Shown: positions 1 through 64,000 of the stretch, in pieces
Layout of the letters: the number at the start of each line of letters is the position of its first letter
Numbering within the stretch: the first letter of the stretch is position 1
Source: Vagococcus teuberi
GTDB taxonomy: Bacteria; Bacillota; Bacilli; Lactobacillales; Vagococcaceae
Assembly: GCF_001870205.1 (NCBI RefSeq)
Contig: NZ_CP017267.1
Span: 1,600,501-1,664,500 of the forward strand
Length of the DNA stretch: 64,000 bases
Direction: 5' to 3'
Made by a program: the position numbers and the translations under genes
Notes under the pieces: generated by a model
Told to the model about the DNA's origin: nothing
The model's database searches: none
What the model saw: only the letters and a program-made list of their open reading frames with translations

Positions 1-804
1 AGTGAGACAAATACAAAGGTTAAAAAAATTAGTAAAAATGATGCTGACAGTGGCTGGTTTCATAAAGGAGAACATAAACAAGTCTTTGCCTATGCCACAC
101 AAGTGGCATGTGATAAAAGCGGATGGGTTTTAGGATATACAACGCATCCAGGTAATCAACATGATAGTCGTACTTTTATCTCTATTTACAATAAATTAAA
201 AAGTCATTTCACTCTGAATAAATTAGTGATGGATGCAGGCTACAAGACACCAGGTATTGCCCATTTGTTATTTCAAGATAACTTAACACCTATTTTTCCA
301 TACAAGAGACCCATGACCAAGAAAGGTTTTTTCAAAAAATATGATTATGTTTATGACGAATACTATGATCAATATATTTGTCCCAATATGAAAACATTAA
401 CTTATACGACAACTAATCGAGATAGTTATCGAGAATATAAAAGTAACCCTCATGATTGTATGACATGTTCTTTAATATATAAATGTACGCAATCAAAGGA
501 TAAGAGAAAGCAAGTTCAACGTCATTTATGGGAAGATGATATGGAACGATGTGAGGACATACGTCATTCCATTGGAATGAAATCTATCTATAATAATCGT
601 AAACAGACGATTGAGAGGTTATTTGGAACAGCCAAAGAATTTCATGGATTACGTTATACCAACTTAATAGGCAAAGAAAAAATGCACATGAAAATTGGGC
701 TTACTTTCGCATGTCTTAATATAAAAAAATTAGCAAAAATGCTTAAATTAAGAGACCTAGAGGGCTTTATTTTTTTGTCTATTTTAATTATTTACCTAAA
801 TTAA
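1..804 (+). CDS. IS1182-family transposase, 3' part (DDE enzyme)
   Basis: Reading frame 1 is open from the first base of the window, so the visible 267 residues are the C-terminal half of a longer protein. An internal ATG at 103 is not a credible start, because the residues before it (DSGWFHKGEHKQVFAYA) belong to the conserved IS1182 core. Further family motifs follow: ACDKSGWVLGY, HPGNQHDSRTF, a C-x2-C-x5-C cluster around residue 160 of the visible part, and NRKQTIERLFGTAKEFHGLRYT near the end, which carries the conserved catalytic Glu region. The C-terminus runs into a hydrophobic tail (FIFLSILIIYLN). The enzyme would cut and paste its own element. No frameshift is seen in the visible part. 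Confidence 0.9.
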   Translation, partial: SETNTKVKKISKNDADSGWFHKGEHKQVFAYATQVACDKSGWVLGYTTHPGNQHDSRTFISIYNKLKSHFTLNKLVMDAGYKTPGIAHLLFQDNLTPIFPYKRPMTKKGFFKKYDYVYDEYYDQYICPNMKTLTYTTTNRDSYREYKSNPHDCMTCSLIYKCTQSKDKRKQVQRHLWEDDMERCEDIRHSIGMKSIYNNRKQTIERLFGTAKEFHGLRYTNLIGKEKMHMKIGLTFACLNIKKLAKMLKLRDLEGFIFLSILIIYLN

Positions 805-818
805 TCATAGGATATAAA

Positions 819-860
819 AAAGACAACCCAATTACTCTTAATGAGTAATTAGTTTGTCTT
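819..860 (+). terminator. Hairpin at the right end of the IS1182 element
   Basis: The arms AAGACAA and AATTACTC pair with GAGTAATT and TTGTCTT around a short loop. The hairpin follows the transposase stop and precedes the element end. It could stop transcription or be a subterminal transposase site. It lacks a long T-tract, so the terminator reading is tentative. Confidence 0.5.
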
Positions 861-867
861 CACTCTG

Positions 868-1165
868 AACTCTTTTTCAAGAGTATATACCTGTTTTTAA
901 AACATTTAGAAAGTATCAAGAAGAAATAAAAAATACTTTTGAAACATCGTATTCAAACGGTCCTTTAGAATGTATGAACAATCATATTAAAGTCATTAAG
1001 CGTAATGCCTATGGCATGAGAAGTTTTTATAATTTCAAATTACGAATAGCAATTTGTTTAAAAAAATCTGTATTCAAGACACCAAAAAGATCTAGAAAAC
1101 ATGTTGTTTTCTAGATCTTAAATTCTAACGTTTTAACTCTTACCAACACTAGTTGACAAAGAGCC
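868..1165 (+). mobile_element. Truncated ISL3-family element (right end only)
   Basis: This stretch is nearly identical to 12036-12333 of the complete ISL3 copy. It encodes the last ~75 transposase residues (from EYIPVFKTFRKYQEE), the same AGATCT-rich hairpin and the right inverted repeat ending GAGCC at 1165. The left part was displaced by the IS1182 insertion at about 867. It differs from the complete copy at a functional position: it keeps Arg in IKRNAYG, where the complete copy has Cys. The 8 bases outside the right end (1166-1173) are part of the T-tract of the tagD terminator on the minus strand. Confidence 0.92.
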
Positions 1166-1172
1166 AAATAAA

Positions 1173-1210
1173 AAATCGCATTGATAGAATTTAATCTATC
1201 AACACGATTT
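1173..1210 (-). terminator. Intrinsic terminator of tagD
   Basis: The arms AAATCG + TTGATAGA pair with TCTATCAA + CGATTT around a 6-base loop. On the minus strand a T-rich run follows. This lies ~85 bases past the tagD stop. The ISL3 right end abuts the T-run. Confidence 0.8.
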
Positions 1211-1296
1211 AGTGTACATCCATAAATATGAGATTCCTCTCACAGTCATCATCTTACAAATTTAGCTCATAAGTCTTATTTAACAAAGGACATTCA

Positions 1297-1692
1297 TCAT
1301 CTCTTATTCAAATCTTTTTTGATTTGTGTTGTTGATATTTCTGGTGTGCGTTCAAGATAAACAACGTCAGCACCTGTTTCTTTTACAAAATCAAATTTAC
1401 CTTTCCAATCATCGCCCATGACAAACACATCAACTTTAAACTCTTCAATGTCTGTCATCTTTTGGTTCCAACTCTCTTCAGGTATGACCAAGTCAACATA
1501 ACGAATCGCTTCTAAAAGCATCTTTCTCTTTTCATATGAGAAATAACATTTCTTTTGCTTTTCGTCCCAGTTGAATTCATCAGTAGACAAGGCAACAATC
1601 AGATAATCGCCTTGCTCTTTTGCACGACGTAATAAATTAATATGTCCGTAGTGTAATAAATCAAATGTACCATATGTAATAACTTTTCTCAC
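1297..1692 (-). CDS. tagD: Glycerol-3-phosphate cytidylyltransferase
   Basis: Makes CDP-glycerol from CTP and glycerol 3-phosphate, the building block for glycerol-phosphate teichoic acids. The 131-residue length matches TagD/TarD. The nucleotidyltransferase motif GTFDLLHYGH is at residues 8-17 and the second signature TPEISTTQIKK is near the C-terminus. The start is a GTG (1692) preceded by GAGG. It acts in the cytosol and would supply the TagB/TagF-type enzymes encoded at 29612-37009, although it lies ~28 kb away from them. The upstream gene ends 20 bases away, so the two may be cotranscribed. Confidence 0.95.
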   Translation of the reverse strand: MRKVITYGTFDLLHYGHINLLRRAKEQGDYLIVALSTDEFNWDEKQKKCYFSYEKRKMLLEAIRYVDLVIPEESWNQKMTDIEEFKVDVFVMGDDWKGKFDFVKETGADVVYLERTPEISTTQIKKDLNKR

Positions 1693-1711
1693 TGTTATAC
1701 CTCACTATCTA

Positions 1712-3064
1712 TTAATCATCATCGCGTGATTTGTAATATTTATCTTCTTCTTCATCTTCTACCTCATTGATCGTCACTAATATCTCTAGTAAGCGAGTGC
1801 CTTCTGCTTTATACGTCGTTAAATCAATATGATCAACATGAATGGTTAAACGTTCGTCCTTTTCAGGAATTACACCAAGCTCTGTAATCATAAAACCTGC
1901 CATCGTATCAACATCCGTCATAGAGATATTCGTACCAAACTTTTCATTAAAGTCATTGATTGGCATACGAGCTTCGATTAAGAATTCATTGTCACTCACT
2001 TGTTTTAATAAATGGTCAATCGTTAATTCATCAGATTCATCATCTATTTCACCAACAATTTCTTCTAACAAGTCCTCAAATGTTACTAAGCCAGATACTC
2101 CACCATACTCATCTAATAAAATTGCCATATGGTTTTGAGTCTTTTTCAGCTCTAACAATAAATCATCAATAAATATGGTTTCAGGAACATAAAGTGGTTC
2201 ATGAATCACATTTAATAAGTTTAAATTTTCAAACCCTTTACTACGAGCTTCTTTTAGTAAATTTTTAAGATGCAATATCCCAATGACTTTGTCTTTGTCA
2301 TCGTCATAAACTGGGATTCGTGAGAAATTGTTTGCTAATACTTTATCAATATTTTCTTCTGCAGAATCATGGATATCTATCATAAAGGCTTCTGTACGAG
2401 GTACCATTACTTCTCTTGCCATCGTTGTATCTAAATCAAAAATCCCTTGAACCATCTCTAATTCGTCAGAATCTAATACACCTTCATTCGTCAAAAGATA
2501 GGCCATCTCTTCACGTGTCATTCGTTCATTTTCATCATCAAATGTCATTGGGGTGATACGGCTCAATAAATTAGTCGAGCTTGACAACAACCATACAAAT
2601 GGTCTCATTACCTTACCTAATAATGTGATAGGTCCCATTACAAATCCTGCCACAGCTTCAGGATTGTTTAAAGCGATTCGTTTAGGATATAATTCACCAA
2701 ACACAATTGAGATATACGTTAATAAGATTAAAACAATGACTTGCGAAGCTTGTTTCGCCCAAGGAGCTCCACCAAAAACAGGTGCTAACTCTCTAGCAAA
2801 CGAATTGGCTAATGAAGCCCCTGATAAAATAGTCACTAAAGTAATTCCTACTTGAATCGTAGACAAAAAATTGCTTGAATCATTAATCAATGCCAGTAAT
2901 TTTATCGCCGTTTTATTTCCCTCTTCTGCTTTACTTTCCAGTCTATTACGGTTTACCGAAATAACGGAAACCTCCGCAGCTGCAAAAAAGGCGTTTAGTA
3001 ATGTTAACACAATCAAAATAATAATATTGATAAAAATAGACTGACTCTCGGGGTCAGCGTTCAT
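1712..3064 (-). CDS. CNNM/CorC-family membrane protein (DUF21-CBS-CorC)
   Basis: A 450-residue protein with the classic hemolysin-C-like order: an N-terminal DUF21 membrane domain with about four hydrophobic segments (residues ~10-170), a CBS pair (~215-340, with REVMVPRTEAFMIDI at its start) and a C-terminal CorC_HlyC domain (~355-435). Family members are proposed Mg2+/Co2+ exporters or regulators of Mg2+ homeostasis; the hemolysin name is historical. The C-terminus is very acidic (EVEDEEEDKYYKSRDDD). Ion specificity cannot be read from the sequence. Confidence 0.9.
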   Translation of the reverse strand: MNADPESQSIFINIIILIVLTLLNAFFAAAEVSVISVNRNRLESKAEEGNKTAIKLLALINDSSNFLSTIQVGITLVTILSGASLANSFARELAPVFGGAPWAKQASQVIVLILLTYISIVFGELYPKRIALNNPEAVAGFVMGPITLLGKVMRPFVWLLSSSTNLLSRITPMTFDDENERMTREEMAYLLTNEGVLDSDELEMVQGIFDLDTTMAREVMVPRTEAFMIDIHDSAEENIDKVLANNFSRIPVYDDDKDKVIGILHLKNLLKEARSKGFENLNLLNVIHEPLYVPETIFIDDLLLELKKTQNHMAILLDEYGGVSGLVTFEDLLEEIVGEIDDESDELTIDHLLKQVSDNEFLIEARMPINDFNEKFGTNISMTDVDTMAGFMITELGVIPEKDERLTIHVDHIDLTTYKAEGTRLLEILVTINEVEDEEEDKYYKSRDDD

Positions 3065-3164
3065 AAGCTTTTCTCTCCTAACTTTTTCGTTCTTTTTAAT
3101 ATTCCTCCAAAAATCGTATCATAAACATCAATTAAATTCAATATAAAAGATATAGCTAAACAAA

Positions 3165-4277
3165 TTATTTAACGGGAGTATTTTCTTTTTTAATTCGTTT
3201 ATCAAGCTGAACCATATCATAGACATAAACAACAATCGTCTTACATACTGCATAAAATGGCACACCTAAAATCATTCCAAGTAGTCCAGCAATATTTCCA
3301 GCAACCAGTAAAATGATAATAATAGTTAATGGATGAATATCTAAACTCTTCCCTATCACATTTGGGTAAATAATATTTCCATCTATCTGTTGGACAATTA
3401 ATACAACAATACATGCCAGAACAGCTTTAACTGGATCCGTAAATATCGTCACAAATAAAGCAGGAGCTAACCCGATATAGGGACCAATGTATGGAATCAT
3501 ATTTGAAAGACCTGCTATTACACCAAATAAAAAGGCATAATTGACACCTATCAACATGTATCCAATACTTGTTGCAACCCCAACGAACAGACACTCAATC
3601 ATTTGTCCACTAATATATTTTGAAATTGTTTGACTCATTTTTATCAGTAATTCTGTCATTTCTTTACGATGCGTTTCTGGGAAAAAACGTGCCACATTTG
3701 GTAAAAAACGTTCCCCATCTTTTAACATATAAAATAAAATAAACGGCACCGTAAAGATAATCATAACAATTCCAGCTATAGAAGAAATAAATGATCCTAA
3801 CCCATTTCCTAAACTAGATATTGTCGTCTTAATAATATTTCCAAATGACACATTCCACTGTTCTAAATATTGTTGAATATCAACATTTTTCATAACAGGA
3901 TGGTGCGCTAATTCATTGATTGTTTTTTCTATTGCTATATAAAAGTCTGGTGCAGCTTTTGTTAACATGGTCATTTGTTTAATCAAATTCGGAATGACCG
4001 ACATAATAAGTAATAACACGACACCTATCAAAAAAATCATGATAATTGACACAGCCCATGTCCGTTTAATCCCTTTTTTAATCATAAACTGTAAAATTGG
4101 GTTGACACAATAAAATAAAAAACCGGATATAATAATCGGTGCAAACATTGTTGTAAATAGTGTTCCAATTGGTTTAAAGATAAAATTGATTTTCGTTCCA
4201 ACTAAAATTAATGTTGCAATAATCAATAGCTCTAGTGACCAAAACATTAATTTAGAAGCCTTAATTTTTTGTAGCAT
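3165..4277 (-). CDS. AI-2E family (TqsA/PerM-like) transporter
   Basis: A 370-residue integral membrane protein with an N-terminal pair of hydrophobic helices, a soluble loop (~75-145) and a cluster of C-terminal helices containing the family-typical GLSNMIPYIGPYIGLAPALF and LLGMILGVPFYAV. Members export small molecules or ions; in E. coli TqsA affects autoinducer-2 export, but most Firmicute members have no tested substrate. It is transcribed alone, 100 bases before the CNNM gene and divergent from the GNAT gene. Substrate unknown. Confidence 0.9.
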   Translation of the reverse strand: MLQKIKASKLMFWSLELLIIATLILVGTKINFIFKPIGTLFTTMFAPIIISGFLFYCVNPILQFMIKKGIKRTWAVSIIMIFLIGVVLLLIMSVIPNLIKQMTMLTKAAPDFYIAIEKTINELAHHPVMKNVDIQQYLEQWNVSFGNIIKTTISSLGNGLGSFISSIAGIVMIIFTVPFILFYMLKDGERFLPNVARFFPETHRKEMTELLIKMSQTISKYISGQMIECLFVGVATSIGYMLIGVNYAFLFGVIAGLSNMIPYIGPYIGLAPALFVTIFTDPVKAVLACIVVLIVQQIDGNIIYPNVIGKSLDIHPLTIIIILLVAGNIAGLLGMILGVPFYAVCKTIVVYVYDMVQLDKRIKKENTPVK

Positions 4278-4388
4278 AAATTCCCCTCACTTTATCTAAC
4301 TTTTACGTATTCTTATTATAATCTATTTGTTTTAAAAAAACTGTTAATTTGATAAACTTATTAAAAGCATAACAAAGGAGATACACAA

Positions 4389-4823
4389 ATGGCAAACTTA
4401 ATTCATACACAAGATCTTACGTCAAAAGTATATGAAGATGCTAAACGCATTAGACTAGACGTATTTGTTATAGAACAACACGTACCAGAATCGATTGAAA
4501 TCGCTGATGAAGATCAAGCAATTCATTGTGTATTATATGATGACAACCAGCAGGCTTTAGGTACTGTAAGATTACTTCCTATTGATGAGACAACAATGAA
4601 AATCCAACGCATGGCAGTTGCTAAAGATGCTCGTGGAAAAGGAATTGGTATACAACTCATGAACTACGCAGAGCAAGTAGCAACAAAATACCAGGCAAAC
4701 ACACTCATTTTAGGAGCACAACAACACGCGTTAGGTTTCTATCACTCTTTAGGGTATGAGCCTTTTGGGAATCCCTACATCGAAGCAAATATCCAGCACC
4801 AAAACATGAAAAAAACGGTATAA
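4389..4823 (+). CDS. GNAT-family N-acetyltransferase
   Basis: A 144-residue acetyltransferase of the ElaA/YjcF type. It has the N-terminal VYEDAKRIRLDVFVIEQHVPESIE and the acetyl-CoA binding motif A (IQRMAVAKDARGKGIGIQLM, with the Arg-x-x-Gly-x-Gly loop). An AAAGGAG site lies 7 bases before the ATG. It transfers an acetyl group from acetyl-CoA to an unknown amine. A bidirectional terminator follows directly. Confidence 0.9.
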   Translation: MANLIHTQDLTSKVYEDAKRIRLDVFVIEQHVPESIEIADEDQAIHCVLYDDNQQALGTVRLLPIDETTMKIQRMAVAKDARGKGIGIQLMNYAEQVATKYQANTLILGAQQHALGFYHSLGYEPFGNPYIEANIQHQNMKKTV

Positions 4824-4827
4824 AAAT

Positions 4828-4866
4828 AAACAGGATACTTTTTAGTGAAGTTTCCTGTTTTTTTAT
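4828..4866 (+). terminator. Bidirectional terminator between the GNAT gene and a small membrane protein gene
   Basis: AAACAGGA...ACTT pairs with AAGT...TCCTGTTT, followed by seven Ts on the plus strand; the minus strand also has a T-rich tail. It separates two convergent genes. Confidence 0.85.
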
Positions 4867-4874
4867 TCGAATAA

Positions 4875-5084
4875 TTACACTTCTTTAATCGACATCACTT
4901 GTTTTTCTTTACTATAATTAATAGATGCTTTTTTTGGTATTGTAAGGATTTTTTTTTCAGGTTCAATGACTTCTCTAATCACTTTTTCTGAGGCAGTTGT
5001 TCTTGATTCGTACACTTTCAATAGCATCAAACCAATACACAATACAGCACTTACTAAAAATAGGATAGATAGTTTTTTCTTCAC
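4875..5084 (-). CDS. Small single-pass membrane protein, unknown function
   Basis: A 69-residue product with a lysine-rich start, one hydrophobic helix (residues ~6-22, ILFLVSAVLCIGLMLL) and a charged tail of about 45 residues that would face the outside. A GGAGGG site precedes the ATG. It resembles no family I recognise. It is convergent with the GNAT gene and shares its terminator. Confidence 0.65.
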   Translation of the reverse strand: MKKKLSILFLVSAVLCIGLMLLKVYESRTTASEKVIREVIEPEKKILTIPKKASINYSKEKQVMSIKEV

Positions 5085-5261
5085 TTAAATACCCTCCTTT
5101 ATTCATCTTGTAAAAATTATAACATAATTTCTTCAAACAAATTCGTTATTTTTTTCGTTTCAAAATGACAAAAAATAACGAAAGACTTCAAACATTTAAA
5201 ATCTCTCGCTATTTTTTTGTAGTGCTTATCAAACCCTGAATTTACGAAACACACAGTTATT

Positions 5262-5795
5262 TCATTTTCTTGATAATTGTTGATACCGTTTATACCAAAT
5301 ATCGACATACTCATCAGAGAAAGGACCTTTTCCTTCATTAATCCAGTCTACTAAAATCTTCACATTTTCTTTAAGAACAATATCAATTTCATTTGGATAG
5401 TTCATTAGTTTTCGATGATCTTCATACTCGTCAACATCCAACAAGCGTTTTTCTCCATCAGGAAACACTTTTATGTCCAAATCATAATCAATATACTTTA
5501 AAGCCTCCTCATCTAAAACATAAGGTGAGGCAAGATTACAATAGTAGGAAACTCCTTTCTCTCGTATCATAGCAATTATGTTGAACCAATATTTTGTATG
5601 GAAATATACAATAGCAGGTTCACGCGTCACCCATCGTCGTCCATCTGACTCTGTCACAAGTGTATGGTCATTCATACCAATTATCGAACATTCACTTGTT
5701 TTTAGGACCATTGTGTCGCGCCAAGTTCGATGTAAACTTCCGTCATGCTTGTAACTTTGGATCGTGATAAACTCTCCTTCTTTAGGAACACGCAT
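5262..5795 (-). CDS. DUF402 nucleoside di/triphosphate phosphatase-like protein
   Basis: A 177-residue DUF402 (UPF0374) protein. Characterised staphylococcal relatives hydrolyse nucleoside tri- and diphosphates. Family features visible are [17 protein letters not shown] near the N-terminus, [28 protein letters not shown] in the middle and the acidic [25 protein letters not shown], which supplies metal ligands. The ATG at 5795 is preferred over a GTG three bases upstream. The gene stands alone. The function comes from the family and was not derived independently. Confidence 0.85.
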
Positions 5796-5910
5796 CACTA
5801 TCTAATCCTGCTTTCCTTGACAAATTGTGTCAATTTTTCACATGGGTATTAAATTTAACCTTTAACACCAATATCAGAATTATTATAGCATATCTTAGCC
5901 TATGATATCA

Positions 5911-7050
5911 CTAATTATTCATACTTTTCTTTAGTAAGTCGACCATCTTTTGCTGTGGTTTTGGAAAAACATACTGATCAAACTCTTCTTGATAGACCCA
6001 TTTTTGTTTTTCTAACATTTCACGATCTGTGTCTCTCAATAAATCCTCAACTACTAACACATGCCATTTTCTATGACTAAAAATATGTGTCACAATGCCT
6101 AAAAGTTGTTTTTCTTTGATGTCTATTTTTTCTTCTTCATACAAGCTCAATTGCTCTGCTACTTGTAACTCTTTTTTTTCAACAGAGTCATAAGATGCCA
6201 CTAAACGATCATAGTCTTCTTTTGTAACGTCACGCATGGGAAATGTCCACATGTTTGAAAGCAAACCATCTTCTGGTCTTTTCTCCAATAAAAAAGCACC
6301 CGTTTTATTTCTAATCACATCTGCCACATAGTAAAGTGGCTTCGCTTTTTCTTTTTTCTTCTTCACTGGATAAGAAGATGCTGTGTCTGTTTTTTTAGCC
6401 TCACAATAATGTTTTATTGGACACGTCTCACATGATGGTTTAGTCGGTGTACAAATTGTGGCACCTAAATCCATCAACGCCTGATTAAAATCACCAGGTT
6501 CAGTTTGTGACATGGTTTCTCTCACATACTTATCAAAAACTTTTCGTGTTTTAGGTAACGCGATATCATCAGACAAACAAAATAAGCGACTGTATACTCG
6601 CATCACGTTTCCATCAATTGCCGGCTCTGGCAACGAAAAAGCAATACTTCCAATCGCTCCACCTGTATAAGGACCTATTCCCTTTAATGATAATATGTCT
6701 TCTATCGTCTGTGGCATTTTCCCATCAAACGTTTCGACCATTTCTTTTGCCGCATGTTGCATGTTGCGAACACGAGAGTAATATCCCAAACCTTCCCATG
6801 CTTTTAGTAGTTTATCTTCTTCAGCATTTGCCAAATCTTCTATCGTGGGAAACCACTCCATAAACCGATTAAAATATGGAATCACCGTTACGACTTGCGT
6901 TTGTTGTAGCATAATCTCAGACACCCATACTCGGTATGGATCTGTCGACTCTCGCCACGGTAAATCTCGTTTTTCATGATGATACCATGCCAACAAATCA
7001 TCTTGAAAGCTCTCTATCTTCTCTTGCGTCCAAGTTACTTCTTCACTCAT
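5911..7050 (-). CDS. mutY: Adenine DNA glycosylase MutY
   Basis: Removes adenine mispaired with 8-oxoguanine in base-excision repair. The 379 residues cover an N-terminal HhH-GPD domain (MLQQTQVVTVIPYF, then LKGIGPYTGGAIGSIAF with the hairpin, and the catalytic Asp in EPAIDGNVMRV), the iron-sulphur cluster C-x6-C-x2-C-x5-C (CTPTKPSCETCPIKHYC) and a C-terminal NUDIX-like 8-oxoG recognition domain (from ~235). The gene follows recX by 3 bases, so the two are probably cotranscribed. Confidence 0.96.
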   Translation of the reverse strand: MSEEVTWTQEKIESFQDDLLAWYHHEKRDLPWRESTDPYRVWVSEIMLQQTQVVTVIPYFNRFMEWFPTIEDLANAEEDKLLKAWEGLGYYSRVRNMQHAAKEMVETFDGKMPQTIEDILSLKGIGPYTGGAIGSIAFSLPEPAIDGNVMRVYSRLFCLSDDIALPKTRKVFDKYVRETMSQTEPGDFNQALMDLGATICTPTKPSCETCPIKHYCEAKKTDTASSYPVKKKKEKAKPLYYVADVIRNKTGAFLLEKRPEDGLLSNMWTFPMRDVTKEDYDRLVASYDSVEKKELQVAEQLSLYEEEKIDIKEKQLLGIVTHIFSHRKWHVLVVEDLLRDTDREMLEKQKWVYQEEFDQYVFPKPQQKMVDLLKKSMNN

Positions 7051-7053
7051 CTC

Positions 7054-7845
7054 TTACTCTAACTCCATCTCTTTTTCTTCTATGTAACGGTTAATATCAT
7101 CTATAGAAAACCCTTTTTGATACAAACTTTGTTTTATCTTTTGATGTTTCTTACGTGTCTCCACTCTTTCATGTCGATGCCATAATTTATCACCTTGTTT
7201 GACTAATAAATCATACTCGTCCTCATCATCATCAAAAGCTAATCCATCTATGACACTAGAGATAACATCCGATTTAAACCCTTTTATAAATAATTGCTGA
7301 CGAATTTTATTGATACGTTCTTTTTGGCTACTCTTTTGATACTTTCTTGCCATCTTTTCGCCAAGCTTTTGACCTAACTCTAATTGATGCGTGTCATCAA
7401 ATAAAATAAGTGCTTCATCTATGAAGTCACTTGGCATGCCTTTTTTCATCAAAAATTCTTTGACACCTTGTGGCCCTTTATCAGTCGTACGAATAGCCGT
7501 ACGAACATAACTTTCAGCAAATATCTTATCATCAAGAAGTGATAAGTCTTTTAATTTATCAATAATTTGTTTGATTTGAAGGTTGTTAATCTCTTGTTTT
7601 TTAAGATAATCTTTTATCTCTTTTTCACTACGAAGCTGGTAGCTCAAATAGTTTAGTGCTTTTTGATACCCAATATCAAAACTGGCTTCTTCTTTTACTT
7701 GGTTTAATAATTCTTCTGATACTTCACTACCTTTAAGTAGACGATGCTTCACCAGAGAATCCTCAGACAATGGAATCTTTATCCCACTTTTTGTTACCAA
7801 CAAGTACCCTGTTTTTTCTTTTTTGATGCTTTGAATGACTTCCAT
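7054..7845 (-). CDS. recX: RecX, regulator of RecA
   Basis: A 263-residue member of the RecX family with the three-helix tandem repeats typical of Firmicute proteins: ALNYLSYQLRSEKEIKDYL, KLKDLSLLDDKIFAESYVR, GPQGVKEFLMKKG, and related repeats to the end. RecX binds RecA filaments and limits recombination. It sits between a ComK-like gene and mutY, all on the minus strand, so this run of genes joins DNA repair with a candidate competence regulator. Confidence 0.93.
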   Translation of the reverse strand: MEVIQSIKKEKTGYLLVTKSGIKIPLSEDSLVKHRLLKGSEVSEELLNQVKEEASFDIGYQKALNYLSYQLRSEKEIKDYLKKQEINNLQIKQIIDKLKDLSLLDDKIFAESYVRTAIRTTDKGPQGVKEFLMKKGMPSDFIDEALILFDDTHQLELGQKLGEKMARKYQKSSQKERINKIRQQLFIKGFKSDVISSVIDGLAFDDDEDEYDLLVKQGDKLWHRHERVETRKKHQKIKQSLYQKGFSIDDINRYIEEKEMELE

Positions 7846-7889
7846 TTTCTTTCAGCCCCCTTGCACCTTTTTACTATATCACATTTTAA

Positions 7890-8666
7890 CTAAATTTTAT
7901 CCCAATAACTATCAAACTCCTCAATAAATTCTTGAATCGTAAGCGATTGATTAAACTGCTGAATCACTAAAAAATAGTCCACTTTCTTTCGACATATAGT
8001 TAACTTTTCACTATCAATACTATGACGTTTTTTTCTTGCTTTTGTTAGTTCACTCATTAAGTAATCTCCTTTCCATGAAATAACTTGCTCTAATACGTCA
8101 AACGTTTCAGGGAAAAAATATAACATATATTGATTCACAGCTTTGTTTACTCGTTGATTAAACGCCTGACATCCATAATCCAGATCAATCCCTAAAAAAT
8201 TAGTAAAGTTTACCGTCATTTGTCGTTGACCAATCTTATGAAAATTGGTGATATACATTGGATTAATAAAACTTGTATTTTTTCTCACGGTGCCATTTAG
8301 CGGCATAAAGATCAACTGCTTGTCAATCATGGCTTGTTTATAATTTTTTTGCTTAAAGCCATTATATAGTTCGATCGTGTTGTATACCCTTTCAAAAATC
8401 CGATTATGAGATTGATTGTACTCACTCATTAGTTCACGTGTTGTGGAGGTCGTTAAAATAGGTAGATGATTAGACATTAATAGCATTGCTTTGTACTTTA
8501 TGCCCAATTCAGATATATCATGTATAAAATAGACATCACGTGTTAACGACGTGTTTCCTGTCTTCACACAACAAGGTAAAAACTTGTTATATAAATCATC
8601 TAGTTTAATCGCATCTCCATGTACTAAATCCTCGTGAATTAAAAGTTTTCTTGCATTGATATCCAT
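7890..8666 (-). CDS. ComK-like competence transcription factor (tentative)
   Basis: A 258-residue protein. Recalled ComK proteins share a pattern of an I-x-x-S-C-rich stretch, SSKPPI-x-L-T, F-P, W-I-N-x-H-Y-I, V/I-x-F-x-N-G and S-x-x-x-x-x-x-Q. Here the order HDISELGIKYK, NHLPILTTST, LIFMPLNGTVRKN, SFINPMYITNFHKI, MTVNFTNFLGIDL and CQAFNQRVNKAV follows that pattern, with an extra ~35-residue insert before LIFMP. The ATG at 8666 is chosen because AGGAG lies 8 bases upstream; a GTG at 8675 lies inside that site. It is divergent from a small sigma factor gene. The match is by eye only; if wrong, this is an unknown protein. Confidence 0.55.
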   Translation of the reverse strand: MDINARKLLIHEDLVHGDAIKLDDLYNKFLPCCVKTGNTSLTRDVYFIHDISELGIKYKAMLLMSNHLPILTTSTTRELMSEYNQSHNRIFERVYNTIELYNGFKQKNYKQAMIDKQLIFMPLNGTVRKNTSFINPMYITNFHKIGQRQMTVNFTNFLGIDLDYGCQAFNQRVNKAVNQYMLYFFPETFDVLEQVISWKGDYLMSELTKARKKRHSIDSEKLTICRKKVDYFLVIQQFNQSLTIQEFIEEFDSYWDKI

Positions 8667-8675
8667 GATTATCAC

Positions 8676-8856
8676 TCCTAAGTTTACGTTTTTTAATTAC
8701 ACCTTATATTAACATATTCAAGTTATTTTAAAAGCGTTTTCATACAAAAATAATTAATTTTACGCAGAAAATTCAAATTTTGGTTTTTTCCTGATTGTCA
8801 AAAATTATCTATACTCACAGTGGCTAGCCAAATGATAACTTGAAAGGATAATTTTT
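8676..8856. promoter_or_regulatory. Divergent control region of the ComK-like and sigma factor genes
   Basis: An AT-rich 180-base region. Toward the sigma gene a weak promoter can be drawn: TTTCCT (8787-8792), a 17-base spacer and TATACT (8810-8815). Just upstream lie A-tract/T-tract palindromes resembling ComK AT-boxes (AAAA...TTTT), but with 6 and 7 intervening bases instead of the 5 known for ComK. Whether they are operators is unproven. Confidence 0.4.
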
Positions 8857-9357
8857 ATGGAAGAGACACTATTTACAACCTATCATTCACTTATCTTAGG
8901 CGCATTGAAAAAATACTACATTACCCCATCACACCCAGAGTTTGATGATTATTTGCAGCATGCTCGTATAGAGTTACTACTAACACATCGAGATTATCAA
9001 AAACAGCCCGATAACAGAGCTCCCTTTAGACCGTTTGTTTATCAAAAAATCTGTTGGGCGACAGTCGATAAAATCAGAAAAGAACAACGACGATATGACA
9101 AAGATATCATAGAAGATACTCAACTAGACTTACTCACTGAGGATAATGATATCTCTTCTTCTTTAGCAACGACCGATTTGTATCATCAACTTGCTCAGAC
9201 GCTAACTCCTTGCGAAAAAAAGTATTTGGCTGATCGCTTTTTTGACCAACTCACTATGAGCCAAATAGCTGATAAATACAAGGTTTCTAGGAAAACAGTT
9301 TATCGCTGGCGAGATGGTGTGAGAAAAAAATATAAAAAATTTGAAAAAAGGGGGTAA
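8857..9357 (+). CDS. Small sigma-70-like factor (SigH/ComX-type)
   Basis: A 166-residue protein with only sigma regions 2 and 4, as in alternative factors. Region 2 lies at ~10-85 (FDDYLQHARIELLL, RPFVYQKICWATVDKIRKEQRR). Region 4 lies at ~110-160 (LTPCEKKYLADRFFDQLTMSQIADKYKVSRKTVYRWRDGV) with a clear helix-turn-helix. It would direct RNA polymerase to a special promoter set. The following DUF1659, DUF2922 and lysozyme genes on the same strand are the obvious candidate targets. The size and regions fit competence factors of streptococci and lactobacilli, but an ECF-like role is equally possible. Confidence 0.8.
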   Translation: MEETLFTTYHSLILGALKKYYITPSHPEFDDYLQHARIELLLTHRDYQKQPDNRAPFRPFVYQKICWATVDKIRKEQRRYDKDIIEDTQLDLLTEDNDISSSLATTDLYHQLAQTLTPCEKKYLADRFFDQLTMSQIADKYKVSRKTVYRWRDGVRKKYKKFEKRG

Positions 9358-9432
9358 CACTTTTGATTTGGGAAACGTTTATATAAGTGTAAGGCGCGCA
9401 ACTTACTAAACTAACAAAAGGACGTGACGAAC
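9358..9432 (+). promoter_or_regulatory. Possible alternative-sigma promoter upstream of the DUF1659 gene
   Basis: The gap holds GGGAAACG (9370-9377) and a GC-rich GGCGCGC about 18 bases downstream. This is a layout reminiscent of GAAAC-type extracytoplasmic sigma promoters and unlike the AT-rich vegetative promoters elsewhere in the window. An AAAGGA ribosome site precedes the ATG at 9433. The assignment is speculative. Confidence 0.3.
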
Positions 9433-9642
9433 ATGGAAAAAATCTTCGACAGTAAAAAATCAATCTTAACATTCAAAGCAGTAGGTGACGACAAACCACG
9501 TAAACAAACATTAGCTAACTTAAAAGAAAGTGCCACTGATGAAAACATTTTAGACTTAGGTGATATCTTCGACTCACTTGCTCCAAAAGATGAACCATTA
9601 GAAAGACTGTCAATCGTAAACACTCACCACTACGATATGTAA
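9433..9642 (+). CDS. DUF1659-type small protein
   Basis: A 69-residue protein matching the DUF1659 pattern: an N-terminal beta segment (SILTFKAVGDDK), KQTLANLKESATDENILDLGDIFDSLA and a C-terminal strand ending ERLSIVNTHHYDM. ATG 9433 is preferred over the upstream GTG at 9424, which would sit on top of the AAAGGA site. Function is unknown. Such proteins are commonly encoded beside DUF2922 proteins in Firmicutes, as here (33 bases apart). Confidence 0.75.
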   Translation: MEKIFDSKKSILTFKAVGDDKPRKQTLANLKESATDENILDLGDIFDSLAPKDEPLERLSIVNTHHYDM

Positions 9643-9675
9643 TCAATCAGACAACTATACTAGGAGGACATAACC

Positions 9676-9888
9676 ATGAAAAAATTAAACTTAAACTTTT
9701 TAAACGAGGAAAACAAAAAAACAACATTAGTACCAAAAGTAGCCAGTCAAGAACTAACAAAAGATGAAGTAAAAGATGCGATGATGGCTATCTCAGCTTT
9801 AGGAATCTTTGAAGCAAACGGCAAACAACTTTATGTGACACCAAAATCAGCACACTATAGTGAAACGATTATTACAGAGTTGTTCTAA
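9676..9888 (+). CDS. DUF2922-type small protein
   Basis: A 70-residue protein with the DUF2922 layout: an N-terminal strand (KLNLNFLNEENKKTTLVP), the helix LTKDEVKDAMMAISALGIFEANG and a closing strand HYSETIITELF. AGGAGG lies 8 bases before the ATG. Function unknown. It is paired with the DUF1659 gene and followed by a hairpin that may reduce read-through into the lysozyme gene. Confidence 0.8.
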   Translation: MKKLNLNFLNEENKKTTLVPKVASQELTKDEVKDAMMAISALGIFEANGKQLYVTPKSAHYSETIITELF

Positions 9889-9897
9889 CAATTTAGG

Positions 9898-9925
9898 CGA
9901 CGTTTACCACAAACGTCGTCTTTTC
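9898..9925 (+). terminator. Intercistronic hairpin before the lysozyme gene
   Basis: CGACGTTT (9898-9905) pairs with AAACGTCG (9911-9918), followed by TCTTTTCTT. It looks like a terminator or attenuator that makes lysozyme expression partly separate from the two small genes. Confidence 0.8.
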
Positions 9926-9948
9926 TTATATCAGAAAGGAGTTTTTAT

Positions 9949-10749
9949 ATGCTAAAAGTTATTGACTTATCAAACCACCAACGAGGAATGTCACTTGGTG
10001 CACTAAAAGCAGATGCCTTTATCTTCAAAGCAACAGAAGGCACTTATTTTATTGATGATACATGTGACACCTTTGTCCAACAAGCCAAAAAATTAAACAA
10101 GCCTTATGGTGTGTATCATTTTTTAGATCAAAATGATGTCATCAAACAAGCTGACTTTTTCTTAACGCATATCAAAGGCTATATAGGTGAAGCTATCTTA
10201 GTTCTTGATTATGAAGAGTATGGCAAACAAGGGGCACAAAAAGCCAAAGAATTTTTAGATTATGTCTACAAACAAACTGGCGTAAAACCTCTCATCTATA
10301 TGAATGAAAGTGATGCCAACTCTGATGATTGGTTGGATGTGGTAGCGGGTGATTATGGTTTATGGGTCGCCAAATACTCTCACAACACACCTGTCGTTAA
10401 ACAATGGCCAAGCTATGCTATGTGGCAATATACTAGTACACCTGTTGATATAAGTCATTTTTACGGAGATAAACTTGCTTGGCAACAATATGCTGCACCA
10501 AAAAAGACCATCACCCAACAAAAGGACGCTTATCACACAACAGGAACTCGATTTGAAGCATTAAGAACACTCGTCATTCAAGCAGATGAATCATTTAAAA
10601 AAGCATCTGGCATGCACTTTTCCAAAAGTACTGTCTTTGATATTGAGCAAATTTGCCACACCAAAACAACAACGCATGCTTGTATACTCTATAATCATCG
10701 CAAGGTATTTGTTACACTTCACAAGGATTATGTTAGAAAGATAGATTAG
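9949..10749 (+). CDS. GH25 family lysozyme (muramidase)
   Basis: A 266-residue GH25 enzyme that cleaves N-acetylmuramic acid bonds in peptidoglycan. The catalytic acidic residues are visible in VIDLSNHQ (residues 3-10), FIFKATEG (~25-32) and LVLDYEEYG (~84-92). The typical C-terminal WQYTS...DISHFYGD closes the domain at ~160-180. About 85 further residues follow with no recognised binding repeat. No signal peptide is present, so release would need lysis, a holin or an unknown route. AGAAAGGAG precedes the ATG. It lies downstream of the sigma factor and the two DUF genes; no other phage genes are near. Confidence 0.9.
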   Translation: MLKVIDLSNHQRGMSLGALKADAFIFKATEGTYFIDDTCDTFVQQAKKLNKPYGVYHFLDQNDVIKQADFFLTHIKGYIGEAILVLDYEEYGKQGAQKAKEFLDYVYKQTGVKPLIYMNESDANSDDWLDVVAGDYGLWVAKYSHNTPVVKQWPSYAMWQYTSTPVDISHFYGDKLAWQQYAAPKKTITQQKDAYHTTGTRFEALRTLVIQADESFKKASGMHFSKSTVFDIEQICHTKTTTHACILYNHRKVFVTLHKDYVRKID

Positions 10750-10760
10750 GATAAAAATAA

Positions 10761-10809
10761 CCCTCCACGAGAAATCAAATTGACTTCTTGTGGGGGAGTT
10801 TGTTTATTT
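10761..10809 (+). terminator. Lysozyme gene terminator, interrupted by the ISL3 element
   Basis: CCCTCCACGAGAA (10761-10773) pairs with TTCTTGTGGGGGAG (10785-10798), and the T-rich tail continues to 10809, where the ISL3 left end begins. The last 8 bases of the tail, GTTTATTT, are the target duplication and reappear at 12334-12341. Confidence 0.85.
10802..10809 (+). repeat. 8-bp target-site duplication, left copy (partner 12334-12341)
   Basis: GTTTATTT occurs directly outside both ends of the ISL3 element. Eight bases is the usual ISL3 duplication length, so this fixes the element boundaries at 10810 and 12333. Confidence 0.95.
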
Positions 10810-10909
10810 GGCTCTATAATTTCTACTGTTGGTAACAAAAGTTACCGGCAGTTTTTTTGGGCTCTATAATTTCTACTGTTGGTAACGAAAGTTACCGGCC
10901 GTTTTTAGT
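10810..10909 (+). repeat. Tandem ~50-bp ISL3 left ends
   Basis: Unit 1 (10810-10859) and unit 2 (from 10860) both start with the ISL3 left inverted repeat, then a GGTAAC/GTTACC mini-palindrome and a T-run. They differ at a few positions (CAAAA versus CGAAA, GGCAG versus GGCCG, and T-run length). Unit 1 matches the single left end of the copy at 45153, so the doubling is probably a composite and not a simple recent duplication. Confidence 0.9.
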
Positions 10910-10973
10910 ACACAAAAACATGTGTTATCCGTTAGAATGAAATTGCGAAACAACAATCTAAGGAGGATACCAC

Positions 10974-12263
10974 ATGTCATACTCACAGACTATCAAAGAT
11001 ATCTTAAATATACTAGACCTAAATATTATTTTTAATGAAAATTGTTTGTTTACTAGGAAAATAAAGGGAGTTTTCTCTAGAGTATTTGAAGGTTTTTTAG
11101 ATGAAACACCAGAATGTTGTCCTCATTGCGAAGAAAAGGATACACACATTATTAAGTGGGGATATACTGCTAGTTTAATTAAAGTTCCTGCTATTTCTGA
11201 ATACGTTACATATGTTCAATTAAAGAAACGTCGTTTCTTGTGCAAAGATTGTAAATCGACATTTGTTTTAGATACGCCTTTTGTTTCTAGAAACAATTCT
11301 ATTTCTAACAATTTAAAACGTCTTGTTGCTAAAAAACTAACTTCTAAACAATCTATGAGTGACATTTCAAAACAAGCAAACGTTTCTACTTCAACTGTTT
11401 ATCGGGTACTTAAAGAATGGTATCAACCCATTCAGAAATATAGTTATTCCTTACCAGCTGTTCTTTGTTTTGATGAGTTTAAATCTGTCAAAAAAGTAGC
11501 TGGATCTATGAGTTTTATTATGATAGATGGTGACACTAAGGAGTTAATTGATATTTTACCTGATCGAAGATTACCTAAGATCGAGAAATACTTTAACGGA
11601 TTCTCTTTATCTAACAGAGAACAAGTGAAGTATGTTGTTTCTGATATTTATCAACCCTACATCATCTTAACTAAGAGACTTTTTCCTAATGCTAAAGTCG
11701 TTTTAGATAAATTTCATCTAGTTCAACACATTGGTAGAGCTTTTCAAAAAATACGAATTAGAATAATGAATCAATTAAAGCATAAAAATAATGGAATTAT
11801 TTATAGACGAATAAAAAAATATTGGAAATTACTTCAAAAAAGTTATGGCAAACTAGACTTTATTCAACAACAATGGCACTCTTCATTTAAAACGTATCTT
11901 TCTGAAAAAGAATTACTTGAACGCCTACTTACTTACAATGCTGAACTTACAGATGCTTATAATATTTATCAACAGATTTTAAGAGCTTTTCAAACAAAAG
12001 ATTATTCTTTATTTGTAGATTTAATCAATCAAAAAACTCTTTTTCAAGAGTATATACCTGTTTTTAAAACATTTAGAAAGTATCAAGAAGAAATAAAAAA
12101 TACTTTTGAAACATCGTATTCAAACGGTCCTTTAGAATGTATGAACAATCATATTAAAGTCATTAAGTGTAATGCCTATGGCATGAGAAGTTTTTATAAT
12201 TTCAAATTACGAATAGCAATTTGTTTAAAAAAATCTGTATTCAAGACACCAAAAAAGATCTAG
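10974..12263 (+). CDS. ISL3-family transposase
   Basis: A 429-residue DDE transposase of usual family length. It has an N-terminal zinc-binding part (CCPHCEEKDTH and FLCKDCKSTF, residues ~42-90), a helix-turn-helix (MSDISKQANVSTSTVYRVLKEW, ~125-150) and a DDE core: LCFDEFKSVK (~165), VVSDIYQPY...VLDKFHLVQHI (~225-255) and the Glu in NGPLECMNNHIK (~385). Just after that Glu it reads KCNAYG, where the truncated copy has KRNAYG; the Arg is usual in the family, so this copy may be weakened. AGGAGG lies 8 bases before the ATG. A gene-end hairpin lies at 12257-12285. Confidence 0.95.
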   Translation: MSYSQTIKDILNILDLNIIFNENCLFTRKIKGVFSRVFEGFLDETPECCPHCEEKDTHIIKWGYTASLIKVPAISEYVTYVQLKKRRFLCKDCKSTFVLDTPFVSRNNSISNNLKRLVAKKLTSKQSMSDISKQANVSTSTVYRVLKEWYQPIQKYSYSLPAVLCFDEFKSVKKVAGSMSFIMIDGDTKELIDILPDRRLPKIEKYFNGFSLSNREQVKYVVSDIYQPYIILTKRLFPNAKVVLDKFHLVQHIGRAFQKIRIRIMNQLKHKNNGIIYRRIKKYWKLLQKSYGKLDFIQQQWHSSFKTYLSEKELLERLLTYNAELTDAYNIYQQILRAFQTKDYSLFVDLINQKTLFQEYIPVFKTFRKYQEEIKNTFETSYSNGPLECMNNHIKVIKCNAYGMRSFYNFKLRIAICLKKSVFKTPKKI

Positions 12264-12285
12264 AAAACATGTTGTTTTCTAGATC
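12257..12285 (+). terminator. Hairpin at the end of the ISL3 transposase gene
   Basis: GATCTAGAAAACA pairs with the complementary arm ending at 12285. The same hairpin is present in the truncated copy near 1090-1120. It overlaps the transposase stop codon and has no long T-tract, so it may act in either direction. Confidence 0.6.
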
Positions 12286-12333
12286 CTAAATTCTAACGTT
12301 TTAACTCTTACCAACAGTAGTTGACAAAGAGCC

Positions 12334-12341
12334 GTTTATTT
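12334..12341 (+). repeat. 8-bp target-site duplication, right copy
   Basis: GTTTATTT is identical to 10802-10809. It also contains the stop codon of the minus-strand mnaA gene (12336-12338), so the duplication kept that gene intact. Confidence 0.95.
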
Positions 12342-13475
12342 AAATAAAGGTAACTCTTCAACTTTTAATCCAAAATATTTTTTAATTTCATTCACAATAC
12401 GTTTACTTGCCAATCCATCACCATAAGGATTTTTTGCATTTGACATTTTTTTGTAAGTTTCTTCGTTAGATAATAATTCAATCATATTTTCTTTTACAAT
12501 GTCATAATCTGTTCCGATTAGTTTTAATGTTCCTGCTTCTACACCTTCTGGACGTTCGGTTGTATCTCTCAGTACAAGAACTGGAACATTAAATGATGGT
12601 GCTTCTTCTTGAACACCACCGGAATCACTCATAATAAAGTAACTTCTATATGAGAAATTATGAAAATCAAATACATCTAGTGGCTCAATCAAATGAATAC
12701 GTTCATGATTTCCTAAAACGTCATTGGCTAATTCTTTTACCTTAGGGTTAAGGTGTACTGGATAAACCAAATGAATGTCTTCATATTTGTCTACAACTTC
12801 TCTTGCTGCTGTAAAGACCTCTCTCATAGGTTGGCCTAGATTTTCACGGCGATGCATTGTCATTAAAATTAATTTGTCATCTTCACCAATATTTTTTAAT
12901 GCATCGTGGTTGTAATTATCTTCAACTGTTTCACTTAATGCATCAATCACTGTGTTACCAGTAATTGAAACTTTAGCTGAATCTTTTCCTTCATTAATTA
13001 AGTTATTTGCACTATTTTGAGTTGGTGCAAAATATAAATCACTTAATACATCAATCATCTGTCTATTTGCTTCTTCTGGAAATGGTGACGAAATATTCCA
13101 TGTTCTAAGCCCTGCTTCCACATGTCCTACTTTCACTTGATTATAAAATCCAGCTAGACTTGCCGCATAAGCTGTTGTTGTATCACCATGAACTAATACA
13201 ATATCTGGTTTTTCTTCTTTGATTACTGCATCTAATTTTACTAATGCACGACTTGTAATATCTGATAGTGTTTGATTTGCTTGCATGATATTTAAATCGT
13301 AATCAGGTTTTATTTTAAATATCTCTAGAACTTGGTCCAACATTTCTCTGTGCTGTGCTGTAACGACAACAATTGATTCTAAATCCTCATGTTTTTCTAT
13401 CTCTAAAACAAGAGGAGCCATCTTGATTGCTTCTGGTCTTGTACCAAAAACTGACATAACCTTAACTTTTTTCAA
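12336..13475 (-). CDS. mnaA: UDP-N-acetylglucosamine 2-epimerase
   Basis: Interconverts UDP-GlcNAc and UDP-ManNAc, supplying ManNAc for the teichoic acid linkage unit and possibly for the capsule repeat. The 379 residues match the MnaA/WecB family: FGTRPEAIKMAPLV (residues 10-23), TAQHREMLDQVL, HGDTTTAYAASLA with the conserved His-Gly-Asp, VGHVEAGLRTW, and DSGGVQEEAPSFNVPVLVLRDTTERPEGVEAG. It is the last gene of the capsule operon. The ISL3 element starts right at its stop codon and removed any terminator of its own. Confidence 0.96.
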   Translation of the reverse strand: MKKVKVMSVFGTRPEAIKMAPLVLEIEKHEDLESIVVVTAQHREMLDQVLEIFKIKPDYDLNIMQANQTLSDITSRALVKLDAVIKEEKPDIVLVHGDTTTAYAASLAGFYNQVKVGHVEAGLRTWNISSPFPEEANRQMIDVLSDLYFAPTQNSANNLINEGKDSAKVSITGNTVIDALSETVEDNYNHDALKNIGEDDKLILMTMHRRENLGQPMREVFTAAREVVDKYEDIHLVYPVHLNPKVKELANDVLGNHERIHLIEPLDVFDFHNFSYRSYFIMSDSGGVQEEAPSFNVPVLVLRDTTERPEGVEAGTLKLIGTDYDIVKENMIELLSNEETYKKMSNAKNPYGDGLASKRIVNEIKKYFGLKVEELPLFK

Positions 13476-13493
13476 TTATATTCTCCTTAAAAG

Positions 13494-14660
13494 TTAATCT
13501 TGATTAAATATATCTCTTGTATAAATTTTATCCAATGAATCTGCTAATTCTTTTTCGATACGATTTGTTACGATAACTTCTGATACTTTTTTAAATTCAT
13601 CTAAATCAGTATAGACTTTTGAATTAAAAAATGTGTCTTCTTTTAATGTTGGCTCATAAACAATCACTTCTATTCCCTTAGCTTTTAATCGTTTCATAAT
13701 GCCTTGGATAGATGAATATCTAAAATTATCAGAGTTAGCTTTCATCGTTAAACGATAGATACCAACAACTTTTGGTTGTTTAGCAATGATTTGGTCAGCG
13801 ATAAAATCTTTTCGCGTTCTATTGGCTTCAACGATTGCCCCAATAATATTATTAGGTACTTGGTCATAATTAGCCAATAATTGTTTGGTGTCTTTTGGTA
13901 AGCAATAACCACCATAACCAAATGAAGGATTATTGTAATGACTTCCTATACGAGGATCTAAACCAACACCTTCGATGATCTGTTTAGTGTCTAGCCCTCT
14001 CACTTCTGCATAGGTATCTAACTCATTAAAGTATGACACCCTTAAAGCAAGGTATGTATTTGAAAATAGTTTAATTGCTTCAGCTTCTGTTGAATCAGTT
14101 AGCAGTACAGGTACATCCTCTTCATAAGAATTATCTAACAGTACGTTAGCAAATACTTCAGCTCTATCACTTCTCTCACCCACTATAATTCTTGATGGAT
14201 GTAAGTTGTCATACAAGGCTTTTCCTTCACGTAAAAACTCTGGTGAGAAAATAATATTTTCTGTGTTGTATTTTTCTTTTAGCCCTTTTGTATACCCTAC
14301 AGGAACGGTCGATTTTATAATAAAGATAGTATCTGGATTGATTGCTAATCCTTTTTCTATCACACTTTCAACTGTTGATGTATTAAAATAATTTTTCTTT
14401 TCATCATAATCTGTTGGTGTTGCAATGATACAATACTCACCATGATTGATTGCCTTATCAAAATCTGTTGTAAATTCTATAGATAGAGATTTGTCTGTTA
14501 AGAATTCCTCAATTTCATTATCTACTAATGGTGAGATTCCTTTGTTCAATAATTCAATCTTTTCATCTACTATATCATATGCTATTACATCATTATTTTG
14601 TGATAATAATAATGCATTAGCTAAACCAACATAACCTAAACCTACAACTGAGACTTTCAT
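13494..14660 (-). CDS. ugd: UDP-glucose 6-dehydrogenase family enzyme
   Basis: Oxidises a UDP-hexose (probably UDP-glucose to UDP-glucuronate) with NAD+. The 388 residues carry the N-terminal Rossmann motif [14 protein letters not shown] (5-18), [10 protein letters not shown] (~115), the [23 protein letters not shown] block (~140-162) and the active-site cysteine loop [14 protein letters not shown] (~245). The length and the EFLREG sequence fit the UDP-glucose branch better than UDP-ManNAc dehydrogenases. It overlaps the rmlD stop by 4 bases. The product would give a uronic acid and negative charge to the polymer. Confidence 0.9.
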
Positions 14661-15499
14661 TTAATTCCCTCCAAAAGATGCTGTAATGCTGTTTTCCACG
14701 AAATTATTTCATATCCAGTTGATTTTGCTTTTTCTAAATCCATAATTGAATACTCTGGTCTTTTTGCTTTAGTAATGAATTGATCAGATGTCACAGGGGA
14801 AATAGTTACATTATCATCTTGTAATATTTCTTGTGCAAATTCATACCATGTGCATGTATCATCATTAGAAAAATGATAAGTTCCATATTCACAATTATTT
14901 TGTACTAAATATGTCATAAATTCTGCTAAACTTTTTGTCCAGGTTGGTCTGCCTACTTGATCATTTACTACCATTAATTTGTCATTGGTTTTAGCCAGCT
15001 TTTTCATTGTATAGACAAAATTATTTCCATATTCACCAAAAACCCAAGATGTCCTTATAATATAGTAATTGTTTAAAATATCCTGAACCGCTTGTTCTCC
15101 TAATAATTTTGTTTTTCCGTATTCATTAATTGGTGATGTTTTATCTGTTTCAATGTATGGAACTTCCCTTGCTTTTCCATCAAATACATAGTCAGTACTG
15201 ATATAAACCAATGTAGCACCAACTTCTTTACATGCTTGAGCAACATTTTTAGTACCGTCCACGTTTACAAGATAATTCATCTCTTTTCCTTCATCTTCAG
15301 CTAAGTCAACTGCTGTATAGGCTGCACAATGATAAACTACTGAGGGCTTAATATCTTTAATAATAGAAAGTGTCTTATCAAAGTCTGTAATATCCATCTC
15401 TTGACTATCATAAGCAATAAAATCAATATTTTGTTGTTTTAGAAGATTAGTTAACTCTCTACCTAATTGGCCCTTTGCACCTGTAATTAATACAGTCAC
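14657..15499 (-). CDS. rmlD: dTDP-4-dehydrorhamnose reductase
   Basis: The last step of dTDP-L-rhamnose synthesis. The 280 residues show the SDR cofactor motif [15 protein letters not shown] (6-20), the catalytic Thr-Asp-Tyr region [12 protein letters not shown] (~102-113) and the [10 protein letters not shown] helix with the Tyr-x3-Lys pair (~127-136). It forms one block with rmlB, rmlC and rmlA; ugd starts inside its last codons. Confidence 0.95.
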
Positions 15500-15527
15500 T
15501 ACAATTCCTCCTGTCCAATCTATAGAA

Positions 15528-16514
15528 CTAGTTTAATTTTGCTTTTTCTTGCAATGGTCTCCACCATGATTCATTTGCTAAATACCAATCTATTGTTTCC
15601 ACAATACCTGTTTCAAATGTATATTTAGGTTTCCATCCTAACTCAGTTTCTAATTTCGTAGGGTCAATTGCATATCTTTTATCATGGCCTAATCTGTCTT
15701 CAACATATACTTTTAAATCAGGAGACACTTGTAGTTTGTCAATGATAATATCTACTATTTCATTATTAGTTCGTTCATTATGTCCACCAACGTTATATAC
15801 TTCACCTTTTTTACCCTTATGAAGGACTAAATCTATTGCTTGACAATGATCATAAACATGTAACCAGTCCCTTACATTCATGCCATCACCATATATTGGT
15901 AAATTTTTCCCATCTAATGCATTAGAAATCATTAATGGAATTAACTTTTCAGGAAAATGATATGGTCCATAATTATTTGAACATCTAGTAATATTTACAT
16001 TCATATCATATGTTTCATAGTATGAACGAACTAATAAATCAGCACTTGTTTTGCTAGCAGAATAAGGACTATTTGGTGCTAATGGCGTTTCCTCCGTAAA
16101 GTATCCTGTAGAACCTAGACTTCCATAAACTTCATCTGTTGATACTTGTAAATATTTTTGTATTTCATATTTTTTTGCTACATCTAATAAGGCTAATGTT
16201 CCCTGTACGTTTGTCTCTACGAAGATAGATGGATTTAATATACTTCTATCCACGTGTGATTCTGCAGCAAAATTTACAAACGCATCAATTGAATATTTTT
16301 CTACTAAATAACTAACTAACTCTCTATTAGTTATATTTCCTTTAACAAAAATATGTCTTGGATTATCAATGACATCATCCAGATTATGGATATTACCAGC
16401 ATATGTTAGTAAGTCAAGATTTATAATAATGTAATCAGGATGTTTATCTAACATATAATGTACAAAATTACTACCTATAAAACCTGCTCCACCTGTAACT
16501 AAAATATTTTTCAT
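15528..16514 (-). CDS. rmlB: dTDP-glucose 4,6-dehydratase
   Basis: Second step of dTDP-rhamnose synthesis. The start is the ATG at 16514, giving MKNILVTGGAGFIGSNF with the cofactor motif at the usual distance and GGTGAAG just upstream; an in-frame ATG at 16553 would add 13 residues inside rmlC. The 328 residues include STDEVYGSLG (~123), SPYSASKTSADLLVRSYYETY with the Tyr-x3-Lys pair (~150) and TRCSNNYGPYHFPEKLIPL. The start lies one base after the rmlC stop. Confidence 0.95.
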   Translation of the reverse strand: MKNILVTGGAGFIGSNFVHYMLDKHPDYIIINLDLLTYAGNIHNLDDVIDNPRHIFVKGNITNRELVSYLVEKYSIDAFVNFAAESHVDRSILNPSIFVETNVQGTLALLDVAKKYEIQKYLQVSTDEVYGSLGSTGYFTEETPLAPNSPYSASKTSADLLVRSYYETYDMNVNITRCSNNYGPYHFPEKLIPLMISNALDGKNLPIYGDGMNVRDWLHVYDHCQAIDLVLHKGKKGEVYNVGGHNERTNNEIVDIIIDKLQVSPDLKVYVEDRLGHDKRYAIDPTKLETELGWKPKYTFETGIVETIDWYLANESWWRPLQEKAKLN

Positions 16515-16515
16515 A

Positions 16516-17076
16516 TTATACTTCACCCCATACAAAATTATTTTCAGCATCATTTAGAGTAGGATGATTTTTATCCTTTTCAGATAATACTGTTGCATTC
16601 ATTGGCCATTCGATACCAATACTAGGGTCGTCATAAGCAATCCCTCTATCATGCTCAGGTGAATACAATTCGTCTACTTTATATTGAATATTTACATCCG
16701 GAGTAAGTGTACAAAAACCATGTGCAAATCCTTTTGGTACAAGCAACTGTCTGTGATTGTACTCGCTTAAAATATATCCTTCCCATTGTCCATAAGTTGG
16801 AGAACCTTTTCTCATATCTACTAAGACATCATATATTACCCCTGTAGTACAACGAACTAACTTAGTTTGTGCCTTTGGAGGTAGTTGATAATGCATACCA
16901 CGTAACGTTCCAACCTCAACTGAAAGTGAGTGGTTATCTTGTATAAAATCATTTGTAATTCCTATTTCAGAAAATTTTTCTTTATTATAAGATTCTGTAA
17001 AAAATCCGCGATTATCTCCAAAAACGGGTGTCTCTATAATTTTAACATCCTGTAATTTTGTATTAAAAATCTTCAC
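16516..17076 (-). CDS. rmlC: dTDP-4-dehydrorhamnose 3,5-epimerase
   Basis: Third enzyme of the dTDP-rhamnose pathway, a small cupin dimer. The 186-residue length is typical. Visible motifs are FGDNRGFFTESYNKEKF, FIQDNHSLSVEVGTLRGMHYQLPP with the catalytic His, VRCTTGVIYDVLVDMRKGSPTYGQW and LVPKGFAHGFCTL. It is followed directly by rmlB, whose ribosome site lies in its last codons. Confidence 0.95.
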   Translation of the reverse strand: MKIFNTKLQDVKIIETPVFGDNRGFFTESYNKEKFSEIGITNDFIQDNHSLSVEVGTLRGMHYQLPPKAQTKLVRCTTGVIYDVLVDMRKGSPTYGQWEGYILSEYNHRQLLVPKGFAHGFCTLTPDVNIQYKVDELYSPEHDRGIAYDDPSIGIEWPMNATVLSEKDKNHPTLNDAENNFVWGEV

Positions 17077-17097
17077 CTATATACCTCCAAAATAAAA

Positions 17098-17967
17098 TTA
17101 ATCTTCATATAACCTTTTTAAGTATTGGCCATATTGATTTTTCAATAATGGTTTCGCTAAAACCTTTAATTCTTCTTTTGTTATATATCCCATGCGATAA
17201 GCAATTTCTTCTAAGCAAGCAACTTTTAGATTTTGTCGTTTCTCTATCGTTTCAATAAATGTCGAAGCTTCTAATAGTGACTCATGTGTTCCTGTGTCTA
17301 ACCATGCAAACCCTCGCCCCATTAATTCAACTTCTAATTCATTGAGTCGTAGGTATTCCTTATTAACATCCGTAATTTCTAATTCTCCACGATCTGACGG
17401 TTTTATATTTTTCGCTATATCTACTACTCTATTATCATAAAAATAAAGTCCCGTAACTGCATAATTAGATTTTGGTTTTTCTGGTTTTTCTTCGATAGAG
17501 ATTGCTCTCATATTGTCGTCAAATTCAACTACTCCAAATCTTTCAGGATCATTTACATGGTAACCAAATACTGTTGCGCCTGATTCTTTTTGTGCTGAAC
17601 GTTGTAATATTTTTGATAGTCCACTTCCATAATAAATATTATCACCTAATATCAGACAAACAGAATCCTCACCTATAAAATCTTCTCCTATGATAAAGGA
17701 TTGCGCTAAGCCATCAGGACTTTCTTGAATAGCGTATTCAATATTGATACCTAAATCATGCCCATCTCCTAATAGCTCCTCGAATCTAGGTGTATCTGTT
17801 GGTGTTGATATAATTAAAATATCTTTAATTCCTGCTAACATAAGACTAGACAATGGATAATATATCATTGGCTTATCATATATAGGCATTAACTGTTTTG
17901 ATACTGATTTAGTAAGTGGATATAGTCTCGTTCCACTTCCTCCTGCTAAAATTATACCTTTATAAAT
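17098..17967 (-). CDS. rmlA: Glucose-1-phosphate thymidylyltransferase, probable ATT start
   Basis: First step of dTDP-rhamnose synthesis, making dTDP-glucose. The conserved N-terminus of the family, (M)[17 protein letters not shown], here reads [19 protein letters not shown]. The codon at the expected initiator position is ATT (17967-17965), preceded by a very strong GGGAGGAG with a 6-base spacer. The only in-frame ATG upstream (18033) has no ribosome site and would add 22 unrelated residues inside the flippase gene. Other motifs: [47 protein letters not shown]. Length 290, normal. The 5' end overlaps the flippase stop. Confidence 0.9.
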
Positions 17968-19325
17968 TTTTTTCTCCTCCCAACGAATAATAAAACAATT
18001 ATATAAACTAAATAAAAAATAAAAGCATGCCACAATACAAATGTTTGATTCAATCCTATGAAAAACAATGTAGAAAAAATTAATATAAAATCCATAGTCA
18101 TAACACCAGATATATTCAATGACCCTCTCAAAATTGTTGACGAATACATAGACTTAAATCCTATAGAAAACAATAAACCAAATAACATTATATCAACACT
18201 ATTAAACAAATAATAAGTAATACCATTTATAATAAAAGAAAGTATAAATGAAATAAAGTTTATTTTAAACATTTTTTTTTCTTGTCTTTCTGCTTTTAAA
18301 AAAGAATTTGTTAAAATCAAAGTTATCGACTCAAAGATACATATGGGAAATAAAAAGACCATGTATTTTATACTTTCTAAGTAGTTAGGTAGCCATAAAC
18401 TAACGAAAGCACTTACAGGGTAATAAAAAATTAGTATTAAACACATTATAATTGAAAAAATATTATAACTTTTAATATAGATGCATGCATAATTATTCGA
18501 ATTCATTTTTTTCAAAAATGGAAAGACTACAACACCAATAGCATTGATAAACACCATGAAAAAACTTATCAAACTTAACCCTAATGATACTTTACCAAAT
18601 ATTTCTATACTCCATTTATTCTTTATCATTATTCTTGAAACACTCATAATTAATTGACTGGCTATATTTGATAAAAATAAACTAATTCCTATCAAAAAAT
18701 GCCCTTTTATAATTCTCAAAATACCAATATCAAAGTTAGTTTTTATTACTAAGATGTCTCTAGATAAAAGTAATGTATAAATAAATCCAACCAACTTTGA
18801 TAATATATCTAATATTATCAGACCTTTGTAATCATTATATCCATTTGATAGTAGTATAGTAACGATAGTAGCATATACAAATCTATCTAAAAGTATTGAT
18901 TTACTATACCTCTTTATTTCATCTATACTTTGAAAAAGATATTGTAAAAAACCTCTAGATACTGTAAGAAAAGTTGCAATAGCGAACATTTGGAATATAA
19001 ACCTCTCATTTGTACTATCAGCAAAAAAAGTTCCAAAAGAAAATAAAAGAAAAGATGCACTTAAAGCATATAATAAGAATAATTTATACTCTAATGTAAT
19101 ATCATTACTATTAATTGATTGACTGTCTTTTCCTCCATAGTCTAAATATACGCCTTCTACCCACCCAAGATTTACAAAACCTGAAAAAGTTGTATAGAAT
19201 ACATAAAGTTGCCAATAGCCATAACTAGTAATACCCAATGCTTTGGGAACAATTAGCACTAACAATAAAGAAATCAAAAGGTTTATTCCATTTGAAAAAA
19301 TGGAATGCCCCATATTAATAAACAA
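17952..19325 (-). CDS. wzx: Wzx-type polysaccharide flippase
   Basis: A ~457-residue, very hydrophobic protein with about 12-14 predicted membrane helices, of the MOP/polysaccharide exporter type. It would flip the lipid-linked repeat unit to the outer face before Wzy polymerisation. The conserved N-terminal part is [28 protein letters not shown]...[24 protein letters not shown]. The start is uncertain: the first in-frame candidates are a TTG (19325) and an ATG four codons later, neither with a good ribosome site. An in-frame ATA-AAA-ATA stretch just after a GAGGAG upstream may hide a non-standard start. Base composition is clearly AT-richer than the rml genes. Confidence 0.9.
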
Positions 19326-19335
19326 ACTCTTTAAT

Positions 19336-19995
19336 CTAATTATTTTTATCGACTCCTCTCATTAATGATTCAATCAAATCAATAGAGATATCTTTTTCAT
19401 ATAAATATTGGATATTGTCTGAAATCCATTTCTCAGAAATTGATGAATAATTAAAATTTTCTAGTATATTACATATTTCATTTGAGAATCTATATTTAAT
19501 AATCCTATTAGTGGTAGCGATAGAATAGGCAGGTATATCTTTTGTTATAGTACTTCCTGCAGCAATAATAGCTCCATTTCCTATTTTTACACCTGAAGTA
19601 ATTAAGACATTTCTCCCTATCCAAACATCATCACCAACTAATATAGCTCCTTTAGAAGTATTATCTATAAAATTTGTATCATTTTTTATATAGTTTATTA
19701 AAAATGGATAATTAAACAATAAATATGGATGGTGTTCTCCACCCAATAAAAATTCAACATTATCAGATATCGAACAAAAGGAACCTATAACTAGGTTTTC
19801 ATCTGGATTATTATACATGATAACTTTTAATTTTCCATAGGTTCCTTTCCCAACAGAAACCTTATTAGGATTAAAATAGTTAATAGCTTCTGTAAAATTA
19901 TCTTTATTTTGTTTTCTCCATTTAAACTGAAATACCATTAGTTTTATACTTTTATTTAGACGTAACATTACTTTTTTTATAAAAAAAATTATCAT
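19336..19995 (-). CDS. Hexapeptide-repeat O-acetyltransferase (CatB/WbbJ-like)
   Basis: A 219-residue left-handed beta-helix acetyltransferase. Hexad repeats are seen from ~50 to 160 (NLVIGSFCSISDNVEFLLGG, then VGDDVWIGRNVLITSGVKIGNGAIIAAGSTI). The active-site histidine is in the GGEHHPYLL loop. It would add O-acetyl groups to a sugar of the capsule repeat. The start overlaps the wzy stop by 4 bases. Acceptor unknown. Confidence 0.88.
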   Translation of the reverse strand: MIIFFIKKVMLRLNKSIKLMVFQFKWRKQNKDNFTEAINYFNPNKVSVGKGTYGKLKVIMYNNPDENLVIGSFCSISDNVEFLLGGEHHPYLLFNYPFLINYIKNDTNFIDNTSKGAILVGDDVWIGRNVLITSGVKIGNGAIIAAGSTITKDIPAYSIATTNRIIKYRFSNEICNILENFNYSSISEKWISDNIQYLYEKDISIDLIESLMRGVDKNN

Positions 19996-21197
19996 GATTT
20001 TCTCCTTTCACGAAATGAGTAACTCAAATACACCCCAAAAAGGTAAAAGAAAATAATTGGATATTCCCATCCTGACATTGTTTCTGATTGATAACCAGTT
20101 ATCAATGAAAACAATCCATATTCGAATAATATTAGCACTAACCAACTACTTTTCCTTGTAAAAAGCCCCTTAATTGTCATATAAATATATGGCGAATATT
20201 GAATTAAACTAAAAAGAAAACCATAATTGTACATAGAAAATAGATAATCATTATCTAATACTTTCATTGTGCCAGGTCCCATACCTAGTAAGTATTTTGT
20301 AGACTTTTGATAAGAATCAAATTTCATGCTGGCTTCCAGCCACATTTCCTGACGAAGAGAAAAGGAATTAACACTTGATAAATTCTTAGTTGTAAATACA
20401 GAAAATATTTGTCCCATATATGGAAAATATTCTTGATAACGATATAAAAATAAAAATAAAGTCGATACTGAAATAACTCCCATAATAATAATAAAGGGAA
20501 ATTTGGTTATAAGAAAGACTATATCTTTTTTTTGTTGCTTTAGCAGAACAACGAACTGAGCAGCAAAAAATACTAATAAACTAACCCTCGAACCTGATAA
20601 AAATACTAATATAAGGCAAATAAATATTTTAAGAATTCTTTTTTTTAAATTAGATTCTAGTAATAAAAATAGTATGCTAAATTGAATTATTACCCACCCA
20701 AATAGATTTGGATTACCAAAAGTGCCTGCAACTCTTACTAATGTTCCAAGAGGCAGTGTTTTATTCATACTATAAAAATAGTGAAATACTCTGATATCAA
20801 ACAATTGAGTAATAACAATAGCAATCTCAACTACTAATACTAGATTAATAGTTCTCAAAATCGATGTTTTAAACTTTTCAATATCTTTATTATAAAAGTC
20901 TATATATCCATAAATGAATGCTAGTAGTATGAACCCCACTCTCATAATATATGATAAACTTGAAATAGCTGTATTGTTTACTAAAATACTAATACTAGAA
21001 AGTAGGATTAATGCTATAAATGATATGAAAATTAAGATAAACCGTAAATCTATATTTACTTTTTTATACTTCTTAGTTAAGATAATCATTACCAATATCA
21101 TTGCGATTATTGGATAAGATAGTTTAGACCCTGCATCAAATGGCGGTCTTGGCACTAAGCAGAAGATTAATAAAAGAATGTTTAATTTTTTAATCAT
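19992..21197 (-). CDS. wzy: Wzy-type polysaccharide polymerase
   Basis: A 401-residue membrane protein with ~10-12 hydrophobic segments and one larger loop (~255-305), the topology expected of an O-antigen ligase/polymerase family protein. The signature RVAGTFGNPNLFGWVIIQF (~152-170) and LSGSRVSLLVFF (~200) match Wzy_C-like enzymes. It would join repeat units on undecaprenyl pyrophosphate outside the membrane. Sequence divergence is typical, so the call rests on topology, the motif and position in the locus. Confidence 0.85.
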   Translation of the reverse strand: MIKKLNILLLIFCLVPRPPFDAGSKLSYPIIAMILVMIILTKKYKKVNIDLRFILIFISFIALILLSSISILVNNTAISSLSYIMRVGFILLAFIYGYIDFYNKDIEKFKTSILRTINLVLVVEIAIVITQLFDIRVFHYFYSMNKTLPLGTLVRVAGTFGNPNLFGWVIIQFSILFLLLESNLKKRILKIFICLILVFLSGSRVSLLVFFAAQFVVLLKQQKKDIVFLITKFPFIIIMGVISVSTLFLFLYRYQEYFPYMGQIFSVFTTKNLSSVNSFSLRQEMWLEASMKFDSYQKSTKYLLGMGPGTMKVLDNDYLFSMYNYGFLFSLIQYSPYIYMTIKGLFTRKSSWLVLILFEYGLFSLITGYQSETMSGWEYPIIFFYLFGVYLSYSFRERRKS

Positions 21198-22251
21198 ATT
21201 GACTATTCCTTATTTCTTCTAACATCCCATTTTTCCCATCACTTTCAGGTTCTAAGAACATACCTTCGGACCATTCATTCCAAGCATTTATAAATAAATA
21301 ATCATCGTCCAATCCCAACTTTTGTATATCTTTTATATATCTATAAAGCTGATTTTCTTCATCATTTTTCACAACAACATATCCTCTTCTAACGTGTCTT
21401 GGCGTAGAATCCCAACCAGTAAAAACACTAAAATAAATTTTTTTATCTATTTTTTTTGTATATAATTTTGCTATATCAATACTTTTAGTAACCAAACGTT
21501 CATATTTATATTTTGTTACAAAATACAAATAATTTTTTTTATACTTTGAAGAAATGTACCTTTGAATCTTCTTTAATTTCGGTTCAGCACTCAAAACAAC
21601 AGCAGGTTCTCTTACCGTAATTGCGTCTGACAGATCACTTGATACCGTAGATTTTATGTTATTCATTGATTCTATTATGTAAATACCAGAGAAACCTTCT
21701 TTTATGCATCGATCATTATAATAAGCTATTCTTTTGTCTAAATCATCTATGGTATTAGCAGAATATAACATAAATACAGGCTTATTATCTTTTTTTATAT
21801 ACCTGTCATCTTTGAAAAAATTAAGTAAATAAGTAATATGTTCGTCCCATTCGTCTTCATGTCCGTATTCTTGTTTTATTAATAGTTCATTTGTTCCATT
21901 CCATGTTTTTTTCCATGAATGGTTTGCCCAACAAAACATAAATTTTTGAGGTATATCAACCCAGTTCAGAAGATTTTCAGCTGGTTTTTCTAAAATTTTA
22001 CGTCCCGAAAACCAATAATGGTAATAACAGAAACCGTATATTCCATTTTCCTTACTTAAATTTGTTTGCCATTCTACGGTTTCTTTATTAAGTAAATTAT
22101 AATACTTTAATGGTTTTTTAGGCTGATTATGTTTTTTGAAAAGAGGCTTGGCGCTCTTTACATTTGTCCATTCAGTAAAGCCTTCCCCCCACCACTCATT
22201 ATTTTCTTCAGTTTCATGAAATTGTGGTAAAAAATATGCAATATTCTTCAT
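21190..22251 (-). CDS. WbsX-like (GH99-like) glycosyltransferase
   Basis: A 353-residue protein of the WbsX family found in O-antigen and capsule loci. The start is diagnostic: AYFLPQFHETEENNEWWGEGFTEWTNV (residues 5-31), then GFCYYHYWFSGRKILEKP (~73) and FMFCWANHSWKKTWNG (~105), and FINAWNEWSEGMFLEPE near the C-terminus. It is thought to act on polysaccharide assembly, but the exact reaction is not settled for the family. It overlaps wzy by 8 bases. Confidence 0.88.
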   Translation of the reverse strand: MKNIAYFLPQFHETEENNEWWGEGFTEWTNVKSAKPLFKKHNQPKKPLKYYNLLNKETVEWQTNLSKENGIYGFCYYHYWFSGRKILEKPAENLLNWVDIPQKFMFCWANHSWKKTWNGTNELLIKQEYGHEDEWDEHITYLLNFFKDDRYIKKDNKPVFMLYSANTIDDLDKRIAYYNDRCIKEGFSGIYIIESMNNIKSTVSSDLSDAITVREPAVVLSAEPKLKKIQRYISSKYKKNYLYFVTKYKYERLVTKSIDIAKLYTKKIDKKIYFSVFTGWDSTPRHVRRGYVVVKNDEENQLYRYIKDIQKLGLDDDYLFINAWNEWSEGMFLEPESDGKNGMLEEIRNSQYD

Positions 22252-22253
22252 AA

Positions 22254-23039
22254 TTAAAGATTTTCCGCTCCTTCCCTCATTATCTTATAAACATCTTTAA
22301 ATTTAAAATTATTTTTTTTATATAGATCTCTATGTCGTAATAAAAACTGAATAATTAAAATTCTATAATTATATGGCATTAATGATTTAAATAATGCTCC
22401 TCTATCATAAAAATAAGAGTACGTATATCCTTCAAACCAAGAGGATACATAGTTATTAACTATAGCTATTGTTTCAGTACTTGAATATACTTTAAGACGC
22501 TTATTTAAAATAGACCATATAAATAAAGAATCCTCTCCCGATCCATAACGGGTACCACCACCAAATAGTAAAGAAAAATATATATTGTTCTTAATTATAG
22601 ACTCTCGTTTGAAAGTAAAGGTTACAGTACCATATTTCAAACAATTATAATGACGTACTCTACCATTTCTAGTTACATTATTTCTCACACCTTCATTTGA
22701 TTTTACTAAAGAATTAAATAATATCATATCTGCCATAGGTTTTAAATCATACTGTTTCTTTATGATTTCTAAATAGTTATCTTTATATATCATATCATCA
22801 TCAGACATAATACATATATCCGCACTAGATCTCATTAAAGCATTGTTTCTACTTAACCCCACACCCTTTTCCTTAAAAGAAAAACATCTCACCTTAGACT
22901 TACCGACTTTAAACTCAAAAAAAGAATTTTTATCACATTGATTAATAAAAATTGCATCTGTTTTAATATTCATTTTTCTATATAAATCATAAAAATCTAA
23001 ACAATTCATTGTAGATATTAACATCTCAACTTTAATCAC
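22254..23039 (-). CDS. GT-A fold (GT2-like) glycosyltransferase
   Basis: A 261-residue cytosolic enzyme. The nucleotide-sugar binding acidic cluster MSDDDMIYKDNYL is at ~95-107, preceded by FKEKGVGLSRNNALMRSSADIC, and a GSGEDSLFIWSIL motif with the probable catalytic acid is at ~165. The C-terminal part is basic and may touch the membrane. It is one of two adjacent small transferases. Sugar donor and acceptor cannot be deduced. Confidence 0.8.
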   Translation of the reverse strand: MIKVEMLISTMNCLDFYDLYRKMNIKTDAIFINQCDKNSFFEFKVGKSKVRCFSFKEKGVGLSRNNALMRSSADICIMSDDDMIYKDNYLEIIKKQYDLKPMADMILFNSLVKSNEGVRNNVTRNGRVRHYNCLKYGTVTFTFKRESIIKNNIYFSLLFGGGTRYGSGEDSLFIWSILNKRLKVYSSTETIAIVNNYVSSWFEGYTYSYFYDRGALFKSLMPYNYRILIIQFLLRHRDLYKKNNFKFKDVYKIMREGAENL

Positions 23040-23040
23040 T

Positions 23041-23817
23041 TTAGTATTCCTTTCTCTTATAATATGATATAATTTTATTTTTAATACCTTTACATACCCA
23101 GTAATTTATTAAATATGTAGATTTTAACAAAGATATTTTTTCATGATTCCTATATATGTACCAATGATACTTAAGTAGTGTTTTCTTACTACTAGATAAA
23201 CTTCCTTCAACAATTCGATGGTATGATAATTCTTCTTCTAAACAATATAAGTATGTTGATGATTTTATAACTTGTAACCACATTAAATAATCATTTCTTT
23301 TTTTTATATTTGAAATATAAAATTTGCCCAGTTTTTTTGAATCATACACAACCGTTGAATTTCCAGGACAATTTTTCAGTAGGCCAAAATAGTCCACTCT
23401 TTCATCATATAATACCAGTTGACCCAAATCTCTATTATTCTCATCAATTTTCCCATAATAAGTACAAGAAAAATTAATATTATTACGTTGCATCCAACTA
23501 ATCTGTTTTTCCAATTTATTATTTTTCCACATATCATCACTATCTAAAAAAGAAATATAATCTCCACTGGCCTTTTCAATTGCAAAATTTCTTGCACTTG
23601 CAGCTCCCTGATTTGTAGATAGTTGATATGCTTTTATTCGTTTATCTAACTTAGAGTACTTAGTAATGATTGAAAATGTGTTATCAGTGGAACAGTCGTC
23701 ACATATCAATAATTCCCAACTCTTATAAGTTTGGTTCAAAACACTTTCTATAGAAATATGCAGATACTTTTCTGCGTTATAAGCTGGCATTATAATAGAA
23801 ACTAATGACTCTTCCAT
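23041..23817 (-). CDS. GT2 family glycosyltransferase
   Basis: A 258-residue enzyme with the clear GT2 N-terminus VSIIMPAYNAEKYLHISIESVLNQTYKSWELLICDDCSTDNTF, NQGAASARNFAIEKASGDYISFLDSDDMW with the DxD-type motif (~95) and the later NDYLMWLQV. It would add one sugar to the lipid-linked repeat unit on the cytosolic side. It sits between the epimerase and the second transferase with only 1-3 bases between genes. Confidence 0.92.
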   Translation of the reverse strand: MEESLVSIIMPAYNAEKYLHISIESVLNQTYKSWELLICDDCSTDNTFSIITKYSKLDKRIKAYQLSTNQGAASARNFAIEKASGDYISFLDSDDMWKNNKLEKQISWMQRNNINFSCTYYGKIDENNRDLGQLVLYDERVDYFGLLKNCPGNSTVVYDSKKLGKFYISNIKKRNDYLMWLQVIKSSTYLYCLEEELSYHRIVEGSLSSSKKTLLKYHWYIYRNHEKISLLKSTYLINYWVCKGIKNKIISYYKRKEY

Positions 23818-23819
23818 GA

Positions 23820-24707
23820 CTACTCTCTCTCCAATTCTGATAATACAATAGTTTTTTTTAGCGTCGTAAAAAAATGGTTTTGTTTTTTTTCTTCATACAC
23901 CAAGTTACCAAATGCTTTATTGGTTAAATCTCCAATTTTACCTGGCACATAAGATAGTAAGTATACTGACCAATTCATAAAGCTAAATAGTTTAATATTC
24001 TTTCCATGTGCCTGTGCAATTTCTTTTACAATATGACTTGTTCTAACATACTCATTATTCTGAGGATAGAAAACACCTTCTTTAGATTTATCTATCAATT
24101 CTTTCAGAAATAGATTCAAATTACCTACATAAAGCATCGAGCGTTCATTGGGTATATCAGGAAAAACTGGCAAGCTTAACGCAATTTTCCGTAGCATTGG
24201 ATAATTACCTTTACTACCTGGACCATAAATCATTGGTGGTCTAACTATAGATAAAATAAATTTTTCTGTCATTAGTTTTTTCAACTTGATTTCTGCTTGA
24301 AGCTTACTATCTCCATAAAAATTTGAAGGTGTAGGGACTGTATCAGGAGTAATAACTCTTTTTTTTCTAATACTAACATCTTCACCATAAACAATGATTG
24401 AACTCATGTAGATAAACTGAGATGATTTTTCACCTCTATCAATCTTGTATTTATTTGCCACATCATATGACAAATCACAATTAACATCATAGTATCTTTT
24501 CTTTTCTTCTTCACTGACTTTACCAACATCAGCATGTGCTATCCCTGCTACATGTAACACAACATCATACACAGAAAAGTCCTGAGTCTTCCAGTCCTCT
24601 CCTCTAACAGAGATAGTGTCGACTTGATACTCAGGATTATCTTTTATATAAGAAGCAAAGGAGGTACCAATATAACTTGTTTTTCCAGTAATAAGTATAC
24701 GTTTCAT
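23820..24707 (-). CDS. NAD-dependent sugar epimerase/dehydratase (SDR)
   Basis: A 295-residue extended SDR. It has the cofactor motif ITGKTSYIGTSFASYI (5-20), DVVLHVAGIAHAD (~48), the catalytic Ser and Tyr-x3-Lys (YMSSIIVYG ~100; FYGDSKLQAEIKL ~130) and SIVRPPMIYGPGSKGN. It resembles epimerases encoded directly beside undecaprenyl-phosphate sugar transferases, which reduce or epimerise the 4-keto sugar made by an EpsC/CapD-type dehydratase. That fits its place between the transferase and the glycosyltransferases. Product not proven. Confidence 0.85.
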   Translation of the reverse strand: MKRILITGKTSYIGTSFASYIKDNPEYQVDTISVRGEDWKTQDFSVYDVVLHVAGIAHADVGKVSEEEKKRYYDVNCDLSYDVANKYKIDRGEKSSQFIYMSSIIVYGEDVSIRKKRVITPDTVPTPSNFYGDSKLQAEIKLKKLMTEKFILSIVRPPMIYGPGSKGNYPMLRKIALSLPVFPDIPNERSMLYVGNLNLFLKELIDKSKEGVFYPQNNEYVRTSHIVKEIAQAHGKNIKLFSFMNWSVYLLSYVPGKIGDLTNKAFGNLVYEEKKQNHFFTTLKKTIVLSELERE

Positions 24708-24709
24708 GG

Positions 24710-25324
24710 TTACTCCTCCTCTACATTTGTTTTAATCCCTGTTCCACCTTCAACAACTCCGTCTGACTTAAATACTGATACAATCGTGCCAAAAAAACAC
24801 TTAACATCCATCCAAAATGATTCATGCTCTACATAGTATCTGTCTAATGATGCTTTTATATCAATTTCTAATTCATCACGACCATTGATTTGAGCCCAAC
24901 CTGTTAAACCAGGACGAATGTCATTTGCTCCATACTTGTCTCTTTCTTCTATCAAATCTTCTTGATTCCACAAAGCTGGTCTAGGACCTATGATTGCCAT
25001 ATCACCTTTTAAAATATTAAATAATTGCGGTAGCTCATCTAAGCTAGTCTTTCTTAAAAATTTCCCAACTCTTGTAATAAATTCATCTGGATTTTTTAAT
25101 AGGTGAGTGGGCATTTCTTTTGGTGTATCAATTTTCATGGTACGAAATTTATATATTGAAAATAGTTTTTTATTTTTCCCAACTCTTTTTTGAGTAAAAA
25201 CAACCGGCCCTTTTGAATCAACTTTTATTGCGATTACTAGTATCAGTAGCAGTGGGGATAAAACAATAATCCCCACTAATGACAGAATAAAATCGATGAT
25301 TCGTTTTAAAAAATTAGTATACAT
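24710..25324 (-). CDS. Initiating undecaprenyl-phosphate sugar phosphotransferase
   Basis: A monotopic bacterial sugar transferase that places the first sugar-1-phosphate on undecaprenyl phosphate. The ATG at 25324 (MYTNFLKRIIDFILSLVGII) fits the family start and has GAGGA 8 bases upstream; an ATG at 25354 would overlap the preceding gene by 26 bases. One re-entrant helix (~8-35), VVFTQKRVGKNKKLFSIYKFRTMK, KTSLDELPQLFNILKGDMAIIGPRP and RPGLTGWAQINGRDEL are all present. About 204 residues, normal for the short PglC-like class. It probably uses the sugar made by the upstream dehydratase. Confidence 0.93.
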   Translation of the reverse strand: MYTNFLKRIIDFILSLVGIIVLSPLLLILVIAIKVDSKGPVVFTQKRVGKNKKLFSIYKFRTMKIDTPKEMPTHLLKNPDEFITRVGKFLRKTSLDELPQLFNILKGDMAIIGPRPALWNQEDLIEERDKYGANDIRPGLTGWAQINGRDELEIDIKASLDRYYVEHESFWMDVKCFFGTIVSVFKSDGVVEGGTGIKTNVEEE

Positions 25325-25328
25325 ACCT

Positions 25329-27146
25329 TTATTCCTCACTTGATTGATTAGCAAATAGTACCAACTCTTTTGCTAACTCTGTATAGTCTTCTGGCAACTC
25401 GTCCAGTTTTTTCATCACTTCATCATAGGTAAATCCATTGACATTTCCTACGAAGATTTTTTCATGAACTTGTTCTTTCGAACGTTCTTTATCGACTAGT
25501 AACTCTTCGTAAAGTTTCTCGCCTGGTCTGATACCACTCTCTACTATTTGGATTTCATTTTCACTATACCCACTCAACTTGATAACTTTTTTAGCTAAAT
25601 CAACTATCTTCACTGGTTCTCCCATGTCTAAAATAAAGATTTCGCCACCTTTTGCTAAAGCACCTGATTGAATAACCAAACGGCTCGCTTCTGGTATGGT
25701 CATGAAGTAGCGTGTCATACGAAAATCCGTCACAGTTACTGGTCCACCTTTTGCGACTTGTTCTTTAAAGAGTGGGACCACACTTCCTCGACTGCCTAAT
25801 ACATTACCAAAACGAACGGCAGAGAATTTTGTTTTTCCTTTGCCATTTAGACCGGTCACGATCATCTCAGCAATGCGTTTAGTTGATCCCATCACATTTG
25901 GTGGTTTGACTGCTTTATCTGTTGATACCATGACAAAGCTATCAACATCATTAGCTAAAGCAGCTTCAGCCACGTTTTTTGTACCATAAATATTATTTTT
26001 TAACGCTTCTGATGGGTTGTACTCCATCAAAGGGACATGCTTATGAGCGGCAGCATGATAGACTATTGACGGTTTGTGTTCATGAATCACATCAAACATT
26101 CGTTTAGCATCTCTTACGTCCGCTATCGCTGGCACTATTTCAGTAATTTTATCCGCATACTTTTGTCGTAATTCTTTTTCTATTAAATAAATCGAGTTTT
26201 CACCATGCCCCAGTAGTACGAGTTTTTTGGGTGAAAATGCCATGACTTGTCGGCAGATTTCTGATCCAATCGAGCCACCTGCCCCTGTGACAAGGATGGT
26301 TTCATTGGTTAGTTGTGTTTTGATAGCATCCATATCAAGTTTGACTTCATCACGTCCGAGTAAATCAACGACATCAATCTCGCGAAGTTTTGTGACGGCA
26401 ACCTCGCCCATCGCCAACTCTTCAATTGACGGAATCGAGTTGATAGTGACATCCAAATCACGTGTCACATCAAGTAGATGCTCATACTGACTAGCTGTCA
26501 TCGACGGAATCGCCACCGTCAACACTTTGACCTCATAGTCTTTAACTAGCATTGGTAAGTCATCAATTGATCCAACGACTTTTAAACCAGATAGGTAAGT
26601 ATTTTTTTTATTAATATCATCATCTATAAACCCTTTAAAGTTCAATCCTAACTGTCCAGATTTATACTTCACGGTATTGTAAAGTAGCTCGCCACCGTCT
26701 CCCGCACCAATAATAAAAGCATTGTCACATGTTTTGTTTCCTTTATTATTGTACATATGTAAGCAATCAACAATCCAGCGCCATACAATACGAGAACTAA
26801 TAATTATCAATAAAACCATAAAGTACGACAATAGTAATTGTAAGTGGACAGTATCTAAAGAAATATAAAATCCCAACATAATATACTCTAATGCACTTGA
26901 TGCACTGACCGCAAAAAATATCGAGACGAGAGCATTTATACTCGTATACCTAGTTAACCTATTAAATACTTTAAAAAACGTACCAAATACTAAATACAAT
27001 GCAACTTGTAGCCCTATCACTTTTGGCGAGATAGGGTCATTTAAATCATATACGAAATTAGTATACATATTAACTAATATATTAGTTAATATGATGATAC
27101 TAGTGTCTACGCCGATTAATATAAACATCTTTACTTTACGACTCAC
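25329..27146 (-). CDS. Membrane nucleoside-diphosphate sugar 4,6-dehydratase (EpsC/CapD/WbpM type)
   Basis: About 605 residues: four N-terminal membrane helices (~5-135), a first Rossmann-like domain (AFIIGAGDGGELL ~145; SIDDLPMLVKDYEV) and a catalytic SDR domain starting at VTGAGGSIGSEICRQV (~285), with MVSTDKAVKPPNVMGSTKR carrying the Thr/Ser-x-x-Lys pair. Enzymes of this type convert UDP-GlcNAc to the 4-keto-6-deoxy sugar. GTG 27146 is chosen because AGGTGG lies 8 bases upstream; a GTG at 27158 lacks a site. The product probably feeds the following SDR and sugar transferase. Confidence 0.93.
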   Translation of the reverse strand: MSRKVKMFILIGVDTSIIILTNILVNMYTNFVYDLNDPISPKVIGLQVALYLVFGTFFKVFNRLTRYTSINALVSIFFAVSASSALEYIMLGFYISLDTVHLQLLLSYFMVLLIIISSRIVWRWIVDCLHMYNNKGNKTCDNAFIIGAGDGGELLYNTVKYKSGQLGLNFKGFIDDDINKKNTYLSGLKVVGSIDDLPMLVKDYEVKVLTVAIPSMTASQYEHLLDVTRDLDVTINSIPSIEELAMGEVAVTKLREIDVVDLLGRDEVKLDMDAIKTQLTNETILVTGAGGSIGSEICRQVMAFSPKKLVLLGHGENSIYLIEKELRQKYADKITEIVPAIADVRDAKRMFDVIHEHKPSIVYHAAAHKHVPLMEYNPSEALKNNIYGTKNVAEAALANDVDSFVMVSTDKAVKPPNVMGSTKRIAEMIVTGLNGKGKTKFSAVRFGNVLGSRGSVVPLFKEQVAKGGPVTVTDFRMTRYFMTIPEASRLVIQSGALAKGGEIFILDMGEPVKIVDLAKKVIKLSGYSENEIQIVESGIRPGEKLYEELLVDKERSKEQVHEKIFVGNVNGFTYDEVMKKLDELPEDYTELAKELVLFANQSSEE

Positions 27147-27167
27147 AACAAAACCCACCTAACTTTT

Positions 27168-27932
27168 TTAAGAGAATACCCAATGTTTTTTACTATAATG
27201 AATGGGTTCTACTTTTACTTTTTCACCATTGACAATGTCTTTTGTGATTTGTTCAAAAGCATTCCTTTTTTCTTTTCCAAACTCTTTTTCTAATAACTCG
27301 TATGCTTGCTTGGTATAAAACCCTCGAGACGATACATTGTGTGCATCTGACGAGAGCATATGTGCTTGATTGTTCTTAATCATTTGTTTAGTGACACGCT
27401 GAATTTTTTTTCCAAATTGGCCGATATAACTGCCATTAGTTATCTGTGTGAGACATCCCATCTCAATGAACGGATCCAAACGTTTAGGCTGCTCTAAAAA
27501 CATATTATTTCGCTCTGGATGAACGATGATTGGCTGATGACCATTGCGACAAAGCTCTGATAACACGTCATGCGAATACTCTGGCACTGTAGAAAAAGGG
27601 AATTCTATCAATAGATAGGTGTCATTTAAATCTGCAAATAATAATTCACCATTTAACATTCGTCGAGATAAATCCGCAGAAATACGTATTTCTTGTCCTT
27701 CAAATAGTGTCAGTGGGATCTTTTGTTCGTCAAGCACTGTCTGTAAATTGGCGACGGATGAGATGATATCATTTTTTTTGTTTAAGTACTTTCCATTATT
27801 ATAGTGAGGCGTACAAAGTATATGAGAAATACCTTCTGACACTGCTGCTCTTGCCATAAATAATGAATCTTCTATTGTCTGAGCGCCGTCATCTATTCCT
27901 GGTAATATATGACAATGTAAATCAACAAACAC
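27168..27932 (-). CDS. wzh: Wzh/CpsB-type protein-tyrosine phosphatase (PHP fold)
   Basis: A 254-residue metal-dependent phosphatase that removes phosphate from the C-terminal tyrosines of the Wze kinase. The PHP signature FVDLHCHILPGIDDGAQ is at residues 2-18, with further ligands in LCTPHYNNG (~39), GQEIRI (~80), PIIVHPERNN (~133) and LSSDAHNV (~193). The start is a GTG behind GAGGAGG. Together with wzd and wze it forms the capsule length-control module. Confidence 0.94.
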   Translation of the reverse strand: MFVDLHCHILPGIDDGAQTIEDSLFMARAAVSEGISHILCTPHYNNGKYLNKKNDIISSVANLQTVLDEQKIPLTLFEGQEIRISADLSRRMLNGELLFADLNDTYLLIEFPFSTVPEYSHDVLSELCRNGHQPIIVHPERNNMFLEQPKRLDPFIEMGCLTQITNGSYIGQFGKKIQRVTKQMIKNNQAHMLSSDAHNVSSRGFYTKQAYELLEKEFGKEKRNAFEQITKDIVNGEKVKVEPIHYSKKHWVFS

Positions 27933-27949
27933 TGTACGTTTCCTCCTCT

Positions 27950-28676
27950 TTAAGTATAATAATAGTCTGTGTAACTTGAATCATTTTCAGAAAAATAAAT
28001 GCATCCCATAATGTTAGCGTCTACTTTTTCTAGTAATTCAATAGTTCGTTTAAGTTGCTTTTTATCAGTGACATTATTTCTAACAACGATTGCGACACCA
28101 TCTAATTCCCCAGCAACTAACTGGACATCTGTAACCGTTGAAGCTGGTGGCATATCAAAAACGACAAAATCATACAGATTTTCTAATACGTTAATGAGTT
28201 TTTTCATTCTCGCACTTGCCAAAAGTTCAGACGGATTCGGTGCTTTAACACCACTTGTTATGACATCTAAATAAGGGATATTACTTTCTTGAACAATTTC
28301 TCCTACTGATAGTTGTTTCACACTTAATATATTGCTTAACCCCATTGTATTATTTAACTCAAACGTCATATGAGCGGTTGGACGTCGCATATCCGCATCA
28401 ACTAATAATGTTTTCATTCCTAATTTAGCAAACATGACAGCTAAATTGGCAGCTGTTGTTGATTTACCTTCACTTGGTGCTGCCGATGTTATAGCTATAC
28501 TTTTTGTACGAACATCAAAATTTTGCATGCATAATATTCGTACGAATGGTTCTAAATTGTTCCGAAATTGGTGAATTAGGTTCTATGACTGTAAAAAGCG
28601 TCGATGGTTTTGACGCTTCTAATTTACTATGTTTTGTTTTGTTCTTTTTTTTTACTTGTTGGCTTCGTTTACTCAT
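27950..28676 (-). pseudogene. wze: Wze/CpsD-type tyrosine kinase, split by a 4-bp duplication
   Basis: The intact gene would start at ATG 28676 (MSKRSQQVKKKNK...) and read through the conserved SPISEQFRTIRTNI. At 28525-28532 the minus strand reads ATGCATGC, shifting the frame and stopping at 28515 after 53 residues. Deleting one ATGC joins TNI to MQNFDVRTKSIAITS and restores a 240-residue protein of normal length. The downstream part keeps Walker A (SEGKSTTAANLA), A' (LLVDADMRRP), Walker B (FVVFDMPP) and the C-terminal tyrosine cluster (YTDYYYT). It could start alone at ATG 28528, giving 192 residues, but with only a weak ribosome site. Either a null mutant, a two-piece protein, or a sequence error. 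Confidence 0.85.
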
Positions 28677-28689
28677 GTCAGTCTCCTTA

Positions 28690-29523
28690 TTATCTTTCCT
28701 CGAGTTGTTCCGTCATTCTCAAGTCTAAATCTAAACCGTCAATTTCTGTGTGTAATGAATTTTCATATACATTACTGACATCAAGAAATAGGTCTTCATT
28801 GACTAATGCGTTTTTTTGTAATTTTCTAATTTCAGACATCTCACGTTCAGCAACAAGTGGTAATACGCCTAAAATTGGTAATCCTAGTGTGTCGGTTACG
28901 AATTCTTCTGAGCGAACAGTTCGATTAAGTAATTCACCTAAAAGTGCAAACATCACACCAACGATTAACCCTAATACTGCTCCAATCGCAATGTTAACCT
29001 TTTTATTTGGTGATACTGCTTTATTATTTGGCGTTGCTTTTGATGCTACCGATATTTTACTTGTCTCGGTCATTTTGACTGCTTCTTCTTGGAAGACTTC
29101 TGAAACTGTGTTGGCAACTGCAGCTGATTCAGTTGGATCGTTAGTCACAGCTTTAATAGAAAATAACTGTGAGTTTTGATTTTGCTCGACTGATACAGCA
29201 CTTGTTAAATAATCTTCTGTAATATTTGCCATGCCAGATTTTTCTAGCTTATCTTTAGCTTTTTCTATGACACTTGGACTTTTTATTAAATCTTTATAAG
29301 TATTAATTAACAACAGATTTGAATTAATTTTATCTGTATTAATATTAGCATCTGCATTCTTTGTTTGTACGATTAATTGTGTTTCCGAACTATATTTAGG
29401 TGTCATGAGAAATAACGTGATTGCTGTTGAAGTTATTATCCCTAATATCATCATGCTTACAATCAACGCCCACTTTTTCTTCAAAAGTTGAAATATCTCA
29501 TCTAAACTAACTGTCTCTTCCAT
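28690..29523 (-). CDS. wzd: Wzd/CpsC-type chain-length regulator and kinase activator
   Basis: About 277 residues with two membrane helices (~28-48 and ~178-200) around an extracytoplasmic Wzz domain, the usual two-pass topology. It activates Wze and controls polymer length and wall attachment. ATG 29523 is preferred: GGAGG lies 7 bases upstream and overlaps the earlier in-frame ATG (29535). The C-terminal cytosolic tail (RKLQKNALVNEDLFLD...) is the expected Wze-interacting region. It is the first gene of the capsule operon, 88 bases after the teichoic acid fusion gene, with no clear terminator between them. Confidence 0.92.
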   Translation of the reverse strand: MEETVSLDEIFQLLKKKWALIVSMMILGIITSTAITLFLMTPKYSSETQLIVQTKNADANINTDKINSNLLLINTYKDLIKSPSVIEKAKDKLEKSGMANITEDYLTSAVSVEQNQNSQLFSIKAVTNDPTESAAVANTVSEVFQEEAVKMTETSKISVASKATPNNKAVSPNKKVNIAIGAVLGLIVGVMFALLGELLNRTVRSEEFVTDTLGLPILGVLPLVAEREMSEIRKLQKNALVNEDLFLDVSNVYENSLHTEIDGLDLDLRMTEQLEER

Positions 29524-29611
29524 TATTTCCTCCATAATAACTATTTTTTATTTTCTATTTATACCTAACTAATAATATATCATAACCTAATTTACATTAA
29601 AAGTTGATTTT

Positions 29612-32600
29612 TTATATCATTATCCTATCATAAAAATCCAACATTGCTTTTTTATTATACTGGACTGGATTAAAAGTTTTAAAATTTTTCTTCTTTTTAA
29701 GTGTAGCTTCTATCGCTTGGAAAACCCCTGTTGCATCATTTGTTTTTGCTAACATTCCGTATTTACCACCATCTAACACGTTGCGACACGCTGGTATATC
29801 TGTCGATACTACTTTCATTTTTAAAGTCAGCGCTTCAAGTAATACGAGTGATTGTCCCTCATATGAAGACGTTAAAATAAATATATCACAATATGACATA
29901 AATATGTATGGTTTATTTAATTGACCTACCATCGTTATGTCATTTTCAAGTGACAGTTCTTTGATTTTTTTCTCTAAATTTCCTCTCTCAGGTCCATCAC
30001 CAATAATATATAAATGACCTTTTTGGTAAGTTTTTCTGTAAAGATGAAAAGCCTCTATCAATAAAGACTGATTTTTTTCTTGAGATAATCTTCCCACTGT
30101 GACAAAAGTTGGTTCATCTGATTTAGGGTAATCAAAAAAGATGCCATCTTTATTCAAGACACCTTTCGTAAAATCAAAGGCTACCATCTCTTTTTTTACC
30201 CACACACGTTTGTTTTGGAGTAAGACTTGATAGTATTCTTGTCCGTCATTTCTCACGATGGATTTTGTCACGGTAATTTCTTTAGGTACTTTAGATAGTA
30301 ATCCCTTTTCACCGAGGACATCCTCAATAGAGGCGTAGATTACCGCTTTTGATTGGGTAAAGATCGCAGAAAATTGTGCATCTTTAACTTCTAATACAAA
30401 TCTCTCATCAAGTTTTTCAACTGTTAATTCAGAATCTTTGACAAAATAATGTTTGCCATCATCTAAAAGAATAGTCATCCAATGTGTGCTCGTATTTTTT
30501 GAAATCAACACAACTTTTACTCCAACTGGTAGAGCTATTTTGATTGCTTCTTCACTCGCTCTATCAGATACCATCATCGGTGCTGTCACTTTTACGAGCT
30601 CGTTGATTGGATGGTTGGCAGCTTTTTCCGTCAGTTTAGCAAGTTGTTTGCGATTAGATGATGAGAACAGCTTGTTTAGCATTTTTTTAGCTACTTGATG
30701 TTTAAATACTGCCACTGAACTCATCTCACGCAAGACGTTTGGTGTTACCCAGCCTAAATCTTCTGATCCATTGGACACTAAAAAGCTCGTTCCTGTATTC
30801 GTGATAACTTTTTTCGTCACCAACACATATAATTCATCAAAGTTAGCTAGAGAACATATTGGTTTAGAATGATCCAACCCAATAGGTGCTGTAAAGAGCT
30901 GTGAGTTTTTACTTACTATCAATTTTGATAAATCATAGACATCTGTCTCTGATTGGATACTGTCTGGCATAATATCAATGTGTGCTGCATTTATCCAACC
31001 AATATAGCAATCTGACTGACTGATTTTCAAATAAGTTTCTTCTTGATAACTAAACTCTCCTAAAACAGTGACTGAACTATCAAGTAATGATTTTGTCGTT
31101 GCTTTTGCATAACGACTATCTGGTCTAGTGTCATAGATTGTGACGTCTTCTTCACCTGTGAGCTGACCTTCTCTAAATAAACGTGTCGTGTAATCAACTT
31201 TTTGCTTAGGTACATCTTGTTCTTTTGATAGGATGTCATTAATATTTAACAAGTTTTCTGAGTAAACAAATTTTGACGCATCAGCATAATGAGATAAGTT
31301 TTCTTTATTAATGTCACTAATCACACTAGATACTGACACTAATTTATCGTAAAAATCATACACACTGATGATTCCTTGAACATTCATTTTGTGGATTTTT
31401 TTGCCATTTACTTCGCGATCCATATCAGCAAGCATGTCACTGTGTAAGTAACACACTTTCTTTTCTGACGTGGTACCTAGAATCGTTTTAGTCCAATACA
31501 AACTATAACCACTAAAATCAATACTCACATCAAAAGCAGTTTTTCCAAGTAGTCTTCTTGCATCTCTTTGATAGATATTAAGTGGAAACTTTTCTTTTTT
31601 AGATTGGTTGACTCCTTTTATGTGATAGTACAAATCTTGATAGCTTTCACTAAAGGTATAAATCGGCTCCCCAAAGTTAAATAAGATAGAGGCTTCTTTG
31701 GGAATACGGTGAATCGAATCAATTTGTTCGAGTGATTTTGGATTATCTAAAAGACACGTTACAGCATATTTTTCATAGTCTACATTAGATAGTAGATTTA
31801 GGAAACTACTGGTAATCCCATTTTTTCTTAACCCACCAGGATAAATGAGCAGTGTCTCTTTGTCTTCTGATTGTCTGACTTCTTTTATTTTCTCAGGAAG
31901 TGGCTGATTGAAAAAGAGATAGTCGACATATCGCTGTGTGACCTGTCCATCTTCATATGGCACATATAATCGTTTGAACCGCTCATAGTTCCAGCGTGTT
32001 TCCTCCATTTTTTTCGGCAATTCTTTTAAAATAGTCATCAACTCATCAAGATTAAATGCCACAGGTCCGGGTAACTCATCGTAATCAAAGTATTTCCCAC
32101 GTTCGTGACTATATAAATCATCATCCCAACAATAGAAGACAATTGGTTTATCAGTCACTAAATAATCAAAAAAGATACTGGAATAATCTGTCACCAAACA
32201 ATCTACCAAAGCAAGTAAAGCATTGGTATCAATCCCATCAGGAATCAGGTACGGTAAGATGCTTTCTTCTTTTTTGGCTTTGTCATAAATAAAAGGATGA
32301 ACTTTGATTAAGATATTGTATGTGTCACCAAATGTTTCTCTTAAAACAGATGTCTCGCTGATGATTTGGCGAAGTTCTTGTTCTGTATAAGCCACTTCAC
32401 CACTTTTACATGTTGGCGTGTATAACAGGATTTTTTTACCCAAATCAAGTGCCACACCTCGCTCATGAAGTGTACGAATGATTGTATCGTGATTGTTATT
32501 AAAGGTTGCATCCATACGAGGGTAGCCACCTTCTAAAATCACACCTTGATAATTATGTCGCAAACGATAACTATCTAAAAACATATTGGTGGTATGTTCA

Positions 32601-33127
32601 TTTGGACTGATTAACACGTCAGCCATAAAAAAGTTACGAACCACATTGCGTGCACCATTTGGATTACCTGGAATGTCAAATCCCATTGTTTTAAGTGGTG
32701 TCCCGTGCCACGTATTAATATATGTTTGCTCATCTTTAATCGTAACAAACGATTGAAAGGTCGCATTGTTTATCAAATACTCTGCTTTTGCTAGCCATTT
32801 CAAATACTCTTCTGAGTTTCGCTCGACAAATAAGACATTACTAAGGTATTTAAACCGCGCCATAAAATAAGTCATCTCGTCAGATGACTGAATACTCCAT
32901 ATATGTGTATACTTTTTCTCTATATCTTGTTTTAATAAGTAATTAAAAATAGCAAACGGTGAATCCGTCAGAGATTTACCATCTCGACTTTCATAAAGGA
33001 TGGTATCTTGTTGCACGGGTTCATTTATATAAAAACGTGTATAAGTCTCAACACGTTTTCCGGTTGGTGACAGTTTAGTTTTTACAAACGGTTGAGCTAG
33101 TCTTTTGACTGGAGATAGTATACTCAT
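29612..33127 (-). CDS. TagF-like glycerophosphotransferase fused to a split GT4 glycosyltransferase with SH3/GW-like insert
   Basis: A 1171-residue protein. Residues ~30-400 form a CDP-glycerol glycerophosphotransferase (TWHGTPLK at 139-146, VTDYSSIFFDY at 312-322). Residues ~424-640 look like the N-terminal lobe of a GT4 enzyme (LLIYPGGLRKNGITSSFLNLL). Residues ~644-1003 hold four repeated SH3/GW-like modules (for example CYIGWINAAHI, EDLGWVTPNVL, HYFVKDSEL, RVWVKKEMV). Residues 1004-1171 are the GT4 C-terminal lobe (FVTVGRLSQEKN, LYIIGDGPERGNLE, SSYEGQSLVLLEA). It probably both extends and glycosylates a glycerol-phosphate polymer, with the repeats binding polymer or wall. No signal peptide; acts at the inner membrane face. 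It overlaps the next TagF-like gene by 4 bases. Confidence 0.88.
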   Translation of the reverse strand: MSILSPVKRLAQPFVKTKLSPTGKRVETYTRFYINEPVQQDTILYESRDGKSLTDSPFAIFNYLLKQDIEKKYTHIWSIQSSDEMTYFMARFKYLSNVLFVERNSEEYLKWLAKAEYLINNATFQSFVTIKDEQTYINTWHGTPLKTMGFDIPGNPNGARNVVRNFFMADVLISPNEHTTNMFLDSYRLRHNYQGVILEGGYPRMDATFNNNHDTIIRTLHERGVALDLGKKILLYTPTCKSGEVAYTEQELRQIISETSVLRETFGDTYNILIKVHPFIYDKAKKEESILPYLIPDGIDTNALLALVDCLVTDYSSIFFDYLVTDKPIVFYCWDDDLYSHERGKYFDYDELPGPVAFNLDELMTILKELPKKMEETRWNYERFKRLYVPYEDGQVTQRYVDYLFFNQPLPEKIKEVRQSEDKETLLIYPGGLRKNGITSSFLNLLSNVDYEKYAVTCLLDNPKSLEQIDSIHRIPKEASILFNFGEPIYTFSESYQDLYYHIKGVNQSKKEKFPLNIYQRDARRLLGKTAFDVSIDFSGYSLYWTKTILGTTSEKKVCYLHSDMLADMDREVNGKKIHKMNVQGIISVYDFYDKLVSVSSVISDINKENLSHYADASKFVYSENLLNINDILSKEQDVPKQKVDYTTRLFREGQLTGEEDVTIYDTRPDSRYAKATTKSLLDSSVTVLGEFSYQEETYLKISQSDCYIGWINAAHIDIMPDSIQSETDVYDLSKLIVSKNSQLFTAPIGLDHSKPICSLANFDELYVLVTKKVITNTGTSFLVSNGSEDLGWVTPNVLREMSSVAVFKHQVAKKMLNKLFSSSNRKQLAKLTEKAANHPINELVKVTAPMMVSDRASEEAIKIALPVGVKVVLISKNTSTHWMTILLDDGKHYFVKDSELTVEKLDERFVLEVKDAQFSAIFTQSKAVIYASIEDVLGEKGLLSKVPKEITVTKSIVRNDGQEYYQVLLQNKRVWVKKEMVAFDFTKGVLNKDGIFFDYPKSDEPTFVTVGRLSQEKNQSLLIEAFHLYRKTYQKGHLYIIGDGPERGNLEKKIKELSLENDITMVGQLNKPYIFMSYCDIFILTSSYEGQSLVLLEALTLKMKVVSTDIPACRNVLDGGKYGMLAKTNDATGVFQAIEATLKKKKNFKTFNPVQYNKKAMLDFYDRIMI

Positions 33128-34299
33128 CGTGTTTCACTCATTTCTTTTTTTATTATCTCTGCGACTGCTTGTGCTGACTTACCAGTTTCATGGTCACAAA
33201 ATGTTTGTTTAAACTCTTCGTATTGTTTATCCACCACAATATCATCTAGTTGCTTTAATTGCTCGATTAAGGCATCAGGTTCTTTAATAATCGGTCCTGG
33301 CAACAATGATTGAATGGGCAGATAAAAGCCGCGAATGTCTTCTTCATATTGGGTTGAATCTGGCATAAAGAACAGCATTGCTCTGTTGGTTAAACTAAAA
33401 TCAAATAGACACGAGGAATAATCTGTAATCAACACATCACTGATTAGCAGCAAATCGCTCATATCATACCCGGTTGAAACGTCAATGACTTGATCAGTTG
33501 GCCAACTTGAAAAATCAAGTGTTTGTGCCACTAAATAGTGCATTCGGACTAACAATACCATCTCATCACTGAACTGTTTCAAAAAATTTGTATAAGGAAA
33601 ATCGATATTAAATTCATAGCCCTCTGATGTCTTGTTATCTGTCTCACGCCAAGTAGGTGCATACAAAACTATTTTCTTATCTGGTGAAATGCCTAGTATA
33701 GCTCTTAAATCATCAGCCTTATCATTATTTTGTTTCAGATTAACTAATTGGTCATTTCTTGGAAATCCTTTTTCGATGATTTTTCCAGAATAGCCAAATG
33801 CTTGTTTAAAATGTGTGGTAGTGTATCGACTTGACGTGGTTAAATAATCCCATCTCTTGCTTTCTGCTAAAAACTCTTTGTCATAACTTTCTTTGGTGTA
33901 ACCAGGTATATTGACCTCTTCTATATCTGCACCAATTCGTTTTAGTGGGGTTCCGTGCCATGTTTGGATATAAGTTGTCTTTTTTGATTTTGTTAACCAT
34001 AATGGTGTTCTCGTATTAATCACCCAAAATTTAGCTCTGGGCATCATAAAAAACCAGTGTAAAGAAAAACGTCGAACATGAGGGACCTTTTTTTCTTTAA
34101 AGGTCTCCTCATATCCAGCTGTCACTCCCCACACTAGTTCAAGTGTTGTATTTTCTTCTTTTAGATAATCGTAAATTGCTTTAGGATTATCACTAAACTG
34201 CTTACCATGAAAGCTTTCAAAGTAGACAATATTTTTTTTCGGCAAATGGCCTAGCATACTAAACCAGATTGAAATCAATTTTTCTATCAATTTTTTCAT
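33124..34299 (-). CDS. CDP-glycerol glycerophosphotransferase (TagF/TarF-like)
   Basis: A 391-residue enzyme that transfers glycerol phosphate from CDP-glycerol to a growing teichoic acid. Family motifs are TYIQTWHGTPLKRIGAD (~130), KGFPRNDQL (~178), KIVLYAPTWRET (~205) and DVLITDYSSCLFDFSL (~290), including the conserved His and Asp needed for catalysis. An N-terminal amphipathic segment (~1-20) may bind the membrane. It lacks the extra glycosyltransferase found in the neighbouring fusion. Whether it primes or polymerises cannot be read from the sequence. Confidence 0.9.
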   Translation of the reverse strand: MKKLIEKLISIWFSMLGHLPKKNIVYFESFHGKQFSDNPKAIYDYLKEENTTLELVWGVTAGYEETFKEKKVPHVRRFSLHWFFMMPRAKFWVINTRTPLWLTKSKKTTYIQTWHGTPLKRIGADIEEVNIPGYTKESYDKEFLAESKRWDYLTTSSRYTTTHFKQAFGYSGKIIEKGFPRNDQLVNLKQNNDKADDLRAILGISPDKKIVLYAPTWRETDNKTSEGYEFNIDFPYTNFLKQFSDEMVLLVRMHYLVAQTLDFSSWPTDQVIDVSTGYDMSDLLLISDVLITDYSSCLFDFSLTNRAMLFFMPDSTQYEEDIRGFYLPIQSLLPGPIIKEPDALIEQLKQLDDIVVDKQYEEFKQTFCDHETGKSAQAVAEIIKKEMSETR

Positions 34300-34312
34300 G
34301 GTAATCTCCCTT

Positions 34313-35128
34313 TTAGATAAAGTCCATAAAGCGTGCTCTAAATTTCATGTGAATGTGTGATCCTAAAATCAATAAGACGCCAACAATTAACCAGAAAAAG
34401 ACAGTTTGTACGCCTTTTTCCCAGAACCAGTGACCGTAAAGCAACGAATCTCTAAACCCATCTATAATATAGTAGATAGGATTCAATTCAAGTAGACGTG
34501 TTACCCAAGCATGTTTCGTTCCTGCAAAAATACGTTGGAATTCCCAAATAGGTCCTGATAGATAGAATAATAAACGTAAAATCGATTGAAGCATGATGTG
34601 GTAATCTCGCACCAACACTGAAATAGTTGAATTCAATATGCCAAAAGCAAACAGAAAGGCAAACATACAGAATAGATAATAAAAATACTGTAACCAATAG
34701 ATATTAGGATAAATTCCAACGGTAAACATGGACACAAATAAAATGAACATCATCCATCGATAACTTTTAAAGTTACTTGCCATATTAACAGTCGGTAAAA
34801 TACTGACTGGGAACTTCATTTTCGAGACCATTCCAATTTGTTTGTAGATACTATTTGATTCTCCTAATATTGAACTATTAATAAAGAACCACGCAATAAT
34901 CCCTACAAGCATCCAAATAATATACGGCACACCATCTATGTCTTTTCTCTTCATTCCCAAACCAAAGACTAAATAATAAATCCCAATCTGAATTGCTGGA
35001 TTTAATACTTGCCACAACAGGCCCAGATAGTGACTTTGATAAGTGGCTTTTTCTTCATATTTCGAAATACGACGAATAATCCCAAAATTTTTAAATTGTT
35101 CCGTAATTACGTTCTTTACGTCATTCAC
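34313..35128 (-). CDS. tagG: Teichoic acid ABC transporter permease TagG
   Basis: A 271-residue ABC-2 type permease with six hydrophobic segments, of the length expected for TagG/TarG. Typical parts are HYLGLLWQVLNPAIQIGIYYLVFG (~32-55), the cytoplasmic loop LGESNSIYKQIGMVSKMKFP (~88) and RDYHIMLQSILRLLFYLSGPIWE. With TagH it flips lipid-linked teichoic acid across the membrane. It lies between tagA and the TagF-like gene; tagH is two genes upstream in the same operon. Confidence 0.94.
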   Translation of the reverse strand: MNDVKNVITEQFKNFGIIRRISKYEEKATYQSHYLGLLWQVLNPAIQIGIYYLVFGLGMKRKDIDGVPYIIWMLVGIIAWFFINSSILGESNSIYKQIGMVSKMKFPVSILPTVNMASNFKSYRWMMFILFVSMFTVGIYPNIYWLQYFYYLFCMFAFLFAFGILNSTISVLVRDYHIMLQSILRLLFYLSGPIWEFQRIFAGTKHAWVTRLLELNPIYYIIDGFRDSLLYGHWFWEKGVQTVFFWLIVGVLLILGSHIHMKFRARFMDFI

Positions 35129-35141
35129 GTTTTAGCTCTCC

Positions 35142-35882
35142 TTACTGTTTACTTTGTTTTAAATGCCACACTAATCCTTTTGTGACAAACAAAGGTACTT
35201 GAAAAATACGGTTAAAGCGTTTCGGGTTACTTACCGAGCGATATAACCACTCTAAATTTGTTTTGATAAATACTTCAGGAGCTCGTTTCACTTCACCACT
35301 ATACACATCAAAACTTCCTCCAACTGTTTGAAAGATAGTTGGATTGAGTTGTGGCATGTAGCGTTGTAACCACTCCTCTTGTTTAGGTGATCCTAATGCA
35401 ACAAATAACACATCGGCATGATGTTGATTAATTATATCAATAATTTCACCACTGCTTTTTTTGTCATAGCCATCTAACCATCCACTCACTCGAATGTTTG
35501 AGTAGTCTTTTTGTATGTTACGTGCGGCTTGTGCGACCACTTTTGGTTTTGCTCCATATAAAAAGATTGATTTTTTATTTTCATGACAAAATTCTAACAC
35601 ACTTGCCATTACGTCAATCCCTGCAACCCGTTCTTTGATACGTCCGTTTGTCCATTGCGACATTTTGACAATACCAATGCCATCAGCAAAGCGATGAGTC
35701 GCATGCTCAATAAATGATTTGACACACTTATTTTTTTCAGATATTAAAATGATTTGCGGGTTGATACTTGCAAGCACCATTTTTTGATGATGGTCAAAAT
35801 ACCAGGATAAATCTTGTTTAATATCTGTCATGGTCAAATAGTCAACAGGCGTATTTAAAATATATTCTACCTTTTTAGTCAT
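35142..35882 (-). CDS. tagA: N-acetylglucosaminyldiphosphoundecaprenol ManNAc transferase TagA
   Basis: A 246-residue WecG/TagA/CpsF family enzyme that adds ManNAc from UDP-ManNAc to lipid-linked GlcNAc, the second linkage-unit step. Visible motifs are LASINPQIILISEKN (~38), the conserved Thr/Asp region HRFADGIGIVKMSQW (~64), FLYGAKPKVV, SGWLDGY and LFVALGSPKQEEWLQRY (~160). It is monotopic, acting at the inner leaflet. It uses UDP-ManNAc, which mnaA at 12336 could supply. Overlaps the TagB-like stop by 4 bases. Confidence 0.93.
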   Translation of the reverse strand: MTKKVEYILNTPVDYLTMTDIKQDLSWYFDHHQKMVLASINPQIILISEKNKCVKSFIEHATHRFADGIGIVKMSQWTNGRIKERVAGIDVMASVLEFCHENKKSIFLYGAKPKVVAQAARNIQKDYSNIRVSGWLDGYDKKSSGEIIDIINQHHADVLFVALGSPKQEEWLQRYMPQLNPTIFQTVGGSFDVYSGEVKRAPEVFIKTNLEWLYRSVSNPKRFNRIFQVPLFVTKGLVWHLKQSKQ

Positions 35883-37009
35883 TTTTCTCCATCCAATACT
35901 TCTTTGATTTCATCTAATACTCTGTTTGTTGCTTGTCCGTCGTTATATGTATTCCATAATGCATTAAACAGCTTATTTCCCTCAAGCATCGGGTAATTAG
36001 TTAGTTGTTTAATGACGTCGTCTGTTGTATGCGTCACAGGTTGCGGAAAATCGGCTTCAATATTTGGTTGAATACCAGTGACTTGACGATACTTCGTTTC
36101 ATCCGGCCAATACATGATTAGCTGACCAGTCGGATTGGCTAGAGTAAAATCAAACGCCACAGAAGAATAATCGGTAATCAAAACATCCGCTTGCATGATA
36201 TACTCATCAGCCGATTCGTGTGACGATATCCAGTCGACATTTGTTTGATTAATATGTTCTAACTCAACGTGGGGATGTAGCTTCACTTGAAGCAATCCCT
36301 CATTTTTTAAGCTATCAGCTACTTTTTTGATATCTAATAACCATGTTTCAACAGGTTCATTTTCACGGTAAGTGGGTAAATATAGAACACGTCTTTTGTT
36401 ACTGTTTTGTTTAACTATTCTTTGACATAATCTATCTGTTCTTGGAAAGCCAGTAAAAAGTATTTGTTCTTTAGAAAAGCCGTAACTTCTTCTAAATACA
36501 TCGGCCATTTTTTTTGACGCAACAAAGACATAATCAAAGGACTCATACACTCGTATAAAACGATTTTTATCTTTTTCAGAGCGTTTAGCAGCTGACTTAT
36601 CTTCTAAGCCAAATTGTTTGATTGCTCCAGTCGCATGCCAAAGTTGGTAAACTGTTTGATTTTGTTTAAAGGTAATATCTCCTAAAAACGCAAAATAATT
36701 ATCAGCTATTATCACCTGACTTTGACAAAGACAATTAATTCCTTTGATGAAACCACTAACTGTGTCTAGATTGATACACTCAATCCCAAAACTTTCAAGT
36801 TGTTTCACTTCTTCTAAGCAATTTTTTTTATATAAAACAATCACTTGTTGCTCGTATGATACAGCTTCAATCAGACCTTGATTATTATTAGGAAAACTCA
36901 TCAAGTAACAGACTCTTTTGATTACTGGTTTCAATTTATTTTTTTTAGATAATCGTCTAACGACAACACTATATAGCTCTTTTAAGTAACTAACCAATAT
37001 ATGTGTCAT
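35879..37009 (-). CDS. tagB: CDP-glycerol primase TagB-like
   Basis: A 376-residue glycerophosphotransferase whose signature reads YQLWHATGAIKQFGLED (~130) where polymerases have TWHGTPLK; this variant is typical of TagB primases, which add the first glycerol phosphate to the GlcNAc-ManNAc linkage lipid. Also present are FTGFPRTDRL (~187), RVLYLPTYREN (~208) and DVLITDYSSVAFDFTL (~283). The start overlaps tagH by 20 bases. The primase role is inferred from the motif and from its place next to tagA. Confidence 0.88.
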   Translation of the reverse strand: MTHILVSYLKELYSVVVRRLSKKNKLKPVIKRVCYLMSFPNNNQGLIEAVSYEQQVIVLYKKNCLEEVKQLESFGIECINLDTVSGFIKGINCLCQSQVIIADNYFAFLGDITFKQNQTVYQLWHATGAIKQFGLEDKSAAKRSEKDKNRFIRVYESFDYVFVASKKMADVFRRSYGFSKEQILFTGFPRTDRLCQRIVKQNSNKRRVLYLPTYRENEPVETWLLDIKKVADSLKNEGLLQVKLHPHVELEHINQTNVDWISSHESADEYIMQADVLITDYSSVAFDFTLANPTGQLIMYWPDETKYRQVTGIQPNIEADFPQPVTHTTDDVIKQLTNYPMLEGNKLFNALWNTYNDGQATNRVLDEIKEVLDGEK

Positions 37010-38054
37010 ACAATTTATCCATAGAGGTTTTGTCTATCACTGTTTGTTCGATTTTCTGTGTGGTATCTTTGGCAAAGTAAGACTTAAACGATCTTCCTCT
37101 AACGTGTAACGTACCAAATACTACTAACGCGGCAATCATTGCGAGTAAAACAACTTTAGTTAGCGTTGACATCGTTCCAATGGCCGGACCTCTTAAGACA
37201 GATTTACCGTGTCCTCTTTCAACGGCTATTTCTTTTAATTCATTAACATTAAAGTTTTTTTGCTTTTCTTTGTAGCCATTTTGATACTCTTTTTTCTCTT
37301 TTTCTGATAAGGCTCTAAACCATTTAATAAAGTCATTGTAGTTGGCAACGACTTCTTCTGTGTCACCATATTCACGTAATTCACCGTAATGAATCCATGC
37401 CACTTTATCACATAGTTTTTTTACTTGGTTAAGAGAGTGTGATACAAAGAAAATTGTTTTTCCTTCTTTTTTAAATTGTAAAATACGATCCACACATTTT
37501 TGATAGAACGTATCGTCCCCTACTGATAACGCCTCGTCAATAATCAAAACATCAGGATTATTGTGTACGGCGATCGCAAAACCTAAGCGTGATCGCATCC
37601 CGCTTGAGTAGTTTTTTACTGGTTGGTTAACAAAATCCCCAATATCAGCAAACTCCATAATATCTGGTAGTATTTCGTCGACTTCTTCATTGGTTAACCC
37701 TTGCATCAAACATTTTAATCGAATGTTTTCAAGACCTGTTAATTGTGGTTTCAATCCAGCTCCAATGGCAATAATAGATGTTTCGCCTTTGATTGTCAAT
37801 TGCCCAGTTGTTTGAGGGATGATTCCTGCTAATATATTTGATAACGTTGATTTTCCTGATCCATTAATTCCGATTAACCCCACTGCTTCACCTGGATAGA
37901 CCTTCAAATCTATTCCCCTTAGTCCCCAAAAATGCGGTACACTTTTTTCTGAGAACTTGAACAATGCCTTGATTTTATCGGACTTTTTCTTATATAAATC
38001 ATATTCTTTGGTAATCATCGCTAATTCTACTTTTGGATTTTCTTTTTGATTCAC
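36990..38054 (-). CDS. tagH: Teichoic acid ABC transporter ATP-binding protein TagH
   Basis: A 354-residue ATPase with Walker A GINGSGKST (~60-68), the ABC signature YSSGMRSRLGF (~148-158), Walker B VLIIDEALSVGD (~168) and the switch His in VSHSLNQ. Unlike simple exporters it has a C-terminal extension with one membrane helix (~305-325, VVLLAMIAALVVFGTL) and a short tail outside, as in B. subtilis TagH. It starts a five-gene block tagH-tagB-tagA-tagG-tagF-like ending with the fusion gene. Preceded by the LCP gene and its terminator. Confidence 0.94.
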   Translation of the reverse strand: MNQKENPKVELAMITKEYDLYKKKSDKIKALFKFSEKSVPHFWGLRGIDLKVYPGEAVGLIGINGSGKSTLSNILAGIIPQTTGQLTIKGETSIIAIGAGLKPQLTGLENIRLKCLMQGLTNEEVDEILPDIMEFADIGDFVNQPVKNYSSGMRSRLGFAIAVHNNPDVLIIDEALSVGDDTFYQKCVDRILQFKKEGKTIFFVSHSLNQVKKLCDKVAWIHYGELREYGDTEEVVANYNDFIKWFRALSEKEKKEYQNGYKEKQKNFNVNELKEIAVERGHGKSVLRGPAIGTMSTLTKVVLLAMIAALVVFGTLHVRGRSFKSYFAKDTTQKIEQTVIDKTSMDKLYDTYIG

Positions 38055-38164
38055 GTTGACCCATCCTATTCTTTTTCAGTTCGTTAAAACTACACCATTT
38101 TACACTATTATCTGTATTTTATCAAAGTTTCATCCTAAATTTAAGTCATTCTTCATCATTTAAA

Positions 38165-38199
38165 AAAAGAGTTTAAGGGACAATCCCCTAAACTCTTTT
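38165..38199 (-). terminator. Terminator of the LCP gene
   Basis: A 16-base stem (AAAAGAGTTTAGGGGA on the minus strand) with a 3-base loop and seven Ts downstream. It overlaps the LCP stop codon (38198-38200) and separates this gene from tagH. Confidence 0.9.
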
Positions 38200-39349
38200 A
38201 ATAATCATCAATTGCCATCCCATCTTGTGGATAGGTTCTTGGGTCAACAAGTCCATCCGTTTCAAACTTGTAACTTGCGTCATCACGATCGTCGGCTTTT
38301 TCTAACCCTAAAGATAGACGTAATTTATGTGAAATGTAGTCTATACTATCTTTATGTAACCCCACCATACTTTGCTCACCATAGTTATAACTCATCCATG
38401 AAAAGACGTATGAATCAAACTTATAGTCTTTCGTTAAACCAGATTGCGCTACTGATAAAATACGACTTGGTGGCATATCGGTTGTTACATGACCATCTAA
38501 TGCGTTCAATATGCTCTTATACTTTGCCAATGATCCCACTTCCATGGCTTTTTGAGCAATAGCCTCAAGCACTTCTTGTTGACGTTTTCCTCGTTCAATA
38601 TCATTATCAACATAACGAGTTCTTGCAAATGCTAGTGCTTCTTCACCGTTTAAATTATGCTTTCCTTCTTTTAGTTTCACTACTTTTTTGCCTTTTGAAT
38701 TCTGTTCTGTCAACGTAAACGGAACATCAATTTCTACTCCACCAACTGCATTAACAACATCTTCAAATGCCTGGAAATCTGCTGTCGCGTAATAATTGAT
38801 TGGGACATTTAATAGTTCTTCCACAGCCGTTATAGATCCTTCTACCCCACCGTGAGCATATGCTGCATTTATTTTATCGTTTCCATCAAAATTTTTAGTA
38901 GAAATATGTGTATAGGTATCACGTGGAATACTTACCATGCTGACAAGCTCATTTGACGGATTGATTGTTAATAGAATCATTGAATCCGTCCTAGCACCGC
39001 CTGTTCCTCGAGTATCCTCTGCATCATCATCAAGACCAAGTAAAAGAATAGAAATTGGGTCTTTTTGCACATCAATCTTCTCATTTTCTACTTGACTTGT
39101 CTCTCTTGGCTTATAAGCATCATTTAAAAATTTATTACCATCGACTACCATCTTAATACCGTATACGACAATTCCCAAAAGAGAGATGGCGAGCAATACA
39201 CCCAAAATTTTGCTAATACTCAATAGTGTCTTCTTTAACCCAGAATCTTTCTTGCGATTATTTTTTCTAGAGTGTAAGGAACTGAATTCTTGTATTTTAA
39301 GATTTTTGTCAGTTTTTTTCTGATTTTTTTTATTTTTCTTTTTACTCAC
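38198..39349 (-). CDS. LytR-CpsA-Psr (LCP) family phosphotransferase
   Basis: A 383-residue membrane-anchored enzyme with a very basic cytosolic start (MSKKKNKKNQKKTDK), one helix (~45-68) and a large extracytoplasmic LCP domain. Catalytic features are ILLLGLDDDAEDTRGTGGARTDSMILLTI, SIPRDTYTHI (~140) and EALAFARTRYVDNDIERGKRQQEVLEAI with the key Arg and Asp residues. LCP enzymes attach lipid-linked teichoic acids or capsule to peptidoglycan. Both loci beside it could be its clients; the position next to tagH suggests teichoic acid. Confidence 0.93.
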   Translation of the reverse strand: MSKKKNKKNQKKTDKNLKIQEFSSLHSRKNNRKKDSGLKKTLLSISKILGVLLAISLLGIVVYGIKMVVDGNKFLNDAYKPRETSQVENEKIDVQKDPISILLLGLDDDAEDTRGTGGARTDSMILLTINPSNELVSMVSIPRDTYTHISTKNFDGNDKINAAYAHGGVEGSITAVEELLNVPINYYATADFQAFEDVVNAVGGVEIDVPFTLTEQNSKGKKVVKLKEGKHNLNGEEALAFARTRYVDNDIERGKRQQEVLEAIAQKAMEVGSLAKYKSILNALDGHVTTDMPPSRILSVAQSGLTKDYKFDSYVFSWMSYNYGEQSMVGLHKDSIDYISHKLRLSLGLEKADDRDDASYKFETDGLVDPRTYPQDGMAIDDY

Positions 39350-39485
39350 TCTATCAATCTCCTAGATAATAAATAATATAGTAACATAATTTCAATCTAA
39401 GATAGTATAGCATAATGAGAAATTTTTATGGTACTAATCTAATATTTTTATACTTTTTTAAAGAATTCTTATATTTAGAATTAAA

Positions 39486-39515
39486 TTGTGCATTAAAGAG
39501 TTGCCGTGCTATAAT
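39486..39515 (+). promoter_or_regulatory. Vegetative promoter of tagO
   Basis: TTGTGC (39486-39491), an 18-base spacer and a perfect TATAAT (39510-39515), 30 bases before the tagO ATG. Confidence 0.75.
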
Positions 39516-39545
39516 ATGTGTTGAATTCTGAAAGTAGGTAAGAGA

Positions 39546-40682
39546 ATGGACTTTATTTTTGAAATATCATTTCGTTTAGTTTTAACGATGCTCTTTTCTT
39601 TTATTATAACACCTTTCATTCGTAAATTAGCCTTTGTCATTGGAGCAGTTGATCAACCTAATAAGCGACGAATCAATACTAAACCAATGCCTACTGCAGG
39701 TGGATTAGCTATTTTTATCACATTTTCATTATCCATTTTATTTTTATTTGATGATATTATTCCAACAAGCTACGCCTTGCACTTGATTATTCCTTCAGGG
39801 ATTATTGTCATAACTGGGTTAATTGATGACATTTTTGAAATTACTCCCAAACAAAAAATGATTGGTATTATATTAGCCGCACTCTATGTGTGTTTTGTTT
39901 TCGATATTATCATGCACTCAATTACATTACCTTATTTTGGTACGATTGAATTTGGTTGGTTAAGCTATCCTATTACTATTTTATGGATTGCTGGATTAAC
40001 AAATGCCATTAACTTAATTGATGGACTCGATGGTTTAGCATCCGGTGTGTCGATTATTGCGTTGACAACTATTGGGATTATCGGATACATTGGGGCCTCT
40101 ACCGGAGCAGTGAATATTGTGGTCCCTCTTAGTATTTTTATTTTGCTGATGAGTACATTGGGATTTTTCCCCTTTAATTTCTTTCCAGCAAAAATTTATT
40201 TGGGGGATACTGGTGCTTTATTTTTAGGTTTTTTGATCTCGTTATTATCCTTACAAGGTCTAAAAAACGCTACCTTTATCTCGCTTATCACACCACTTAT
40301 TATTTTAGGCGTTCCTTTAACAGATACTGTATTTGCAATGATTAGACGAATACTCAATAAAAAACCTATCTCATCAGCCGATAAAATGCATTTGCATCAC
40401 CGACTTATTTCATTAGGATTTACGCATCGTGGAGCGGTTATTATGATTTATTGTATGGCATTAATCTTTTCGCTTATTTCATTTTTATATTTGTTTACCA
40501 ATACATGGGGTAATGTTTTTCTCACTATCGCCTCTTTACTAGGTTTACAACTATTTATCGAATTAATCGAATTGAGCGGAGAAAATCGCCAACCTCTACT
40601 TCACACGTTAAAATTTATTGGGAATAAAGCATATCGAAAAAGAAAACTAACGGAATACGAGCAAAAAAAAAAGAAAGAATAA
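39546..40682 (+). CDS. tagO: Undecaprenyl-phosphate GlcNAc-1-phosphate transferase TagO
   Basis: A 378-residue enzyme that starts teichoic acid synthesis by transferring GlcNAc-1-phosphate from UDP-GlcNAc to undecaprenyl phosphate. About ten membrane helices. Motifs are AVDQPNKRRINTKPMPTAGG (~36-55), GLIDDIFEITPKQK with the Asp-Asp pair (~96), NAINLIDGLDGLASG (~157), FFPAKIYLGDTGALFLGF (~220) and KMHLHHRLISLGF (~282). It is divergent from the LCP gene and convergent with yihY-like. It could also supply lipid intermediates to other GlcNAc-based polymers. Confidence 0.96.
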   Translation: MDFIFEISFRLVLTMLFSFIITPFIRKLAFVIGAVDQPNKRRINTKPMPTAGGLAIFITFSLSILFLFDDIIPTSYALHLIIPSGIIVITGLIDDIFEITPKQKMIGIILAALYVCFVFDIIMHSITLPYFGTIEFGWLSYPITILWIAGLTNAINLIDGLDGLASGVSIIALTTIGIIGYIGASTGAVNIVVPLSIFILLMSTLGFFPFNFFPAKIYLGDTGALFLGFLISLLSLQGLKNATFISLITPLIILGVPLTDTVFAMIRRILNKKPISSADKMHLHHRLISLGFTHRGAVIMIYCMALIFSLISFLYLFTNTWGNVFLTIASLLGLQLFIELIELSGENRQPLLHTLKFIGNKAYRKRKLTEYEQKKKKE

Positions 40683-40709
40683 CTCACTGAATCAGTGAGT
40701 TATTCTTTC
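40674..40709. terminator. Bidirectional terminator made of two convergent gene ends
   Basis: A nearly perfect palindrome with arms of about 17 bases (AAAGAATAACTCACTGA and its complement). It contains the stop codons of both tagO (40680-40682) and the yihY-like gene (40700-40702). T-runs follow on both strands. Confidence 0.9.
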
Positions 40710-41626
40710 TTTTTTTCTTTTCGCTTTGCTTTAACTTGTTTCATCCTAGTTTCCACGTAATGGCTAACAAAACTTTCTTTAGGATTAATTGGACCATATA
40801 AAAATTTTTCAACCGTCACGTTTATTACGCCACCAATAATAATAATTGACGAGGCAATATTCAGCCAAAACATAAAGAGAATAAACCCTCCAATAATACC
40901 GTAACTAGAAATTTTCCCTGAAAAATGCGTCACATATAAGCTAAATAATTGAGTAACCAACATCCATGTTAACGTGGTAAAAACGGCACCAAACAAAATC
41001 GTTTTAAAATGAATTTTCGCACTTGGTAAAAAATAATAGATACACATCATAACAACAAATAAAACAGAGATTGTTACTGGCCACCGTAGCGTTTGAAATG
41101 TTGATAGTATATCTTCAGGCATACCAACAATTGGCAGTAAGTGTTCTAATATGACTTGACCAAATCCCATGATAAACATTAATACCAATAAAGCAAGCAT
41201 CAATAGAAACACCATAAAAAATGATAATAATCGCCTGATAACTTGTGTTTTTTGTTTAGAAATACCATATGCTTTATCCAAACTTATTCGTATCCCATTT
41301 ATCCCTTTACTAATAGCCCAAAATGTACCTAATGCGGAAATTGATAATAATCCACCATTACTTTTCGTTAATAAATCCTCTATCGTATCTTTTAAAATAC
41401 GATAAATATCCGGTGGTAATAATTCTCGTATATATGGGTAAATTTGTGTTTCATCAATTTTTAAATAAGGTAATATGTTACCAATCACAATGAGGAGTGG
41501 AAAAAAAGACAGCAACATATAATAAGTAACGACAATCGAGTAGATAGTAACATCCGCCTGTTTTAAAGTAGATAAAAAGTCTCTGATAAACGATCGCCAA
41601 TCCTTCTTTTCTGTAGTTTTTTCCAT
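40700..41626 (-). CDS. YihY/BrkB family inner-membrane protein
   Basis: A 308-residue protein with six hydrophobic segments and the family features LLSFFPLLIVIGN (~38), FWAISKGINGIRISLDKAYG (~105), YFLPSAKIHFKTILFGAVFTTLTWMLVTQLFSLYV (~190-225) and SSYGIIGGFILFMFWLNIASSIIIIGGVIN (~235-265). The C-terminus is basic (KAKRKEKKKE). The family was once named ribonuclease BN; a transport or envelope role is more likely but unproven. It follows map by 15 bases and is probably cotranscribed with it. Confidence 0.9.
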   Translation of the reverse strand: MEKTTEKKDWRSFIRDFLSTLKQADVTIYSIVVTYYMLLSFFPLLIVIGNILPYLKIDETQIYPYIRELLPPDIYRILKDTIEDLLTKSNGGLLSISALGTFWAISKGINGIRISLDKAYGISKQKTQVIRRLLSFFMVFLLMLALLVLMFIMGFGQVILEHLLPIVGMPEDILSTFQTLRWPVTISVLFVVMMCIYYFLPSAKIHFKTILFGAVFTTLTWMLVTQLFSLYVTHFSGKISSYGIIGGFILFMFWLNIASSIIIIGGVINVTVEKFLYGPINPKESFVSHYVETRMKQVKAKRKEKKKE

Positions 41627-41641
41627 TTCCTTTAAACGCTC

Positions 41642-42394
41642 CTATTCATCTTGTAAAGTTAAGATTCTCGGTCCATCAGCAGTAATGGCAATTGTATGCT
41701 CATACTGACAACTTAAACCACCATCTTGTGTTCTTGCAGTCCAACCATTGTTATCCATTTTCATTTGCCAAGTTCCGGTATTTACCATTGGTTCAATCGT
41801 AATAACCATCCCTTCTTTTAATCTTAGTCCTTTTCCAGCTTGTCCATAGTGAGGAACAGATGGCGCTTCATGGATAGTTGGCCCAATTCCATGTCCAATA
41901 AAATCTCGAACGACAGAAAGATTTTCACCTTCAACGTATGTCTGAATCGCATGACCGATATCGCCAATACGATTGCCAACTGTTGCTTGCTCAATCCCTT
42001 TGTAAAGAGCTTTTTCCGTTACTTCCATTAAATGGTCAATTTCTGGTGTTGATTTTCCAACAACATACGCCCAACAAGAATCTGACATAGCCCCTTTTAA
42101 ATCAATACACATATCAACTTTGATTAAATCGCCATCTTTTAATGGTGTTTTTCTTGGAAATCCATGACAGATTTCATCATTAATACTACAGCACGTTGCA
42201 TACTCATAGCCTTCGTATCCGATCTGAGCGGCAACCCCACCATGATCTTCAATCATATTTCTAACAAATACTTCAATATCCCAGCTTGTTATACCTGGTT
42301 TTATAAAATCTCTTAACGCTTCATGAACACTAGCTAATAATTGACCAGATTTTTCCATTTCATCTATTTCTCTTGCTGATTTTAATGTAATCAT
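41642..42394 (-). CDS. map: Methionine aminopeptidase, type I
   Basis: Removes the initiator methionine from nascent proteins. At 250 residues it fits type Ia. The five metal ligands are recognisable: Asp in DLIKVDMCID (~94) and SDSCWAYVVG (~105), His in FIGHGIGPTIHEAP (~170), and Glu in VITIEPMVNTG (~203) and CQYEHTIAIT (~234). Its gene is divergent from the flavodoxin gene. Confidence 0.95.
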   Translation of the reverse strand: MITLKSAREIDEMEKSGQLLASVHEALRDFIKPGITSWDIEVFVRNMIEDHGGVAAQIGYEGYEYATCCSINDEICHGFPRKTPLKDGDLIKVDMCIDLKGAMSDSCWAYVVGKSTPEIDHLMEVTEKALYKGIEQATVGNRIGDIGHAIQTYVEGENLSVVRDFIGHGIGPTIHEAPSVPHYGQAGKGLRLKEGMVITIEPMVNTGTWQMKMDNNGWTARTQDGGLSCQYEHTIAITADGPRILTLQDE

Positions 42395-42478
42395 GTTTAT
42401 TTTCGCTCCTTTTCATCTTTGCTTTCTTATTCTAGCATAAACACACCCGTTCGACAAAATTAGCAAAAGATAAATTTA

Positions 42479-42506
42479 TTGAAAACTGGTGTGTATTTGT
42501 TATAAT
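42479..42506 (+). promoter_or_regulatory. Flavodoxin gene promoter
   Basis: TTGAAA (42479-42484), a 16-base spacer and TATAAT (42501-42506), 37 bases before the ATG, with AAAGAGG just upstream of the start. Confidence 0.75.
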
Positions 42507-42542
42507 TTTTTTAAATGATTATGTAGAGGAAAGAGGAAAAAC

Positions 42543-42986
42543 ATGGCTATTGCAAAAATTGTTTATGCAAGTCTTACTGGCAACACGGAAGAAATAGCAG
42601 ATATCGTAGCAGAACGTTTAGAAGAAAAAGGGTTAGACGTTGAGATTGAGGAATGTACACAAGTTGATGCTGAAGAGTTTTTAGATGCAGATATTTGTAT
42701 TGTCGGTAGTTATACCTATGATGATGTCTTAGTTCCAGATGAAATTGCTGACTTTTATGAAGATTTATTAGAACTGGATTTAACTGGAAAAATATATGGT
42801 GTCATCGGATCTGGAGACACCTTTTATCCATGTTTCTGCCAAGTAGTCGATCAGTTTGATAAAGCGTTCCAATCAACTGGTGCGATAAAAGGTGCTGAGT
42901 CCGTTAAAGTTGACTTAGCTGCTGAAGAAGATGATATTGTTGCTCTTGAAGCATTTGCAGATGCATTAGTAAAACAACTTGATTAA
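42543..42986 (+). CDS. Flavodoxin
   Basis: A 147-residue FMN-binding electron carrier. The phosphate-binding loop ASLTGNTEEIADIV is at residues 9-22; the isoalloxazine-binding loops are SYTYDDVLVPDE (~57) and GSGDTFYPCFCQVVDQFDKAF (~90). Strongly acidic overall, as expected for flavodoxins. It is short-chain type. Its partner reductase is not in this window. A 42-base perfect palindrome follows it as terminator. Confidence 0.94.
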   Translation: MAIAKIVYASLTGNTEEIADIVAERLEEKGLDVEIEECTQVDAEEFLDADICIVGSYTYDDVLVPDEIADFYEDLLELDLTGKIYGVIGSGDTFYPCFCQVVDQFDKAFQSTGAIKGAESVKVDLAAEEDDIVALEAFADALVKQLD

Positions 42987-43007
42987 GCACACTATCTAAA
43001 CATATAA

Positions 43008-43049
43008 AAACCGCGTAAAGTCGATTTCGAAATCGACTTTACGCGGTTT
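43008..43049. terminator. 42-base perfect palindromic bidirectional terminator
   Basis: Two 21-base arms are exact inverse complements (AAACCGCGTAAAGTCGATTTC and its partner), with A/T runs on both sides. It lies between convergent flavodoxin and TetR genes. The arms are more GC-rich than the surroundings. Confidence 0.92.
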
Positions 43050-43068
43050 ATTTATTTAATCATTTAAC

Positions 43069-43644
43069 TCACTTTAATTTTGTTAAACTAACCTTAGGGT
43101 GCTTTTTAGACATTTCAATAACATTTTTAATTATAACTTCGATTTCTTCAACTGTGGGTTTAGCCCTGTTAGAAGCTGCTAATGAAGATAATCCTACGCT
43201 CATAACCCAACAATTAGTAAATATTGCTTCTTTCACTTCATCAGATAGTTTCGCGTACACATCATCCTGATTAATTTTGTCATAAAACAAATTACGTGTA
43301 AACTTATTTAGTTTCGTCCCACTATCGTGATTATCTACAAAAAGTGCTTTGTAAAAGACACTGTTTTCAGAAGCAAATTTTACATAATTAACTATCAAAT
43401 CAACAATACAATCGTCTGTATAGCTTTGATTGTAAACTTCATTTCTTAAACCAGCTGTCACTTGATCGATAAAAACATTACGTAACTCATCCATATTTTT
43501 AAACTCCAAATAAATTGGTTGAGTTGATGTTTTCATTTTATTCGCAATATTCCTTGCGGTAAATCCACTAAATCCTTCAGTCGAAATCACTTCAAACACT
43601 GCTGATAGGATATGTTCTCGTGTAATTGTCTTTTTCCTAGCCAT
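43069..43644 (-). CDS. TetR/AcrR family transcriptional regulator
   Basis: A 191-residue repressor type. The start is ATG 43644 (MARKKTITREHILSAVF), preceded by AAAGGAGAGG; an ATG at 43692 would add 16 residues not seen in the family. The N-terminal helix-turn-helix spans ~8-55 (VFEVISTEGFSGFTARNIANKMKTSTQPIYLEFKNMDEL). The C-terminal ligand domain ends in PTVEEIEVIIKNVIEMSKKHP. No adjacent target gene is obvious. Ligand unknown. Confidence 0.9.
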   Translation of the reverse strand: MARKKTITREHILSAVFEVISTEGFSGFTARNIANKMKTSTQPIYLEFKNMDELRNVFIDQVTAGLRNEVYNQSYTDDCIVDLIVNYVKFASENSVFYKALFVDNHDSGTKLNKFTRNLFYDKINQDDVYAKLSDEVKEAIFTNCWVMSVGLSSLAASNRAKPTVEEIEVIIKNVIEMSKKHPKVSLTKLK

Positions 43645-43907
43645 AAAAACCTCTCCTTTGTCCTTAAAATGTTTATAAAATGAACAATACATGTCAATCT
43701 ACACTTATTTAATGTATTATAACATGAACTTATGAGCAAACAAATAAATATATCAGAAAAAGCATCCATTTTTTTGATATAAAGCAATATTTTAGAAAAT
43801 AAGACAGGAGTGTGGAAAGGCATCACAACAGTTATAAATGCTCGAATTTGTTCTCATCTCTATCGTATGCTAATATAATGTTATGATAATTCTAGGAGGA
43901 TGATAAC

Positions 43908-45146
43908 ATGGTATTAAATAACTTCGATCATTTATTACAAAAATATGCTGAATTAATTACTAAAGTTGGTGTAAATGTATCTAAATCACACACTGTTGTC
44001 TTAAATATACAAGTAGAACAAGTACCTCTTGCTCGTTATATTGTTAAAGAAGCATACAAGTTAGGAGCGAAGCAAGTTGTTGTTCAATGGTCAGATGACT
44101 TTATAAACAGAGAGTTTTTCTTACATGCTGATGATGACGTTATCTCTAACGTTCCTGACTATAAAATTGAAGAAGCAAATGATTGGGTGGAAAAAGGAGC
44201 GAGTCGTATTAGTGTCGTATCTCAAAATCCTGATGCGTTCTCTGGTGTAGATGGAGATCGTTTAGCAACTTTCCAATCAGTAAATGGAAAAGCAATGATG
44301 CCACTACGACAAGCAACACAAGCAAACAAATTAAGCTGGACTGTTGTTGCTGCTGCTGGTAGTGACTGGGCAAAAAAAGTATTCCCTGAATTAACATCTA
44401 ACGAAGAACAAGTTGATGCATTATGGGATGCTATTTTTAAAGCTTGTCGTATGTACGAAACGGATCCTATTGAAGCTTGGCATCATCATGATAAGACGTT
44501 AGAAACAAAAGCAGATGAATTAAATGCTCATCAATTTGATGCTCTACATTATACCGCACCTGGTACTGATCTAGTAGTCGGTCTTCCAGAACATCATCAT
44601 TGGGAAGGTGCTGGCAGTAAAAATGCTCGTGGCGAACGTTTCATGGCAAATATGCCAACTGAAGAAGTCTTTACAGCTCCTGATTGTCGTCGTATTGACG
44701 GTATTGTATCAAGCACAAAACCGTTAAGCTATGCTGGAAATACAATTGAAAACATGGTCTTTACATTTAAAGATGGCAAAGTCGTTGATGTCACTGCAGA
44801 AAAAGGCGAAGATGTATTGAAAAAATTATTAGAAACAGATGAAGGAGCGAAAAGTTTAGGTGAAGTCGCTCTTGTACCAGATAGCTCTCCAATTTCTCAA
44901 TCTGGTATTACTTTCTTTAATACTCTTTTTGATGAAAATGCTTCAAATCATTTAGCTTTGGGTAGTGCTTATGCCTTTAATATTGAAGGCGGCACAGAAA
45001 TGACTGAAGAAGAGCTATCAAAAGCTGGATTAAATCGTAGTCAAACACATGTTGACTTTATGATTGGTTCTAATCAAATGAATATAGATGGTATCAAAAC
45101 AGATGGTACTAAAGTGCCAATATTCAGAAATGGTGAATGGGCATAA
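43908..45146 (+). CDS. M29 family metallo-aminopeptidase (PepS/AmpS-like)
   Basis: A 412-residue aminopeptidase that trims N-terminal residues from peptides. Metal-binding and catalytic parts typical of M29: FMANMPTEEVFTAPDCRRIDGIVSSTKPL (~247, with the conserved Glu), EVALVPDSSPISQSGITFFNTLFDENASNHLALGSAY (~323, with the His) and THVDFMIGSNQMNIDG (~380, with the His and Asp). AGGAGG is followed by the second of two close ATGs. Its terminator was split off by the short ISL3 derivative at 45153. Confidence 0.93.
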   Translation: MVLNNFDHLLQKYAELITKVGVNVSKSHTVVLNIQVEQVPLARYIVKEAYKLGAKQVVVQWSDDFINREFFLHADDDVISNVPDYKIEEANDWVEKGASRISVVSQNPDAFSGVDGDRLATFQSVNGKAMMPLRQATQANKLSWTVVAAAGSDWAKKVFPELTSNEEQVDALWDAIFKACRMYETDPIEAWHHHDKTLETKADELNAHQFDALHYTAPGTDLVVGLPEHHHWEGAGSKNARGERFMANMPTEEVFTAPDCRRIDGIVSSTKPLSYAGNTIENMVFTFKDGKVVDVTAEKGEDVLKKLLETDEGAKSLGEVALVPDSSPISQSGITFFNTLFDENASNHLALGSAYAFNIEGGTEMTEEELSKAGLNRSQTHVDFMIGSNQMNIDGIKTDGTKVPIFRNGEWA

Positions 45147-45152
45147 AAAAAG
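45145..45152 (+). repeat. 8-bp target duplication of the short ISL3 derivative (partner 45355-45362)
   Basis: AAAAAAAG flanks both sides of the 202-bp element. The left copy contributes to the aminopeptidase stop region; the right copy is the start of the terminator stem. Confidence 0.85.
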
Positions 45153-45354
45153 GGCTCTATAATTTCTACTGTTGGTAACAAAAGTTACCGGCAGTTTTTT
45201 TGTACACAACAACATGTGATATCCGTTAGAATGAATTGTAAAAAACCAGGAAGATACCACATGTCATATTCACAGACTATCAAAGATATCTTAAATATAC
45301 TGTATCCTAAATTCTAACGTTTGAACTCTTACCAACACTAGTTGACAAAAAGCC
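45153..45354 (+). mobile_element. 202-bp internally deleted ISL3 derivative (MITE-like)
   Basis: It retains the ISL3 left end through the transposase start (about 150 bases, including the ATG and its first 13 codons) and the last ~50 bases with the right inverted repeat. About 1.2 kb is missing between ATATACT and ATCCTAAATTC; both borders of the deletion in the complete copy contain CTAGA, suggesting microhomology. Flanked by 8-bp duplications, so it either moved as a short element using a transposase supplied in trans, or was deleted after insertion. It carries one left end, identical to unit 1 of the full copy for the first ~50 bases. Confidence 0.93.
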
Positions 45355-45384
45355 AAAAAAAGTGGGCAGTTTGCCCACTTTTTT
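45355..45384. terminator. Bidirectional terminator between the aminopeptidase gene and thiI
   Basis: GTGGGCA (45362-45368) pairs with TGCCCAC (45372-45378), flanked by an A-run and a T-run. On the minus strand it terminates thiI, whose stop codon it touches. The ISL3 derivative entered the A-run. Confidence 0.9.
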
Positions 45385-46600
45385 AAAATAAATCATCCAT
45401 TTCTTGGGTTCTTGCTTGTAAATAAGAATCCCCGGATTTTATTTCGTCTATTGCAATAGCCTCTAATGCTCTTGACACTAACCCATCAATATCCAATCGT
45501 TCTTCATATTGACGCACTTTTTCTACTTTAGGCTTTGTTTTAGGTTCTGGCGGAGCGAAAATGGTACAGCAATCCTCAAAAGGTAACGTTGCTAAGGTAA
45601 ATGTATCAATTTTTTCTGCTACTTCTATTATTTCTGATTTATCCATTGTAATAACTGGACGAATAATAGGGGTTGTTGTCACATCATTTATCGCTGTCAT
45701 GCTTCGCATCGTTTGTGATGCTACTTGCCCAAGAGATTCGCCATTGACAATAGCCAATCCATGACGTATTTCTCTAATTTTGTCAGTCAAACGTAACATG
45801 AAACGTCTTGTCACAGTCATCCAATAACCTTGTGGGATACTACGTTTTATTTCTTCTTGAATTTCAGTAAAAGGAACTGTAATAAATTGGATTTTACCTA
45901 CGTAAGGAGTTAATTTTACAGCTAAATCCTTTGCTTTGTTTAGTGATTGTTCACTTGTATATGGTGGACTATAAAAATGTATTGCTTCAATTTCTACCCC
46001 TCGCTTCATCGCTAAATAACCAGCTACAGGTGAATCAATTCCTCCAGAGAGCATTAACATTCCTTTACCACTTGATCCGACTGGCAAACCTGCTGCTCCA
46101 AAAATAGTTTCACATGATAAGTATGCCGCTTCATTGCGTACTTCAACTTCTACACGAATATCTGGTTGAACCATTTTCACTTGAATTCCTTCTATTCCAT
46201 GAAAAATTGCTGCACCAACTTCTTTATTTATATCATTGCTATCCCATATAAATCCTTTGTCAGATCGTCTACTTTGAACTTTAAATGTTTTTCCAGGTTC
46301 CCATATATCTTTAACCATTTCCACTGCTGTCTGACAAATCAGTTCAGGATCTTTTTCTATCCGAACGACTGGTGAAAAACTTTGAATACCAAAAATTGGT
46401 TCTAGTTGTGTCATTACTTGACGATCATCTTCACCGTTTAATATTAAATGCATTCTATCTCTATCCGATCTAACTTTAACCTTTGGATAACCATGCAGAC
46501 TCTGTTTGACATTATATGCTAGTTGATTAATAAATATACGTCTGTTTTTTCCTTTTGTTGATAGTTCGCCATAACGAATCATGATTTCTGTTGCTTTCAT
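45383..46600 (-). CDS. thiI: tRNA 4-thiouridine synthetase ThiI
   Basis: Adenylates and thiolates uridine 8 of tRNA and can supply sulphur for thiazole synthesis. The 405 residues comprise an N-terminal ferredoxin-like region and THUMP domain (~1-165) and a PP-loop ATPase (~170-390) with [20 protein letters not shown]. The catalytic Cys lies in [11 protein letters not shown] (~345). There is no rhodanese domain, as usual in Gram-positives. The gene follows a cysteine desulfurase by 12 bases; the pair forms a sulphur relay. Confidence 0.95.
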
Positions 46601-46612
46601 TGAGTTCCCCTC

Positions 46613-47764
46613 TTACGAATAGATTTTCGAAAACTTTTTATATAATTGATTAAAAATAACTAAAAATTGTTCGACTTCAGCCATTGTATTTTGATGATTC
46701 AAACTTATCCGAACAGCCGTTTCAGCAAATTGATGTGTGACACCCATTGCATGTAAGGTGCTATTATCTGTTTTTTGGCGACTTGAACATGCACTAGTCG
46801 TTGAAATATAGATGTCTTTTTCTTCTAATGCGTGAACTAAGACTTCACCACGTACTTTTTTTAAGCCAAACGTTAAAATATGAGGAGCTGATTTTTCTAC
46901 ATCTAATGAAGAAAATAATGTGACATGGTCATATTTATTTAATCCATTAGCAAGAGCATTTTTAAGTTGGCGAATATTTCTTTCCTTTATATCCTGGTCG
47001 TCAGTTGCTATGCGCAACGCTTTAGCCATCGCAACAATAGCAGGTGTATTTTCAGTTCCACTTCTTTTATTTCGTTCTTGTCCACCACCAGTTAGTAAAG
47101 GAGATAGTTTAGCACCATTACGCCAATAAATAAACCCAATGCCTCTTGGACCTTGAAATTTATGTGCTGAAAATGTCATAAAATCAACTCGACTAGTTAA
47201 AAAAGTCTCTACTGGTAATTTAGTAATAGCTTGCACAGCGTCTACATGATAATGAATTGATGGATACTTTTCAAGTAACTCACTAATTTTCCTTATTCGT
47301 TGGATCATCCCAACTTCACTATTCACCACCACTGTGGATACTAAAATCGTCTCATCCGATAATAGTTTTTCCAATTCAGCTAAATCAATCAATCCTTCTC
47401 TATCGACGGGACAAAATGATACTTTAAAGCCAAGTTCTGCTAATTGTTTGGCTGTATTCGCCACGGATGGATGCTCTACATTTGATACGATAATATGATT
47501 ACCAAAAGGACGTTTTTCAATTGCTGTTCCTTTTAAAACCCAGTTATTACCCTCTGTCCCTCCACTGGTAAAAAAGATTTCAGTTGAGTCTACTCCCAAA
47601 ATATCCGCAATTTGTTGACGTGACTTTTCTAAAAGGACAGAAGACTGCTGACCTAACCTGTGTAAACTAGAAGGATTCCCTATAAAACGCTGACTTACCT
47701 TATTATACGTATCAAGTACTTGTGGATGAATCATGGTTGTCGCACTATTATCAAAATATATCAT
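46613..47764 (-). CDS. Cysteine desulfurase (NifS/IscS-like, NifZ type)
   Basis: A PLP enzyme that hands sulphur from cysteine to ThiI. The start is put at ATG 47764 (MIYFDNSATT), the usual N-terminus; a GTG nine codons earlier is possible. Motifs: FFTSGGTEGNNWVLKG (~67), HVDAVQAI (~187), the PLP lysine in FSAHKFQGPRGIGF (~208) and the active-site cysteine in STTSACSSRQK (~322). About 383 residues. Cotranscribed with thiI. Confidence 0.94.
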   Translation of the reverse strand: MIYFDNSATTMIHPQVLDTYNKVSQRFIGNPSSLHRLGQQSSVLLEKSRQQIADILGVDSTEIFFTSGGTEGNNWVLKGTAIEKRPFGNHIIVSNVEHPSVANTAKQLAELGFKVSFCPVDREGLIDLAELEKLLSDETILVSTVVVNSEVGMIQRIRKISELLEKYPSIHYHVDAVQAITKLPVETFLTSRVDFMTFSAHKFQGPRGIGFIYWRNGAKLSPLLTGGGQERNKRSGTENTPAIVAMAKALRIATDDQDIKERNIRQLKNALANGLNKYDHVTLFSSLDVEKSAPHILTFGLKKVRGEVLVHALEEKDIYISTTSACSSRQKTDNSTLHAMGVTHQFAETAVRISLNHQNTMAEVEQFLVIFNQLYKKFSKIYS

Positions 47765-47849
47765 ATCGTCACTCTTTCTAAAAAAATTCACTACTCATTA
47801 TAACGTGCTACTTATAAATCATCAACTAAGCTAATTTGCTCATAAAAAA

Positions 47850-47885
47850 AACCAAGAAAACAAACATGCTTTCTTGGTTTTTCTA
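47850..47885 (-). terminator. Terminator of ezrA
   Basis: AACCAAGAAA (47850-47859) pairs with TTTCTTGGTT (47870-47879). The minus-strand T-run follows, immediately after the ezrA stop and before the desulfurase gene. Confidence 0.85.
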
Positions 47886-47890
47886 AACTC

Positions 47891-49615
47891 TTAGATTGTT
47901 GTCTCTTTATTATCAAAATAATATTTTCTAATACGGTCTGTTGCTCCTGGTTCGATTCGTTCAATCGCTTCAGAAATAACATCCAAAGCATCTTTGTACT
48001 GATGCTCTCTTGAGAATAAACTCAAACTGCGATCAATTGCGTGTTTTATATCTGGATGAGAGAAACGGAAACGGTTAGCGTACTGAATCATTTGTTCAGT
48101 TAATGTTGAACTATCAATCAACTCATTCGTTTTTTCACGAAGCGTGCGCATGTCTTCATCACATACAGCAACTAAGTGATCGATATGATTCATATCTATT
48201 CTAATTTTATTAAGCTCTTGGCTTAGTTCTTCGATTCGTTCTCCAGTTACAAAGAAAAACTCTAAGTAACTGCTTGGTATTCCAGGTAAGCGTTGTTTTT
48301 CAACATAACGTTTTAACATACGCAATTCTAATTCATAGTCATCAATTTTTTCGATTGCCTTACGTTCTCTCGGAGCAAAATCCTTGATAGAGCGGCTAAT
48401 CTCAACTTGCCCATTTTCGATATCTTTTAATTGGGCTAGACTCTCGCGGTAAAAAGAAGCTACTTGTGAGAAGATTGCTTCTTTATTTTTCATTTTTTCT
48501 TCAGTTTCGTCAAATTCTTTTTGTATTTCTTCCATCTGAGCTTGGAAGCCTCTGACACTTCCCAATTCATTGTTATTTAATATATAACTTTGAGAAACGT
48601 GATCCAATTCAATCATTAATAGATGATTGTTCTTGTCAGCATGTTCTAAAAGGCTCGTTAATTTTGCTTTGTTATCATTTACGTAAACTCGAGAAGAAAT
48701 TTCTTTCTCCATGATGTCATATAAATGATCAATTTCTTTAGCAATTTCCGTATTTAATTTTGAAACATTTTCAATTTCTAATTTTTCTAAATTAGATAAT
48801 GTTGCATCAACTTTCGTTTCTAATTTCTCAACATTAACCGCTACGATGTCATTTTCAAACACGTAGTGATCTTTTTTCAATGTTTCGTAACCTTCTTTTA
48901 TTTCCTTTAATTGTTTTGGAAATACATTTGTTAATGTATCAACTAAAGGAGGTATTTGCTCAACAATTCCTTGAATTTCGTATGTTCTCTTTTCAGCATT
49001 TTCTAATACAGTACGAGCTTCCATAGGGTCACCAGCTGTATTTAATGCAACAAATTGAGTAAAATCGCGTTCAACATTTTGAATTTGTTTTTCAAGTTCA
49101 TTATAAGATACACCGTATTTTTCTGGGTTTTCAGAAACGGTATCGCTAATTGACTCGTAAGCATCTAATGCTTTTTGGACTGCTTCAGAGTTACGTTCTT
49201 CACTTTCACGTAATTCTTTCAGACCTTGACGGATTTCTTCAACTTCTTTTTCCATGCCGTCTAACGTGTCATTTGCTTCAACGATGGCTTCTTTCGCCTT
49301 CATTAATCGGTATGTCTCATTTAAATTTTCAATTTCAAAAATTAGGCTTTCTAATTCAGCAAAAGATATGGTAGATATATCAATCCATTTTTGGTTCCAT
49401 TCCCTAAACGTGTTTTGGCTTTGGCCTACTAAGTGCATTTTTTTTATTTCATCCACTTCTTCAAGAACTGGTAAATCGAATAACGCTATTTTACGTTGTT
49501 CTAATTCCTCCAATTTATCTTGATTTCTGCGTTTCATCAAGAACGCAACTAGGTAAGCTGCTACTGCTAGGATAATTACAAAAAGTAATACCCATAACCA
49601 GGTTTTAGTATTCAT
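47891..49615 (-). CDS. ezrA: Septation ring formation regulator EzrA
   Basis: A 574-residue division protein. ATG 49615 is chosen (MNTKTWLWVLLFVIILAVAAYLVAFL) with GGAGG 8 bases upstream; the ATG at 49645 lies before the ribosome site. One N-terminal membrane helix (~5-26) anchors a long cytosolic array of spectrin-like coiled coils that limits FtsZ ring formation. The length is typical. Near the C-terminus the conserved QYANRFR motif important for mid-cell localisation is present. Confidence 0.94.
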   Translation of the reverse strand: MNTKTWLWVLLFVIILAVAAYLVAFLMKRRNQDKLEELEQRKIALFDLPVLEEVDEIKKMHLVGQSQNTFREWNQKWIDISTISFAELESLIFEIENLNETYRLMKAKEAIVEANDTLDGMEKEVEEIRQGLKELRESEERNSEAVQKALDAYESISDTVSENPEKYGVSYNELEKQIQNVERDFTQFVALNTAGDPMEARTVLENAEKRTYEIQGIVEQIPPLVDTLTNVFPKQLKEIKEGYETLKKDHYVFENDIVAVNVEKLETKVDATLSNLEKLEIENVSKLNTEIAKEIDHLYDIMEKEISSRVYVNDNKAKLTSLLEHADKNNHLLMIELDHVSQSYILNNNELGSVRGFQAQMEEIQKEFDETEEKMKNKEAIFSQVASFYRESLAQLKDIENGQVEISRSIKDFAPRERKAIEKIDDYELELRMLKRYVEKQRLPGIPSSYLEFFFVTGERIEELSQELNKIRIDMNHIDHLVAVCDEDMRTLREKTNELIDSSTLTEQMIQYANRFRFSHPDIKHAIDRSLSLFSREHQYKDALDVISEAIERIEPGATDRIRKYYFDNKETTI

Positions 49616-49945
49616 GAAATTTCCTCCATATATGTTTGTGACCACTACCCTTTCGACTCACCAGAAATACGAGGGCTAAATGCCTAGTACAAGTACACTT
49701 AAAACCTCTTTTTCATACAATTGATCAATATATTAGAAAATTTACATCTAAGAAAGATTATAGCACATTCACTACTTTCTATCACTAGTTTATTCTAAAA
49801 AAGTCATCTTTTCATTCTATGACTTTTAAAGTTTAATCATATGATTGCTGTACCTGTTTAAGTATAACTTATCTATTAAACCTTTAGCAATTAAAAAGAC
49901 AAATTTTATTTCTTTACTTAATTTATAAGACATTTAGTTGAAATA
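49616..49945 (-). promoter_or_regulatory. ezrA upstream region with extended -10 promoter and leader
   Basis: About 330 bases without a gene. An extended -10 (TGC-TATAAT on the minus strand, 49757-49762) would start a leader of ~135 bases before ezrA. The leader has a short GGC...GCC stem near 49675-49690, and no known riboswitch pattern was recognised. Nothing else is seen between the promoter and the OsmC terminator. Confidence 0.55.
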
Positions 49946-49996
49946 AACAAAAAATATCCCAACGTCATAATGATGTCTTCTACTCATTACGTTGGG
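49946..49996 (-). terminator. Terminator of the peptide transporter/OsmC operon
   Basis: CCCAACGT (49958-49965) pairs with ACGTTGGG (49989-49996) around an inner AT-rich stem-loop. On the minus strand an ATATTTTTTGTTT tail follows. It lies ~25 bases past the OsmC stop. Confidence 0.88.
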
Positions 49997-50019
49997 GATA
50001 ATAAACTTGGTCAATATAG

Positions 50020-50412
50020 TTAAATAAATTTGATTGTCTCAGATACTGAGATAGCCGAATCAAGTGATTGTATAACTGGGCAATTTTTACTAATTAGTTT
50101 TAAAGCACGACGAGCTCTTTCTTGGTCTTCATCAGCTACTTTCACCTCAAATGTCATATCAATGCTTTCAATAGGTTTACTTTGTTTTTCTTGGTTTCTT
50201 GTATACTTTACTGATACTGTCTTAAAGGTGTACGATATGTTTGACTTATTCAAAATCGATTGATACACATATGCACCACACCCTGCGACAGATGCCAACA
50301 ACATTTGGATAGGTGAATAGCCTTCTTCTTTTAGTAACACCCAGTTACCAGACTCAAATGGTAATTCTATCCCATTTTTTCCTTGAATTAATTTGATTAT
50401 TTGGTTAGTCAT
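50020..50412 (-). CDS. OsmC/Ohr family peroxiredoxin-like protein
   Basis: A 130-residue OsmC-fold protein. The two redox cysteines of the family are in LLASVAGCGAYVYQSIL (~45) and KNCPVIQSL (~110). Family members reduce organic hydroperoxides; this short version resembles the YhfA-like subgroup, whose substrate is unclear. The start overlaps the stop of the upstream ATPase gene by one base, so it is translated as part of the peptide transporter operon. Confidence 0.88.
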   Translation of the reverse strand: MTNQIIKLIQGKNGIELPFESGNWVLLKEEGYSPIQMLLASVAGCGAYVYQSILNKSNISYTFKTVSVKYTRNQEKQSKPIESIDMTFEVKVADEDQERARRALKLISKNCPVIQSLDSAISVSETIKFI

Positions 50413-51314
50413 TATTTAGTCTCCTTTGCTACAAAATGATCTTTATCTACTTCTACCCAATATATATCATTAGATGGATTAATTGTATCAATAGTTAGTA
50501 TACTATCACTTCGATAAGATTGACGTGCTTTGATTGGGTCTGGTATTGGAATAGATGCTAATAATCGTTTTGTATATTCATGCTGAGGATTTTTAAAAAT
50601 CTCCTCTGTAGGCCCTAATTCCACAATTTTTCCTAAATACATAACAGCAATACGATCTGATATATAACGAACCATTGACAAATCGTGTGAAATAAACAGA
50701 TAAGTTAATGATTTTTTCTTTTGTAGATCCATCATTAAATTAATAATCTGTGCTTGAATAGAAACATCTAACGCCGATATAGGCTCATCACATAAAATAA
50801 AATCCGGATTGACTGCTACAGCTCTAGCAATACCTATCCTTTGTCGCTGACCTCCACTAAACTCCCTCGGGTACTTGTAAATAGTTGAGCCAGTCAATCC
50901 AACTTGTTCAAGTATTTCTTGCGCCTTGCTTAGCGCCTCTTCTTTACTATATAATAAATTTAATGGTTCGAGAACTATTTCAATAGCTGTCATCCTTGGG
51001 TTTAGAGAAGAATATGGATCCTGAAAAATAATCTGCATGTCTTTACGGATCAATTTTTTCTCTTCTTTTGATATTTTTTTAAGAGATTGATTTTTAAAAT
51101 ATATCTCACCTTCATCAATTTCTTCCAGTTGAAGTATACTTCTTCCTAAAGTAGTTTTACCGCTTCCGGATTCTCCAACTAAACCAAGTGTTTCTCCTTT
51201 CCGAATAGTCAATGAGACATCATCTATAGCTTTAACAACAGTATCCGTTTGACCAAATGCATTTTTTACTAAAAAAGTTTTTTGTACATTTTCTATTTTA
51301 ATTAAATCAACCAT
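50412..51314 (-). CDS. Peptide/nickel ABC transporter ATP-binding protein (OppF/DppF-like)
   Basis: A 300-residue ATPase with Walker A GLVGESGSGKTTLGRS (~38-53), Q-loop IIFQDPYSSLNPRM, signature FSGGQRQRIGIARA (~157), Walker B FILCDEPISALDVS and the switch histidine FISHDLSMV. The C-terminal Opp extension (HEYTKRLLASIPIPDP) is present. It is intact, although the permease and binding protein genes in the same operon are frameshifted. Confidence 0.93.
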   Translation of the reverse strand: MVDLIKIENVQKTFLVKNAFGQTDTVVKAIDDVSLTIRKGETLGLVGESGSGKTTLGRSILQLEEIDEGEIYFKNQSLKKISKEEKKLIRKDMQIIFQDPYSSLNPRMTAIEIVLEPLNLLYSKEEALSKAQEILEQVGLTGSTIYKYPREFSGGQRQRIGIARAVAVNPDFILCDEPISALDVSIQAQIINLMMDLQKKKSLTYLFISHDLSMVRYISDRIAVMYLGKIVELGPTEEIFKNPQHEYTKRLLASIPIPDPIKARQSYRSDSILTIDTINPSNDIYWVEVDKDHFVAKETK

Positions 51315-51317
51315 TGA

Positions 51318-52208
51318 TTATCCTTTCCTTAGTACTCGGTGAGTATCAGATATTTTTTTCATAGACCCTCTATTCTTAATACTTCCACCAACTAACTTAC
51401 TATTTAATGAGTAAAGTCTTTCATCTTTATTTCCGTTTGGTATAGCTTTTAATAATTCTTTCGTGTACCAGTGTTGAGCATTGTAAAATATTTCGTCAGT
51501 TTTTCCTTCTTCTACAATTTCACCATCATACATAACAATGATACTTTGACACATTCCAGCAACTATTCCAAAATCATGAGTCACTAAAATAACTGATAAT
51601 TTTTCTTCTTTTTGTAAGTCACGTATTAGATGTAAAATTTGTGCTTGAACTGTTACATCTAAAGCAGTTGTTGGTTCGTCTGCAATCAATAATAAAGGTT
51701 TTGATAAAAGTGCCATAGCTATCATGATTCTTTGACGCATACCTCCTGATAATTCATGTGGATACTGGGTCATTCGTTTCTCAGGTAGCAAAATTCCCAC
51801 TTCATTTAGCTTAGCCACAGCTATTTTTTCGGCTTCTTTTTTTGAGGTTTTCTTTTGTCGTTGTACAACCTCTATTAAATGATATCCTATAGTTCGTAAT
51901 GGATTCAACGCCGTCATTGGGTCTTGAAAAATCATTGATATAGGTAATTTACTTTTTTCTTTATTATTCAGAGATATATCATCAAACATAAATTCATCAT
52001 ATTTTAATTTTGCATTATCCGGTAAAAGATTCATAATGGCTTTCATCGAAATACTTTTACCGCTCCCAGATTCTCCAACTATCCCAACAATCTCTCCTCT
52101 TGGAATTTCCAAATCAATTCCACGAATTATTTCTTGGGTTGGTTCATCTTTTTTTACAAAATCGACTTCTAGATTCTTTATTGTTAGTATATTACTTTTT
52201 TTCATCAC
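51318..52208 (-). CDS. Peptide/nickel ABC transporter ATP-binding protein (OppD/DppD-like)
   Basis: A 296-residue ATPase paired with the next gene. Walker A is GIVGESGSGKSISMKAIM (~42-59), signature LSGGMRQRIMIAMALL (~160), Walker B LLIADEPTTALDVT and the switch LVTHDFGIV. The C-terminal extension contains HWYTKELLKAIPNG. Both ATPases look functional. Overlaps the upstream permease stop by one base. Confidence 0.93.
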   Translation of the reverse strand: MMKKSNILTIKNLEVDFVKKDEPTQEIIRGIDLEIPRGEIVGIVGESGSGKSISMKAIMNLLPDNAKLKYDEFMFDDISLNNKEKSKLPISMIFQDPMTALNPLRTIGYHLIEVVQRQKKTSKKEAEKIAVAKLNEVGILLPEKRMTQYPHELSGGMRQRIMIAMALLSKPLLLIADEPTTALDVTVQAQILHLIRDLQKEEKLSVILVTHDFGIVAGMCQSIIVMYDGEIVEEGKTDEIFYNAQHWYTKELLKAIPNGNKDERLYSLNSKLVGGSIKNRGSMKKISDTHRVLRKG

Positions 52209-53038
52209 TATTCCTCCACCATTGTGACATCTCGTAAAAAATTTCCTAAATTATTAAAAGAATAAACAGTCATTATAATAAATAATCCAGGTAATATTGC
52301 CATATGAGGTGATTGTTGTAAACTACTTTGTGCATTTTGTAATAAACTTCCCCATGAAGCAACTGGAGGTTGAATCCCAATTCCTAAAAAACTAAGTGCC
52401 GATTCTGTCATAATAGCTCCTGATATGCTACCGGTTGCTGCTACAATTAATGTAGATAACACAGCTGGAAAAATGTGACGACGAATAATTTTTCCGTTCT
52501 TTTCGCCAATGAATTGAGCATAAACGACATAATCTCTTTGTTTTATTGATAGTGTCTCAGCTCTGATTAATCGTGCTATGCTCATCCATGAAAAACAACC
52601 TATCACAAAAATAATGGTAACTAACCCAGGTTTCAATAATACACTCAACACTATTACCAAAACTAGCCAGGGAATTGAAGACAATATATCTACGAACCTC
52701 ATAAATAAACTATCAATCCATCCACCAAAATATCCTGATACTAGACCAATTATTGTGCCTATAGTCGTTGAAGCCAGCATTGCTAAGACACCAACAATAA
52801 GTGAAATTCTCCCACCATATATTACTCTAATAAAGTAATCTCTACCTATTTCATCAGTACCAAAAATATGTCTAGCATTTGGACTTGAAGACATATTAGA
52901 AACATCGGTGTGATTAGGATCAATGGGAATTAATGGAGCAAATAGCGCTAAAAGAAGTAACAAGAGAAGGAAAATAATAGATATCCAGTAACTCGGGTGT
53001 TTTTTTAATACCCTCATTCTTTTTTCTATTGCTTTCAT
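52208..53038 (-). CDS. Peptide/nickel ABC transporter permease (OppC/DppC-like)
   Basis: A 276-residue inner membrane permease with six hydrophobic segments. It has the OppC-type N-terminus (HPSYWISIIFLLLLLLLALFAPLI), the family motif IFGTDEIGRDYFIRVIYGGRISL (~58-80) and the EAA-like loop IGEKNGKIIRRHIFPAVL. Length and frame are intact. Overlaps the upstream permease by 4 bases. Confidence 0.93.
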   Translation of the reverse strand: MKAIEKRMRVLKKHPSYWISIIFLLLLLLLALFAPLIPIDPNHTDVSNMSSSPNARHIFGTDEIGRDYFIRVIYGGRISLIVGVLAMLASTTIGTIIGLVSGYFGGWIDSLFMRFVDILSSIPWLVLVIVLSVLLKPGLVTIIFVIGCFSWMSIARLIRAETLSIKQRDYVVYAQFIGEKNGKIIRRHIFPAVLSTLIVAATGSISGAIMTESALSFLGIGIQPPVASWGSLLQNAQSSLQQSPHMAILPGLFIIMTVYSFNNLGNFLRDVTMVEE

Positions 53039-53999
53039 TTTATACCTCCTTGCCTGATTCGTGGATCTACTATCGTGTACAATACATCTGACAATAAATT
53101 ACCTAGAATTACTAACGTTGCAGAAAGTAACATGACTGCCATAATAACTGGATAATCCAAACTTTTTGTAGCAGACATAAGAAACGGTCCTATGCCTGGC
53201 CATCCAAAAATACTTTCCGTTATAATAGCTCCTGTTACTAGCATCGGTAATGCTAAACCAACTTGTGTCACAATTGGAAGTAAAACGTTTTTACTAACAT
53301 GTCTAAAGAAAATTTCTTTTTTTGTTGCCCCAAATGCTCTTTGTACCATTACATAATCTTCTGATAATTGAAGTAGCGTTGATGAACGAACGTAACGTGT
53401 TAAATTTGGGAAAAAGGCTACTACAAGTACCATATATGGCATGATAAAGTGTTGTAAAAAATCCAATAAAGAGTCTTCTTTTCCAACAGTATGCATACCA
53501 ATAATAGGTAGCAATCAAAACGATATCCTAAAAAATATATTATAATCATCGCAAACCAAAAAGTAGGCATAGAAATTCCTATTGAACAAATACCATCGAT
53601 TAATTGGTCTACAAATTTTCCTTTATTAGCTCCTGCAACTAATCCTAATACTATAGAAAGAATTAAAGCTGTAACATAAGCCGGTAATACTAGTTTTATA
53701 GTGTTCGGTATTCGTATCATTAACTCATCTCCGATATTTGCTTGACTAACTAAAGAATGTCCAAAATCGCCACTAATTATTTGTTTTAACCATAGTACAT
53801 ACTGAACCATAAATGGTTCATCTAATCCATATCGTGCACGTATAATATCAATAGTTTCTTGTGACATATTTGGTGTTGTAATAGCATCAATAGCGTCATA
53901 CGGTGCTATATGTATCATTGAAAAAACAATAAAAGAAACTATAAGTAACAAAGGGATAACTTGTACCATTCGTTTTAAAATATATTTACCCAAATTCAC
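53035..53999 (-). pseudogene. Peptide ABC transporter permease (OppB/DppB-like), frameshifted
   Basis: The N-terminal half (MNLGKYILKRMVQVIPLLLIVSFIVFSMIH... to IIIYFLGYRFD) runs from 53999 and is shifted out of frame near 53512. The second half, in the next frame, continues LPIIGMHTVGKEDSLLDF... to the normal end (DVLYTIVDPRIRQGGIK). Restoring one G, turning GATTG-CTACC into GATTGGCTACC, gives the continuous family sequence RFDWLPIIG and ~321 residues, the normal length. A single-base loss or a sequencing error are both possible. Without this subunit the transporter cannot form a channel. Confidence 0.88.
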
Positions 54000-54048
54000 A
54001 CATCCTTTATGTAATAACTAGACTTATTTAAATTTTAAACATTTTTAG

Positions 54049-54120
54049 AAAAAAATTCACAGGCCGAATTTTTCTGAGTAGACATGAAACTAAGTCTCAG
54101 GTAATTATCGTGCCTGTGAA
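54049..54120 (-). terminator. Intercistronic stem-loop between binding protein and permease genes
   Basis: The outer stem is TTCACAGGC (54056-54064) with GCCTGTGAA (54112-54120); the inner stem is CTGAG with CTCAG. On the minus strand seven Ts follow. It probably reduces read-through so that the binding protein is made in excess over the permeases, a common arrangement in such operons. A ligand-sensing role is not excluded. Confidence 0.8.
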
Positions 54121-54132
54121 GCTTCTATTACT

Positions 54133-55700
54133 TTATTCTATTGTTAATTTTGATAAGTCTTCAAATGTATAGATTGGAACTAAACCAGCTTCTTCAACAT
54201 GACTAATTGCCTTATTTGTTGCTAAAACCTTGCGATTATCAACAATCGGATAAAATACTGCATCATTTGCAATTTGTTGTTGTAACTTTACATAAATTTC
54301 TTTTCGTTTGTTTTTATCCATTTGGATGGCACCATTATCGAATAGCTTATCGGTCACTTCACTATTGTATTGGAAGTAATTAGATGCTCCATCAGAAGCA
54401 AATAACCTTGAATATAAGTCAGGGTCATTTCCCATTATGTATCCCCCATAAACAAATCATATTTAGTTGAACCTGGTTTTTTTAATTCTGTAAAGATAGC
54501 TGCTCCATCTCCTCCAGCTAACTCAACAGTAATACCTGCTTTTTGAAGCTGTTGTTGTATCAAAGTAGCTTGAATTTTTTGAACGGGATCATCTGATGAA
54601 AAAGCTAGATTAAGATTGACCGATTCTACCCCTGCTTCTTTTAATAAATTTTTTGATTTCTCAATACTAGTTTCATATTTTTCTACATCTTCTGTTGAAA
54701 ACGGATTTGCTGGTGGTAATATCGAGTACACATTTTCATAGTATTTATCCGACAAATATCCTGCCTTATTTAATTCATCTTTATTTAATGCATATAAAAC
54801 AGCCTGTCTCACCTTAACATCTTTCAGAGTATCAGAAGCATTATTAAGCCCCATGTATCCTACACGATTCTCACTGTACTCATATGTTTTTAAATCATCG
54901 CCATCTAATTCTTTGATATCATTAGGTAAAACAAAAGAAGCATCTATTTCACCTTTTTTTAAAGCTAATTTGGTAGTATCTGCATTACTTATTATTCTAA
55001 AAGTCACCTTAGGTATTGACGGTTTGCCACCATAATACGAGTCATTTGCTTCAAATTGAATGTATTCACCACGTTTATATTTAGTTTGTTTATAAGGTCC
55101 AGTTCCAACTGGATTAGCTTTTAACTCATTCGCCGTAAAATCGGGTTCGCTTTTAAATATATGCTCAGGAATAATATATGTTTCTGTTGCGATATTATTA
55201 ATTGCTGCTGCACTCACAGAAGGTAAATTAAATTTAACAGTTGCTTCATCAATCTTTTCTATGGTGATGGGTTTATCTCCTACCCATAAATTATCTGAAT
55301 TTCCATTCTCTTTCTTAACTTTTTCACCATATGTAAACACAACATCATCAGCAGTAAAATCCTCACCATCCGACCATTTTATATTATCTTTTAACTTAAC
55401 AATTAAAGATTTCCCATCAGTTGCTGGTTCTAAACTCTCCGCTAGTTCCATTTTTTGACTACCGTCACCTTCAATTCTAACTAGTGGGGAATAAATCATA
55501 TTTGTGACAGTCAATCCCCAACGATCACTCGTAGTTATAGGGTTTAATGATGTGGGATCCCCACTAATTGCATAAGTAAACGTATCTTTGTCTTTTTTAC
55601 TATTTGCTTCTGTTGATTTAGTTGTACCATTGTCGCTCTTACACCCTGTTAAAGCAAACGTCGCTAATACTACTGCCCCTAAAACCCATTTTTTCTCCAT
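54133..55700 (-). pseudogene. Peptide ABC transporter substrate-binding lipoprotein, frameshifted
   Basis: Start ATG 55700 (MEKKWVLGAVVLATFALTGC), with AGGAGA upstream and a lipobox ending at Cys20; an ATG at 55751 would precede the ribosome site. The SBP_bac_5 domain (RWGLTVTNMIYSPLVRI, NIKWSDGEDFTADDVVFTY, NPVGTGPYK) stays open to YDLFMGDT and then stops at 54435. The C-terminal 100 residues continue from 54435 in another frame. Adding one G to the five-G run at 54443-54447 gives YDLFMGGYIMGNDPDLYS and ~521 residues, normal for the family. A G-run length change is a classic slippage or sequencing-error site. Confidence 0.9.
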
Positions 55701-55766
55701 CAAATCTCTCCTTTTTACATGACTAATTGATTTAAAGGATCTTTTAATCATTTTTTAATAGTCTAC

Positions 55767-55796
55767 AGTATAGCGAATAACTTTAGTATCTGTCAA
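55767..55796 (-). promoter_or_regulatory. Strong promoter of the peptide transporter operon
   Basis: On the minus strand: consensus TTGACA (55791-55796), an 18-base spacer and TATACT (55767-55772), about 67 bases before the binding protein start. Confidence 0.8.
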
Positions 55797-56111
55797 TTAA
55801 ATACTTATTTTTAGTACAAATGTTTTCCATTAGTTTATTTACTACGTTTTTTATAATTACTTTTTACAAGTTTAATATTTAATTATTTTAATACCATTAT
55901 CCTCACTTTATCTATTTATTATTTTCATTTAAAATAATAATTACTTTTAGCAAAATACAATCTTTTAAAGTAATCTAAATCCTCACTTAAAATAAATTAA
56001 TAATTTTTTTAATAACGCCAATTATAAAATTAAGCTAGACAACTAAATAAATCATTTGTGACACACTCAAATTGTATTTCCGACCAAAGAAAACAATGAG
56101 AACGATCACAA
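55797..56111. other. Gene-free AT-rich stretch upstream of the transporter
   Basis: About 315 bases, very AT-rich. It holds only an inverted pair TCATTTGTGA (near 56050) and TCACAAATGA (near 56105), which borders the IS30 remnant and may be its left terminal or subterminal repeat. No open frame or RNA gene is recognised. Confidence 0.5.
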
Positions 56112-56508
56112 ATGACCTGTACACATCTTAATACAGATGAACTCATTTTAATAGAATCATATTATTACCAAAATAAGAAAGTAATGTTTGTTGCTAAACA
56201 ATTGAAACGATTATCTATATGTCTATAACGCATTAAACGGTGGGTAATCCATTCTTGACTATTTTAAATTGATATCTATTTTTCTGATTCTGGAATCCCA
56301 TCCCAAAGAGGTTTAAACGGACATTATAATGGATTACTACGTCAAGATGGATTACCTAAAAATGGATTTAATCGAATTTGATGTTACACTCATTCATTCT
56401 GTTGTTTCAAGAAGAAATAATATTTCTAGAAAATCATTAACCTATAAAACACCGTTAGAAATCTTTTTAAGTTATATAGACAGGGATATTTCGTCTATCT
56501 TAATTTGA
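56112..56508 (+). pseudogene. Eroded IS30-family transposase remnant
   Basis: The start encodes MTCTHLNTDELILIESYYYQ...VAKQLKR, the helix-turn-helix region of IS30 transposases. After a large internal deletion and frame changes, pieces of the catalytic C-terminus follow: SDSGIPSQRGLNGHYNGLLRQDGLPKNGFN, then SVVSRRNNISRKSLTYKTPLEIFLSYI. Only ~400 of ~1000 bases remain and several stops interrupt it. It lies between the peptide and methionine transporter operons and is clearly inactive. Confidence 0.85.
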
Positions 56509-56577
56509 AAAAATAAATAATAAAAAAATATGACATTTTTAATCAATTTATTTTACAAATTAAAGTGGAACTAATTT

Positions 56578-57405
56578 TTAAAATGCTGGAATAGCTGTTT
56601 TACTATGTTCTTTTTCGATATATTCTTTCACTGCTTTACTTGCCATCGCTTTTTTCAAAGCTTTAATTTTTTCAGAATCTTGATTGTCTTCTCTTGCAAC
56701 TAATGAGATTGCAAATCTTTCATCTACTGTATTTTCTAATAAAATGGCATCATCTGGAGTTAAGCTAACTTTTGCAATGTAAGCTGGATAGTTGTAAACC
56801 ATCGCCACATCTTTTTCGTTATAAGCTTCTGCTAAGTTTAATAAATCAACTGATAAAAATTCAATTTGTTTTGGATTTTTTTCAATATCTTTCAGTGTTC
56901 CATTAAAGCCAACACCATCTTTTAACTTAATTAATCCTTGCTCATTTAAAATCGCTAATGCACGGCCTTCATTTGAAACGTCACTTGGAATAGCAATTTT
57001 CGCTTTATCAGGAATCTCATCAACTGATTTATAGTCTTTTGAATAGTAACCAACTTTTGCATTATAAATAGGTTGAATCACCACTAAGTTTGCATCTTTT
57101 TCTTGGTTAAATTTCATCATATATGGTTTGTGTTGTGCGAAATTCGCATCAACTTCTTTATTTTTTAACATTTCATTGTACTGGATGTTATCTGTTACTT
57201 GAACCAATTCAACATCCCATCCATCTTTTTTTGCTTCTTCTTTTGCGACATTGACAATATCAGTCATTGGTGGTGCTTGAGAAGCTACTTTGATGATTTT
57301 ATCTTCTTTTGGTTTTTCTTCTTTTTTACTTTCTTCTGCTTTTCCACATGCTACTAACCCTAATGTTAAACCTAACAACATCACATATTTAAAACTTTTT
57401 TTCAT
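56578..57405 (-). CDS. metQ: Methionine ABC transporter substrate-binding lipoprotein MetQ
   Basis: A 275-residue NlpA-family lipoprotein. Signal peptide with lipobox LVAC (Cys20), then VASQAPPMTDIVNVAKEEAKKDGWDVELVQVTDN, KEVDANFAQHKPYMMKFN and KIAIPSDVSNEGRALAILNEQGLIKL, the family's binding-site blocks. It would bind methionine outside the membrane. The start overlaps the metI stop by one base; it is the last gene of metN-metI-metQ. Confidence 0.93.
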   Translation of the reverse strand: MKKSFKYVMLLGLTLGLVACGKAEESKKEEKPKEDKIIKVASQAPPMTDIVNVAKEEAKKDGWDVELVQVTDNIQYNEMLKNKEVDANFAQHKPYMMKFNQEKDANLVVIQPIYNAKVGYYSKDYKSVDEIPDKAKIAIPSDVSNEGRALAILNEQGLIKLKDGVGFNGTLKDIEKNPKQIEFLSVDLLNLAEAYNEKDVAMVYNYPAYIAKVSLTPDDAILLENTVDERFAISLVAREDNQDSEKIKALKKAMASKAVKEYIEKEHSKTAIPAF

Positions 57406-58082
57406 TATGACAACGTCCTTTTATCTAATTTTTTTGCTATTTTATACCCTACTAATTGAATCAATCCAACTAACACAATCATGATGACGATAGCAAGCAT
57501 CATCACGATGTATTCATAACGTTGATAGCCATACCGTATGGCGAAGTCTCCAATTCCTCCACCACCAACTACTCCCATTACAGTCGAATAAGATACCAAA
57601 CTAATTAACATCGATGTCGCACTTAATACCAAACCACTTCTTGCTTCAAGCCATAAAAAATGATACACGTGTTGCCATCTTGTCACACCTAATGACTCTG
57701 ATAAGATGAGCACACTTTTAGGAATATCTAATAACACTTGTTCACATAGTCTTGCGAAAATAGCAATTGCTACTAAACTAAGTGAAACGGATGCTGATTT
57801 TGGGCCAAATCCTGTCCCAACCATCACACGTGTCAAAGGAATCAATGTTACAACCAATAATAAAAATGGAAATGAGCGAATAATATTAACATAACTTGAT
57901 GAGATATTATAGAGACATCTTTGTTGCCATGTTTCTTTTTTGCGACATAGAAATAGTACAGTCCCTATTATCAAACCAAACACCATACCAAATACCATGC
58001 TCACACCAATCATATACATCGTCTGTTTAAGAGCTAACACTAATTCTGGTAAATAAATCATCGCATCTTTTAAAGATGTCAT
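57405..58082 (-). CDS. metI: Methionine ABC transporter permease MetI
   Basis: A 225-residue permease with five hydrophobic segments. It has VNIIRSFPFLLLVVTLIPLTRVMVGTGFGPKSASVSL (~58-95), typical of MetI, and the ATPase-contact loop ILSESLGVTRWQHVYHFLWLEARSGLVL (~127). It overlaps metN by 4 bases. Confidence 0.93.
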   Translation of the reverse strand: MTSLKDAMIYLPELVLALKQTMYMIGVSMVFGMVFGLIIGTVLFLCRKKETWQQRCLYNISSSYVNIIRSFPFLLLVVTLIPLTRVMVGTGFGPKSASVSLSLVAIAIFARLCEQVLLDIPKSVLILSESLGVTRWQHVYHFLWLEARSGLVLSATSMLISLVSYSTVMGVVGGGGIGDFAIRYGYQRYEYIVMMLAIVIMIVLVGLIQLVGYKIAKKLDKRTLS

Positions 58083-58798
58083 TCACTCAACCTCCTAAAG
58101 GCTTTGGTTGGGTATGAATAACACTCTACCTCATCTTGACTATGATTCACCTCAACGATATGACTAATTTGACCTTTATCTAATATCAAGCATTCATCAC
58201 AAAAAGATTTCACTTTATCTAAATCATGACTCACAAAAATGATGGTGGGCTGGTAGTCATCATGCACGTCTCTTAAAATTTGCAAGATTAGCTGGGCATT
58301 ATACTCATCTAACGCACTTGTTGCTTCATCTAACAAAATATATTTTGGCTTTGTCACTAAAGCTCTTGCCAACGCAACACGTTGTTTTTGTCCACCACTT
58401 AACATTGATGGGTAAACAGTTGCATAGTCTAGTAACCCAACTTTTTCCAACCAAAAAAGAGCTTGTGATTTATCTTTAATACCTTTTAGTTTTAGAGGTA
58501 AATGACTGTTTTCTAAAACGGTTAGATTATTAAGCAAATGATAATCTTGAAAGATCATACCCATTTGCTGTTTGAGAATACTCTTTTGTTTCCTTGTTAA
58601 GTCACGACAATCGACACCGTCTATCCAAAACTTTCCACCATCTATTGATGTACTTAAATTTAATATACTCAATAACGTTGATTTTCCCGAACCACTTTCA
58701 CCTACAACCCCATAGATGACACCATTTTTTATAGTTAATGAGATATTTTCCAAACTAAATTCCCCATAGACTTTTCTTACTTGATTTAACTGAATCAC
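58079..58798 (-). CDS. metN: Methionine ABC transporter ATP-binding protein MetN, GTG start
   Basis: The start is GTG 58798 (VIQLNQVRKVYGEFSLENISL), preceded by AAAGGAG with an 8-base spacer; in-frame ATGs further upstream lack a ribosome site. The 239 residues hold Walker A GVVGESGSGKSTLLSIL, signature MLSGGQKQRVALARALV, Walker B ILLDEATSALDE and FVSHDLDKV. It lacks the ~100-residue C-terminal ACT-like (NIL) domain of longer MetN proteins, so feedback inhibition by internal methionine is probably absent. Metabolite could in principle differ, but MetQ supports methionine. Confidence 0.9.
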   Translation of the reverse strand: MIQLNQVRKVYGEFSLENISLTIKNGVIYGVVGESGSGKSTLLSILNLSTSIDGGKFWIDGVDCRDLTRKQKSILKQQMGMIFQDYHLLNNLTVLENSHLPLKLKGIKDKSQALFWLEKVGLLDYATVYPSMLSGGQKQRVALARALVTKPKYILLDEATSALDEYNAQLILQILRDVHDDYQPTIIFVSHDLDKVKSFCDECLILDKGQISHIVEVNHSQDEVECYSYPTKAFRRLSE

Positions 58799-58881
58799 TT
58801 TTAATACTCCTTTACGTATACGGTACTGCTTATCGACATCACACATAGTAAAGGCTCTAAAACAAAAACGCAAAGCTATCA

Positions 58882-58920
58882 GAAAAAAAGAAGAAGATAA
58901 CACAATGGTCATCTTCTTCT
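58882..58920 (-). terminator. Terminator of the DUF72 gene
   Basis: AGAAGAAGAT pairs with ATCTTCTTCT (58889-58898 with 58911-58920); on the minus strand a run of seven Ts follows. It separates DUF72 from metNIQ. Confidence 0.88.
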
Positions 58921-59004
58921 AACGATTTAAATGATTGATAGGCTTGACTTTATAAATAACGTATCAAGTTTTTATACATACAATTTTGTTTTTTAGTGAA
59001 CTAT

Positions 59005-59832
59005 TTAAAACAAATTTAATTGAGTTGGATTTAGTCCTTGATACTCAATTTTTAATTTGTCTTTTAGTATTAAGGCGTTTTCTCCTGCATCGCCACCTGA
59101 ATTATTATTAAACACCACAACCACTTTTTTAGCTTTTATTTTTTCTATCTCTTTTGCTAGCTCATTTAGTTCTTCATCAGAATAACAATAGAGCGTACGT
59201 TTTTTCCGCCAGTCACTCGATTTTTCTGCCCAATAGCGTTTATTTCTACCATGAAGTCGTACATACGCGTAATCTGGTGTTGTGACTTCAGATAAAAAAG
59301 GAACTGAATGATGCACAACTTGTGGTTCATCAACACTCACCAATGTGTAATGATACTGAGTCATAAATTGCATCATCTCTTTTTTCACTGACTCACTGTA
59401 CCAAGTGCTACTTCGAAACTCTACAGCCATTGGATACTCTTTGAATCGTTCTCTCAACTGACGAAGATAGGTTACATTTTCTTTATTACAAATAAAGTAA
59501 CTAGGGAACTGACACAAAATGGTAGAGAGACGTTTTTGCTGAACTAAGGGTTCTAAAAATAATTTGAACGCTTCATCCATTTCTTTTTCATCCTGATAAT
59601 ACTCTTCTAACTTTGCATGTTTTGTCATGACTTTAAACGCCTTGATGCTAAAAGAAAAATTATTTGGTGTCTTATTTATCCAATTTTCACTGACTGTTGA
59701 TGCTTTTATCCCGTAAAAAGACGTATTCATTTCCACCACTGGAAATAGTGACGCGTAATCAGATAATGTTAAAAATGATTTATTCAGTAATTTTCCGTGT
59801 TCTCTAAACGTCGTTAACCCAATTTCTATCAT
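59005..59832 (-). CDS. DUF72 family protein
   Basis: A 275-residue TIM-barrel-like DUF72 protein. Typical parts are the start IEIGLTTFREHGKLL, FPVVEMNTSFYGI (~30), FSIKAFKVMTKHAKL, LCQFPSYFI (~105), MAVEFRSSTWYSESV (~133), YAYVRLHGRNKRYW (~187) and VVVFNNNSGGDAGENALILK near the end. Function unknown; a nuclease or lyase-like activity has been guessed for relatives. Monocistronic. Confidence 0.9.
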   Translation of the reverse strand: MIEIGLTTFREHGKLLNKSFLTLSDYASLFPVVEMNTSFYGIKASTVSENWINKTPNNFSFSIKAFKVMTKHAKLEEYYQDEKEMDEAFKLFLEPLVQQKRLSTILCQFPSYFICNKENVTYLRQLRERFKEYPMAVEFRSSTWYSESVKKEMMQFMTQYHYTLVSVDEPQVVHHSVPFLSEVTTPDYAYVRLHGRNKRYWAEKSSDWRKKRTLYCYSDEELNELAKEIEKIKAKKVVVVFNNNSGGDAGENALILKDKLKIEYQGLNPTQLNLF

Positions 59833-59854
59833 GTTATGTCATCCTTTTTCTATA

Positions 59855-59886
59855 AAAAAAGTATCAGATCATATGACCTGATACTA
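59855..59886 (-). terminator. Terminator after tRNA-Leu
   Basis: AGTATCAG-type arms (59860-59870 with 59875-59885) and a minus-strand T-run follow the tRNA gene by 6 bases. Confidence 0.85.
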
Positions 59887-59891
59887 GTTAA

Positions 59892-59977
59892 TGCGAGAAA
59901 AGGGACTTGAACCCTCACGAAGAATACTCTTCACAAGATCCTTAGTCTTGCTCGTCTGCCAATTCCGACATTCTCGC
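59892..59977 (-). tRNA. tRNA-Leu, anticodon AAG
   Basis: An 86-base class II tRNA. Acceptor arm GCGAGAA/TTCTCGC, D-loop GAATTGGCAGA typical of leucine tRNAs, anticodon stem CAAGA/TCTTG with loop CTAAGGA (anticodon AAG), a long variable arm and T-arm GAGGG/CCCTT. CCA is not encoded. A34 would be inosine if modified, so this tRNA could read several CUN codons. Confidence 0.93.
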
Positions 59978-60031
59978 TAATCGTAGTGTTATTCTACCAT
60001 ACATCCTTGGTTTTTTTCCACTACATTTTAG

Positions 60032-60478
60032 TTATTTTGATAAATAATGTAATTTTCCGCCACATTGACAGCGGTACTTTGATAAATTCAATCGTTTTTT
60101 ACGTTGAAATGTTTTCTTACACTTGGAACATTCTATAAGATAGACTTTTCTTTCTGGTGGTTCACGAAGTTGTGGGGTAAACCTTAAACCATCAACTTGT
60201 TTAAGTAGTTCTTTAAACTCTTTTTCTTTATGCTTATACCCTCTATTTTCTATATGTAAATGATAATGGCATAACTCATGTTTAATAATACCGATTAAAA
60301 CCTCCTCATCATAGACATCTAAAATAGCTGGATTAAAATCTAACTGGTGAGAAGATAAATGATATCTCCCACCAGTTGTTTTCAATCTTTTATTAAAAGA
60401 AGCTTGATGAAGAAATGGTTTATCAAAATACATTAGAGACGTTTTTTCTACTAAAGTCTGTAATTCACCATCGTTCAC
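60032..60478 (-). CDS. SprT-like zinc metalloprotease-fold protein
   Basis: A 148-residue SprT-like protein. The metal-binding motif HELCHYHLH is at ~67-75, and a C-terminal zinc ribbon uses CSKCKKTF (~118) and CQCGGKL. Eukaryotic relatives cleave DNA-protein crosslinks; the bacterial role is not settled. It follows tex by 13 bases and is probably cotranscribed with it. Confidence 0.9.
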   Translation of the reverse strand: MNDGELQTLVEKTSLMYFDKPFLHQASFNKRLKTTGGRYHLSSHQLDFNPAILDVYDEEVLIGIIKHELCHYHLHIENRGYKHKEKEFKELLKQVDGLRFTPQLREPPERKVYLIECSKCKKTFQRKKRLNLSKYRCQCGGKLHYLSK

Positions 60479-60491
60479 CTAGTGTCACTCC

Positions 60492-62666
60492 TTATTTTTG
60501 AGTTGGTTCAATCATTGTCAGTGTGATGCGTTGTTTTTGTACGTCCACATCTACTATCCACACTGTTACAACATCTCCAACTGCCACGACATCTGTTGGA
60601 TGCTTAATGTATGATTGGCTTAATTTTGAGATATGAACTAAACCATCTTGTTTCACTCCAATATCCACAAATGCACCAAAATCAACTACGTTTCTGACAG
60701 TCCCTTCTAACTGCATGCCTGGTTTCAAATCTTCCATTTTAAGAATATCTTTTCTTAAAAGTGGTGCAGCTAAATCATCACGCATATCACGTCCAGGTTG
60801 TCTTAACGCACTAATCACATCTTCAAGTGTTTCTTTACCAACTGATAATGTCTCACTCATTTTTTCAACAGAAACGGTTTCTAATTTGGCGTTGGTTTCC
60901 TCAGTACCAATTTCAGACATATCAATCGCTAATTCTTTTAATAATTGTTTTACTAATCCATAACTTTCAGGGTGAATACCTGTTGTATCTAAAATATTTT
61001 TAGCATTTGGAATACGTAAAAATCCAATTGATTGCTCGTATGCTTTTGGTCCTAAGCGTGGCACTTTTTTCAAGTTAGTACGGCTAGTAAATTCACCATT
61101 TTCTTCACGATAAATGACAATATTTTTAGCCGTTGTTTTGTTTAATCCAGCCACGTGTTGCAATAATTGGGCACTGGCTGTATTAACATTGACACCTACT
61201 TGGTTCACTACCATTTCCACAACAAAATCCAATTGTTCTCCCAAGCGTTTTTGAGAAACATCATGTTGGTATTGACCAACACCAACTGCTTTTGGATCAA
61301 TTTTTACAAGTTCTGCTAATGGATCTTGCAAACGTCGTCCGATACTAACAGCACTTCTTTCTTCAACTTGTAACTCAGGAAACTCTTCTCTAGCTGTGTC
61401 ACTTGCTGAGTAAACGGATGCTCCTGCCTCATTAACAATCACATAAAAAACAGGACGTTTCATTTCTTTCAGGCACTCTGAAACGAATGCTTCAGATTCA
61501 CGGCTAGCCGTTCCATTTCCTATAGCGACCATTTCAACTTTGTATTCATCTAATAATTTAATAAACTCAGGTTTAGCTTCTTCACGTTTTTTAGCATTAG
61601 CTGGTTTATGTGGATAAATGACATGCACAGCCAATAATTTACCTGTTGGGTCAACAATAGCTAGCTTACATCCTGTACGATAAGCCGGGTCAAACCCTAA
61701 TACAACTTTCCCTTTTAAAGGAGGTTGCAATAAGAGATTTTTTAGATTTTCTCCAAAAATCGAGATGGCTTGTTCATCTGCTTTTTCCGTTAATTCATTA
61801 CGTATTTCACGCTCAATTGCCGGTGCTATAAATCGTTTGTAACTATCTTCATAGGCTGCACGTATAAATGGTGTGGCAACACTTGTTTCACTCTTAACTA
61901 AATGGCGTTCAAAATATTGGAACACTCGGTTGCTATCAATTTCAATCGAAACTTTCAGGACACCTTCTTTTTCACCACGATTTGTTGCCAACACTCTATG
62001 AGATACCATTTTTTTCATAGGTTCAGAAAAGTCATAGTACATCTCATAGACACTTTTTTCATCTAATGATTTATCTTTTTCTTTTGTTGTATAAAGGCCT
62101 GTTTGTTTCGTCATATCACGTAACCATTCACGATAAGATGGTTCATCGCTAATCACTTCTGCAATGATTTCATGTGCTCCAGTTAACGCATCTTCAGATG
62201 TCTTAATTTCTTTTTCTTTGTTAATGTATTTAGCCGCTTCTTCTTCTACAGACCCATTTTCTGGAAAAGTCAGTAACCACTCGGCTAATGGTTCAAGACC
62301 ATTTTCTTTTGCAATAGTCGCCTTAGTACGACGTTTTTGTTTAAATGGGCGATACAAATCTTCCACTCGTTGCATTTTTTTTGCTGCATTAATTTTTTTC
62401 TCTAGGTCTTTTGTTAGCTTTCCTTGTTCGCTAATCAGTCTGATAACTTCTTCTTTACGTTTTACCAAACCTTCTATATAGGCGTGACGTTCTTCAATTT
62501 CTCTAATCTCAACTTCATCTAGACTTCCTGTTTGTTCTTTACGGTAGCGCGCAATAAAAGGAACCGTATTCCCTTCACTTAATAAGTGTAATACAGTCTC
62601 AATTTGTTTTCTTTTTATATTCGGTAATTCTTTTTCTAAAATGTCAAATACTTGTGTGTCTTGCAT
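60492..62666 (-). CDS. tex: Tex, S1-domain RNA-binding transcription accessory protein
   Basis: A 724-residue protein of normal length for Tex. Order of parts: helical N-terminus (EKELPNIKRKQIETVLHLLSEGNTVPFIARYRKEQTGSLDE), a YqgF/RNase H-like domain (VVLGFDPAYRTGCKLAIVDPTGKLLAVHVIYPH, ~320-440), helix-hairpin-helix repeats (~495-560) and a C-terminal S1 domain (~650-720, GMQLEGTVRNVVDFGAFVDIGVKQDGLVHISKLS). It binds nucleic acid and influences transcription and virulence gene expression in several bacteria; the exact role is unclear. Confidence 0.96.
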   Translation of the reverse strand: MQDTQVFDILEKELPNIKRKQIETVLHLLSEGNTVPFIARYRKEQTGSLDEVEIREIEERHAYIEGLVKRKEEVIRLISEQGKLTKDLEKKINAAKKMQRVEDLYRPFKQKRRTKATIAKENGLEPLAEWLLTFPENGSVEEEAAKYINKEKEIKTSEDALTGAHEIIAEVISDEPSYREWLRDMTKQTGLYTTKEKDKSLDEKSVYEMYYDFSEPMKKMVSHRVLATNRGEKEGVLKVSIEIDSNRVFQYFERHLVKSETSVATPFIRAAYEDSYKRFIAPAIEREIRNELTEKADEQAISIFGENLKNLLLQPPLKGKVVLGFDPAYRTGCKLAIVDPTGKLLAVHVIYPHKPANAKKREEAKPEFIKLLDEYKVEMVAIGNGTASRESEAFVSECLKEMKRPVFYVIVNEAGASVYSASDTAREEFPELQVEERSAVSIGRRLQDPLAELVKIDPKAVGVGQYQHDVSQKRLGEQLDFVVEMVVNQVGVNVNTASAQLLQHVAGLNKTTAKNIVIYREENGEFTSRTNLKKVPRLGPKAYEQSIGFLRIPNAKNILDTTGIHPESYGLVKQLLKELAIDMSEIGTEETNAKLETVSVEKMSETLSVGKETLEDVISALRQPGRDMRDDLAAPLLRKDILKMEDLKPGMQLEGTVRNVVDFGAFVDIGVKQDGLVHISKLSQSYIKHPTDVVAVGDVVTVWIVDVDVQKQRITLTMIEPTQK

Positions 62667-62668
62667 AG

Positions 62669-64000
62669 TTATTCATTCTTCTCCCTGTCAAAAATATGCT
62701 TACTCGACTCAAAATAGTGTCTTTCTAAAAATCGTGATAATGCTTGATACGCTTTTAAGCGTAGTAATATCTCTTTTTCCATAATAACATAATTTTTTGA
62801 TAGTAATGGCATCTTGACCAAGTTTTCTAAATCTTTATAAAAATCTACTGACTCTGATACATAAAAATCACACCACGATAGTTCAATTTTACTCAATGTA
62901 TTAGACTGCATAATATTTGCTTGATACCATCTATACTCTAAAAATTTGAGTGACAAACGATATTCTCGATATTCTTCAATGGGTACTTTAGCATCTTCCA
63001 CGTCTGCATCATCTGCTTTTTGAAATAAATTTAATACACCTTGGTCATTATAATGTTTTTTAGATTTCTTATTAGTTTGTCTTTCTTTGGGTCTATCATT
63101 AACATTGGTGTCATTCTTCTCTAAAACTTCTAACTGTTCATTAAAAAAAGAACGCTCAATAAACTGTTCTAAATATACGACTCGATCGCTTAATCGATTA
63201 ACTTCTTTTAATATACGACTCATTTCACTCTGATAATAGGAGTTTTCCTCACTTAACTTTTCATTTAACTCTCTTAAATGTGTCACGTCACTGATTAAAT
63301 TTGATTGGTTGGTCTCTGAACGATTTCGTTCTTCCTCTAACAATGATTCTGTTTCTTGGCTCTTTTCAATCCATTCTTTTAATTTCTTTTCCAATTCCCA
63401 ATAAGATTGTTTTTGCTCTTCTAGCCTGTCTATAATGTTCTCTTTTTCTACTAATAATTTATCTAACTCATTTTTCACAGAATCTTTTTCTAGTCTTAAA
63501 GCTTGCATTAAGGCTTGTTGTTCACCCTTTTCCATTGTTAACTCATCAATGGTTGATTGCATTTTAAATTCAGTAGTTGATGCAATAACTAATTGTTGTT
63601 CTTGATAAGTGATTGTCGCTTCAAATTCTCTTACGTCATTTTGTAACTGCTCGAAAACTCTTATTTTTTCAGATTGTTCTTGTTCTAATGATTCTTTTAA
63701 TTGTTGAACTTCACTTTCTGTATGAATCAAATGCTCTTTTATTGTTGCCAACTCTTTAGACTGTTCTTGTTCTTTTACGCTCAATACATTTTTTGTCTCA
63801 GTCATTTGTTCTAAAGAGGAACTAAGAACTGCATTATTATGCTCTAACTCACTAATTAATTTGTTAGCTTGATCTAATTTTTGAGATAACTCTTTACATT
63901 TTTCTCTGTATTCAATACTTTGATGTCCATTATTTTCTACTTTATCCTTTAAAATATGCTGTTTTTGAAGGTTTAAATAATCATCCGTTTGAATTCTATC
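62669..64000 (-). CDS. Long coiled-coil protein, 3' part (runs off the window)
   Basis: The minus-strand frame is open from 62669 to the window edge, so at least 443 residues are visible and the start lies outside. Heptad-rich, Glu/Lys/Leu-rich coiled coil for ~300 residues (ELATIKEHLIHTESEVQQLKESLEQEQ...), then a basic linker (KERQTNKKSKKHY) and a compact C-terminal region (YREYRLSLKFLEYRWYQANIMQSNTLSKIE, then LERHYFESSKHIFDREKNE). No known domain or membrane helix is visible. It ends two bases before the tex start and is likely cotranscribed. Unknown function; could be structural or a scaffold. Confidence 0.75.
   Translation of the reverse strand, partial: DRIQTDDYLNLQKQHILKDKVENNGHQSIEYREKCKELSQKLDQANKLISELEHNNAVLSSSLEQMTETKNVLSVKEQEQSKELATIKEHLIHTESEVQQLKESLEQEQSEKIRVFEQLQNDVREFEATITYQEQQLVIASTTEFKMQSTIDELTMEKGEQQALMQALRLEKDSVKNELDKLLVEKENIIDRLEEQKQSYWELEKKLKEWIEKSQETESLLEEERNRSETNQSNLISDVTHLRELNEKLSEENSYYQSEMSRILKEVNRLSDRVVYLEQFIERSFFNEQLEVLEKNDTNVNDRPKERQTNKKSKKHYNDQGVLNLFQKADDADVEDAKVPIEEYREYRLSLKFLEYRWYQANIMQSNTLSKIELSWCDFYVSESVDFYKDLENLVKMPLLSKNYVIMEKEILLRLKAYQALSRFLERHYFESSKHIFDREKNE

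Follow-up and report, generated by a model that had tools for sequence, protein, structure and literature searches.

Insertion sequences of the ISL3 family have GG..CC ends, duplicate 8 bp of target DNA, and are typically about 1.3-1.8 kb long. In the open literature searched, we found no statement that this family targets terminators. According to the available part of PMC9208149, ISL3 elements are enriched between codirectional genes, and the available part of PMC11702846 describes an ISL3-linked vanHAX insertion in E. faecium that is flanked by an 8-bp duplication and sits near the midpoint of the terminator of an rRNA operon. As far as the accessible portions of the respective sources go, IS1272/TnSha1 (IS1182 family, Staphylococcus) inserts at DNA hairpins, several of which are confirmed terminators, without a consensus (PMC4923244); bacterial class C group II introns insert downstream of Rho-independent terminators (PMC3522654); ISPpu9 lies in extragenic palindromes (REP) (PMC8450116); and the orientation of Tn7 (TnsE), IS608/ISDra2, and other fork-oriented elements follows replication, with beta-clamp contacts (PMC5371812).

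Here, we analyze the ISL3-family insertions in a 64,000-nucleotide stretch of Vagococcus teuberi DNA (the window) together with 150 ISL3-family insertions from Bacillota (Vagococcus, Enterococcus, Streptococcus, Holdemania, and further Lactobacillales). These elements generate 8-bp duplications in AT-rich octamers that mostly adjoin the foot of a terminator-like hairpin, whether to its left, to its right, or inside it. Targeting of terminator-like hairpins is almost certain and is wider than a first-pass annotation of the window had claimed; the fork-facing orientation of the elements, their facing of a gene end, and the inward terminator-like hairpins at both of their ends are new here.

Materials and Methods

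All 150 insertions have an 8-bp target duplication. Set 1 comprises 53 Vagococcus sites, octamer pairs with more than one mismatch being left unscored; set 2 is a scan of named genomes in which 41 of 80 loci were kept, the rest lacking clear ends or a duplication, and includes L200 from Vagococcus vulneris; and set 3 comprises 56 of 80 loci, three of which are from Vagococcus. Three type D copies (L347-L349), of which one has a hairpin, stand outside the 150. A hairpin was called when a fold next to the duplication or spanning it had an energy at or below -8 kcal/mol, using RNA folding without G-U pairs, which replaced a simpler scorer that missed long loops. The matched control consisted of intergenic octamers equal in A+T and run length, and the strictest control of matched octamers within 80 nt after gene ends. 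Terminators were predicted by folding and genes were called from open reading frames only.

Results

The complete type A element (10810-12333, plus strand) contains a 429-aa transposase gene (10974-12263, plus strand) with the domains DDE_Tnp_ISL3 (PF01610, E=2.1e-52), HTH_Tnp_ISL3, and Zn_ribbon_ISL3. Its imperfect inverted repeats starting with GG and its length also agree with the ISL3 family, as does the 8-bp duplication, which is exact at 50 of 53 Vagococcus sites, has one mismatch at the other three, and is exact at 56 of 56 sites in set 3, where it was selected for. The element is flanked by two copies of GTTTATTT (10802-10809 and 12334-12341, plus strand), and the G/C core of a terminator-like hairpin 3' of the GH25 lysozyme gene (10762-10795, plus strand, -12.6 kcal/mol) ends 6 bases ahead of the left copy. 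The first-pass annotation had placed this element in the T-tail of the lysozyme terminator, as we do; it had overlooked that the element has two left ends. The outer, solo end (10810-10859, plus strand) contains an internal hairpin and T-run (flank fold -10.7 kcal/mol), and the full inner element begins at 10860, directly behind the T-run of this internal terminator.

A 202-bp derivative of the type A element, internally deleted with both ends retained (45153-45354, plus strand), lies between copies of AAAAAAAG at 45145-45152 and 45355-45362 (both plus strand), which read CTTTTTTT from thiI. The first two bases of the left copy form part of the stop codon of an M29 peptidase gene, and the right copy runs into the terminator-like hairpin GTGGGCAGTTTGCCCAC (45362-45378, minus strand, -15.8 kcal/mol), which lies directly at the duplication. 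Because the ThiI gene (45386-46600) is on the minus strand and its plus-strand neighbor is the M29 peptidase gene, we assign the octamer to the T-tail of the thiI terminator, as previously suggested. In a relative (G009), the orthologous thiI site is without the IS and the hairpin is intact.

The third insertion had been described as a truncated copy abutting the tagD terminator, completing a set of three insertions in terminator T-tracts. This description does not hold. The segment at 868-1165 (plus strand) appears to be the right-hand portion of a type A copy that has been split by a different element, whose DDE_Tnp_1_6 transposase is encoded at 103-804 (plus strand); the left-hand portion of the copy begins outside the window (G000:C1:1598640). 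By eye, no 8-bp duplication was seen at the outer flanks of the interrupted copy. The adjoining sequence (1166-1221, minus strand, -13.8 kcal/mol) belongs to a second ISL3 type (B'), of which it forms the left end, its internal hairpin and T-run adjoining the right end of the interrupted copy; because 53 of its 56 bases are identical to the L066 left end, we attribute the T-run to the B' element and reject the tagD terminator as a third target. The lysozyme and thiI sites lie at terminator-like hairpins of the host, and the third target is an IS end rather than a host terminator.

Among the 150 natural sites, which are survivors of selection and not all independent, since they include two neighboring insertions at one locus (L040 and L148), one at a similar hairpin (L053), and two within other ISL3 elements (L081 and L094), 108 have a hairpin, compared with about 33 expected from matched intergenic octamers and about 53 from those within 80 bases after gene ends. 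With a threshold picked after viewing set 1 and then left unchanged, hairpins were called at 36 of 53 sites in set 1 (expected, 11.7 from matched intergenic octamers and 19.1 after gene ends), 31 of 41 in set 2 (10.1 and 14.2), and 41 of 56 in set 3 (11.5 and 19.9). A two-window score gave 30 versus 16.4, 29 versus 12.1, and 32 versus 16.8 against the gene-end control in sets 1, 2, and 3, respectively. The excess is therefore ∼2-fold over the strictest control and ∼3-fold over matched intergenic octamers. The gap between the hairpin G/C core and the octamer was -1 to +3 at 60 of 91 sites versus 913 of 2,509 control hairpins (36%). In the same genus, Vagococcus, hairpins were found at only 3 of the 38 IS256-type insertions that had a duplication and were hence scored (of 50 copies) and at none of seven IS3-type insertions; for one of the three IS256 types taken alone, the count is 3 of 10. 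Within the single genome G007, 16 of 25 ISL3 sites had a hairpin versus 3 of 28 IS256 sites (p=1e-4). The lower matched controls, the sharp gap, and the low IS256 and IS3 scores argue that the hairpin matters and not only the T-run, supporting the proposal that terminators are targeted beyond an A+T preference.

The T-run as such is not what defines the target. The octamers are AT-rich (at least six A/T in 50 of 53 in set 1), but the run-matched controls reject the T-run alone, and what the sites share is the hairpin base, with the octamer flanking the hairpin to the left or right or falling inside it. Octamers lay to the right of the hairpin at 50 sites and to the left at 41, so that one fixed side is also rejected, and at 17 further sites only the window centered on the octamer folds. 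The octamers on both sides and the 17 centered folds point to the dyad rather than to RNA polymerase at the T-tract alone. Because hairpin and octamer sequences differ from site to site, no common primary sequence explains the choice of sites. No hairpin was called at the -8 threshold at 42 of 150 sites (28%), among which L131 has a long-looped hairpin by eye, below the threshold, and L060 and L061 have none; Holdemania had hairpins at only four of eight sites. By a crude call, 16 of 150 sites lie inside an open reading frame.

Folding predicts an inward terminator-like hairpin with a T-run at the left end of 37 of 38 elements and at the right end of 34 of 38, the right ends being scanned over 150 bases; shuffling, done for left ends only, gave a hairpin in 1.4%.

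With the origin at dnaA and the terminus assumed to lie opposite, fork direction was assigned in sets 1 and 3 only, at 104 of their 109 sites. At 73 of these 104 sites, the transposase gene is directed toward the approaching replication fork, and at 31 it points away. The ratio was 56:17 at hairpin sites, 17:14 at sites without a hairpin, and 23:9 at convergent gene pairs; it was 33:19 in set 1 alone (p=0.07) and 40:12 in set 3 (p=1.3e-4). At tandem sites, the element faces the 3' end of the neighboring gene (55:16 overall; 13:4, 18:3, and 24:9 in sets 1, 2, and 3, respectively, with p=0.014 in set 3). Fork direction correlates strongly with gene direction; only five tandem sites separate the two, of which four follow the fork and one the gene, and three of the five have no hairpin. 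The orientation bias, noticed in sets 1 and 2 and then retested in set 3, is very probably genuine.

Discussion

Our preferred explanation combines targeting of the hairpin base, fork-facing orientation, the elements' own terminators, and a reading of structure, and we give it a probability of roughly 0.7. For the underlying mechanism of structure plus fork, we put the odds at about even. According to this model, the transposase complex would recognize DNA structure at the dyad rather than sequence, namely, either an extruded single-stranded hairpin or a cruciform, with an easily melted A/T junction; the replication fork would expose this structure and set the orientation of the element, whose own terminators would then re-insulate both sides. 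Insertion would be cheap because these terminators restore insulation, and the earlier suggestion that the element spreads without harming genes is plausible given the terminator-like hairpins that point inward from either end.

Two alternatives are improbable to a similar degree. RNA polymerase paused at a terminator, an R-loop, or supercoiling could recruit the transposase and orient it against transcription, as the clustering of insertions after gene ends and the facing of the 3' end at tandem sites would suggest. However, convergent pairs receive transcription from both sides and the fork is still followed, octamers occur before, within, and after hairpins, and four of the five sites at which gene and fork conflict follow the fork, only two of the five having a hairpin. 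Alternatively, targeting may be blind to orientation and the bias purely selective, insertions being lost when read-through from the host over-expresses the transposase. The inward hairpins at both ends suggest that read-through is costly, and where two genes converge, the one directed with the fork could just be the stronger of the two; yet, inward terminators should render orientation nearly neutral, and there is no bias at sites without a hairpin. Far less probable is that only A/T-rich octamers or runs are preferred and that the insertions surviving purifying selection are those behind genes, where terminators happen to be: the octamers are AT-rich and restriction to the 80 nt after gene ends raises the number expected among the 53 sites of set 1 from 10.2 to 16.4, but the observed counts exceed this control in all three sets, the gap to the octamer is sharper than at control hairpins, IS256 in the same genus rarely meets hairpins, and no orientation bias limited to hairpin sites is predicted.

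Returning to the structure-reading explanation, the hairpin and T-run of the left end make up the type of structure that the elements target, and one transposase surface may read both. We tentatively speculate, while holding it to be rather unlikely, that ISL3 elements are terminator-seeking and terminator-carrying in this sense, the same folded DNA being read at the fork both in the donor end and in the target. If true, this would account for why the elements nest in their own ends, follow an orientation rule, and can multiply to dozens of copies (G007 has 37 transposase matches). ISL3 elements are found in many Bacillota, including enterococci and streptococci, and a general insertion rule would make new insertions more predictable and offer a reason for their spread. 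The E. faecium vanHAX insertion fits this rule.

In comparison with known systems, group IIC introns are RNA retroelements that pair with IBS motifs and not DDE transposons; the single large open reading frame of the window element encodes a DDE transposase rather than the reverse transcriptase that accompanies an intron RNA. ISPpu9 targets one repeat family and not terminators generally, as described in the available text of PMC8450116. The ISL3 elements share an orientation bias relative to replication with Tn7, IS608/ISDra2, and other fork-oriented elements, for which the accessible part of PMC5371812 does not describe targeting of terminator hairpins. IS1272, in the available part of PMC4923244, makes blunt cuts, partly deletes the hairpin, and leaves no target duplication, and its transposase is of another family. 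In contrast, the ISL3 elements generate an 8-bp duplication that mostly adjoins the hairpin, the hairpins can still be folded in the joined sites, and the orthologous site in G009 has the intact hairpin and no IS. After IS1272, the ISL3 elements would thus be a second case of a DNA transposon reading hairpin structure, by a different mechanism that is apparently tied to the direction of replication.

Results

The first-pass annotation had placed all three ISL3-family insertions of the window in terminator T-tracts and had proposed scoring many copies for hairpins against intergenic controls; run on three sets of insertions, this comparison gave hairpins above expectation in each. At every site, 46-base windows on each side of the octamer, the 8-bp target duplication beside the inserted element, were folded without G-U pairs at a threshold of −8 kcal/mol; a three-window score added one window centered on the octamer. 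The first set, from Vagococcus, comprised 53 distinct insertions (six element types, six genomes), selected among 102 candidate end pairs by allowing the two copies of the octamer to differ at no more than one base; its controls were 302,310 positions, drawn from the window together with 240 kb of sequence from three other Vagococcus genomes (G007, G008, and G009). Using two windows, hairpins were present at 30 of the 53 sites. Intergenic octamers of matched A+T, both in the octamer itself and in its flank, predict 8.9; additional matching for run length and for A or T content raises this to 10.2, and confining the controls to the 80 nt that follow gene ends raises it to 16.4 (p = 2e-5). Using three windows, 36 of the 53 sites scored, against 11.7 (matched intergenic) and 19.1 (near gene ends).

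A scan of named genomes with a five-transposase alignment gave 80 loci, 41 of them with clear ends and a duplication. By the two-window score, 29 of these 41 had hairpins, compared with 8.8 expected from matched intergenic positions in the flanks of the loci themselves and 12.1 from positions close to gene ends; by the three-window score the figures were 31, 10.1, and 14.2. By genus, they were present at 12/12 sites in Enterococcus, 11/14 in Streptococcus, 4/8 in Holdemania, and 4/7 in others, including one Vagococcus site with a hairpin and one Carnobacterium site without. For the third set, settings were fixed beforehand; from a further 80 loci, mainly in other Lactobacillales, we kept the 56 whose duplication was exact and whose inverted repeats agreed at 15 bases or more out of 24. 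Here, 32 sites had hairpins by the two-window score, where 9.5 would be expected from intergenic and 16.8 from near-gene-end controls, and 41 by the three-window score (expected 11.5 and 19.9, respectively); the near-gene-end controls numbered 2,019 positions only, and the hairpin sites came from 10 of the 11 genomes. Altogether, 108 of the 150 sites had a hairpin (three windows).

Among other insertion sequences of the same genus, hairpins were found at 0/19, 3/10, and 0/9 insertions of three IS256-type elements and at 0/7 insertions of an IS3-type element. Within G007 alone, 16 of 25 ISL3 vs 3 of 28 IS256 insertions were at hairpins (p = 1e-4). Side-window hairpins occurred at 91 of the 150 sites, on the side of the right end at 50 and of the left end at 41. 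Their outermost G-C pair was within −1 to +3 bases of the octamer at 60 of the 91 sites, compared with 913 of 2,509 hairpin-bearing intergenic controls (36%; p = 3e-8); 17 further sites folded only in the window centered on the octamer. This geometry is as expected if a dyad bearing an A/T junction is what is recognized; a requirement for a T-run alone would not give it.

The elements carry similar structures themselves. Of 38 representative elements, some of near-identical type, 37 have in the first 90 bases of the left end a hairpin folding at −12 kcal/mol or below and, after it, a run of 9 bases with 5 or more T; the hairpin usually starts near base 15, with the inner half of the inverted repeat as its first arm. 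The frequency was 1.4% in shuffled left ends and 0.7% in interior 90-mers. The 150 bases of the right end, read inward, contain such a hairpin in 34 of 38 elements, a count without a shuffled control.

In the window, which is part of a Vagococcus genome, two of the three proposed targets were borne out. The complete element (10810-12333), which encodes an ISL3 transposase (PF01610, E = 2.1e-52), has GTTTATTT on each flank, six bases past the G/C core of the hairpin behind the GH25 lysozyme gene. The 202-bp derivative (45153-45354) retains both ends and is flanked by two copies of AAAAAAAG, the second extending into the hairpin that would terminate thiI on the minus strand. In G009, the closest relative as judged by the neighboring peptidase (protein 97% identical), the corresponding site lacks an IS and the hairpin is intact. 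The spacer behind this M29 peptidase gene (45143-45380) received independent insertions, the type A derivative here and type B, another ISL3 type, in G007 (L446), where the first base of the octamer is the final base of the stop codon. The spacer is IS-free in 12 Vagococcus genomes; in 7 of these, a hairpin folding at −12.5 kcal/mol or below lies no more than 45 bases from the stop codon.

The complete element has two left ends, at 10810 and 10860, the inner beginning just past the T-run of the outer end's internal hairpin, as if the element had inserted into its own end and one right end had then been lost. A second type A copy in this genome (2047585-2049119; L004, L012) has tandem left ends 61 bases apart, the outer in the terminator-like T-tail CTACCAGTCATGTGGCTGGTAGTTTTTTTG.

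The third target was reassigned. The copy at 868-1165, for which no target duplication was found, appears to be the right-hand portion of an element whose start lies before the window and which is interrupted by an element with a DDE_Tnp_1_6 transposase. The adjoining T-run, formerly ascribed to the tagD terminator, belongs to another ISL3 type, B', as part of its left end (1166-1221, 53 of 56 bases identical); the third target is thus the terminator-like end of an ISL3 element itself. The interrupting IS1182-like element (103-900; L003:2660-2760) has the 16-base palindrome ACTCTTTTTCAAGAGT on each side; it represents another IS family that sits at a small hairpin, which it apparently duplicates. 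Elsewhere, a B' element in G009 (L094) has its octamer, by eye, within the left-end hairpin of another B' element, and several shortened B' copies in the window's genome (L154-L159; spans of ~330 to 1,050 bases) look like decaying elements.

Insertion was also oriented. At tandem sites, where both neighboring genes run the same way, the transposase faced the 3' end of the upstream gene in 55 cases and the opposite way in 16 (p = 4e-6). With dnaA taken as the origin and the terminus assumed opposite, the elements at 104 sites divided into 73 that meet the fork head-on and 31 that are co-directional with it (p = 5e-5); the bias was 56:17 at hairpin sites and absent without a hairpin (17:14). Because the fork bias persists between convergent genes (23:9) and four of five tandem sites with a gene/fork conflict follow the fork (three of the five being without a hairpin), replication is a better guess than transcription as the orientation cue, albeit not a proven one. 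In G007, fork orientation was 16:9 for ISL3 copies and 24:16, not significant, for IS256 copies.

Discussion

ISL3 elements have a target preference, an orientation preference, and hairpin-bearing ends. We suggest that transposition would involve recognition of folded DNA and that the replication fork would expose the folded target. Insertion at terminators would be cheap for the host; by a crude call, 16 of the 150 sites are inside an open reading frame.

We did not find a terminator rule for ISL3 stated in the open-access literature searched. Several reports bear on it: ISL3 elements are described as occurring more often than expected between genes that share a direction (PMC9208149), and one ISL3-linked insertion in Enterococcus faecium, in an rRNA terminator with an 8-bp duplication (PMC11702846), fits such a rule. 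Class C group II introns are reported to insert after terminators (PMC3522654), and fork-oriented insertion is known in Tn7 and IS200/IS605 elements (PMC5371812). IS1272 is reported to target terminator hairpins, removing a portion of the hairpin and leaving no duplication (PMC4923244); the ISL3 elements, in contrast, generate an 8-bp duplication, and the DDE_Tnp_1_6 element apparently duplicates its palindrome instead of deleting it.
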